Shown here: positions 1 through 32,929 of the stretch, piece by piece
Layout of the letters: each line of letters opens with the position of its first letter
How positions within the stretch are numbered: the stretch's first letter is position 1
Assembly (NCBI GenBank): GCA_900316615.1
Contig: ONDU01000006.1
Location: 662-33,590 of the forward strand
Source of the DNA: an uncultured Eubacteriales bacterium
Lineage (GTDB): Bacteria > Bacillota > Clostridia > Oscillospirales > Acutalibacteraceae
DNA length: 32,929 bases
Direction of reading: 5' to 3'
Notes under the pieces: model-generated
What the model was told of the DNA's origin: nothing
The model's database searches: none
What the model saw: the letters and a program-made list of their open reading frames with translations, nothing else
Translations under genes and position numbers: made by a program

Positions 1-377
1 TGCTCAGATTTGGACTGCTGCTGACCATACTGAGGTAAAGTCTGAGACTGAGAATGTTGCGGCTGTTTTTGCAGATCAGGCTTTTGCAGATTAGGCTTTT
101 TCTGCTGAGCTTGTTGTATGTACGGCGGTTTGTATTCAGGCTGTTTTTCAGGCTTGTTGTAATGCTGAGGTGCAGTCTGTTTTGACTGATTTGTATACTG
201 TGTATGCTGAGGGGATTTGGGTTGTTGGGGATGCCTGACAGGATACTGTGTATTCTGAGCTTGTGCAGGCATTTGAGCAGGAGCGTATTCAGATGAATGA
301 ACAGGCTTTCCGCAGGCAGGACAGAAGCGGTTTTTAGGTTCAAGCTTTGTACCGCATTTATCACAAAAATTAGCCAT
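1..377 (-). CDS. zinc-ribbon protein with Gln/Pro-rich tail (C-terminus cut by window edge)
   Basis: Reading the minus strand from ATG at 377 gives an open frame to the window edge, about 125 codons with no stop. The protein begins MANFCDKCGTKLEPKNRFCPACGKP: two CxxC pairs (C5/C8 and C19/C22) typical of the short zinc ribbons at the front of many Firmicute membrane or scaffold proteins. The rest visible is low-complexity, rich in Gln, Pro, Lys and Tyr. An AGGAGG-type ribosome site at 381-390 overlaps the stop codon of the gene upstream (390), so the two genes are probably co-transcribed and translationally coupled. The function cannot be told because the C-terminal part lies outside the window. 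The zinc ribbon call is firm; the role is unknown. Confidence 0.8.
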   Translation of the reverse strand, partial: MANFCDKCGTKLEPKNRFCPACGKPVHSSEYAPAQMPAQAQNTQYPVRHPQQPKSPQHTQYTNQSKQTAPQHYNKPEKQPEYKPPYIQQAQQKKPNLQKPDLQKQPQHSQSQTLPQYGQQQSKSE

Positions 378-389
378 TTTAAAACCTCC

Positions 390-1223
390 TTATGGTCTGA
401 CAAGAGCAATAGCGGCAGTTGTTCCGTCGGGCCACATAAACTCTCCGACAGCATACTCCTTGCTTCCGTCGTAATAAAAATCTTTCAACGTTATTTTTCC
501 CGGACCTGTTGCGGTTATTGTACCGTCCGACCACGAGCCGTTAAAGGTTGAGGGCGGTGTATTATCGTCCTGTGTTTTGTTTTCCGAACCGAGGAGTACA
601 TAGTACCATGTACATACAAGCTTTGTACCGTTTTGCGAAGCTGAGATATTGATATTGAAAAGATGTTTAGTAACATCATCTCCGTCAGCGGTAAGCATAT
701 ATGCTTTCCAGCCGCCAAGTACAGACGAAACTTCATCTAATTTAACAGCAGAGGAGGGGAGAGACCAGTTATGCTTTCCTGTCTGTACATTGAATTTGAA
801 GTCTTGTACATCTGCAAGAGAAGGATAATCCGAGGTACTGAGGCTTTCTGTGTTCGGAGTATGAACGGGTTCAGTATTTGTAACAGCCTGAGTAGCAACC
901 TGTGTCGGTTTTTCGGAAGCCTTTTGGGTAGACTTCTGAGTAGCCGCTTGTGTTGTTTTTTCGGAAGCCTTTTGAGTAGGCTTCTGAGTAACTGCCTGTG
1001 TAGGCTTTTGCGTAGGTGCAGAGGTAGGTTTTTGAGTAGACGGCTGGGTTTCGGGAGTCTTTGTTGATTGCTCACCGGCTGATGATGTCTGCTCAGTGGG
1101 GTTGTTGTTTGAATTTTCGTCAGGGTTCTTGATACGCCAGCCTGTGATAAGAGAAACAAGTATCACTGCAAGCAGGGCGACATTAAGAACTCCTAAAATG
1201 ATTGCAATTATCTTTTTTGCCAA
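390..1223 (-). CDS. membrane-anchored protein with Thr/Gln/Lys linker, unknown function
   Basis: About 277 residues. One N-terminal membrane segment (about residues 5-25, IIAIILGVLNVALLAVILV) is followed by a long linker made of TQKPTQ / KASEKPTQ units (about residues 45-125) and a C-terminal domain of about 140 residues with regularly spaced Trp, Tyr and Gly that I do not recognise. The frame is open to a GTG at 1232, but that codon overlaps the ribosome site AAGGAAG (1238-1232). The TTG at 1223 has 8-10 bases spacing and gives MAKKIIAIIL, so I chose it. The globular part is likely extracellular, anchored by the single helix. The linker is nearly the same in sequence as that of the lipoprotein at 26138-26992. 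It is followed by the zinc-ribbon gene in the same operon. Confidence 0.8.
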   Translation of the reverse strand: MAKKIIAIILGVLNVALLAVILVSLITGWRIKNPDENSNNNPTEQTSSAGEQSTKTPETQPSTQKPTSAPTQKPTQAVTQKPTQKASEKTTQAATQKSTQKASEKPTQVATQAVTNTEPVHTPNTESLSTSDYPSLADVQDFKFNVQTGKHNWSLPSSAVKLDEVSSVLGGWKAYMLTADGDDVTKHLFNINISASQNGTKLVCTWYYVLLGSENKTQDDNTPPSTFNGSWSDGTITATGPGKITLKDFYYDGSKEYAVGEFMWPDGTTAAIALVRP

Positions 1224-1268
1224 AAAAACCACTTCCTTATTTTAAATTTAGGTATACAATCTAAATTA

Positions 1269-1297
1269 ATTATATACCACACAGGCTTAATTGTGCA
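1269..1297 (-). promoter_or_regulatory. putative promoter for the minus-strand operon at 1-1223
   Basis: On the minus strand TATAAT (1274-1269) is preceded at 17 bases by TGCACA (1297-1292), a 4/6 match to the -35 consensus. Transcription would start near 1262 and leave a leader of about 40 bases before the TTG at 1223. The -10 is perfect and the -35 is weak. Confidence 0.45.
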
Positions 1298-1388
1298 ATA
1301 AGATAAAGTAATTTGATACTGACAAATTATTTACCTTTATTTTGATTAATTTGTACGATAAATTAAGAAACTTTCAATTAAATGAACC

Positions 1389-1504
1389 ATAAAGTTTAGG
1401 TCAAGCCTTTTCAAAGGCTTGCGGGTCAGGGGCAGAGCCCCTGCGGTTTCCAAAGGCAGAGCCTTTGGGCAGGATTTTTAAGGGTGAAACCCTTAAACGG
1501 AAAT
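1389..1504 (+). repeat. family B modular hairpin repeat, full copy 1
   Basis: Begins ATAAAGTTTAGGTCAAGCC and ends TTAAACGGAAA. It consists of four consecutive short hairpins: 1402-1421 (CAAGCCTTT / AAAGGCTTG), 1427-1443 (CAGGGGC-AGA-GCCCCTG), 1450-1468 (CCAAAGGC-AGA-GCCTTTGG) and about 1477-1497 (TTTAAGGGT-GAA-ACCCTTAAA). Other copies lie at 14240, 21244 (inverted), 27206, 27545 (inverted) and 31280. It ends 15 bases before the CIRCE operator. It contains no coding frame of note. Confidence 0.85.
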
Positions 1505-1519
1505 AAAATTTACAAAAAA

Positions 1520-1546
1520 TTAGCACTCTCATGGCTGGAGTGCTTG
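1520..1546. promoter_or_regulatory. CIRCE operator (HrcA binding site)
   Basis: TTAGCACTC (1520-1528), nine bases, then GAGTGCTTG (1538-1546). The known CIRCE consensus is TTAGCACTC-N9-GAGTGCTAA, so the left arm is perfect, the right arm differs only in its last two bases, and the spacer is exactly nine. The right arm runs into the -35 box (1544-1549) of the promoter below, so bound HrcA would block RNA polymerase. It places the cyclophilin and htpG genes under heat-shock (HrcA) control. hrcA itself is not in this window. Confidence 0.9.
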
Positions 1547-1572
1547 AAATTTGCCTTATGGTGATATATAAT
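1544..1572 (+). promoter_or_regulatory. sigma-A type promoter of the cyclophilin-htpG operon
   Basis: TTGAAA (1544-1549), 17-base spacer, TATAAT (1567-1572). One mismatch at -35 and a perfect -10. It overlaps the right arm of CIRCE. The predicted start near 1579 gives a leader of about 70 bases to the ATG at 1648. Confidence 0.85.
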
Positions 1573-1647
1573 ATAACTCACAGAAAAATCAGTCTTAAAA
1601 AATCAGGGCTGAAAAAATATAAATCTGAAAAAGGAGTTTTTAAAATT

Positions 1648-2166
1648 ATGAGCAATCCTGTTTTTAAAATAGAAATGGAAAACGGAGATGTAATAAAAGG
1701 AGAGCTTTATCCTGAGACTGCACCCAATACCGTGAACAACTTTATAAGCCTTGCAAACAGCGGATACTATAACGGACTTACGTTTCACAGGGTTATATAC
1801 GGATTTATGATACAGGGAGGCTGTCCCAACGGAACGGGAACAGGTAATCCCGGATATTCCATAAAGGGCGAGTTTTCAGGCAACGGCTTCAAAAACGACC
1901 TTAAGCATACCGCAGGCGTAATATCAATGGCACGCTCAATGATGCCCGACTCGGCAGGCTCACAGTTCTTCATAATGCACAGGGACGCACCGCATCTTGA
2001 CGGCTCTTATGCGGCGTTCGGAAAAGTAACCGAGGGTATGGAATTTGTAAATGCAATAGCTGAATGCGATACCGATTTCAGAGACAGACCCCTTGACCCG
2101 CAGATTATAAAAAGCATATCGGTAGATACAATGGGAGTAAGCTATCCCGAGCCCGAAAAAGTCTGA
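1648..2166 (+). CDS. cyclophilin-type peptidyl-prolyl cis-trans isomerase
   Basis: 172 residues, the normal size of a single-domain cytoplasmic cyclophilin; no signal peptide. The family signature is clear: FHRV with catalytic Arg48, GFMIQGGCP around residue 60, and the active-site stretch SAGSQFFIM. It interconverts cis and trans peptide bonds before proline and so helps protein folding. The frame is open back to 1531, but that upstream ATG lies inside the CIRCE operator and before the predicted transcription start. The ATG at 1648 has AAGGAG at 1631-1636 and gives the usual cyclophilin N-terminus. It is first in an operon with htpG, 58 bases downstream, a sensible pairing of two folding factors under HrcA/CIRCE control. 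Confidence 0.95.
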   Translation: MSNPVFKIEMENGDVIKGELYPETAPNTVNNFISLANSGYYNGLTFHRVIYGFMIQGGCPNGTGTGNPGYSIKGEFSGNGFKNDLKHTAGVISMARSMMPDSAGSQFFIMHRDAPHLDGSYAAFGKVTEGMEFVNAIAECDTDFRDRPLDPQIIKSISVDTMGVSYPEPEKV

Positions 2167-2224
2167 TTTGAGTGTTCGGGCATTTACCCAAAATTGATTT
2201 ATTTTACAGAGAGGGAAATTAATT

Positions 2225-4108
2225 ATGGAAAAGAAAGACTTTAAAGCGGAATCCAAAAGACTTATGGAGCTTATGATTAACTCCATCTATACTCACAAGG
2301 AGATATTTTTAAGAGAGATAATATCAAATGCAAGCGATGCACTCGACAAGCTCCACTTTATTTCTCTTACTGACGAAAAAGCACAGCAGCTTCCCGAGCT
2401 TTATATAAGCATTACAGCCGACAAGGAAAGCAGAACCTTGACCGTATCGGATAACGGTATAGGAATGAATAAGGAAGAGCTTGAGGATAATCTGGGAACA
2501 ATCGCAAAAAGCGGAAGTCTGCAATTCAAGAATGAGCTTAGCGAAGATGAAAAGACCGATATTATAGGACAGTTCGGAGTAGGCTTTTACTCAGCTTTCA
2601 TGGTTGCCGATGAGGTTACGGTTATAAGCCGAAAGTATGACAGTGACAAGGCTTATGTATGGAAGTCCGAGGGTGCAGACGGCTATACAATAGACGAAAC
2701 ACAAAAGGACAGCTGCGGTACGGATATTATTATGCACCTGAGAGCCGACAGCGAGGACGAAGACTACTGTCAGTATCTTGAAAGCTATAAGATACAGTCG
2801 TTGGTAAAGAAGTATTCCGATTATATCAGCTATCCGATAAAAATGGAGGTTGAAAGCTCCGTAAATACCGCAAATGAGGGCGAAGAACCGAAATATGAGC
2901 AGGTAAAAGAAATAAAAACGCTCAACAGTATGGTTCCTATCTGGAGAAGAAGCAAGAACGAGGTAACTCAGGAGGAATACAATAATTTCTATAAAGATAA
3001 ATTTATGGATATGTCAGACCCTCTGCTTACCATAAGCGTAAGTGCGGAGGGTGCGGTATCGTATAAGGCTCTTATGTTTGTACCATCAGAGCTTCCCTAC
3101 GGCTACTATACCAAGGAATCCGAAAAGGGACTTCAGCTTTACTCTAACGGGGTAATGATAATGGATAAGTGTGAGCAGCTTCTTCCGGATTATTTCAGAT
3201 TTGTAAAGGGTGTAGTCGACTCGCAGGATTTGTCGCTCAACATTTCGCGTGAGCTTTTGCAGCATGACAGACAGCTTAAAATAATAGCTAAAAATATAGA
3301 AAAGAAAATCAAAACCGAGCTTTCAAAGCTTCTGAAGAACAGTCCCGAAAAGTACGAAAAATTCTGGAAGGCTTTCGGATTGCAGATTAAGTACGGTATA
3401 GCTTCATCTTACGGTATGAACAAGGATGTTTTACAGGATTTGCTTGTTTTCAGAAGCTCAGGTGTTGACGGATATACAACACTTGCAGATTATGTTTCAA
3501 GAATGCCTGAAGCACAGAAGTATATTTATTATGCGTGCGGTGATACAGACGAGAGAATAAAGGCTCTTCCTCAGACAGAGCTTTGTAAGGAAAAAGGCTA
3601 TGAGTTCCTTTATTTTACCGATGAGATAGATGAATTTGTTGCGAAAACTCTCATTAATTATGAAGGCAAGACTATACTTTCCATAGCTTCGGATATGGCA
3701 GAGCTTCAGTCCGATGAGGAAAAGGCGAAAACAGAAAAACAGGCTGAGGAAAATAAGGAGCTGCTTGACTTTGTAACAGATACTCTCGGCGGCAAAATCA
3801 AGAAAGCTGTGATTTCCAAAAATCTTAAATCACACCCTGTATGCCTTTCCGCAGAAGGTGCTGTTTCCATAGAAATGGAAAAATACTTTGTACAAATTCC
3901 CGGCAGTGAGCCTAAGCCCAAAGCTGACAAGGTTCTTGAACTCAATGCTGAACACGGTGCTTTTGAGGCTCTCAAAAACGCTTTCGCTTCAGATAAACCC
4001 AAGGCTGAAAGGCTTGCAAAAATTCTGTACAGTCAGGCGGCTCTCATAGCAGGACTTCAGATTGATAACCCTGTTGAGTACTGCGACCTCGTTTGTGAGC
4101 TGTTTTAA
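2225..4108 (+). CDS. htpG: HtpG, Hsp90-family molecular chaperone
   Basis: 627 residues, full length for bacterial Hsp90. The GHKL ATPase domain shows the nucleotide-binding motifs: EIISNASDALDKL (about residues 30-42), DNGIGM (about 78), GTIAKSG (about 92) and GQFGVGFYSAFMV (about 114-126). The middle domain has the catalytic-loop Arg region (SLNISRELLQHD), and the C-terminal dimerisation part is present. It uses ATP-driven clamp closure to remodel client proteins in the cytosol. Start ATG 2225 follows GAGAGGG. It lies 58 bases after the cyclophilin gene with no terminator between, so it should share the CIRCE-controlled promoter. In Bacillus subtilis htpG is not in the HrcA regulon, which makes this arrangement notable. 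Confidence 0.97.
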   Translation: MEKKDFKAESKRLMELMINSIYTHKEIFLREIISNASDALDKLHFISLTDEKAQQLPELYISITADKESRTLTVSDNGIGMNKEELEDNLGTIAKSGSLQFKNELSEDEKTDIIGQFGVGFYSAFMVADEVTVISRKYDSDKAYVWKSEGADGYTIDETQKDSCGTDIIMHLRADSEDEDYCQYLESYKIQSLVKKYSDYISYPIKMEVESSVNTANEGEEPKYEQVKEIKTLNSMVPIWRRSKNEVTQEEYNNFYKDKFMDMSDPLLTISVSAEGAVSYKALMFVPSELPYGYYTKESEKGLQLYSNGVMIMDKCEQLLPDYFRFVKGVVDSQDLSLNISRELLQHDRQLKIIAKNIEKKIKTELSKLLKNSPEKYEKFWKAFGLQIKYGIASSYGMNKDVLQDLLVFRSSGVDGYTTLADYVSRMPEAQKYIYYACGDTDERIKALPQTELCKEKGYEFLYFTDEIDEFVAKTLINYEGKTILSIASDMAELQSDEEKAKTEKQAEENKELLDFVTDTLGGKIKKAVISKNLKSHPVCLSAEGAVSIEMEKYFVQIPGSEPKPKADKVLELNAEHGAFEALKNAFASDKPKAERLAKILYSQAALIAGLQIDNPVEYCDLVCELF

Positions 4109-4128
4109 TAATCGGTAAATATATCAGG

Positions 4129-4219
4129 CTGACATGGCTTTCGTTGGCTTAAAAACTGCGGAAGCTGTGTCAGTCCTTACTGTATTTGTGGAAATTTCGC
4201 AGAAATTGCCAAAATACAG
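4129..4219 (+). other. two adjacent hairpins in the htpG 3' region
   Basis: Stem 1 pairs 4129-4143 with 4159-4173: 15 continuous pairs, three of them G-U wobbles, which points to RNA rather than DNA structure. Stem 2 pairs 4180-4191 with 4209-4219 with a one-base bulge, enclosing a smaller AATTT/AAATT helix. Together with the terminator stem that follows they make three hairpins in a row, like the interior of repeat family A, but no closing stem is visible. It may be a decayed copy. Confidence 0.5.
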
Positions 4220-4274
4220 CTGTGTCTATGCTTGGGCTACAATCGCATACAAGGCTTTGACAAGGCTGTTTTTT
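4217..4274 (+). terminator. probable terminator of the cyclophilin-htpG operon
   Basis: An imperfect long stem (4217-4234 with 4250-4268) is followed at once by six T (4269-4274). Its position about 110 bases after the htpG stop suits an intrinsic terminator. The stem has mismatches. Confidence 0.55.
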
Positions 4275-4348
4275 CGGTATTTTAGTATTGATAAGGATAA
4301 AAAGTTATCTTAGCTGCTTATAATAATACGGAAAGGAGCGTTTTAAAT

Positions 4349-4861
4349 ATGTACGAACAAAACTACTGTTCCGTGTGCGGAAACAAGCTTGTAGATAAAA
4401 AGTGCGGTGAAGAGGAGGGGATTGTGCGTTACTGCGAAAAATGCGGAGAATTCAGATTTCCGATGTACAGCAGTGCTGTAAGTATGGTGGTATTCAACAG
4501 AGAAAGAAGCAAAATTCTTCTTATACAGCAATACGGAAAAAAAGACAATATACTTGTGGCAGGCTATATAAACAAGGGCGAAATACCTCAGCAGGCTCTT
4601 GTAAGAGAGCTTAAGGAAGAAGTAAGGCTCAATGCCGTTGAGTGGAATTATAACGCAAGCATATATTTTGAAAAGACAAATACGCTTATTCACAATTTTG
4701 TAGTAGTCTCAGACAGCGAAAACTTTAAAATAAAGAAAAACGAGGTCGATAAAGCACAGTGGTTTACCGTCAGTGAGGCAAAAGAATACGTAAAGCCGAA
4801 CAGCCTTGCTAAAACATTTCTTCTGAAAGCACTAAGGGACAATGGATTTGCAGATGATTAA
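4349..4861 (+). CDS. Nudix hydrolase with N-terminal zinc ribbon (NudC-like)
   Basis: 170 residues. The N-terminus carries two CxxC pairs (C7/C10 and C29/C32), a zinc ribbon as in the NADH pyrophosphatase (NudC) group. The Nudix box starts at Gly72: G-x5-E-x7-REL-x-EE (GYINKGEIPQQALVRELKEE), complete for the metal-binding glutamates. Such enzymes hydrolyse a nucleoside diphosphate linked to another moiety; the substrate (NADH, an NAD-capped RNA end or another dinucleotide) is not certain. The canonical NudC SQPWPFPxS specificity motif is not evident and the protein is shorter than E. coli NudC, so I do not assign the symbol. Start ATG 4349 with GAAAGGAG at 4331-4338. It stands alone between the htpG terminator and a small membrane-protein gene. 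Confidence 0.85.
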   Translation: MYEQNYCSVCGNKLVDKKCGEEEGIVRYCEKCGEFRFPMYSSAVSMVVFNRERSKILLIQQYGKKDNILVAGYINKGEIPQQALVRELKEEVRLNAVEWNYNASIYFEKTNTLIHNFVVVSDSENFKIKKNEVDKAQWFTVSEAKEYVKPNSLAKTFLLKALRDNGFADD

Positions 4862-4889
4862 AAAAACAGCCTGAATAAATAAAAAAATC

Positions 4890-4918
4890 TTTAAAAAAAA
4901 GAAGATATATGCTATAAT
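4890..4918 (+). promoter_or_regulatory. putative promoter for the small membrane protein at 4943
   Basis: TTTAAA (4890-4895), 17 bases, TATAAT (4913-4918). The -10 is perfect and the -35 is weak. Leader of about 18 bases before the start codon, with GGGAGG at 4927-4932. Confidence 0.5.
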
Positions 4919-4942
4919 TTCAAAAAAGGGAGGTTTAATGTT

Positions 4943-5164
4943 ATGAGATTTGTTTTAAAGCTTATATTTTTCCCCGTAAAGCTGTTGCTTAGGCTTGTTT
5001 TATCGCTTATTGCACTGCTCACGCTGTGGCAGCTTGTATATTACAGACTGCAAAAACTGGGAATTATAAAATCCGAATGGATAATGGAGAAAACTCCGTC
5101 CGGAAAAGGACTTAGGTTTGTTATGTCTTTTCTGGATAAGGTATTTATTTCCTTTCAGATATAG
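4943..5164 (+). CDS. small membrane protein, unknown function
   Basis: 73 residues. Residues about 3-35 form a long hydrophobic stretch (LKLIFFPVKLLLRLVLSLIALLTLWQLVYY), one long or two short membrane helices, followed by a basic polar tail of about 35 residues. Reality of the gene is supported by an excellent ribosome site (GGGAGG, 4927-4932, 10 bases before ATG), its own promoter-like sequence, and a hairpin just after the stop. I recognise no family. It could be a peptide anchored in the membrane by its N-terminus. No partner gene is evident from the neighbours. Confidence 0.7.
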   Translation: MRFVLKLIFFPVKLLLRLVLSLIALLTLWQLVYYRLQKLGIIKSEWIMEKTPSGKGLRFVMSFLDKVFISFQI

Positions 5165-5169
5165 CTTGT

Positions 5170-5208
5170 AAAGCGGTGTACGAGGCTCATTCTCAGGTAC
5201 ACCGCTTT
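5170..5208 (+). terminator. strong hairpin after the small membrane-protein gene
   Basis: 12 perfect pairs: 5170-5181 (AAAGCGGTGTAC) with 5197-5208, plus an inner GAG/CTC. No T tract follows, so it may act as a 3'-end stabiliser rather than a classical terminator. It begins 6 bases after the stop codon. Confidence 0.55.
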
Positions 5209-5253
5209 AAGTATGACAAATATGATAAAGCTGTAATTTATGGCTGTGAAGCT

Positions 5254-5353
5254 GCGGCGATTGCCGTGATAAAAATTCTTCGATTTTTATCACGCTTCAA
5301 GAGCTGTGCTCTTGAAAAGCAGCGAATTGCTCATTCGCTGCTGCAATCGCCGC
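5254..5353 (+). repeat. family A three-armed palindromic element, copy 1
   Basis: Closing stem GCGGCGATTGC (5254-5264) with GCAATCGCCGC (5343-5353), 11 perfect pairs. Inside are exactly three hairpins: 5265-5294 (12 bp), 5296-5316 (9 bp, loop TGT) and 5320-5340 (8 bp). The flank GCGAAGCCGCA after the element is shared with copy 2. It lies between the small membrane-protein gene and the convergent minus-strand gene at 5387. A plus-strand open frame of 68 codons through it (5176-5382) is a by-product of the palindromes. Confidence 0.9.
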
Positions 5354-5377
5354 CGTTTGAGCGAAGCCGCAGGTTTT

Positions 5378-5403
5378 TATAAAACGTCAGGGATTTTCTG
5401 ACG
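5378..5403 (-). terminator. intrinsic terminator of the spoVAC operon
   Basis: On the minus strand CGTCAG (5403-5398), a seven-base loop and CTGACG (5390-5385) are followed by TTTTATAAAAA. The hairpin overlaps the stop codon of the 67-residue gene (5387-5389). Confidence 0.65.
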
Positions 5404-5590
5404 GAAAGCAACCGTCGGCAATATCGCAGGCAAGGTTTTTGATTTGACCGGGAGCTTTGGAGTTATGAGCGATTTTGTTTACAAGCTTACGCTGGTCTGG
5501 TTTCATAAGCGAATACATTTCTGAGGCGGTTGAATTTTGTGCAAGTTCATCTGAAAGCGGAACAGGGACACGACAGTTAGAGAAAATCAA
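5387..5590 (-). CDS. small protein downstream of spoVAC, unknown function
   Basis: 67 residues from a TTG at 5590, preceded by GGAGGT about 9 bases upstream (near 5600). No ATG lies near the ribosome site in this frame. The product (…MYSLMKPDQRKLVNKIAHNSKAPGQIKNLACDIADG…) is soluble, has two cysteines and a helix-prone middle, and matches no family I know; it is not SpoVAD, which follows spoVAC in Bacillus. It starts 20 bases after the spoVAC stop and ends in a terminator, so it is probably the last gene of that operon and may be made in the forespore. The evidence is position, ribosome site and terminator rather than homology. Confidence 0.55.
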   Translation of the reverse strand: MIFSNCRVPVPLSDELAQNSTASEMYSLMKPDQRKLVNKIAHNSKAPGQIKNLACDIADGCFPSENP

Positions 5591-5610
5591 AATAAAGCAC
5601 CTCCATAAGG

Positions 5611-6051
5611 TCAGGCAGCGAACAGGAAATAAAGTATTCCGAATATAACGGAAGCAGTAATGCCGTAAACGAGAACAGGACCCGCAATAACGAACATTTT
5701 TGCCCCCAAGCCTAAAACGAAGCCTTCGGATTTAAACTCTATGGCAGGAGCGACAATAGAATTTGCGAAGCCTGTAATTGGAACCAGAGTACCTGCACCG
5801 GCATGCTTTGCAATATTGTCGTAAATGCCTATTGATGTAAGCAGACCGCCTAAAAATATAAGTGATACAGAGGTGAGGGTTCTTGCGTCTGTCTGACTAA
5901 GCTTCAGCGACAGATAAAGGTTGGTAAGAGCTTGTCCTGTGCAGCATATTAAGCCGCCTGTTAGAAAAGCTTTCAGACAATTAACGGCAGTTTTGCTGTC
6001 AGGAGAGGCAAGAGAAGTCATTCTGGAATATTCCTGTTTGGTAATTTTCAA
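5611..6051 (-). CDS. spoVAC: stage V sporulation protein AC (SpoVAC)
   Basis: 146 residues, very hydrophobic with about four membrane segments. The middle carries the signature GIYDNIAKHAGAGTLVPITG, then FANSIVAPAIEFKSEGFVLG and AKMFVIAGPVLVYG, characteristic of SpoVAC. In Bacillus this inner-membrane forespore protein is part of the channel that moves calcium-dipicolinate in sporulation and out in germination. Start is TTG 6051 with AAAGGA about 10 bases upstream; no better start is present. Only one other small gene follows. spoVAD and spoVAE are not adjacent, unlike in Bacillus. I found no convincing sigma-G promoter upstream. Its presence suggests a spore-forming ancestry. Confidence 0.92.
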   Translation of the reverse strand: MKITKQEYSRMTSLASPDSKTAVNCLKAFLTGGLICCTGQALTNLYLSLKLSQTDARTLTSVSLIFLGGLLTSIGIYDNIAKHAGAGTLVPITGFANSIVAPAIEFKSEGFVLGLGAKMFVIAGPVLVYGITASVIFGILYFLFAA

Positions 6052-6171
6052 AATATCAAGTCCTTTCAGAATGATTTTATGCTATTTAATCATATTTATA
6101 CATTGATAATATGAGATATTAAGTGCAAAATGTTAATTTTTTAAAATAATCCGTTAAATTTTTATTTTATG

Positions 6172-6200
6172 TTGGAATATCAAAAAAAAATGTGTATAAT
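6172..6200 (+). promoter_or_regulatory. promoter of the cysteine desulfurase-thiI operon
   Basis: TTGGAA (6172-6177), 17 bases, TATAAT (6195-6200). The predicted start near 6207 leaves about 20-25 bases to the start codon, with AGGAG at 6222-6226. Confidence 0.7.
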
Positions 6201-6227
6201 GTAGTGTGAGTATAAAAAGACAGGAGT

Positions 6228-7367
6228 TTGATTGTTACGAACCGTGAGATATATCTTGACAACAGTGCGACAACCAAGGTAAGCAATGCGGCAGCGGATA
6301 GAGTATATGATATGCTTGTAAATACATATGGCAATCCGTCATCACTGCATACAAAGGGCTTGGAAGCACAGCACATTGTAGAAGGTGCAAGGGATATAAC
6401 TGCGAAAAGCTTAGGTGCGGACAGCAGGGAGATTTACTTTACGAGCGGCGGAACAGAGGGTAATAATCTTGCAGTAATAGGTGCTGCACTCAGGAGAAGA
6501 AAAACGGGAAACCGTATAGTAACCACAGCGGCAGAGCATTCTTCAGTAATTGAGGCGTGCCGGTATTTGGAGCAGCAGGGATTTGAGGTAATCTATCTCC
6601 CAACCGACAGATACGGAGCTGTATCTGAGGAGAGCATAGCGGAAGCCGTTGATGAAAACACTGTTCTTGTATCGGTAATGTACGTAAACAACGAGTTAGG
6701 TACGATACAGCCTGTTGAAAAGATAAGACGTATACTGAAAAGGAAAAATTCAAGAGCGGTTTTTCACACAGATGCGGTACAGGCGTTCGGAAAGATACCT
6801 GTCAGGGCGGGTAAGCTGAATGCCGATATAATAACGGTATCGGGACACAAGATACACGCACCTAAGGGTATAGGAGCATTATACATAAAAAAAGGGACTC
6901 TGATAACTCCCAGACAGTTTGGGGGAGAACAGCAGTCTAAGATAAGACCCGGTACTGAGGCATCAGCACTTATAGCAGGGTTCGGACAGGCTGTAAGCGA
7001 GATTGACCTTGACAAAATATCGGTGATAAGTGAGCTTAATGCTTATCTCAGAGAGAGGCTTTCGGAAATTGAGGGAATAGTTATAAACTCGCCCGACAAT
7101 GCACTTGAGTATGTTATAAATTTCTCGGTAAGAGGAAAAAAGAGCGAAACAATAGTTCACTTTCTTGCGGAAAGAGGTATATACGTTTCTAGCGGTTCGG
7201 CATGTGCCAAGGGAAAGCAAAGCTATGTACTCAAGGCAGCGGGAATTGAGAAAGAACTTTCAGATACTGCAATAAGGGTAAGCTTTTCCAAGTACAATAC
7301 AAAGCAGGACGTAGATGCTCTGACAGAAGCGATAATCTGTGCAAAGGGTATTATTGCAGACATATAA
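6228..7367 (+). CDS. cysteine desulfurase, NifS/IscS family (ThiI partner)
   Basis: About 379 residues, PLP-dependent aminotransferase class V. Motifs: YLDNSATT at the N-terminus, TSGGTEGNN, the His stacking on PLP in TAAEHSS, the Schiff-base lysine in SGHKIHAPKG (about K208), and the catalytic cysteine in SSGSACAKG (about C326). It takes sulfur from cysteine as a persulfide. Next to thiI it most likely acts like Bacillus NifZ, feeding sulfur for 4-thiouridine in tRNA. The start is awkward: TTG 6228 is only one base after AGGAG (6222-6226), the better-spaced codons in frame are ATT (6231) and GTT (6234), and no ATG exists before the conserved N-terminus. The true start is therefore uncertain by 1-3 codons. 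Confidence 0.93.
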   Translation: MIVTNREIYLDNSATTKVSNAAADRVYDMLVNTYGNPSSLHTKGLEAQHIVEGARDITAKSLGADSREIYFTSGGTEGNNLAVIGAALRRRKTGNRIVTTAAEHSSVIEACRYLEQQGFEVIYLPTDRYGAVSEESIAEAVDENTVLVSVMYVNNELGTIQPVEKIRRILKRKNSRAVFHTDAVQAFGKIPVRAGKLNADIITVSGHKIHAPKGIGALYIKKGTLITPRQFGGEQQSKIRPGTEASALIAGFGQAVSEIDLDKISVISELNAYLRERLSEIEGIVINSPDNALEYVINFSVRGKKSETIVHFLAERGIYVSSGSACAKGKQSYVLKAAGIEKELSDTAIRVSFSKYNTKQDVDALTEAIICAKGIIADI

Positions 7368-7405
7368 ACGTCATATTTATTATTATTAAAGAAGGATATT
7401 TGCAG

Positions 7406-8593
7406 ATGGAAGAAATCATTCTTATAAAGCTTGGAGAAATAGTACTCAAGGGACTTAACAGAAGAAGCTTTGAGGAAGTACTTATAAAAAATCTGAGGAA
7501 CAGGCTTACAAAGGCAGGCAGCTTCAGGATAAAGACAGCACAGTCAACGATAGCGGTTGAGCCGCAGGACGGAAGCTGTGATATGGAGCTTGCGTGTGAA
7601 ATTGTCGGAAAAACTTTTGGAATAGCGGCATATTCGAGAGCCTGCAAGGCTGAAAAAAATATTGAAAATATTCAGAAGACTGCTGCGGAGTATCTTGCTC
7701 AGGAGCTTGAGGACGCAGAAAGCTTCAAGGTAGAGGCAAAGCGTTCCGATAAGAAGTTTGCTCTGAAATCGCCGCAGATATGCGAGCTTACAGGAGGATA
7801 TATACTTGAAAAATTCCCTCATTTAAAGGTAGATGTAAGAAATCCTGATATAGTTGTTACGGTAGAGGTAAGGGATTTCTGTGCATACATAAGAGGCGGA
7901 GTGATAAAAGGAGCAGGGGGAATACCCGTTGGTACGGGAGGCAAGGCAGTGGTACTCATTTCCGGAGGAATAGACAGTCCCGTAGCGGCATATACAATGT
8001 CAAAGCGTGGAGTTGAACTTACAGCCGTACATTTTGCAAGTCCGCCATACACATCACAAAGAGCCGAAGAGAAGGTCTGCAAGCTTTTGAAAACCGTTTC
8101 AGAATATGCAGGAAGAATGAATATGTATACCGTGCCTTTTACGGAAATTCAGGAGCAGATAAAGGAGAAATGTCCCGAGGAGCTTTTTACCATAATAATG
8201 AGAAGATTTATGATGAGGATAAGCGAAAGGATAGCGTATGACAATGACTGCTGTGCGTTGATTACAGGAGAAAGTCTGGGACAGGTTGCAAGTCAGACAA
8301 TAAAGGCAATAGGCTGTACGGATACAGTTTGCGATATGCCTGTGTTCAGACCGCTTATAGGAATGGACAAGGACGAAATAGTAGTAATAGCAAGGAAAAT
8401 AGGTACTTTTGAAACATCTATAGAGCCTTATGAGGACTGCTGTACGGTATTTACGCCTAAGCATCCCCGAACAAAGCCGGTACTGAAATATGTTGAGCAG
8501 GCAGAGAAAGAGCTTGACTGTGAAGCACTTATGGAAAGAGCGTTGGAGAATTTAAAGCTTACCCGCATAGGCTTCGGAGAGAGCGGTTTTTAA
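7406..8593 (+). CDS. thiI: tRNA 4-thiouridine synthetase ThiI
   Basis: 395 residues. An N-terminal ferredoxin-like plus THUMP region (to about residue 165) is followed by the PP-loop ATPase with SGGIDSP at residues 186-192. The active-site cysteine region EDCCTVFTPKHP is present (C345/C346). The C-terminal rhodanese domain of E. coli ThiI is absent, as is usual in Gram-positive bacteria, where the sulfur comes directly from a dedicated cysteine desulfurase, here the gene 38 bases upstream. It adenylates U8 of tRNA and replaces the oxygen by sulfur; a thiamine role needs the rhodanese domain in enterics and is not implied. Start: ATG 7406, nine bases after GAAGGA, preferred over TTG 7400. Confidence 0.95.
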   Translation: MEEIILIKLGEIVLKGLNRRSFEEVLIKNLRNRLTKAGSFRIKTAQSTIAVEPQDGSCDMELACEIVGKTFGIAAYSRACKAEKNIENIQKTAAEYLAQELEDAESFKVEAKRSDKKFALKSPQICELTGGYILEKFPHLKVDVRNPDIVVTVEVRDFCAYIRGGVIKGAGGIPVGTGGKAVVLISGGIDSPVAAYTMSKRGVELTAVHFASPPYTSQRAEEKVCKLLKTVSEYAGRMNMYTVPFTEIQEQIKEKCPEELFTIIMRRFMMRISERIAYDNDCCALITGESLGQVASQTIKAIGCTDTVCDMPVFRPLIGMDKDEIVVIARKIGTFETSIEPYEDCCTVFTPKHPRTKPVLKYVEQAEKELDCEALMERALENLKLTRIGFGESGF

Positions 8594-8658
8594 AGTTAAG
8601 TAAACAGCCGTTTATATCGGTATGGCGTTTTCGGACAGGCTTGTACAAGGTGCGGAGC

Positions 8659-8755
8659 TGCGATTGCAGACTCTGCGGACGAATGTCCGCAGTCGTTTCA
8701 GGAGCTTTGCACCTGAAACGTGTTAAAAGCGAAGCTTTTAACGTCTGCAATCGCA
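8659..8755 (+). repeat. family A three-armed palindromic element, copy 2
   Basis: Closing stem TGCGATTGCAGA (8659-8670) with TCTGCAATCGCA (8744-8755), 12 perfect pairs. Three inner hairpins: 8673-8692 (8 bp, loop GAAT), 8694-8720 (9 bp plus a small inner helix) and 8722-8742 (9 bp, loop GAA). The flank CAGCGAAGCCGCA after it resembles copy 1, and further flanking bases (TCGGTAT near 8620, ATATGCCGA near 8785) could extend the pairing. It fills most of the 8594-8880 gap after thiI; nothing else is seen there apart from A/T-rich sequence before the next gene. Confidence 0.9.
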
Positions 8756-8880
8756 CAGCGAAGCCGCATGTTATGAAAGCTGATATGCCGAAAGAACGGA
8801 TTATATATAAATAGTTATAGTCAGAGCAAACATTAAACTGTTGCAGGGAAATAAAATTTAAGTTGGAGGAGTTATCTTTT

Positions 8881-11415
8881 ATGAATGCTGAGTTGTATAT
8901 ACTTAGGAATGCGGGAGGCAAAGCAGCTCTCAGTAATTCGGAGCTGAATGCAATAGCTAACGCACTCAGGACGAGTGATACAAAGCTTGTTTACAAGACG
9001 GAGCTTGACGCAGATGAAGACAGGATATTAGAATGCGTAATACAATCTACCGACACTAATGAGAAGATAGACTATGTAATAATACCAAATGCATTTGACG
9101 GAAACGTAAACACTGTAATTTACAGAACACTTTCGGACATAGTATCTCACAAGCACAGCAGTGTAAAGAGAAGATTTACAGAGAAGAACGGTGATGGAGA
9201 GACTGAGCTTGTAAAGGCAGAGCCTATAGGAGAAAAGCAGCTTGAAAACGGTTGTTTTTTTGTAATAAACGGAGTAAGCTTTATACTTTTACCGAAGGAT
9301 AAGGCATCTGTGCTGGAGAAAATGGTAAAGAAAGCCATACCGTTCGTAAACGAAAGGAACGAAAAGAGAGCAAAGAAAGCTGAAGAAGAAGCAGCGAAAG
9401 CCGAAAAGAAAGATGACGGACTAAAGCTCAGCGGAAACGAGCCTACAGCAGAAGTACAGTTAAAGACGTACAACAGAGCGACAATAAGCAACGGAGGCAA
9501 AGGCAGCGGAAGCAGGATAGATGCGAATAAAATAACGGTTATAGACAATACGGATACTGACGGAGTAGTATTGTCGGGAGTAAGAGAGTCTAAGGAGAAG
9601 GTAGGATTTTTCAAGGAAAGGTTTGTACCGCTCAAGACGGACAGCGGTAAAGAGAAAGCAAGGAAGATAATACTCGACTTAGCGATAATAGTATTCATAG
9701 TTACGGCTGTAATCATACTTAAGTTAATGGTTCTTGACCCGGTAGAGAACAGCAAGAAATATGATGAAATAAGGGATTTGGTAAAGACCGAGGCTGTAGA
9801 GGTAGCTACTGAGATAACGACTGATGCAGAAGGACACAAGGTGGTAATACAGGTAAAGCAGTCCAAGAAGTGGGACAAGCTGAAGCAGATAAACAGCGAG
9901 GTAGTAGGCTGGGTTACGATAGACGGAACCAATATAGACTATCCCGTACTTCAGCATCCCGGTGACAACGATGACGGACAGTTTTATCTGCACAGGGATA
10001 TATACAGGAACTACAGCGGATACGGAAGCATATTCCTTGATTACAGAAGCAACAAGGCGGTAAAGTCGAAGAACCTCATACTTCACGGACACCATATGAA
10101 TGACGGAAGTATGTTCCAGAACCTTATGGGATACGGAAAGTATACGGCAGATATGAGCTTCTACAATGACCACCCGACAATAGAATTTGATACACCTGAC
10201 GGAGATGCGGTATACAAGATAATATCTGTATTTAAAACAAGTACGCTGGACGCACACGGAGATTTCTTCAACTATCTTGTAGGAAGCTTTGAGAGTGACG
10301 CTGAATTTATGAATTATGTATATCTTGTAAGGGCACGTTCACTTATAAATACAGGAGTAACCTGCAACGAAAAGGATCAGCTTCTAACACTTTCGACCTG
10401 CTCATACGAGTACAGTGAATTCAGGACTGTAGTAGTGGCAAGAAAGACAAGAGTTGGAGAGGACAGCAGCGTAGATACATCAAGGGCGTCGGCAAATCCC
10501 AATCCCCTGTGGCCTGATGTTTACTATGGATTTGACGATTCAAAGAAGCCTAAGGTAACGACATTTAAAACTGAGAGTAAGAACGGAAGAATTTCGTGGT
10601 ATGACGGAAAGGGTAATCTGAAAGGTAAAGAAAGAATGTTTACTCTTCATGATGAAGAGGACGAGCTTGCTTCGGAGAATGCATCGGCAGCTGCATCGGC
10701 AACCACACCTGCGGCAACTCAGCAGGAGGTTACCCAGCCTCAGACGCAGCCGCCCACACAGGCACCGCCCACAGAAGAACCTGAGGTTAAGGCAGAGAGC
10801 ATACTTTTCAACTACAGTACTCTTGTAGTTCCCATAGGAGGAAGCGATAAGCTGGAAATATACTGGACCCCCTCAAATGTTACCGATAAATCTATAAAAT
10901 GGGAATCAAGCAACGCAAATATAGCAACGATTTCTCCGGGAGGGCTTGTAAAGGCAAAATCACCGGGAGAGTGTACAATTACAGCAGAAACGGAAAACGG
11001 CAAGAAAACGAGCTGTAAAATAGTTGTAACGGGCAGACAGGCAACAAAGCTTACAATATCACCTTCAAACTATTCTACTGACAAAAAGGGTGAGCAGTTT
11101 AAATTAACTGCAACGGTAGAGCCGAGCAATCATACAAGCACTGTAAAGTGGACATCATCCAATACGAAGGTAGCAACCGTAACAAGCAACGGTACGGTAA
11201 GAACAAAGGGATACGGAGAATGCAGGATAACAGCTTCAATAGATGGTCTTGAGGTAAGCTGCACGGTAACGGTAAATAAGCCGAGTACGCCTACACAGGC
11301 ACCTACAAAGGCACCTGCACCTCCTACACAGGCACCTACCCAGCCTCCTACAGCAGCACCTACCCAGGCTCCCGAACCGACTGCTCAGATTGAGGAAAAA
11401 ACTGACGGAGAATAA
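8881..11415 (+). CDS. class B sortase fused to two Big2 (Ig-like) domains
   Basis: 844 residues from ATG 8881 (GGAGGA at 8864-8869; an in-frame TTG at 8863 overlaps that site). Order: an intracellular region of about 255 residues of unknown fold ending in a charged Lys/Ala/Glu helix; one membrane helix (about 263-284); a class B sortase domain (about 340-530) with catalytic His404 in LHGHHMNDGSMF, Cys507 in TLSTCSYE and Arg515; a Thr/Pro/Gln linker (about 604-640); two bacterial Ig-like group 2 domains (about 639-718 and 721-800) with WESSNANIATIS and WTSSNTKVATVT; and a Thr/Pro/Ala-rich tail. Sortases cut a C-terminal sorting signal and join the protein to the cell wall or to pilins. The extra N- and C-terminal parts are unusual. 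No sortase substrate with an obvious sorting motif lies in the window. Confidence 0.92.
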   Translation: MNAELYILRNAGGKAALSNSELNAIANALRTSDTKLVYKTELDADEDRILECVIQSTDTNEKIDYVIIPNAFDGNVNTVIYRTLSDIVSHKHSSVKRRFTEKNGDGETELVKAEPIGEKQLENGCFFVINGVSFILLPKDKASVLEKMVKKAIPFVNERNEKRAKKAEEEAAKAEKKDDGLKLSGNEPTAEVQLKTYNRATISNGGKGSGSRIDANKITVIDNTDTDGVVLSGVRESKEKVGFFKERFVPLKTDSGKEKARKIILDLAIIVFIVTAVIILKLMVLDPVENSKKYDEIRDLVKTEAVEVATEITTDAEGHKVVIQVKQSKKWDKLKQINSEVVGWVTIDGTNIDYPVLQHPGDNDDGQFYLHRDIYRNYSGYGSIFLDYRSNKAVKSKNLILHGHHMNDGSMFQNLMGYGKYTADMSFYNDHPTIEFDTPDGDAVYKIISVFKTSTLDAHGDFFNYLVGSFESDAEFMNYVYLVRARSLINTGVTCNEKDQLLTLSTCSYEYSEFRTVVVARKTRVGEDSSVDTSRASANPNPLWPDVYYGFDDSKKPKVTTFKTESKNGRISWYDGKGNLKGKERMFTLHDEEDELASENASAAASATTPAATQQEVTQPQTQPPTQAPPTEEPEVKAESILFNYSTLVVPIGGSDKLEIYWTPSNVTDKSIKWESSNANIATISPGGLVKAKSPGECTITAETENGKKTSCKIVVTGRQATKLTISPSNYSTDKKGEQFKLTATVEPSNHTSTVKWTSSNTKVATVTSNGTVRTKGYGECRITASIDGLEVSCTVTVNKPSTPTQAPTKAPAPPTQAPTQPPTAAPTQAPEPTAQIEEKTDGE

Positions 11416-11444
11416 TTTCGGGTACGGATTTTTGCCGGGGCTGT

Positions 11445-11537
11445 GCGGCTGCAAAACTGCGGAAGCGAAGCTTCCGCAGTCCTCAGAGCAAAGCTCTGAG
11501 ACTATCAAAAGCTTTGCTTTTGATAGTTTGCAGCCGC
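11445..11537 (+). repeat. family A three-armed palindromic element, copy 3
   Basis: Closing stem GCGGCTGCAA (11445-11454) with TTGCAGCCGC (11528-11537). Three inner hairpins: 11456-11480 (11 bp, loop GAA), 11482-11500 (8 bp, loop AAA) and 11501-11527 (12 bp, loop TTT), all perfect. The closing stem differs from the other copies at the bases equivalent to GATT, and both strands have changed together. It starts 30 bases after the sortase stop. Confidence 0.9.
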
Positions 11538-11594
11538 CGTCAGAGCAAAGCCGAAGGCAGGAGAAAAGCAACAAAAATCTGAAAGGCTGATTTT

Positions 11595-11993
11595 ATGAAC
11601 ACGGCACTTATCTATTATACTGCACACAAAACAGGTTACTGCGAAGCCTCGCTGAGAGGAAGTACAGAGCCTTTGGGAGTAAATATATGTAAGGTATATG
11701 CGTCAGTTACAGCGAAGAATCTCGGAGAAAATATAAATACCTGTCTGAATGAGTACAAAGTGCTTTTCATAGTGGGAGATATTTCAAGGAGTGACGGAGC
11801 AGGGCTGATGACTGTTTTATCAAGGGGCTTTGGAGAAAAGGAAGTTGTATGCAGGCAGATAAAGGCGGAAAACAGCAGAGGATATTTGATGGAGCTTGAG
11901 GGAAAAGTAATAGTTATACTGCCGGATGCTCCGGAGAAGATAAGTACACTTGTATCTGCGGGGCTTATAGAATACCTGAAGACGGAGAGCTGA
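11595..11993 (+). CDS. hypothetical protein, first gene before trmB
   Basis: 132 residues, soluble, no signal peptide. I recognise no family with confidence. The stretches VLFIVGDISRSDGAGLMTVLSRGFG and GKVIVILPDAPEKISTLV recall the arrangement of the molybdopterin-binding-like domain of CinA/MoaB proteins (a VxxxGG loop and a later LPG/LPD loop), but the Gly-rich and Asp motifs of those enzymes are not intact, so this is only a suggestion. AAAGG about 10 bases before ATG 11595. Its stop lies 3 bases before the trmB ATG, so translation is coupled, and the lipoprotein gene after trmB also overlaps; the three form one operon. Confidence 0.8.
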   Translation: MNTALIYYTAHKTGYCEASLRGSTEPLGVNICKVYASVTAKNLGENINTCLNEYKVLFIVGDISRSDGAGLMTVLSRGFGEKEVVCRQIKAENSRGYLMELEGKVIVILPDAPEKISTLVSAGLIEYLKTES

Positions 11994-11996
11994 GCT

Positions 11997-12665
11997 ATGA
12001 GAATGAGGAGAAAGCCTTGGGCAAGACCTGAGCTTGAAGCGTGTGATTTTTTTATAAAAGAGCCTGAAAAGAAGAGAGGCATATGGAAATATGCATTTGA
12101 AAAAAAAGAGCAGCCGATTTATCTTGAGCTTGGCTGCGGAAAGGGTTCTTTTATAGGACAAATAGCATATAACAATCCCGATATAAACTATATAGGTGTG
12201 GATATAAAGAGCGATATGCTCGGAGTTGGAAGAAGAAACATAGTAAAAATTTTCGGAGACAGACCCGTAAATAACATACTTCTTACAGCATACAATGTAG
12301 AGCAGATAGAGAAGATTATTTCCGAAAAAGACGCAATAGAGAGGATATATATAAATTTCTGCAATCCATGGGGAAGAGAGAAGCACAAGAAACGCAGGCT
12401 TACCCATACAAGACAGCTTGAGCATTACAAGAGCTTTCTGAAAAAGGGAGGAGAAATATACTTCAAAACAGATGATGACGGACTTTTTGATGAAAGTCTT
12501 GAATATTTCAGGAAGTCCGGTTTTGACGTAACATACATAACAAGAGATTTGCACAACAGTGATGTTGAGTACAATATAGAAACAGAGCATGAAAAGATGT
12601 TCTCGCAGGAGGGCATACCAATAAAATACTGTGTTGCTGTATACGAAGCAACAGCTCAGATATGA
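11997..12665 (+). CDS. trmB: tRNA (guanine-N7-)-methyltransferase TrmB
   Basis: 222 residues, class I SAM-dependent methyltransferase. The SAM-binding motif is LELGCGKGSFI (about residues 43-53) followed by the acidic VDIKSDM; the family signature INFCNPWGREKHKKRRL (about 118-134) and the TDDDGLFDESL region toward the C-terminus are typical of TrmB. It methylates G46 in the variable loop of tRNAs to m7G. Start ATG 11997 is three bases after the stop of the upstream gene; a second ATG two codons later is possible. The stop overlaps an upstream in-frame ATG of the next gene, but that gene likely starts further on. Confidence 0.95.
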   Translation: MRMRRKPWARPELEACDFFIKEPEKKRGIWKYAFEKKEQPIYLELGCGKGSFIGQIAYNNPDINYIGVDIKSDMLGVGRRNIVKIFGDRPVNNILLTAYNVEQIEKIISEKDAIERIYINFCNPWGREKHKKRRLTHTRQLEHYKSFLKKGGEIYFKTDDDGLFDESLEYFRKSGFDVTYITRDLHNSDVEYNIETEHEKMFSQEGIPIKYCVAVYEATAQI

Positions 12666-12727
12666 GAGTATATGATAAAAAGAAGCAAAAAATTATCGTT
12701 GCAGGAATGAAAGGAGCAGTTGGTTTA

Positions 12728-14218
12728 ATGAGGTTTAATTTAAGAATTATATTGACAGCAATTATGCTGATTTTTACTGCAATGCTTCAGGGCTGTTCCT
12801 TTGCGGGGATTTCAGACGAAAATCTGCTGCAGCCTCCGAGAGCAACGGGAGTAAAGGCTGACATACAGAACCTGCTTGAAACGACAACCAAAGGTGATTA
12901 CAAGCTGAAGTATCCGCAAAACGGAGAAAACCGTTCAGCGATAATAATGTGCAGTGAAGAAGGCAGTGAACAAAATGAAGCCATAGCCTTTTATACAACA
13001 GGAAAGGACACGTCTGTAAATCTTGCATTTATGAATGAATCCGGAGGCAAATGGAGCGTAGTATCCGTAGTGACCAATCAGAATTCGGAGGTAGACAGGG
13101 TATATCTTGACGATGTAGACAACGATAAAAAGAATGAGATTATAGTAGGCTGGGTTTCATACGTATCATCGAACAATCAGATAATAATGTACGACTATAC
13201 CGGAGAAACGATAACGCCGACAATAATAAGCGGAGACAATACGGCATATTCCGATATGGTATTGACAGATATAACGGACGATGGAGTAACAGATTTACTG
13301 GTACTCAACAGTTATATGGCGGCAGACGGAAACCAGTCCGAGAGGGGACAGTCTACGATACTGTACAGTGCATGCGTAAACGGAACCTTTTCAAAGGTAT
13401 CGGAAATATCGATGTCATCTTCAGTTGTATCCGTAGCGAAGCTTACCGTAGGAAATATCGAAGGCAATGTAAAGGCATTGTTTGTTGACGGAGTTACGCA
13501 AAACAGTGCCGATGAGCTTGTGACGCAGGTAATATACTATTCAAAATCTGACCAGATTTTGAAAAATCCGCTCAACGTAAACGATGCTTCAGGAGAAAGC
13601 CAAAATATAACTCTCAGAAAGACCTCAACCGTATGCAAGGACGTAGACAATGACGGAATAATTGAAGTTCCCTCAACATATCTGCACGAGGTGAAAAACG
13701 GAGAAATACCGTCAGCTCCAATTATCAGATGGTACAAGGTAATGGCAGATGAGGACGTGAGAGAGGTTATGCAAACCTTTTCCAATTATTTTGACGCATT
13801 CTACTTTGTGCTTCCCGAAAGCTGGGAGGACAGGGTGGTTGTATCGGGAAACAATACTTCAAGAACAACAATGTTTTATGAGATAATCGGAACAGATATT
13901 ACAACGTCCGATTATGAAAAATCTACAGAGACTGCAACCGAGCAGAGGGTAGAAAGTGCAACCATACCTGAGATAGATGATTCCGAAAAGCGTGAGCAGA
14001 GAGAAACCGTACTTGTAAATTCCGAGCCGTTGCTTACAATAAGGGTATTCACGCAGAAGGTGTGGAAGAATGAGGGGGCGGCAAGGCTTTCTGAGGGATA
14101 CACCGTAATAAGGAATGAAAATGGTCTGGTATATACTTTCAAAAAAGGAAGCAGTGACGATGATAAGATGAATATAACGTCAAGGCAGATAAACCGCAGC
14201 TTTCACATAATAAAGTAA
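12728..14218 (+). CDS. lipoprotein with Asp-rich FG-GAP/propeller-like repeats
   Basis: 496 residues from ATG 12728. The frame is open back to 12662, but only the 12728 start gives a clean lipoprotein signal peptide (MRFNLRIILTAIMLIFTAMLQGC, lipobox LQGC) and has AAGGAG (12711-12716) 11 bases upstream. The mature protein contains Asp-rich repeats of the VCBS/FG-GAP type, DDVDNDKKNEI (near residue 128), TDITDDGVTDLLV (near 180) and KDVDNDGIIEVPS (near 304), which in such proteins bind calcium in beta-propeller blades. It would be anchored outside the membrane. It lies between trmB and a two-component system in the same direction, so it could be the surface partner of the sensor kinase; that link is inferred only from position. 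Confidence 0.85.
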   Translation: MRFNLRIILTAIMLIFTAMLQGCSFAGISDENLLQPPRATGVKADIQNLLETTTKGDYKLKYPQNGENRSAIIMCSEEGSEQNEAIAFYTTGKDTSVNLAFMNESGGKWSVVSVVTNQNSEVDRVYLDDVDNDKKNEIIVGWVSYVSSNNQIIMYDYTGETITPTIISGDNTAYSDMVLTDITDDGVTDLLVLNSYMAADGNQSERGQSTILYSACVNGTFSKVSEISMSSSVVSVAKLTVGNIEGNVKALFVDGVTQNSADELVTQVIYYSKSDQILKNPLNVNDASGESQNITLRKTSTVCKDVDNDGIIEVPSTYLHEVKNGEIPSAPIIRWYKVMADEDVREVMQTFSNYFDAFYFVLPESWEDRVVVSGNNTSRTTMFYEIIGTDITTSDYEKSTETATEQRVESATIPEIDDSEKREQRETVLVNSEPLLTIRVFTQKVWKNEGAARLSEGYTVIRNENGLVYTFKKGSSDDDKMNITSRQINRSFHIIK

Positions 14219-14239
14219 CAGAGCTTTGACGGAGAAAGC

Positions 14240-14334
14240 ATAAAAGTTTGGGCTTAACTTTTTCAAAGGTTCAAGGTTTTCAAAGGCGGAGTCTTTTTGA
14301 GAAATTTTTAAGGACAGAGCTTATTAAACTTTAA
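14240..14334 (+). repeat. family B repeat, strongly degenerate copy 2
   Basis: Aligns by eye to the full copies (AAAAGTTTGGGCTTAACTTTTTCAAAGG…, …TTTTTAAGGA…CTTATTAAACTT), in the same order of modules, but the pairing of the hairpins is largely lost. It occupies the gap before the response-regulator gene. Confidence 0.6.
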
Positions 14335-14367
14335 TGCATCATATGATTTTTAAGGGAGGCATAAGGC

Positions 14368-15075
14368 TTGAGAAAGATACTTGTTTGTGAGGACGAGTCG
14401 GCAATACGTGACTTTGTGGTAATCAACCTTATAAGAGGCGGATATGAGGTCATTGAAGCAGAAAACGGAGAAACGGCACTCAAAAAATACGATGAAAACA
14501 ACGGAGATATAGATGTGGCTCTTTTAGACGTTATGATGCCGGGAATGGACGGCTTTCAGGTTTGTAAGGAGCTTAGAAGAAGAAACGGTGATATAGGAAT
14601 AATAATGCTGACTGCCAAAACGCAGGAAATGGATAAGGTAACAGGACTTATGCTCGGAGCAGACGACTATGTTACAAAGCCCTTTTCGCCCTCAGAGCTT
14701 GTGGCGAGAGTAGATGCTTTGCACAGAAGAGTAGTTCTTGCAAAGAAAACCGGTACGGGGAATTTCAGTGCAGAAATAAAGTCGGGAGTATTCGTTCTCA
14801 ATTTAAAGAGCAGAGCTTTGCTTAAAAACGGAAAAATAATAGAGCTTACTCAGGTTGAATTTCAGATAATGGAGTACTTTTTCTCAAATCCTGGTGTTGC
14901 ACTCAGCAGAACAAAAATTCTAAAGCACGTATGGGGCGATAATTACGTGGGTGAAGAAAAAATAGTAGATGTAAACATAAGGCGTTTAAGAATGAAGATA
15001 GAGGATCAGCCTTCAAATCCCAAATATATAGTAACTGTATGGGGACTTGGCTATAAGTGGGACGGCAAAGTATAA
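14368..15075 (+). CDS. response regulator, OmpR/PhoB family
   Basis: 235 residues. The receiver domain has the acidic pocket CEDE (D9), the phospho-acceptor Asp54 in LLDVMMPGMDG, the switch threonine (MLTAKT) and Lys104 in VTKPFSPSEL. The C-terminal winged helix (about 135-235) shows the OmpR-type ELTQVEFQIMEYF and the recognition part VDVNIRRLRMKIE. A phosphorylation-controlled transcription factor, partner of the kinase encoded 47 bases downstream. Start is TTG 14368 with AAGGGAGG (14352-14359) at good spacing; no ATG fits. Homologues with this architecture include PhoP, ResD and WalR, but the regulon cannot be told from sequence. Confidence 0.95.
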   Translation: MRKILVCEDESAIRDFVVINLIRGGYEVIEAENGETALKKYDENNGDIDVALLDVMMPGMDGFQVCKELRRRNGDIGIIMLTAKTQEMDKVTGLMLGADDYVTKPFSPSELVARVDALHRRVVLAKKTGTGNFSAEIKSGVFVLNLKSRALLKNGKIIELTQVEFQIMEYFFSNPGVALSRTKILKHVWGDNYVGEEKIVDVNIRRLRMKIEDQPSNPKYIVTVWGLGYKWDGKV

Positions 15076-15122
15076 ATCAAAATGTAATGTAAAAAAACTG
15101 AAAATACGGGCGGAGGGATAGA

Positions 15123-16529
15123 ATGAGAAGAGGAATAACGGGCAGATGGCTGGTGAACACGTTCGGAGTAATTTTGGCTATAGTGGTTTTTCTTGTTGTT
15201 GTTCTGTCTCTTTTTATGAAAGGCTATTACTATAACGGAATACATCAGACGTTAAACGGAAGAGTGGACGAGCTGAGCAACGTAATAGGAAACTACAGCA
15301 AGGAATATTTCGATGTCGGAGCAAGAGGCTATGTTGAGAACTTTTCCGACAAGGAAAGCATGGAAATGATGATAATAAACTGGGAGGGAAAAATCGTAAT
15401 AACCTCCACAGGCTTTCCGCCCGACAATACCGTTGATATGCCCGACTACAAGATTGCTATAAACAAAAAAAGTGAGGGCTACGGCTTCTGGCAGGGAATA
15501 CAGAATGACGAGCATATAATGGCAGTCACAAAAATAATATACGATACAGCAGGCGATTCAGTAGGTGCAATAAGATACTGCGTATCTCTCGAGCCTGCCG
15601 ACAGACAGATATTCGTAATGATAATGTTTATGATACTTGTGGGAATGTCAATCCTGTTTTTCGTACTTCTTTCAGGAGCATATTTCGTGCGTTCAATAGT
15701 AAGACCTATTCAGGAAATAAACGATGTTTCAAAAAGAATAGCACAGGGCGACTTTGAGGCAAGGCTTGAACGCAGAAACAATGACGAAATAGGAGAGCTT
15801 TGCGATTCCATAAACTATATGGCACAGGAGCTGGGAGTTTCCGAAAAGCTGAAAAACGACTTTATATCCTCAGTATCTCACGAGCTGAGAACCCCTCTTA
15901 CTGCGATAAAGGGCTGGGCGGAAACTATGAAAATGGGAGATACGCCTGATTTCAGAACCTTTGAAAAGGGAATGAGCGTAATAATAAGGGAATCCGAAAG
16001 GCTTACGGGCATTGTTGAGGAACTTTTGGATTTTTCGAGAATACAGAGCGGCAGAATGGTAATAAATATGGAGCGTATAGACCTTCTGGCGGAGCTTGAC
16101 GATGCAATATATATGCTCAGGGAGCGTGCGTTGAACGAGGGAAAACATCTTATCTATGACGAGCCCGAATTTGTTCCGCCCGTGCAGGGAGATAAAAACA
16201 GAATAAGACAGGTTTTCATAAACGTTATAGACAATGCACTCAAATATACTCCCGAATCAGGTGTTATAGGCATAGAAGTAAAGAGTGATGATGACAACAT
16301 ACAGATAATAATAAGCGACAACGGCTGCGGAATACCTGCCGAGCATCTGCCCAAGGTAAGGGATAAATTCTACAAGGCAAATCAGACGCAGAGAGGTTCG
16401 GGGATAGGTCTTGCAGTTGTTGACGAAATTATGAATTTACATAACGGAAGCCTTGATATTGAAAGTACGGAGAATGTAGGAACAACTGTTATTCTGACAT
16501 TCCCCATAGAAAAGATAGAAGACAACTAA
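15123..16529 (+). CDS. sensor histidine kinase
   Basis: 468 residues. Two membrane helices (about 9-35 and 163-190) bracket an extracellular domain of about 125 residues; then a HAMP linker (IVRPIQEINDVSKRIAQGDFEARL), a HisKA domain with phospho-acceptor His253 in SVSHELRTPLTAIKGWAE, and a HATPase domain with the N box (INVIDNALKYTP), G1 (DNGCGIP) and G2 (GSGIGLAVV). All catalytic parts are intact. Start ATG 15123 with GGAGGG nearby. It is cognate to the response regulator upstream. Its ligand is unknown; the lipoprotein encoded before the pair might contribute to sensing. Confidence 0.95.
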   Translation: MRRGITGRWLVNTFGVILAIVVFLVVVLSLFMKGYYYNGIHQTLNGRVDELSNVIGNYSKEYFDVGARGYVENFSDKESMEMMIINWEGKIVITSTGFPPDNTVDMPDYKIAINKKSEGYGFWQGIQNDEHIMAVTKIIYDTAGDSVGAIRYCVSLEPADRQIFVMIMFMILVGMSILFFVLLSGAYFVRSIVRPIQEINDVSKRIAQGDFEARLERRNNDEIGELCDSINYMAQELGVSEKLKNDFISSVSHELRTPLTAIKGWAETMKMGDTPDFRTFEKGMSVIIRESERLTGIVEELLDFSRIQSGRMVINMERIDLLAELDDAIYMLRERALNEGKHLIYDEPEFVPPVQGDKNRIRQVFINVIDNALKYTPESGVIGIEVKSDDDNIQIIISDNGCGIPAEHLPKVRDKFYKANQTQRGSGIGLAVVDEIMNLHNGSLDIESTENVGTTVILTFPIEKIEDN

Positions 16530-16548
16530 AAAGGAGGCATTTTGAATT

Positions 16549-17553
16549 ATGGGTCAGACAAGAAAGGAACGCATAAAAAAAATAACCTCTATAGGCGGTT
16601 CTGCCTTGATAGAGGGCATTATGATGAGAGGGCCGCAGAAAGTTATGGTGGCTGTAAGAACAGGTGAAAATGATATATATACTCAGGAACTGCCGTTTGA
16701 GAGCCTTCCTTCAAAGTACAGGATATTCAAAATTCCGCTTATAAGAGGCTTTGCAGGTATGGTGGATTCAATGCGTCTTAGCTACAAGGCACTTTCCATT
16801 TCTGCGGACAAGGCTATCGAGAGTATACCGGAAGACGAGCAGGAAGAGCCGTCAAAGCTTGAAAAGTGGCTGGACGAAAAGTTCGGAGAAAAGCTTGTAG
16901 GTGCAATTATGACGCTTTCTATGATTATCGGTGTTGCACTTTCGATACTTATTTTCTTTATGGTTCCCACATGGCTTTATAACCTTATTTCAGGAGCATT
17001 AGGCTCAAATGACGGAATGTCGTGGGTAGGTGACAGGTTCTTCCGTTCGCTTTTCGAGGGTATAATAAGAATAATACTTTTTCTTTTGTATATAGTTCTC
17101 TGTTCACGTATGCCCGATATGAAAAGAGTTTTTCAGTATCACGGAGCGGAGCATAAAACGATTTTCTGCTACGAAAGCGACGAGGAGCTTACCGTAAGCA
17201 ATGTTAAAAAGCATACACGCTTTCACCCCCGCTGCGGTACGAGCTTTCTTGTAATAATGCTGATTGTCGGTATAGTAATCGGATTGTTCATTCCTATTAC
17301 AAACCCTGTTCTGAGAACTGCTGTAAAGCTTCTTCTGCTTCCCGTAACCTGCGGTATAGGCTACGAGTTTATAAGAATTTGCGGAAGATACGACAATAAA
17401 ATTACTCGTATTATTGCTGCCCCGGGTCTTTGGGCACAGAGAATTACTACTAAAGAACCTGATGACCGTATGATAGAGGTTGCAATAAAGGCTATGAAAG
17501 CCGTTATTCCCGAAAACGGAGAGGATATTCTCCGTACAAAGAGTGATGTTTAA
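16549..17553 (+). CDS. DUF1385 (YqhQ-like) multi-pass membrane protein
   Basis: 334 residues. The N-terminal motif SIGGSALIEGIMMRGPQKVMVAVR and the central FQYHGAEHKTIFCYE…TRFHPRCGTSFL are hallmarks of the DUF1385 family (YqhQ in Bacillus). About four membrane helices: 119-145, about 165-187, 233-252 and 260-275. The conserved His/Glu/Cys cluster suggests metal binding, but the biochemical function is not established. AAGGAGG about 11 bases before ATG 16549. It is followed 3 bases later by prmC, a common linkage in Clostridia. Confidence 0.92.
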   Translation: MGQTRKERIKKITSIGGSALIEGIMMRGPQKVMVAVRTGENDIYTQELPFESLPSKYRIFKIPLIRGFAGMVDSMRLSYKALSISADKAIESIPEDEQEEPSKLEKWLDEKFGEKLVGAIMTLSMIIGVALSILIFFMVPTWLYNLISGALGSNDGMSWVGDRFFRSLFEGIIRIILFLLYIVLCSRMPDMKRVFQYHGAEHKTIFCYESDEELTVSNVKKHTRFHPRCGTSFLVIMLIVGIVIGLFIPITNPVLRTAVKLLLLPVTCGIGYEFIRICGRYDNKITRIIAAPGLWAQRITTKEPDDRMIEVAIKAMKAVIPENGEDILRTKSDV

Positions 17554-17556
17554 TTT

Positions 17557-18414
17557 ATGACCTACAATACACTTTACCGCAATACAATTATGTTATTAAA
17601 AAAGGCAGGAAATGAAGCTCCTGCCTTTGATACTATGTGCCTTTTTGAAGATATTCTCGGTATGAACCGCCACAGTCTTATAATAAACGGAAATGTGGAG
17701 GTAAGCGAAAACGACCGTAAAAAAATAGAAGCTTCTGCTCAGAAACGTGCGGAAGGCTATCCGCTACAGTACATTCTCGGAAAATGGAGCTTTATGGACT
17801 TTGACTTTTTTGTGGGCGAGGGGGTTCTTATTCCGCGTGAAGATACATCTGTGGTCGTAAAGCTCTGCATTGACGAAATAAAGACATTGAAAAAAGAAGC
17901 TCCCAAAATACTCGACCTCTGTGCAGGAAGCGGAGCTATAAGCGTAGTACTTTCAAAGCTCATACCTCAAAGTACCGTAACAGCCGTTGAGCTTTACGAA
18001 AAAGCCGCATATTATCTCAGAAAAAATATATCGCTCAACCAATGTAAAAATATTTCTTCTGTTATTGCCGATGTTTTCAGGGATATTTCCTTGTTTGAAA
18101 ATCAGCAGTTTGACGTCATTATATCTAACCCGCCTTATATAATTTCGTCTGAAATATCTCAGCTTCAAAAGGAAGTTCGGTTTGAACCCGAAACAGCTCT
18201 CAGCGGCGGTATTGACGGCTTTGATTTTTACCGTGAAATTATCGGCAGCTGGTCACGGCTTCTGAAAAAGAACGGTCTTATGGTCTTTGAGCTTGGCGAA
18301 AATCAGTTTGATACCGTGAAAAATATGCTTCTCGAAAACGGCTTTTCAGATATAAATTATGCCTTGGATATTCAAAAAATCAAAAGGGGTATAAGCGGAA
18401 TAAAATATTCCTGA
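17557..18414 (+). CDS. prmC: PrmC, release-factor glutamine methyltransferase
   Basis: 285 residues. An N-terminal helical domain binds release factors (QYILGKWSFMDFDFFVGEGVLIPREDT is the typical linker motif), followed by a Rossmann methyltransferase with ILDLCAGSGAISVVL (SAM site) and the catalytic NPPY at residues 191-194. It methylates the glutamine of the GGQ motif in RF1/RF2, needed for efficient termination. Start ATG 17557 is 3 bases after the DUF1385 stop with no strong ribosome site of its own, implying translational coupling. prfA, often its neighbour, does not follow; a family A element does. Confidence 0.95.
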   Translation: MTYNTLYRNTIMLLKKAGNEAPAFDTMCLFEDILGMNRHSLIINGNVEVSENDRKKIEASAQKRAEGYPLQYILGKWSFMDFDFFVGEGVLIPREDTSVVVKLCIDEIKTLKKEAPKILDLCAGSGAISVVLSKLIPQSTVTAVELYEKAAYYLRKNISLNQCKNISSVIADVFRDISLFENQQFDVIISNPPYIISSEISQLQKEVRFEPETALSGGIDGFDFYREIIGSWSRLLKKNGLMVFELGENQFDTVKNMLLENGFSDINYALDIQKIKRGISGIKYS

Positions 18415-18433
18415 GCTTAACTCATCATCTTTG

Positions 18434-18528
18434 GGCGATTGCGGCGAAAAAAGACTTGTCTTTTTTCGGGCGTTAAGAGCTATGCTCTTAACGGGTATGC
18501 GGAGAAATCCGCATACCTCGCAATCGCC
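18434..18528 (+). repeat. family A three-armed palindromic element, copy 4
   Basis: Closing stem GGCGATTGCG (18434-18443) with CGCAATCGCC (18519-18528). Inner hairpins: 18445-18468 (10-11 bp, loop CTTG or TT), 18471-18493 (10 bp, loop TAT) and 18495-18516 (9 bp, loop GAAA, a GNRA-type tetraloop). All perfect. It begins 20 bases after the prmC stop. Confidence 0.9.
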
Positions 18529-18578
18529 GCATGCTCTCAGCGTTGACGGAGATATTTTAAAAATCTTTTGGTATTATG

Positions 18579-18607
18579 TTGAAATAAGTCGTATATTATT
18601 ATATAAT
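18579..18607 (+). promoter_or_regulatory. sigma-A type promoter of the SGNH lipoprotein gene
   Basis: TTGAAA (18579-18584), 17 bases, TATAAT (18602-18607). The leader from about 18614 to the ATG at 18676 contains CGGAGG just before the start. Confidence 0.85.
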
Positions 18608-18675
18608 ATAAAAGTTATAACTTTTTAACGGAGTTATACAAAAAATTCAGATTATCGGAAAAACGGAGGAAAATT

Positions 18676-19485
18676 ATGAAAAAGGCTCTTTTTATGGCAA
18701 TGCTGATATGTATAAGTGCGGTATCTTTTGCAGGTTGTTCTGCGGATAAAAAAGCTTCATCATCACAGGCACAGACTCAGGCACAGGCCATAGTGACAGG
18801 TACGGAAGCGGCAACTCAGCAGGAAGCAACTCAGAATGTATCAGAACAAGCTCAGGTGCAGCCGGGAGAAGCTGTAGATGCTTCATGGTTCAACGATGCG
18901 GTATTTCTTGGTGACAGCGTAACCCTGAAGCTCAGCTACTACTGTGAAGAACACCCCGAAGCACTCGGAACAGCACAGTTTTTCTGTGCGGGAAGTCTTG
19001 GATATACAAACGCACTCTGGGACTTGAATGCCGAAGATGCCGTACACCCCTACTATAAAGGAGCTGTACAGCTTTCGGAGAACTGTGCGGTTGCAACAGG
19101 AGCTAAAAAGGTATTTGTAATGCTGGGAATGAATGACATAGGCTTGTACGGAGTTGAGGATACCCTGCAAAGCCTTAATACCTTGCTTAGTAAGATACAT
19201 ACAAATTCACCTGAAGCTGCGATTTACGTGCAGTCGGTTACACCTATACTCAACGGCTTTGAAAACGGAAGCTTCAGTAATGAAACAGTAAGAGCATTCA
19301 ATGCAAGAGTATCACAGTACTGCGAGGTGAACGGGCTTAAATATATAGACATATACAGCCTTATGTGTGATGAAAACGGCTACCTCAAACCTGAAAACTG
19401 CGGCGACCCCGAGGCCTTGGGAATACACTTTACTGATTCGGCGTGTGAAATATGGATAGATGCTCTGAAAAGAAATGCAGCTTAA
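18676..19485 (+). CDS. SGNH/GDSL-family hydrolase lipoprotein
   Basis: 269 residues. Lipoprotein signal MKKALFMAMLICISAVSFAGC (lipobox FAGC, Cys21), a Ser/Gln/Thr/Ala linker to about residue 68, then an SGNH hydrolase domain: catalytic Ser81 in FLGDSVT, the GxND block in MLGMNDIGLYG, and the C-terminal His/Asp block in LGIHFTDSACEIW. Such enzymes are extracellular esterases, often deacylating acetylated polysaccharides or peptidoglycan; the substrate is not predictable. Consensus promoter upstream and GGAGG before ATG 18676. It is followed 41 bases later by another lipoprotein gene, probably co-transcribed. Confidence 0.9.
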   Translation: MKKALFMAMLICISAVSFAGCSADKKASSSQAQTQAQAIVTGTEAATQQEATQNVSEQAQVQPGEAVDASWFNDAVFLGDSVTLKLSYYCEEHPEALGTAQFFCAGSLGYTNALWDLNAEDAVHPYYKGAVQLSENCAVATGAKKVFVMLGMNDIGLYGVEDTLQSLNTLLSKIHTNSPEAAIYVQSVTPILNGFENGSFSNETVRAFNARVSQYCEVNGLKYIDIYSLMCDENGYLKPENCGDPEALGIHFTDSACEIWIDALKRNAA

Positions 19486-19526
19486 AAATATATCTGTGTA
19501 CACTTAAAATAAAGGAGAAATAGAAA

Positions 19527-20030
19527 ATGAAAAAATTAACGGCTTTAATGCTTGTTCTCAGCCTTGTGACTGTTATATTGTGTTCCTGTTCATCATCAGA
19601 GCCTTCATCACAGACGGCTCCCTCTGTACAGGCTTCAAAAGCTCTTTCCGAGGTTTTTGCGGATATAAAAGCTCAGGTACAGCTTTCAGAGATGAACGAG
19701 TTCACAAATGCAGCAAGCCTCGACAGGTATTACGGTATAGCGGAAGCTGATATTCAGGAGTTTGCAGGCGGCATAAACAACTCAGGAGTAGAGCAGGAGG
19801 AAATAGTTCTCGTAAAGGCTGCCGACAGCGGCAAGGCGGAAGCTATAAAGGCTGCACTCGAGAACAGACTTAATGCTAAATTAAATGAGAATGTAAACTA
19901 CAATCCCGAACAGGCTGAGATGATAAAGAAATGTAAGGTAGAACAAAACGAGCTTTATGTTTCGATGATAGTGTCGGAGAACGCCGAAAAAATTACTGAG
20001 ATATACAAGAGCGAAACAGGAATTGCGTAA
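19527..20030 (+). CDS. DUF4358-like lipoprotein
   Basis: 167 residues. Signal peptide MKKLTALMLVLSLVTVILCSC with a Cys doublet at 19/21 as lipobox (SC or CSC), then a Ser-rich stretch and a domain of about 125 residues. The segment YYGIAEADIQEFAGGINNSGVEQEEIVLVKAADSGKAEAIKAALENRL resembles the DUF4358 domain of Clostridia lipoproteins: a tyrosine-containing segment, a short strand, then KxxD and a helix that counts residues by AIKxALE. The function is unknown. AAAGGAG at about 19511-19517 precedes ATG 19527. It lies just downstream of the SGNH lipoprotein gene and before a family A element. Confidence 0.85.
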   Translation: MKKLTALMLVLSLVTVILCSCSSSEPSSQTAPSVQASKALSEVFADIKAQVQLSEMNEFTNAASLDRYYGIAEADIQEFAGGINNSGVEQEEIVLVKAADSGKAEAIKAALENRLNAKLNENVNYNPEQAEMIKKCKVEQNELYVSMIVSENAEKITEIYKSETGIA

Positions 20031-20057
20031 ATAAAACTGCATTGTGCGGAATGTGCG

Positions 20058-20153
20058 GCGATTGCAGACCGTTTCGGACTAAGTCCGAAACGAAATTTCA
20101 AGGTGTACCTTGAAATTTGACAAAAGCGTGCCGCTTTTGTTGTCTGCAATCGC
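20058..20153 (+). repeat. family A three-armed palindromic element, copy 5
   Basis: Closing stem GCGATTGCAGAC (20058-20069) with GTCTGCAATCGC (20142-20153), 12 perfect pairs. Inner hairpins: 20070-20092 (10 bp, loop TAA), 20093-20118 (11 bp, loop TGTA) and 20120-20140 (9 bp, loop TGC). It begins 28 bases after the DUF4358-like gene. The closing stem matches copy 2 closely while all three inner hairpins differ. Confidence 0.9.
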
Positions 20154-20219
20154 AGTATGATAAAAGACGGAGGTATGGAAATTCATAAGTGCAGTCATTT
20201 ATGAAAGGAGATGCAGGGT

Positions 20220-20363
20220 ATGGATAATATATCAAGGCGTGAAGCGGGTATGCTGTACGTATCCGATGAAAGGGTCTGTAACAGATACAACGGTGTAAGC
20301 GTATTCTTACGGAGCAGTTCTCAGAAAAGAGGACTGCTCCCGTTATTTTGTACAAAACCGTAA
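20220..20363 (+). CDS. possible 47-residue peptide or leader ORF
   Basis: ATG 20220 follows AAAGGAG (about 20201-20207), a good ribosome site, and opens 47 codons: MDNISRREAGMLYVSDERVC…. The end of the frame contains a strong hairpin followed by a T-rich stretch (20311-20349), so the frame and a terminator overlap. The fragment REAGMLY..SDE…CNRYN faintly recalls the start of maltose-O-acetyltransferase-like proteins, in which case this would be a gene remnant; equally it may be a leader peptide for the gene at 20421, or chance. The ribosome site is the main support. Confidence 0.3.
   Translation: MDNISRREAGMLYVSDERVCNRYNGVSVFLRSSSQKRGLLPLFCTKP
20311..20349 (+). terminator. intrinsic terminator upstream of the gene at 20421
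   Basis: GGAGCAGTTCTC (20311-20322) pairs with GAGGACTGCTCC (20329-20340), 12 pairs with one G-T wobble, loop AGAAAA, followed by CGTTATTTT. It would separate the lipoprotein operon from the next gene, or act as an attenuator. Confidence 0.65.
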
Positions 20364-20389
20364 CATAAAAAATTTTTTGCCATAATATA
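20363..20389 (+). promoter_or_regulatory. possible sigma-K type (late sporulation) promoter
   Basis: CATAATATA (20381-20389) fits the sigma-K -10 pattern CATANNNTA, with AC at 20363-20364 placed 16 bases upstream as in sigma-K -35 elements. No good sigma-A pair is seen in this interval. The elements are short and A/T-rich, so chance is possible. Start near 20396; AAAGGAG lies before ATG 20421. Confidence 0.35.
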
Positions 20390-20420
20390 TTATTGAGTAA
20401 ACATCTGAAAGGAGATTATT

Positions 20421-21242
20421 ATGGCAGAATATTCTGAATACGGAGTTATTGACAACGAAAGCTCAAAGGACTGTCCGAAAGAAACAGTATGTATAGACGC
20501 ATACAGGGTTTATGACAGCTGCGGTGATAAAAACTGTTTACAGGATTTGCAGGCATACTTTACAGAAACGGATCAGGCTGTAATTGATCAGGCAAATAAT
20601 GTACGTATAAAGGACGTAGATGTAATAACCGTTTATGTTGATTTGGATCCCGTACCTTTCCACAGAGGCTTTTACGGAGTGGATATGACGTACTTTTTTG
20701 AAGTAACGTTTGATGCGTTTACTGCACCGGCTGCTGTACCTGTATCAGTAAAGGGTTTATGTATGTTCAATAAAAAGGTAGTGCTTTACGGAAGTGAGGG
20801 AAACGTAAAGATATTCAGTTCTGATTTTACTATTAGCGATTCTGATAATCAGAGTACACCTATTCAAAATCTGCCCAGAGCGACAGTACAGGTAGCGAAG
20901 CCGATAGGTCTTATTGCGGGATTTTCAACGAGTACAGCTGATTACACACCATGCTGTCAGATACCCGGGTTTATAACTAACCGTTTCGGCGGAGAGTTTG
21001 TAATGGATGCAGAAAAGAAAGTTACAGTTACGATAGGAATATTCACCATAGTGCAGATAGAGAGAAATGTACAGATGCTTGTTCCGACATATGATTTCTG
21101 TGTTCCGAACAAAGAATGTGTAACAAGCTCAGATGACCCCTGCGAGATGTTTGAGAGGATAGAATTTCCTACAGAGGAATTTTTCCCTCCCAAGGTAACA
21201 GATTTGAACAGCGATACAGAACCCTGCGGAAGACATTCTTAG
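20421..21242 (+). CDS. Cys-rich conserved clostridial protein, possibly spore-associated
   Basis: 273 residues, no signal peptide or membrane segment, 11 cysteines. The first part (ETVCIDAYRVYDSCGDKNCLQDL) and the middle (DLDPVPFHRGFYGVDMTYFFEV, KKVVLYGSEGNVKIFSS) look like a conserved hypothetical protein common in spore-forming Clostridia; I cannot name a formal family. The pattern is mostly beta-strand with clustered Cys at the N-terminus, around residue 180 (TPCCQIPG) and at the C-terminus (DFCVPNKEC, DPCE, EPCG). Cys-rich soluble proteins of this kind often occur in spore coats, and the upstream sequence could be a sigma-K promoter, but a coat role is inference. AAAGGAG precedes ATG 20421. 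Confidence 0.85.
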   Translation: MAEYSEYGVIDNESSKDCPKETVCIDAYRVYDSCGDKNCLQDLQAYFTETDQAVIDQANNVRIKDVDVITVYVDLDPVPFHRGFYGVDMTYFFEVTFDAFTAPAAVPVSVKGLCMFNKKVVLYGSEGNVKIFSSDFTISDSDNQSTPIQNLPRATVQVAKPIGLIAGFSTSTADYTPCCQIPGFITNRFGGEFVMDAEKKVTVTIGIFTIVQIERNVQMLVPTYDFCVPNKECVTSSDDPCEMFERIEFPTEEFFPPKVTDLNSDTEPCGRHS

Positions 21243-21243
21243 A

Positions 21244-21329
21244 GGTTTAAGGGCTTCACCCTTAAAAATCCTGACGAAGGCTCTGCCCTTGACCCACAAG
21301 CCTTTGAAAAGGCTTGACCTAAACTTTAT
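21244..21329 (-). repeat. family B modular hairpin repeat, copy 3 (inverted)
   Basis: Read on the minus strand it starts ATAAAGTTTAGGTCAAGCC and ends CCCTTAAAC, matching copies 1 and 6, with the first, one central and the last hairpin module. One central module present in copy 1 is missing. It begins just after the stop at 21242 and ends about 65 bases before the queD promoter. Confidence 0.85.
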
Positions 21330-21394
21330 GTTTTGGTCAAACAAATTTTAACCGTCCAAGGAAGCTCTTGGGCGGTATTTTTGCAGAATTATAA

Positions 21395-21424
21395 TTGACA
21401 ACTATGTGCCGTAAATGATATAAT
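21395..21424 (+). promoter_or_regulatory. sigma-A type promoter of the queuosine-precursor operon
   Basis: TTGACA (21395-21400), 18 bases, TATAAT (21419-21424). Both boxes are perfect. The predicted start near 21431 is only about five bases before the riboswitch aptamer. Confidence 0.9.
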
Positions 21425-21435
21425 TTTCGGGTAAA

Positions 21436-21476
21436 AGACAGTTCGTTTGCACTATCCTGTCTATAAAAAAAACTAG
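21436..21476 (+). ncRNA. preQ1-I riboswitch aptamer
   Basis: P1 stem AGACAG (21436-21441) with CTGTCT (21457-21462), a 15-base loop beginning TTCG and containing CACTATC, and the diagnostic tail ATAAAAAAAACTAG (21463-21476). The known preQ1-I class is a short hairpin followed by an A-rich tail that folds back to form an H-type pseudoknot; here CTA (21452-21454) could pair with TAG (21474-21476). It lies between a consensus promoter and an intrinsic terminator, upstream of queD-queE-folE-queC-queF, the genes that make preQ1. So binding of the end product should stop transcription. Confidence 0.85.
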
Positions 21477-21602
21477 GGCATCCAAGGTGTAAAAATATAC
21501 ATCGGGAATGATACGGTCAAGAGGCTGTAATAATGGGCTTATGTGATTTTTCAGTTCAGAGCCTTTGTTGTTGTATTATTCTTTTTGTGAGAAGTACCGG
21601 GT

Positions 21603-21635
21603 GCGTCTGCTTTATAAAGCGGACGCTTTTATTTT
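21603..21635 (+). terminator. riboswitch-controlled terminator before queD
   Basis: GCGTCTGCTT (21603-21612) pairs with AAGCGGACGC (21617-21626), loop TATA, followed by TTTTATTTT. It sits 16 bases before the queD ATG. The 21477-21602 interval between aptamer and terminator must contain the antiterminator; a possible long-range pairing is AGGCT (about 21511) with AGCCT (about 21561), but I cannot fold it reliably. Confidence 0.8.
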
Positions 21636-21650
21636 GAGGGTGAAGATAAA

Positions 21651-22079
21651 ATGTACAGATTAAAGACATCGGCAGCATTTGACAGTGCACATTTTCTGAA
21701 AGGCTATAACGGAAAATGTGCGAACATTCACGGACATCACTGGGTGATTGAGGCTGAGATATACGGCAGAAAATTACAGACGCAGGGCGAAAAAAGCGGA
21801 ATGCTTACAGATTTCGGGGATTTGAAAAAAGCTGTAAGAGGAGTTGCTGAAAGCTTTGACCATACTTTGATAATACAGAAAGGTACACTCAGGGAAAGTA
21901 CGAAGAAAGCTCTTGACGAAGAGGGCTTCAGGGTTACGGAGGTTGACTTCCGGCCTACAGCAGAGAATTTTGCAAAATACTTTTATACGGTGCTGAAAGA
22001 AAGAGATAAGCTTCAGATGTACAGCGTGACGGTATATGAAACGCCTGATAACTGTGCCTGTTACGGGGAGGAAATATAG
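21651..22079 (+). CDS. queD: QueD, 6-carboxy-5,6,7,8-tetrahydropterin synthase
   Basis: 142 residues, PTPS/QueD family. Zinc-binding histidines H14 (SAHFL), H27 and H29 (NIHGHHW), and catalytic Cys23 in GKCANIHGHH are all present, as are SFDHTLI and PTAENFAKYF for the catalytic dyad and oligomer contacts. It converts 7,8-dihydroneopterin triphosphate, made by FolE (third gene here), into CPH4, the substrate for QueE. First gene of the riboswitch operon; GAGGG about 10 bases before ATG 21651. The stop shares its last base with the queE start codon. Confidence 0.95.
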   Translation: MYRLKTSAAFDSAHFLKGYNGKCANIHGHHWVIEAEIYGRKLQTQGEKSGMLTDFGDLKKAVRGVAESFDHTLIIQKGTLRESTKKALDEEGFRVTEVDFRPTAENFAKYFYTVLKERDKLQMYSVTVYETPDNCACYGEEI

Positions 22080-22741
22080 TGGTGCTTAACGTAGTTGAAA
22101 AATTTGTAAGTATAAACGGTGAGGGAGCTCATGCAGGAGAGCTTTCGGCATTTATACGTTTTAAGGGCTGCAATCTTAGCTGCTCATACTGCGATACAAA
22201 GTGGGCAAACTGCAAGGATACCGAAGCAAAGCATATGTCGCCGCAGGAGCTTTCGGAATGGGTAATGCAGCAAAGGGTTATCAACGTTACGCTTACAGGC
22301 GGAGAGCCTCTTTTACAAAAAGGTATAGAAGAATTGATTGAGCTTCTTGCAGGAAACGGGATCAGGGTTGAAATAGAAACAAACGGAAGTATTCCGCTTG
22401 AAAAATTTGCAGCATTGAAGCATCGTCCTGTGTTTACTATGGATTATAAGCTGCCGTCAAGCGGTATGGAAAAATTTATGTATACGGACAACTTTTCACT
22501 TTTGAAAAAAAGCGATACTGTCAAAATGGTGGCAGGAAGCAGTACAGATTTGAAAAGAGCCTTGTACATAATAAGAAAGTATTCGCTTTCAGACAGATGC
22601 CATATATACCTTAGTCCTGTTTTCGGACATATAGAGCCGTCGGATATGGTTGAATTTATGATAAAGCACCATCTGAATAAGGTAAGGCTACAGTTACAGC
22701 TGCATAAATTCATATGGGAGCCTGAAAGAAGAGGAGTGTAA
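22079..22741 (+). CDS. queE: QueE, 7-carboxy-7-deazaguanine synthase
   Basis: 220 residues, a radical-SAM enzyme with the CxxxCxxC cluster ligands C31, C35 and C38 in [15 protein letters not shown]. The GGEPLLQ motif ([10 protein letters not shown]) and VEIETNGS are the usual SAM-binding strands. It rearranges CPH4 into 7-carboxy-7-deazaguanine. The start is GTG 22079, overlapping the queD stop by one base; a GTG one codon later (22082) is equally possible with GGGGAGG at 22065-22071. The small size fits the Gram-positive QueE group. Confidence 0.95.
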
Positions 22742-22751
22742 GTATAATTTT

Positions 22752-23321
22752 ATGGACAGAAAAGCTATAGAGGAACATATAAAGGGAATACTTAAAGCGA
22801 TAGGAGAAGACCCCGAAAGAGAGGGACTTAGAGAAACTCCGCAGAGGGTAGCGAGAATGCTTGAAGAAGTACTGGAAGGAACAGCCTACAGCAACCACGA
22901 AATAGCAGAGATGTTCGGAAAGACTTTTGAGTATGAGAGCTGTGCCGACAGCGAAAGTGCCGTAGTGATGAAGGATATTACGGTTTTCAGCTATTGTGAG
23001 CATCATATGGCACTTATGTATAATGTCAGGGTAAACGTAGCCTATATACCCAACGGCAAGGTACTCGGTATGAGCAAGATTGTACGTATATGCGATATGG
23101 CGGCTAAAAGATTACAGCTTCAGGAAAAGCTCGGAAGAGATATTGCGGAAATAATATCGGAAGCAGCAGGAACGGAAGATGTCGGAGTAGCGATAAGTGC
23201 CTGCCACAGCTGTATTACTGCAAGAGGAATAAAGAACCCCGACGCAAAAACCGTAACAACAACACTCAGCGGAAAATTCCGCAGTGACACAGACCTGAAA
23301 GAGCTTCTCAGATTTGAATAA
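22752..23321 (+). CDS. folE: GTP cyclohydrolase I (FolE type IA)
   Basis: 189 residues. Zinc ligands Cys82 and His85 in SYCEHHMAL and Cys154 in [11 protein letters not shown], and the substrate-binding stretch [17 protein letters not shown], are intact. It turns GTP into 7,8-dihydroneopterin triphosphate, the shared precursor of folate and 7-deazaguanines. Being inside the riboswitch operon, this copy is probably devoted to queuosine precursor synthesis; whether the genome has another folE for folate is not visible. Between queE and queC with gaps of 10 and 29 bases. ATG 22752 has GAGGAG about 15 bases upstream, a slightly long spacing. Confidence 0.95.
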
Positions 23322-23350
23322 GAATTTATTACAGTAATGAAAGGGTATGT

Positions 23351-24043
23351 ATGCTTATGAAAGCACTTGTATTACTAAGCGGCGGTGTAGACAGTGCAAC
23401 CTGTCTTGCGGTTGCCGTTGACAAATACGGAAAGCAAAATGTGCTGGCATTGTCTGTAGCCTACGGACAGAAGCACAACAAGGAAATAATCTCAGCTGAA
23501 AATATAGCCGCTTACTACGGCGTAAGACTTTTAAAGCTCGACCTGGCAAAAATATTTGAGGGTTCGGACTGTTCGCTTTTAAAGGGTTCGGAAAGTGAAA
23601 TTCCTAAAGAAAGCTATGCGGCTCAGCTTAAAAGTACGGACGGCTTGCCCGTGTCTACCTATGTGCCGTTCAGAAATGGTCTGTTTTTGTCGGCAGCTGC
23701 AAGCATAGCACTGTCAAACGGCTGCGGAGAAATCTATTACGGAGCACACAGCGACGATGCCGCAGGAAATGCCTATCCTGATTGCAGCAAGGAATTTAAC
23801 GAAGCCATCAATACGGCGATTTACATAGGAAGCGGAAATCAGCTTAAAGTAAAAGCTCCGTTTGTAGGAATGAAAAAAGCTGATGTAGTCAGAACAGGAC
23901 TTAATCTTAATGTACCCTATGAGCTTACATGGAGCTGCTACGAGGGAAGCGATACCCCCTGCGGACTTTGCGGAACGTGCCGTGACAGAATGGCAGCGTT
24001 CGAGGCAAACGGAGTAACCGATCCGCTTCTGAAAGGAGAATAA
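23351..24043 (+). CDS. queC: QueC, 7-cyano-7-deazaguanine synthase
   Basis: 230 residues from ATG 23351. The N-terminal PP-loop SGGVDSAT (residues 10-17) binds ATP; the C-terminal [18 protein letters not shown] supplies four cysteines for zinc. It converts 7-carboxy-7-deazaguanine and ammonia to preQ0. A second ATG at 23357 gives the canonical start [10 protein letters not shown] and lies 11 bases after GAAAGGG (23339-23345) rather than 5, so either codon may be used. Fourth gene of the operon; its last bases carry the ribosome site for queF. Confidence 0.95.
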
Positions 24044-24045
24044 TA

Positions 24046-24543
24046 TTGAGCAGAATAACAGAAAACGAAAGAGGAAACATAACTCTTTTAGGAAATAAAA
24101 ATACGGTATATGAGAACAGCTATTCTCCAAAGCTGCTTGAAGCATTTCCGAACAAGCATACAGATAACGATTATTTTGTAAAGTTCAACTGTCCCGAATT
24201 TACAAGTCTTTGTCCTGTTACGGGACAGCCTGATTTTGCGACAATATATATTTCCTACATTCCCGGTAAGCTTATGGTAGAGAGCAAATCACTGAAGCTT
24301 TATCTTTTCAGCTTCAGAAATCACGGAGATTTTCACGAGGACTGCGTTAATATAATAATGAAAGACCTGATAAAGCTTATGAACCCTAAGTATATAGAGG
24401 TATGGGGGAAATTTCTGCCCCGAGGAGGCTTGTCCATTGACCCTTACTGCAATTACGGAATGCCCGGTACAAAGTGGGAAAAGCTCGCTTGGGAAAGACT
24501 TGCACATCACGATATGAACCCCGAAGCTGTGAACAACCGATAA
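24046..24543 (+). CDS. queF: QueF, NADPH-dependent preQ0 reductase (type I)
   Basis: 165 residues, single-domain type I enzyme. The nucleophile Cys56 and proton donor Asp63 lie in [17 protein letters not shown]; the NADPH-binding signature [15 protein letters not shown] follows. It reduces the nitrile of preQ0 to the amine of preQ1, the riboswitch ligand. The start is TTG 24046, two bases after the queC stop, with GAAAGGAG (24031-24038) at a spacing of 7; no ATG fits. Last gene of the operon. tgt and queA, needed to place queuosine into tRNA, are not in the window. Confidence 0.95.
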
Positions 24544-24577
24544 TGATTTTTAAAACTGTGATGACAGGAGGTTGAAT

Positions 24578-26056
24578 ATGAAACAAATAAAAAAATCAAA
24601 AAGGTTCAAAAAGCGTTATATATTTATGTTTTCGATAATATTTCTTATAGCAGCAGGAATACTTCTATTTGTTTTCTGTACGGGAAATCACTATACCTTT
24701 ACATACAAATATTTTTCTACAGACTATCAGATGGACGAAAGCAAAATCAAATTTAAAATATCTGATGAAAGCATAGTAAAGGCTGAAAAAGTGTATGTAA
24801 ACGAAAACAATAAAATCTGTATTGATTTGGTTTCACAGAAAAGAGGCGACACCTCCATAAGGACATATTACGGTAAGATACATATGGCTGAAATCAACAT
24901 TCACGTTGACAGGTTCGGTATTATTCTTGAAAAAGGAAACCTGACCTTCAACGGATACCGTTATATGGAGTACGCCTTTGTTATATGTATAGCTGTTGTA
25001 TTTGCATTTATGGCATTTTCATATATAGAGAGCTTCAGAAGAGCGGATTTTTCATACTCTATGGTTGCATACGGAGCGGTATCGCTGTATTCTCTGGCGA
25101 TAGTGGTTTATACCTGCTATTATTTTATTAATTTCGCAAATGATACATTCAAGCATTTTTTATACAGAATTTATGAAACGGGAGTATTGTTTGCAATAGT
25201 TGCATCACTGCCGATGTTTGTCGTTTCGTTTGCTATGGCGTTCAGCAATATATGGCTTGTACGTCATGAGGGCTTCCGTCCCGTAAATCTTCTGGGAATA
25301 TTTCTGGGTATATTTACATTTATCGGAACCCTGTTTGTATATGAGGGAAGATACTTGTTCTACGGTACAAATGCAGTAGTTTACAAAATTTATGATACAT
25401 TATATTTTATGCTTTCATATACAGTAAGCTTTATGGAATGTCTTTTCCTGTTCATAATGCTTACAGCGTTTATGTCCACACGCTACAAGCCGCCATATAA
25501 CAAGGATTATATAATGATACTCGGCTGCGGAATAAGAAAGGACGGCGGACTTACTCCTCTGCTCAGGGGCAGGGCGGACGCTGCCCTGAATTTTGAGGCG
25601 GCTCAGTATGAGCAGACGGGAAAGCACGCAAAATTCATACCGTCAGGCGGACAGGGCTCTGATGAAATAATCTCAGAGAGTGAAGCAATCAAACGCTATC
25701 TTCTCGAAAAGGGCGTACCCGAGGAACGCATTCTGAAAGAGGACAAGTCAGTAAACACCTTCCAGAATATCCTGTTTTCAAAGCAGGTTATAGAAAATGA
25801 TGCAGGCTCGGCGGAAAATATAAAGGCGGCTTTTGCAACAACCAACTACCACATTTTCAGAGGTTATGTTCTTTCACAGAAGCATAACCTTGACGCTCAG
25901 GGAATTTCCGCAAAAACCAAGTGGTATTTTTATCCCAACGCCTTTCTGCGTGAGTTTGTCGGACTTCTGGCTGAGAAGAAAATACAGATTTCCATTATAA
26001 TAGTATCAATAATACTTTTCTTTGTTTCAATATATAACATATTGTCGTTGATGTAA
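24578..26056 (+). CDS. multi-pass membrane protein with C-terminal DUF218 (YdcF/SanA-like) domain
   Basis: 492 residues. One N-terminal helix (about 16-34), an extracellular segment of about 85 residues, then about five helices between residues 125 and 305, a DUF218 domain (about 310-465) and a final helix near 470-490. The DUF218 signature is clear: MILGCGIRKDGGLTPLLRGRADAAL, IPSGGQGSDEIISESEAIKRYLLEKGVPEERILKEDKSVNTFQN and ATTNYHIFRG. Members are linked with envelope integrity and vancomycin resistance (SanA) but their reaction is not known. ATG 24578 follows AGGAGG (24566-24571); the in-frame TTG 24572 is too close. Ends at a terminator shared with the convergent gene. Confidence 0.9.
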   Translation: MKQIKKSKRFKKRYIFMFSIIFLIAAGILLFVFCTGNHYTFTYKYFSTDYQMDESKIKFKISDESIVKAEKVYVNENNKICIDLVSQKRGDTSIRTYYGKIHMAEINIHVDRFGIILEKGNLTFNGYRYMEYAFVICIAVVFAFMAFSYIESFRRADFSYSMVAYGAVSLYSLAIVVYTCYYFINFANDTFKHFLYRIYETGVLFAIVASLPMFVVSFAMAFSNIWLVRHEGFRPVNLLGIFLGIFTFIGTLFVYEGRYLFYGTNAVVYKIYDTLYFMLSYTVSFMECLFLFIMLTAFMSTRYKPPYNKDYIMILGCGIRKDGGLTPLLRGRADAALNFEAAQYEQTGKHAKFIPSGGQGSDEIISESEAIKRYLLEKGVPEERILKEDKSVNTFQNILFSKQVIENDAGSAENIKAAFATTNYHIFRGYVLSQKHNLDAQGISAKTKWYFYPNAFLREFVGLLAEKKIQISIIIVSIILFFVSIYNILSLM

Positions 26057-26061
26057 AAGCA

Positions 26062-26096
26062 AAAGGACTGCCGGGCTTTCGCCCACGCAGTCCTTT
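26062..26096. terminator. bidirectional intrinsic terminator between convergent genes
   Basis: AAAGGACTGC (26062-26071) pairs with GCAGTCCTTT (26087-26096), enclosing a second GGGC/GCCC helix. T-rich sequence follows on the plus strand, and TTTGCTTTT on the minus strand. It serves the DUF218 gene and the lipoprotein at 26138. Confidence 0.8.
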
Positions 26097-26137
26097 ATAA
26101 TTTGTATTTGTGTATTATGTTATCTGTTTACTGAGCG

Positions 26138-26992
26138 TTACTGAGCGTCAACAGAGGGGAAAAGCTCTCTGAAGCTTTCGCTGTCGTAGATACCGCCGCC
26201 GAAGCGTGACTTGATTATGTAGTAATTGTCCACATGACTGTTTACCAGTTCATTGCTTATTCTTACGTCAAAGCAGTAGTACTCAACATCTTTACCGTAA
26301 TCCTCAACCGTTACAGAACCGAGATAATGAGCATTAAGTCTTTCATCGCCGCCGCCGAGATATTCAAGCAGGGCTGCCTTAGCATCGGCAACTGTGAAAT
26401 CCTCTGTTTTTACTGCGTCATCAGAAGTATCGGGTTCTTCATCGCCCTCATTGATATTAAATCTGCCTGCAAAAGCTTCGCTGTCATAGATGCCGCCGCC
26501 GTGACGTGAATTTATAACATAATAGTAATCAACGTGGCTGTTTGTAATTTCGTTAAGAAGTCTTACATCGAAACGGAAGTACTCAACACTCTGACCGTAC
26601 TCTTCTACCGTTACGGAGTCAAGATAGGTGGCATTAAGTCTTTCGTCACCGCCGAGGAACTGGAGCAAAGCATCTCTTGCGTCATCTGTAGTGAATTCGT
26701 CTTCTTTGATTATCTCAGAAACATTGAATGTACTTTCCTGTGTGGGAGCTTCTGTAGGAGCTTCTGTTTCTTCCTCTGTGGGAGCTTCCGTGGGAGCTTG
26801 TGTAGGCTTCTGAGTAGCCTTGGCTGTGGGCTTTTCGGAAGCCTTTGCTGTAGATTTCTGAGTAGCGTTTGCTGTAGCGGAAGCTGATGTTGCCGCAGAA
26901 GCACCTGTTTTATCGTTATTGCAGCCTGTAAAAGCAGCAGTCATTGTAATTGCCATAGCGGCTGCAAGCATAATAGTCAATGTCTTTTTCAT
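26138..26992 (-). CDS. lipoprotein with two tandem copies of an unknown domain
   Basis: 284 residues from ATG 26992 (the frame continues upstream to 27043, but this start has GAGGTG 11 bases upstream and gives a clean lipoprotein signal, MKKTLTIMLAAAMAITMTAAFTGC, Cys24). A linker of TQKPTQAPTEAPT-type repeats (about 35-95) leads to two homologous domains of about 77 residues, each starting DxFTxxDAxxALLxxLGG, with DERLNAxYLxSVTVEeYG, a Tyr/Phe strand, NSHVD and GGGIYDSE. The second copy has an extra Gly in LGGGDERL. I do not recognise the domain. The linker shares the unit KASEKPT and flanking codons with the protein at 390-1223. Confidence 0.85.
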   Translation of the reverse strand: MKKTLTIMLAAAMAITMTAAFTGCNNDKTGASAATSASATANATQKSTAKASEKPTAKATQKPTQAPTEAPTEEETEAPTEAPTQESTFNVSEIIKEDEFTTDDARDALLQFLGGDERLNATYLDSVTVEEYGQSVEYFRFDVRLLNEITNSHVDYYYVINSRHGGGIYDSEAFAGRFNINEGDEEPDTSDDAVKTEDFTVADAKAALLEYLGGGDERLNAHYLGSVTVEDYGKDVEYYCFDVRISNELVNSHVDNYYIIKSRFGGGIYDSESFRELFPSVDAQ

Positions 26993-27071
26993 ATCTTTTT
27001 TACACCTCAAAATATGTGAAAATATACAATTATATCGCCACATTAATTTATTAATCTGCGACTTTAATGAA

Positions 27072-27100
27072 ATTATACAATAAACCTATGTGAAATGCAA
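27072..27100 (-). promoter_or_regulatory. putative promoter of the duplicated-domain lipoprotein
   Basis: On the minus strand TATAAT (27077-27072) with TTGCAT (27100-27095) 17 bases upstream. A second TATAAT lies at 27034-27029 with no recognisable -35. The leader would be about 70 bases. Confidence 0.4.
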
Positions 27101-27205
27101 TAAAAAAAGATTTAATTTTTTGTAACATTTACTTAAAAAAAGGTAATAATTATTTAGTTTTTGTCATTTTTTCAGTAACTCCGAAATACTATGACTTCGA
27201 CACTA

Positions 27206-27290
27206 CAAGGTTTATGTCAGGCATTTTCAAAGGCTTGCGGTTTCCGAAGTCAGAGCCTTTGTCGTTTAAGGGCAAAGCTCTTAAACGACA
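27206..27290 (+). repeat. family B modular hairpin repeat, copy 4 (diverged)
   Basis: AAGGTTTATGTCAGGCATTT…, then CAAAGGCTTGCGG as in copy 1, a central module ending CAGAGCCTTTG, and a final hairpin CGTTTAAGGGC-AAA-GCTCTTAAACG (27262-27287). The order matches the other copies but the first stem is imperfect. It borders the remnant of a Big2 gene, with copy 5 in the opposite orientation on the other side. Confidence 0.75.
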
Positions 27291-27291
27291 A

Positions 27292-27320
27292 AGGGCTGTG
27301 CAAAGTTCTTGCATAGCCCT
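27292..27320 (-). terminator. hairpin terminator of the lost Big2 gene
   Basis: AGGGCTGTGCAA (27292-27303) pairs with TTGCATAGCCCT (27309-27320), 12 pairs with one G-T wobble, 8 bases beyond the stop of the Big2 remnant read on the minus strand. A short T-rich stretch follows in that direction. Confidence 0.55.
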
Positions 27321-27327
27321 CGTAAGT

Positions 27328-27543
27328 TTATTTAACTTTTACGGTACATGTTTTGGTTTTGCCGTTCGAGGTTTTTACAGTAATTGTAGCTGTACCGACT
27401 TTTTTAGCTGTAACCTTGCCTTTTTCGACCGTTGCTACTGTACTGTCACTGCTGCTCCAGCTGTAATATGTGAAAGCGTCAGAGGGCGTGAGCGTAGGAG
27501 TAAGCTTGCAGGTCTTGCCAACCTGAAGCTCAAAGGATATGCC
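27328..27543 (-). pseudogene. truncated C-terminal fragment of a Big2-domain protein
   Basis: The minus strand keeps an open frame of 71 codons from 27543 to the TAA at 27330-27328, reading GISFELQVGKTCKLTPTLTP, then YSWSSSDSTVATVEKGKVTA and TATITVKTSNGKTKTCTVKV: one almost complete bacterial Ig-like group 2 domain with the typical WSSSDxxVATV and GxATIT motifs. A TGA lies directly upstream (27546-27544) and there is no start codon or ribosome site, so the 5' part of the gene is missing. The break falls exactly where degenerate family B repeat copy 5 begins. Similar domains sit at the end of the sortase at 8881. It is a remnant of a larger surface-protein gene. Confidence 0.8.
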
Positions 27544-27544
27544 T

Positions 27545-27590
27545 CAGGATTTTGCAAGTGTTTACAAAGGCTTGACCTTAAATTTACATT
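27545..27590 (-). repeat. family B repeat fragment, copy 5 (inverted, degenerate)
   Basis: Read on the minus strand: TTTAAGGTCAAGCCTTTGTA, AAC, ACTTGCAAAATCCTG. The start module and the CAGGATTTT-side end of the consensus are recognisable, and the central modules are gone. Inverted relative to copy 4, with the Big2 remnant between them. The sequence from 27591 to 27770 is A/T-rich and I see nothing else in it. Confidence 0.6.
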
Positions 27591-27770
27591 TTGGTTATCA
27601 TTATTATTTCAATTTTATTTTAGCACTATTTTTTTATATTTTCAATGAAAAAATGAATAACTTGAAGAAATCTGATTAGTTAAAATATATAGTATATTTT
27701 AACTGTAGTATTTTAAATTATGTTTAAGCTACAAAAAGCATTTAATTATAAAGGTGTTTTTGATAAGCTA

Positions 27771-27799
27771 TTGACAAATTGTTGAATAAGAGTTATTAT
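27771..27799 (+). promoter_or_regulatory. promoter of the feo iron-uptake operon
   Basis: TTGACA (27771-27776), 17 bases, TATTAT (27794-27799): perfect -35 and one mismatch at -10. The predicted start (about 27806) falls inside the palindrome at 27801-27828. Confidence 0.85.
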
Positions 27800-27800
27800 A

Positions 27801-27828
27801 TATATAGTTAGAAAAGCCTAACTATATA
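27801..27828. promoter_or_regulatory. palindromic operator over the feo transcription start
   Basis: TATATAGTTAG (27801-27811), spacer AAAAGC, CTAACTATATA (27818-27828): an 11+11 perfect inverted repeat immediately downstream of the -10 box. The inner TTAG…CTAA half-sites resemble DtxR/IdeR/MntR-type boxes more than a Fur box. Its position over the start site suits an iron-dependent repressor. The identity of the regulator is inference. Confidence 0.7.
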
Positions 27829-27866
27829 CTTTGTATAAATAAAGGCTTTCAAAAGGGGGATTTCGT

Positions 27867-28079
27867 ATGATGCCGTTGTCGATGTCAGGTATCGGAGAAG
27901 AAAATGTAATAAAGAAAATAGGAGGAAGTCCGGAAGTAAAAAGACATCTTGAAAATCTTGGCTTTGTAGCGGGAGGAAGCGTAAAGATAGTCAATAAGCT
28001 TGGAGAAAATGTAATAGTCAACGTGAAGGAAGCAAGAGTTGCCATAAGTGAGGAAATGGCAAGAAAAATTATGGTATAA
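27867..28079 (+). CDS. feoA: FeoA-family ferrous iron transport protein A (first copy)
   Basis: 70 residues, the size of a single FeoA SH3-like domain. Motifs: GGSPEVKRHLENLGFVAGGSVKIVNK and the closing VNVKEARVAISEEMARKIMV. FeoA is a small cytoplasmic partner of FeoB required for Fe(II) uptake. AAAAGGGGG precedes ATG 27867 (a second ATG follows directly). It is the first gene after the operator-covered promoter and lies 14 bases before a second feoA, an arrangement seen in many Clostridia. Confidence 0.93.
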   Translation: MMPLSMSGIGEENVIKKIGGSPEVKRHLENLGFVAGGSVKIVNKLGENVIVNVKEARVAISEEMARKIMV

Positions 28080-28093
28080 CGGAGGAAATAACA

Positions 28094-28315
28094 ATGAAAA
28101 CGCTTAAAGATGTAGCAATCGGACAGACGGCAATGGTTAAGAAGCTTCACGGTGAGGGAGCTGTAAAACGCAGGATTATGGATATGGGAATTACAAAGGG
28201 GACGGAGGTATTTGTAAGAAAGGTAGCACCCTTGGGCGACCCCATAGAGCTTAAAGTAAGAGGCTATGAGCTTTCCATAAGAAAAGCAGATGCTGAGCAG
28301 ATAGAAGTTGAGTAA
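28094..28315 (+). CDS. feoA: FeoA-family ferrous iron transport protein A (second copy)
   Basis: 73 residues: MKTLKDVAIGQTAMVKKL, then GAVKRRIMDMGITKGTEVFVRKVAPLGDPIELKVRGYELSIRKADAEQI. This is closer to the canonical FeoA consensus (RRxxxMGxxxGxxVxVxxxAPxGDPxxxxxxGxxxxLR) than the first copy. Likely forms the FeoB-regulatory SH3-like fold. ACGGAGG precedes ATG 28094. The two FeoA proteins differ clearly, so they may have separate roles rather than being a recent duplication. Confidence 0.95.
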   Translation: MKTLKDVAIGQTAMVKKLHGEGAVKRRIMDMGITKGTEVFVRKVAPLGDPIELKVRGYELSIRKADAEQIEVE

Positions 28316-28320
28316 TAAAA

Positions 28321-28361
28321 AATCATATTGAGAGAACCGCTTCGGCTTTCTCAATATGATT
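28321..28361 (+). other. hairpin between feoA and feoB
   Basis: AATCATATTGAGA (28321-28333) pairs perfectly with TCTCAATATGATT (28349-28361), 13 bp, starting 5 bases after the second feoA stop. No T tract follows. It could stabilise the upstream mRNA or partly terminate, so that FeoA is made in excess over FeoB. Confidence 0.75.
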
Positions 28362-28412
28362 TACCATAAAGGTTAGTTGATTATAACATAATGAAATGAA
28401 AGGAAGAAAGTT

Positions 28413-30923
28413 ATGAAAGAACTGCGAATTGCTCTTGCAGGCAACCCGAACTGCGGTAAGACGACACTGTTCAATGCACTTACAGGCTCAAATCAGTTTG
28501 TCGGAAACTGGCCGGGTGTAACGGTTGAGAAGAAAGAGGGCAAGCTGAAAAAACAGGAGGGTGTAGTTGTTACAGACCTGCCGGGTATATACTCACTTTC
28601 GCCGTATACGCTTGAGGAGGTAGTGGCAAGAAATTATCTTATTGACGAACGTCCCGATGCAATCCTGAATATTATTGACGGCACAAATCTTGAGAGAAAC
28701 CTCTATCTTACAACACAGCTTACAGAGCTTGGAATACCCGTTGTGATTGCAATAAATATGATGGATATTGTAAAGAAGAGCGGAGATAAAATCAATGTGG
28801 AAAAGCTTTCGAGGAGACTTGGCTGTAAGATTATAGAGATTTCTGCACTTAAAGGTACGGGCATTACGGAAGCAGCTGAAGCTGCAATAGCTGCCGCAAA
28901 GGAAGAAAAGACTGTTCCGAAGCATACCTTCAACGGAACGGTTGAGCATGCTCTTGCACACATTGAGGAAGCGGTTGTCCACGATATGCCGGAGGAAAGA
29001 CAGCGTTGGTATTCGATAAAGCTGTTTGAGCGTGACGAAAAGGTAATGGAGAAGCTTAACCTTTCCGAAAAAGTACGCAGTCATATAAACAGGGATATTG
29101 AAGCGGTTGAAAAGGAGCTTGATGATGACTCCGAAAGTATTATTGTTAATGAACGCTATGAATATATTTCATCTGTTATAAAGGAATGTTACAAGAAAAA
29201 GAACAGCAACGCACTTTCGGTATCTGACAAGATTGACAAGGTAGTAACCAACAGATTTCTGGGTCTGCCGATATTTGCGTGTATAATGTTTCTTGTTTAT
29301 TACATAGCAATGGTTGCAGTGGGAACGCCTGCTACAGACTGGACAAACGATAACCTTTTCGGTGACGGCTTCCATTTATTCGGTATAGGTGCGGCTTCAT
29401 ATGAGGAAAAAGCCGAAGAATATTCAAATGCGGTCAATGCCGTAAGTGCTTTTTACGAGCTTGATACGGAGGCTGAGGACTTTGACGAAAAAGCCGTGCT
29501 TGAAGAAATGGCGTCGGTAAAAGCGGAGAAAAATACCGCTGTTATTTCGGTAGAGGACGAGGAAACGCTTGAAACTGTTGATATGACAGTCTATTTTGAC
29601 AAGGTTCCCGAGGATGCCGATGAGGAAGAGGTTATAGGAGTTTCCTATAAAGACGCAGTGAATTACTTTGAGGAAAACGGCTTTGAAGAGCCTGACCCTG
29701 CATCAGACGGAATATGGGTTCCGGGTATACCCGCTTTGGTTGAGAGCGGACTTGACAGCATAGGGGTTGCCGACTGGCTCAAAGGACTTGTGCTTAACGG
29801 TATAATAGCAGGTGTAGGTGCTGTACTGGGATTTGTTCCGCAGATGCTGGTGCTGTTTTTCCTGCTTGCATTCCTTGAGGCTTGCGGATATATGGCACGT
29901 ATTGCTTTTGTGCTTGACAGGGTATTCAGAAAATTCGGACTTTCGGGAAAATCGTTCATACCTATGCTTATAGGAACAGGCTGCGGTGTACCCGGTATTA
30001 TGGCAAGCCGTACAATTGAAAATGAGCGTGACAGACGTATGACGATTATGACAACAACATTTATTCCCTGCGGTGCAAAGCTGCCTTTCATATCTATGAT
30101 AGCAGGTGCTATATTCGGAAAAGCTCCATGGGTAGCTGTTTCGGCATACTTTGTAGGAATGGCTGCTATAATAGTTTCGGGTATTATGCTTAAAAAGACA
30201 AAGATGTTTGCAGGCGACCCTGCTCCTTTCGTAATGGAGCTTCCTGCGTACCATATGCCTACATTGGTAAATGTACTGCGTTCGATGTGGGAGCGTGGCT
30301 GGTCATTCATAAAGAAAGCAGGCACAATTATTCTGCTTTCGACAGTGGTTATATGGTTTACAACATATTTCGGATTTGTTGACGGGGCTTTCAGAATGCT
30401 TGCTGAAGACGAGCTTGATAAATCAATTCTTGCGGCTATAGGTTCAGCTATTGCATGGATATTTATACCTTTGGGCTGGGGCAACTGGCAGGCAGCTGTT
30501 GCATCAATAACAGGTCTTGTTGCCAAAGAAAACATTGTCGGTACTATGGGAATCCTTTACGGCGGTGGAGATCAAACTGTATGGCAGACTTTGGGAAGTG
30601 CGTTTACAGGTGTTACAGGATATTCATTCCTTGTATTCAATCTGCTTTGTGCTCCCTGCTTTGCGGCAATCGGTGCTATCAAGCGTGAAATGAACAGTGC
30701 TAAATGGACTTGGTTTGCTATAGGCTATCAGTGCGGTTTTGCGTACGTTATCGCATTTATTATAAATCAGATAGGCTCACTTTTTGCAGGCGGTACGGTT
30801 ACAGTATGGAATACTGTAGGTGCAATTATAGCAGGTGCAGCAATAGGCTGTATGGTTTATATGCTGTTCAGACCTTACAAGGAGTCAAACAGACTTACAA
30901 GAGAGGTAAAAGTTAAGGGTTAA
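28413..30923 (+). CDS. feoB: FeoB, ferrous iron transporter with G-protein domain
   Basis: 836 residues. The G domain has G1 GNPNCGKT (residues 10-17), G2 in NWPGVTVEKKEG, G3 DLPG (about 58), G4 NMMD (about 117) and G5 SALKGTG (about 146); a helical GDI region follows to about 270. The membrane part has two Gate motifs (YMARIAFVLDRVFRKFGLSGKSFIPMLIGTGCGVPGIM and the later GNWQAAVASITGLVAKENIVGTMG). An acidic segment of about 135 residues (about 309-445) separates the first membrane helix from the second; it is longer than the same loop in E. coli FeoB. It moves Fe(II) across the membrane. GGAAGAAAG before ATG 28413. Confidence 0.96.
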   Translation: MKELRIALAGNPNCGKTTLFNALTGSNQFVGNWPGVTVEKKEGKLKKQEGVVVTDLPGIYSLSPYTLEEVVARNYLIDERPDAILNIIDGTNLERNLYLTTQLTELGIPVVIAINMMDIVKKSGDKINVEKLSRRLGCKIIEISALKGTGITEAAEAAIAAAKEEKTVPKHTFNGTVEHALAHIEEAVVHDMPEERQRWYSIKLFERDEKVMEKLNLSEKVRSHINRDIEAVEKELDDDSESIIVNERYEYISSVIKECYKKKNSNALSVSDKIDKVVTNRFLGLPIFACIMFLVYYIAMVAVGTPATDWTNDNLFGDGFHLFGIGAASYEEKAEEYSNAVNAVSAFYELDTEAEDFDEKAVLEEMASVKAEKNTAVISVEDEETLETVDMTVYFDKVPEDADEEEVIGVSYKDAVNYFEENGFEEPDPASDGIWVPGIPALVESGLDSIGVADWLKGLVLNGIIAGVGAVLGFVPQMLVLFFLLAFLEACGYMARIAFVLDRVFRKFGLSGKSFIPMLIGTGCGVPGIMASRTIENERDRRMTIMTTTFIPCGAKLPFISMIAGAIFGKAPWVAVSAYFVGMAAIIVSGIMLKKTKMFAGDPAPFVMELPAYHMPTLVNVLRSMWERGWSFIKKAGTIILLSTVVIWFTTYFGFVDGAFRMLAEDELDKSILAAIGSAIAWIFIPLGWGNWQAAVASITGLVAKENIVGTMGILYGGGDQTVWQTLGSAFTGVTGYSFLVFNLLCAPCFAAIGAIKREMNSAKWTWFAIGYQCGFAYVIAFIINQIGSLFAGGTVTVWNTVGAIIAGAAIGCMVYMLFRPYKESNRLTREVKVKG

Positions 30924-30956
30924 GATAAAGTTTTCAGATTTCGGGAGGTTTTGATT

Positions 30957-31157
30957 ATGCTTGAATGGTTGTATGCCAATATGGGTACAATATCTGTGGG
31001 AATTATAGTTCTGGCGATTATCGCATTTGCGGCTTATTCTGTCGTAAGGGATAAGAAAAAAGGAAAAAGCTGTTCTTCCTGCGGAGGAGGCTGTGACGGC
31101 TGCTGCGGCTGTTCGGGCTGTTCAACTCATGAGAGCTGCGGCGGAAATTCCGAATAA
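30957..31157 (+). CDS. FeoB-associated Cys-rich membrane protein
   Basis: 66 residues. One membrane helix (about 10-29, TISVGIIVLAIIAFAAYSVV), a short basic stretch, then CSSCGGGCDGCCGCSGCSTHESCGG with nine cysteines. This matches the small FeoB-associated Cys-rich family found just after feoB in many Firmicutes. It probably binds Fe(II) or an iron-sulfur cluster at the cytoplasmic side of FeoB, though its role has not been shown. ATG 30957 follows GGGAGG (30943-30948) by 8 bases; the in-frame TTG 30951 is too close. It lies 33 bases after feoB. Confidence 0.93.
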   Translation: MLEWLYANMGTISVGIIVLAIIAFAAYSVVRDKKKGKSCSSCGGGCDGCCGCSGCSTHESCGGNSE

Positions 31158-31180
31158 GCTTCAAATAAATCTGACTGCTT

Positions 31181-31210
31181 CAGGGACGGAGATTTTTAAC
31201 TCTGTCCCTG
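31181..31210 (+). terminator. hairpin after the FeoB-associated gene
   Basis: CAGGGACGGAG (31181-31191) pairs with CTCTGTCCCTG (31200-31210), 11 pairs with one G-T wobble, loop ATTTTTAA, 23 bases after the stop. It is followed by A, not T, so it may stabilise the message or act only weakly as a terminator. The interval 31211-31279 has no gene or clear promoter. Confidence 0.5.
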
Positions 31211-31279
31211 AAAAAAAGAACACAAGTAAGTCTTAACTAACTCAAAAAACAATCTGAAACCTCACCTCAACAAAATCAT

Positions 31280-31401
31280 AAGGTTTAGGTCAAGCCTTTT
31301 TAAAGGCTTGCGGGTCGAGGGCAGAGCCCTCGTCAGGATTTTTAAGGGTGAAGCCCTTAAACGGAAACGGGATTTTTAAGGGTGAAGCCCTTAAACGGAA
31401 A
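31280..31401 (+). repeat. family B modular hairpin repeat, copy 6, with duplicated last module
   Basis: AAGGTTTAGGTCAAGCC… with hairpins CAAGCCTTT/AAAGGCTTG and CGAGGGC-AGA-GCCCTCG, then the last module (GGATTTTTAAGGGTGAAGCC…TTAAACGGAAA) twice in tandem at 31336-31367 and 31370-31401, period 34. The second unit runs directly into AAGGAG, the ribosome site of the next gene. One central module of copy 1 is absent. Confidence 0.9.
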
Positions 31402-31413
31402 AGGAGAAATGAA

Positions 31414-31695
31414 ATGAGTGTAGTAATAATAGGCGGAAATGAATGTATGGTGCGTAAATATAAGGATTTGTGCGAAGAATATAATTGCAGAGCAAAGGTC
31501 TTTGTAAAAATGATTTCCGAAATGAAAAATAAAATAGGAAGTCCCGATCTGATAGTATTGTTTACCAATACGGTTTCCCATAAAATGGCAAGATGTGCCT
31601 TGAGCGAAGCAAGGGGAAACAGTACAGTAATAGTAAAATCACATTCAAGCTCTGCATCGGCACTGAAAGGTATACTTGATGTATATGCTACCTGA
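31414..31695 (+). CDS. DUF2325-family protein
   Basis: 93 residues from ATG 31414; the frame is open upstream through the repeat (to 31348), but AAGGAG at 31401-31406 is 7 bases before this ATG. It reads MSVVIIGGNECMVRKYKDLCEEYNCRAKVFVKM, then GSPDLIVLFTNTVSHKMARCALSEARGNSTVIVKSHSSSASALKGIL, a typical complete DUF2325 domain (a Rossmann-like fold, beginning with a GGNE/GGxxR loop and ending with SHSSxxxL). Often found beside Feo, flavodoxin or DUF3793 genes in Clostridia. Four cysteines could bind metal. The function is unknown; position suggests an iron-response role. Confidence 0.88.
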   Translation: MSVVIIGGNECMVRKYKDLCEEYNCRAKVFVKMISEMKNKIGSPDLIVLFTNTVSHKMARCALSEARGNSTVIVKSHSSSASALKGILDVYAT

Positions 31696-31727
31696 AAATT
31701 TGTGCATAAACGGAAAGGAAGGTTAAT

Positions 31728-32279
31728 ATGTCGGACGAAATTATCGTCAGCCACTGCTCACCCACACTGGCGGGAATTAAAACAGCAAATATATTTTCCG
31801 CAGAATATGAAAGTAAAAAATCTGTTATGGCAGAATTGAAAAATCTTAATTCTGTTTTGTCACCAAAGGGTCTTGAGGCTGTAGCGTTGAGCTTCGGAAA
31901 AAAACGGGCTCTTATATATATTTACAGACCTGCAAGACTGGCAAGAGATTTGTCGGATAAAAATGCAGTGAGGATTTTATCCGCTAACGGCTATAAAAGC
32001 AGTGCTCCTGATGAGTGCATATCAAAGCTTATTGAAAAATTTAACGAAAAGGAAGAATTTCCGCACGAAATAGGTCTGTTTCTGGGCTATCCTCCCGATG
32101 ACGTGAGCGGCTTTATAGAAAATAATGCCTGCAACTATAAATTAAAAGGTCTTTGGAAAGTATACGGTGATGAGGAAAAGGCGAAAATACTTTTTGAAAG
32201 ATATAAAAAATGTACAAGGCTCTACTGTGAGCAGCTCAAAAAAGGCAAGACAATTAAACAGCTTACTGTCGCTGTTTGA
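31728..32279 (+). CDS. DUF3793-family protein
   Basis: 183 residues, soluble. VSHCSPTLAGIKTANIFS at the N-terminus, YIYRPARLARDL in the middle and FPHEIGLFLGYPPDDVSGFIENNACNYKLKGLWKVYGDEEKAKILFERYKKC toward the end are the conserved blocks of DUF3793. These proteins typically occur in Clostridia beside a flavodoxin gene or iron-transport genes, as here. The function is not known. The Cys/His residues (C9, C135, C162) may matter. GGAAAGGAAGG precedes ATG 31728. Flavodoxin follows 37 bases downstream, probably in the same transcript. Confidence 0.9.
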   Translation: MSDEIIVSHCSPTLAGIKTANIFSAEYESKKSVMAELKNLNSVLSPKGLEAVALSFGKKRALIYIYRPARLARDLSDKNAVRILSANGYKSSAPDECISKLIEKFNEKEEFPHEIGLFLGYPPDDVSGFIENNACNYKLKGLWKVYGDEEKAKILFERYKKCTRLYCEQLKKGKTIKQLTVAV

Positions 32280-32316
32280 TTATAGATTATTTTTATTTTG
32301 AAAGGCTGATGTATTT

Positions 32317-32742
32317 ATGAGTAAAATTGCGGTTGTATATTGGAGCGGTACGGGAAATACCGAGGCTATGGCTTATGCTGTTGCAGATGGTGCGAAAAAT
32401 GCAGGTGCAGATGCCGTTGTTTTTACTGCTTCCGAATTTGACAGAGATAAACTGTCTGAGTTCGACGGCGTTGCTTTCGGGTGTCCCTCTATGGGCTCGG
32501 AGGAACTCGAGGACAGCGAGTTTCAACCCATGTTTGAGTCCTGCAAGCCTAAGCTTAAAGGCGTTAAGACAGCGTTGTTCGGCTCTTACGGCTGGGGTGA
32601 CGGAGAGTGGATGCGTAACTGGTCCGAGGATACCGTTAATTCAGGTGCGGTTATGGCTGCCGATTTTGTTATCTGTAACGAAGCACCTGATGACGATGCC
32701 GTAAAGGCTTGTAAGGCTCTCGGAGCTTCTCTTGTTAAGTAA
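32317..32742 (+). CDS. flavodoxin
   Basis: 141 residues, the short-chain flavodoxin size. The FMN phosphate loop WSGTGNTEAMA (residues 9-19) matches the flavodoxin signature T/SxTGNT; FGCPSMGSEELED (about 54-66) and FGSYGWGDGEWMRNW (about 88-102) form the isoalloxazine-binding loops with Trp/Tyr stacking residues. A low-potential one-electron carrier that commonly replaces ferredoxin under iron shortage, which fits its place downstream of the Feo genes. GAAAGG before ATG 32317. The gene ends 28 bases before a long GC-rich hairpin. Confidence 0.95.
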   Translation: MSKIAVVYWSGTGNTEAMAYAVADGAKNAGADAVVFTASEFDRDKLSEFDGVAFGCPSMGSEELEDSEFQPMFESCKPKLKGVKTALFGSYGWGDGEWMRNWSEDTVNSGAVMAADFVICNEAPDDDAVKACKALGASLVK

Positions 32743-32770
32743 ACTGCCATAATTAAAAGCCTTGCACTGT

Positions 32771-32818
32771 AAGCCGCCCCTGCGTCCGCCGAGCATTCGG
32801 CGGACGCAGGGGCGGCTT
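32771..32818 (+). terminator. very long GC-rich hairpin after the flavodoxin gene
   Basis: 22 perfect pairs (32771-32792 with 32797-32818), loop GCAT, far more G+C than the surroundings. It lies 28 bases after the flavodoxin stop. No T tract follows (CTGCTTATC), so factor-independent termination may not be its only role; it may protect the 3' end. The remaining 32819-32929 is A/T-rich, without a gene I can support. Confidence 0.65.
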
Positions 32819-32929
32819 CTGCTTATCATTCAGAATACTCTTGCAAGCTCCAGATACAAGTACCAATCGTTTCTGGACTCCTTATAAATATAAAATACGA
32901 TGTAATTTTTCTTTCGGGGAATTTTCTTA

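Follow-up and report, generated by a model that had tools for sequence, protein, structure and literature searches.

What are the five three-armed structures that lie in this stretch of DNA, and why is a shape kept in them while the letters change? The initial annotation of the window (the whole stretch of 32,929 nucleotides that was analysed) had described each of them as three hairpins enclosed by a closing stem, and the predicted folds bear this out in 5/5 cases, with fold-energy z-scores of -9.84 to -12.32 and 0/200 shuffles equally stable for each element. The window gave 0 Rfam matches at the gathering score, in keeping with the annotation's remark that no named RNA was recognised, and an ordinary Rfam RNA is rejected on this ground. 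The elements, together with vestiges of an outer closing stem on their right flanks, are as follows.

5254..5353, no strand assigned: element 1; closing stem 5254-5264/5343-5353; hairpins 5265-5294, 5296-5316 and 5318-5342
5357..5373, plus strand: outer-closing-stem vestige TTGAGCGAAGCCGCAGG, flanking element 1 on the right, from sequence and flank consensus
8659..8755, no strand assigned: element 2; closing stem 8659-8671/8743-8755; hairpins 8673-8692, 8694-8720 and 8722-8742
8756..8768, plus strand: CAGCGAAGCCGCA, flanking element 2 on the right; another vestige of this outer stem, from sequence and flank consensus
11445..11537, no strand assigned: element 3; variant closing stem GCGGCTGC; hairpins 11456-11480, 11482-11500 and 11501-11527
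11541..11558, plus strand: CAGAGCAAAGCCGAAGGC, flanking element 3 on the right; probably a further vestige of this outer stem, by resemblance to the eye
18434..18528, no strand assigned: element 4; hairpins 18445-18468, 18471-18493 and 18494-18517
20058..20153, no strand assigned: element 5; hairpins 20070-20092, 20093-20118 and 20120-20140

Element 1 lies between convergent genes by our own gene calls and has an orthologue in the sister species, G001 (L064). Element 2 begins 65 nt past the thiI stop, ahead of a sortase-domain gene; the same gene pair stands roughly 11-30 bp apart, without an element, in the congener G005, and the G001 copy differs strongly in two of the three hairpins. Elements 3, 4 and 5 follow a sortase-domain gene by 29 nt, a prmC-like gene by 19 nt and a DUF4358 gene by 27 nt, respectively; the G001 copy of element 4 is identical, and element 5 has a G001 orthologue (L048).

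The initial annotation knew of only five copies, and searching the whole genome revealed many. Searched with a looser closing-stem pattern, the window's genome (G000) yields 178 occurrences and G001 170, with 0 for the reversed control, and the true G000 total is about 180 or more, as variants with other closing stems, such as that at 11445, are missed by this pattern. The architecture itself was surveyed with a sequence-blind detector requiring a closing stem of at least 7 pairs that encloses chained hairpins, the initial version of which left out element 2 and the elements of the G096 type and was relaxed, then replaced. Applied to 320,179 bases of G000, this first detector returned 52 elements with three arms and 2 AT-rich matches with two (0 matches in a Markov copy of the sample), and in larger samples the two-armed matches, AT-rich for the most part, numbered 5 in G000 and 7 in G001. 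A stricter detector (closing stem of at least 8 pairs) found 70 elements in G000 (580,744 bases) and 59 in G001 (591,199 bases), densities that are not genome means because the stretches were picked partly for pattern-search matches; an AT-rich G001 match (L104:1588) was excluded from 60, and the overlap of L021 and L022 was counted once. With this stricter detector no two-, four- or five-armed element appeared in the two samples, and 2.0 Mb of second-order Markov controls held 0 elements.

Exactly three hairpins were present in 118/118 elements located by the closing stem alone, the inner part not being selected on, and among their 3520 inner pairs we counted 4 single mismatches (A.A 2, A.C 1, C.T 1), 3 bulges and no G.T. 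The inner unit spans some 93-97 bp, with a closing stem of about 12 bp and three hairpins of 8-12 bp. Across 117 elements (132 minus 15 that lack an exact core or lie close to the end of a stretch), pairing beyond the core falls from 78% at the first base outside to 38% at the second and lies near background farther out; a closing stem of at least 17 bp in 18/129 elements shows that this unit edge is not universal. Outer-stem vestiges occur on 77/234 flanks versus 9 for the reversed consensus, an enrichment that is partly circular because the consensus was derived from the same flanks.

The inner hairpins had been called unrelated, which is too strong because their arms recur as loose types: A, whose arm resembles CAAAAGC, B, which stands in the middle and resembles TTCAAAGG, and C, which is GC-rich, ordered A-B-C or as the reverse complement thereof. 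Likewise, the closing stems had been described as similar between copies, and the pattern does recur 178 times, but the stem also varies with compensation (GCGATTGC, GCGATTTC, GCGGCTGC). The central proposal of the annotation, that the shape and not the sequence is kept, is upheld by a covariation score of 0.814 versus 0.170 (sd 0.005) in shuffles and 0.07-0.12 in slid controls, by changes on both sides in 41/42 pairs, and by two-sided changes in 1756 cells versus one-sided changes in 21.

Copies are also retained in place. Where both flanks could be matched between G000 and G001, the element is present in both species at 17/18 loci, and at the remaining one it was lost in G000 with one arm left. 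Between the two species, which differ at 23.1% of third codon positions, 464/483 inner pairs are unchanged; the orthologues at window position 8659, whose hairpins cannot be aligned, were excluded from this comparison. Loops do change, with 73/209 unpaired sites differing. The 118- and 117-element sets require the exact core, so decay of the closing stem was judged instead from a survey of its 10-base arm, which is blind to copies with both arms changed and found 190/194 arm copies in intact elements, 2 in one border-cut element and 2 as one-armed remnants. Double changes between orthologues comprise 7 of the transversion type and 5 of the transition type, indicating that they do not arise mainly through G.U intermediates, and 5/51 loops are flipped (1.6 expected, P 0.018). 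Template switching is described as homogenising arms and inverting spacers (PMC8604942, PMC8794818), and conserved non-coding short inverted repeats of proteobacteria are discussed in that context (PMC8604942).

The explanation that we tentatively prefer, at somewhat below even confidence, is that these are old non-autonomous mobile palindromes in which each copy is under selection for its fold, most simply at the DNA level, with template switching supplying the double changes. A unit of about 145 bp, in which a long closing stem enclosed three hairpins, would have spread in an ancestor of these species and landed past stop codons, several copies coming to lie between co-transcribed genes. The outer stem would later have decayed in most copies, leaving the inner 93-97 bp almost perfectly paired at each locus, where closing stem and hairpins may join in a tight four-way junction. 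Selection would then act on the fold itself, as extruded or single-stranded three-armed DNA, perhaps through a host protein that recognises the junction and binds or cuts it; template switching between arms at replication could produce both the simultaneous double changes and the loop flips, letting the sequence drift while the fold remains perfect. In favour of insertion, the gene pairs that an element splits here are tight or overlapping in at least one relative at 6/8 informative loci. On the other side, our searches found no mobiliser, no target-site duplication recognisable by eye around 18 long-stem elements and, in the sister species, no clean empty site.

An RNA role is possible, though on the unlikely side: the elements would act in 3' untranslated or intercistronic regions, where a very stable four-way junction would block 3' exonucleases or set the ratios of operon genes. 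A similar 3'-exonuclease block or operon-ratio role has been proposed for REP elements. The RNA folds are very stable, and the genomic position suits such a role. By our own simple gene caller, 115 of 132 elements are intergenic, 10 lie at stretch edges and 7 overlap called genes; of the 115 classified copies 91 stand between co-directional genes, at a median of 36 nt past the stop codon, and divergent-gene intervals are short of elements (6/87 versus 105/466, P 0.0004). Moreover, the elements of G096, a genome of another genus, keep the same placement with other sequences (6 ++, 4 --, 5 convergent, 0 divergent, 2 called inside genes), and three copies sit within a phage structural gene cluster of G001. 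This position after stops and the divergent-gene shortage fit transcribed RNA as well as DNA.

The pairs themselves speak against RNA. With G.U permitted, 21/4852 pairs are G.U, and the sense strand of co-directional elements carries 3 G.T, 5 A.C and 7 other mismatches, so G.U is not tolerated in excess of A.C; a structured RNA would be expected to accept G.U but not A.C on its functional strand, and the elements do not behave in this way. Many double changes are of the transversion type, and GNRA loops number 5 sense versus 3 antisense (n=273). The remaining lean toward the sense strand is weak, both in arm order relative to transcription (47:32, P 0.11; 37:22, P 0.07 for clearly different arms) and in loop letters (A:T 407:369, P 0.18; G:C 119:94, P 0.10; AAA:TTT 37:22, P 0.07). 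These strand biases are not significant, yet strand symmetry is not clean. Of the three readings first offered (a structured RNA, a cruciform recognised by a nuclease or transposase, a spreading palindromic element), the near-absence of G.U thus favours DNA over RNA, and the lack of a significant strand preference places selection most simply on DNA; the location behind genes keeps an RNA role open.

It is improbable that the elements are a purely selfish or neutral repeat without function, whose palindromes stay perfect through template-switch mutation alone. Both marks of template switching, arm homogenisation and spacer inversion, are seen, but change in the arms falls far short of that at third codon positions, whereas under neutral homogenisation the arms would be expected to drift at the mutation rate; in addition, pairing ends at the unit edge in most copies despite the contiguous outer stem, and copies keep their position, nearly all of them intact.

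A transcription terminator of unusual form is very improbable: T-run hairpins are indeed scarce beside co-directional elements (4 observed versus 15.2 expected, length-matched, n=88) and Rho was not found in 6/6 congeners (a control matched in 12/14 genomes), but the mean T count in the 12 nt after an element is 2.7 versus 3.2 before, at least 6 T within the next 12 nt follow in only 7/91, convergent ends are not depleted of T-run hairpins (7/36 versus 27/124), and at 6/8 informative loci the genes split by an element are 2-26 bp apart or overlapping in at least one relative, which places several elements inside operons and likewise explains the missing terminators. An intrinsic terminator is rejected for lack of a T-run directly after the hairpin, and Rho-trimmed 3' ends because the rho model has no match in 6/6 congeners. 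At three of the six tight gene pairs, the relatives share 27-63% protein identity and may be paralogues.

In favour of the mobile palindromes that we prefer, copies are many in two species (178 and 170), yet the stricter sequence pattern is present in 2/398 family genomes. G096 carries equally dense three-armed elements of quite different sequence. The lead to G096 came from a covariance model, R1, run over 150 family genomes, the absences from which are weak because only 27 candidates were scored per genome; it had 0 matches in 259,674 bases of G002-G005. G034 is a low-copy carrier. A rather unlikely extension is that the differently lettered three-armed elements of several genera within a single family (G000/G001/G003, G096, G034) and of one further MAG, Lapin-004 bin52, form a shape-coded class, in which a DNA four-way junction would be read by form alone by host machinery and selected at nearly two hundred loci per genome. 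As to position shared between genera, an element stands behind a sortase-domain homologue in G096, at 1/3 homologues found, which is not significant.

Phage-borne spread was considered for the IMG/VR contig L279, which holds three elements by detector and two by pattern, and rejected: the contig is 99.7-99.8% identical to G001 stretches and encodes terminase, portal-like, capsid and baseplate genes, marking it as a prophage-like region of the G001 species.

Repeats usually share a sequence. What these share is a fold with a fixed number of arms, near-perfect pairing, loop turnover and few decaying copies, and such conservation of shape over sequence is unusual; sequence-based annotation of repeats and RNAs easily misses elements of this kind. 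The roughly 180 natural replicates could be used to test whether DNA cruciforms are visible to selection, and to measure what template switching and selection each contribute to the upkeep of perfect palindromes. In the open PMC full texts that were searched, we found no comparable elements.

REP elements sit near gene 3' ends. The REP, BIME and REPIN families resemble the present elements as high-copy, extragenic palindromes thought to be mobile non-autonomous DNA, and 178 copies are counted here; a supplementary figure legend mentions a 'clover' configuration of REPINs (PMC3116915). REP palindromes measure 20-40 bp and bear the end tag GTAG or CGTC (PMC3733652), whereas the elements here measure about 95 bp (93-97 bp or so), with three arms, a closing stem and arm sequences that differ widely between copies. 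The suggested REP-type transposase did not materialise: PF01797 (Y1 tyrosine transposase) gave 0 matches in G000, G001, G003, G005 and G096 and is present in G002, G004 and G034. A RAYT-driven REP is rejected, as the carriers G000, G001, G003 and G096 have no PF01797; the low-copy carrier G034 does have it. Integron attC sites are recognised through their single-strand fold and vary in sequence, but the elements here are single sites after ordinary genes. Like MITEs, they are short and non-autonomous, lie between genes and bear traces of a longer outer inverted repeat; they differ in an interior of three constrained hairpins. No target-site duplication was recognised by eye around the 18 long-stem elements and no parent transposon was found, the probing for the latter covering two arbitrarily chosen transposase/nuclease families (PF13612, PF13456), too few to weigh against one. 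The double-hairpin elements of Allomyces mitochondria are reportedly small fold-defined repeats, thought to be selfish. Palindromic repeats of Volvox organelles are likewise small, fold-defined and thought selfish (PMC2670323); the present elements differ from both in being bacterial-chromosomal, with three fixed arms and a closing stem, placed after stop codons and little decayed. Among 250 palindromic candidate RNAs that a human microbiome survey places on both strands, 20 fall outside its predicted terminators (PMC8040213); its examples come from Bacteroidetes and its main text holds no Ruminococc- term. On the best reading, the three-armed elements lack a REP transposase but are REP- or MITE-like in habit.

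The three-armed elements are real, strongly structured and no artefact. The five in the window (starting at 5254, 8659, 11445, 18434 and 20058) fold as the initial annotation described, a closing stem around three hairpins, with z-scores of -9.84 to -12.32, and the window is without an Rfam match. Nor are these five alone: the closing-stem pattern GCGATTGC-N66..96-GCAATCGC matches 165 times in the window's genome (G000; 98 contigs, 1.83 Mb), and the reversed control not once. A relaxed pattern yields 178 matches in G000, 170 in the sister species G001 and 2 in the congener G003, with none in the congeners G002, G004 and G005; a tighter one is present in 2 of 398 family genomes, G000 and G001.

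Stretches of G000 (580,744 bases) and G001 (591,199 bases) supplied 72 and 60 elements, and all 132 contain exactly three hairpins when folded with G.U pairs forbidden. When the closing stem is the sole search criterion, 118 elements are found, whose inner part is thus free of selection by the search; all of them have three hairpins, with 4 single mismatches and 3 bulges in 3520 inner pairs. A detector admitting two to five arms returned 70 three-armed elements in G000 and 59 in G001, and none with two, four or five arms in these stretches. Junctions are tight (no unpaired base in 22/70 and 36/59, respectively), and the hairpins fall into loose types A, B and C, ordered A-B-C or the reverse complement. 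Aligned by structure, 134 strand matches (both strands of one element may appear; a single G003 copy and a single weak match are among them; 128 rows are distinct) have 97.6% of cells paired, 1756 cells with two-sided against 21 with one-sided changes, and a covariation score of 0.814 versus 0.170 when shuffled, bearing out the proposal that shape rather than sequence is kept.

Pairing outside the core falls from 78% at the first base to 38% at the second and then to near background; inside it, positions 9 and 10 pair in 96% and 91%, the core itself being paired through the choice of search pattern. This edge is not universal, as closing stems reach at least 17 bp in 5/70 G000 and 13/59 G001 elements. 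An outer-stem consensus, derived from the same flanks on which it was counted, matches 77/234 flanks (both sides in 10/117 elements, at least one in 67/117); a longer outer stem seems once to have been present.

At 18 loci both flanks could be matched between G000 and G001, other elements having one or no flank within the stretches examined. The element is kept in both species at 17, and at one the hairpins and right arm were lost in G000. Codons differ at 23.1% of third, 5.0% of first and 3.3% of second positions. Across 16 orthologue pairs, unpaired element sites differ at 73/209, and 464/483 inner pairs are unchanged; the others comprise 12 double changes (7 transversion-type), one to G.T, one to A.C and 5 unclear. 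A helix-based count over 17 pairs gives two-sided change in 20/486 base pairs. Among 51 loops, 15 are the same, 31 other or unalignable, and 5 exactly inverted (1.6 by shuffling, P 0.018). Template switching, predicted in an excerpt of PMC8604942 to homogenise arms and invert spacers, can be a source of the double changes; on its own it explains neither the slow arm change nor the pairing edge. The element at window 8659 occupies the same position in both species, with strong differences in two of its three hairpins; this suggests replacement from another copy. One 10-base arm occurs 194 times in the stretches, 190 within intact elements; the other four are two halves of one intact element split by a stretch border and two one-armed remnants. 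Covariance search scores show a gap between the lowest clear match (32 bits) and the sole weaker one (20 bits). Copies are therefore almost always whole or truncated by deletion rather than in slow decay.

Gene neighbourhoods, from a simple gene caller, place 91 elements between co-directional genes (median 36 nt behind the upstream stop), 18 between convergent and 6 between divergent ones, with 10 at stretch edges and 7 overlapping called genes; divergent regions are avoided (6/87 vs 105/466, P 0.0004). At 6 of the 8 informative loci, three of these depending on relatives at 27-63% identity, one or more relatives have the flanking genes overlapping or at most 26 bp apart, so that several elements lie inside operons. 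In L279, an IMG/VR contig, and in L065/L066 of G001, three elements lie between genes of a phage-like structural cluster. Other repeats in these stretches are as follows.

Window 1391-1497, 21246-21337, 27207-27285 and 31274-31395: second family, chained separate perfect hairpins without closing stem (CAAGCCTTTTCAAAGGCTTG, CAGGGGCAGAGCCCCTG, TTTAAGGGTGAAACCCTTAAA)
Window 32771-32818: lone perfect 22-bp hairpin, GC-rich, 4-base loop
L025:1674-1782 and L055:4479-4585: three-armed element conserved in both G000 and G001, with unrelated closing stem GGTGCGACCCGCC and AT-rich arms

The last is perhaps a different family of the same shape. The chain at 27207 is decayed; similar chains occupy element positions in G002, G003 and G004, filling the same gap at two loci (behind thiI in G002; L126:8556 in G003 and G004). 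A short way upstream of the first element, at window 5169-5208, lies a long stem (AAAGCGGTGTAC...GTACACCGCTTT) that looks like an ordinary terminator. The Rho model TIGR00767 has no match in any of the six genomes of the genus and matches 12/14 control genomes.

The shape recurs elsewhere. In G096, which belongs to a different genus of the family, 116,777 bases searched with a sequence-blind detector contain 17 three-armed elements; their closing stems and arms differ from those of G000/G001, and they again lie behind genes (15 classified, none divergent, 2 called inside genes). A three-armed element at L156:17918-18004 of G096 follows the stop of a sortase-domain homologue of window 8863-11415. 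Of three two-armed matches in G096, two are AT-rich and L154:11330 is possibly a genuine two-armed variant. The detector found 2 elements in 129 kb of G003 and none in G002 (106 kb), G004 (41 kb) or G005 (104 kb). A wider scan of 100 loci, covering 20 family genera and 80 named relatives (1,568,880 bases in all), gave 3 elements in 2 loci: two in G034 of a further genus, the third in the uncultured Clostridia bin Lapin-004. By sequence, G034 holds three similar copies, and a search of 5 congeners found none like them. Because a G+C-rich, GGCGA-like start is, by eye, common to the closing stems of the carrier groups, these may possibly form one ancient superfamily. Judged by ThiI, the nearest named relatives are MAGs labelled uncultured Ruminococcus (79%), followed by uncultured Clostridia and Anaeromassilibacillus (at most 71%), in a list from which the window's closest records may be missing.

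The likeliest reading, held tentatively, is a mobile palindrome whose fold is selected at the DNA level. With G.U permitted, 21 of 4852 pairs in the 118 elements are G.U; in rRNA, according to an excerpt of PMC8794818, compensations mostly involve such pairs (G-U or U-G in 78.5% of two-step cases), and the scarcity in the elements, by contrast, favours a DNA object. Somewhat less probable is an RNA role between cistrons. Small sense-strand leans are compatible with it and leave it room: arm order against transcription is 47:32 (P 0.11), or 37:22 where arms clearly differ in GC (P 0.07), loops lean non-significantly to A and G (A:T 407:369, G:C 119:94, AAA:TTT 37:22), and GNRA loops stand at 5:3, sense versus antisense, also non-significant. 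Sense-strand mismatches in co-directional elements are G.T in 3, A.C in 5 and other in 7 cases. The elements fail one test for structured RNAs, G.U acceptance on the functional strand, and likewise fail the test for transcription terminators.

In habit the elements come nearest to REP/REPIN repeats, MITEs and the fold-defined palindromes of organelles. They nevertheless fail the search for a REP-type Y1 tyrosine transposase (PF01797), which has no match in the carriers G000, G001, G003 and G096 and is present in the low-copy carrier G034, and the transposase lead of the initial annotation falls with it.
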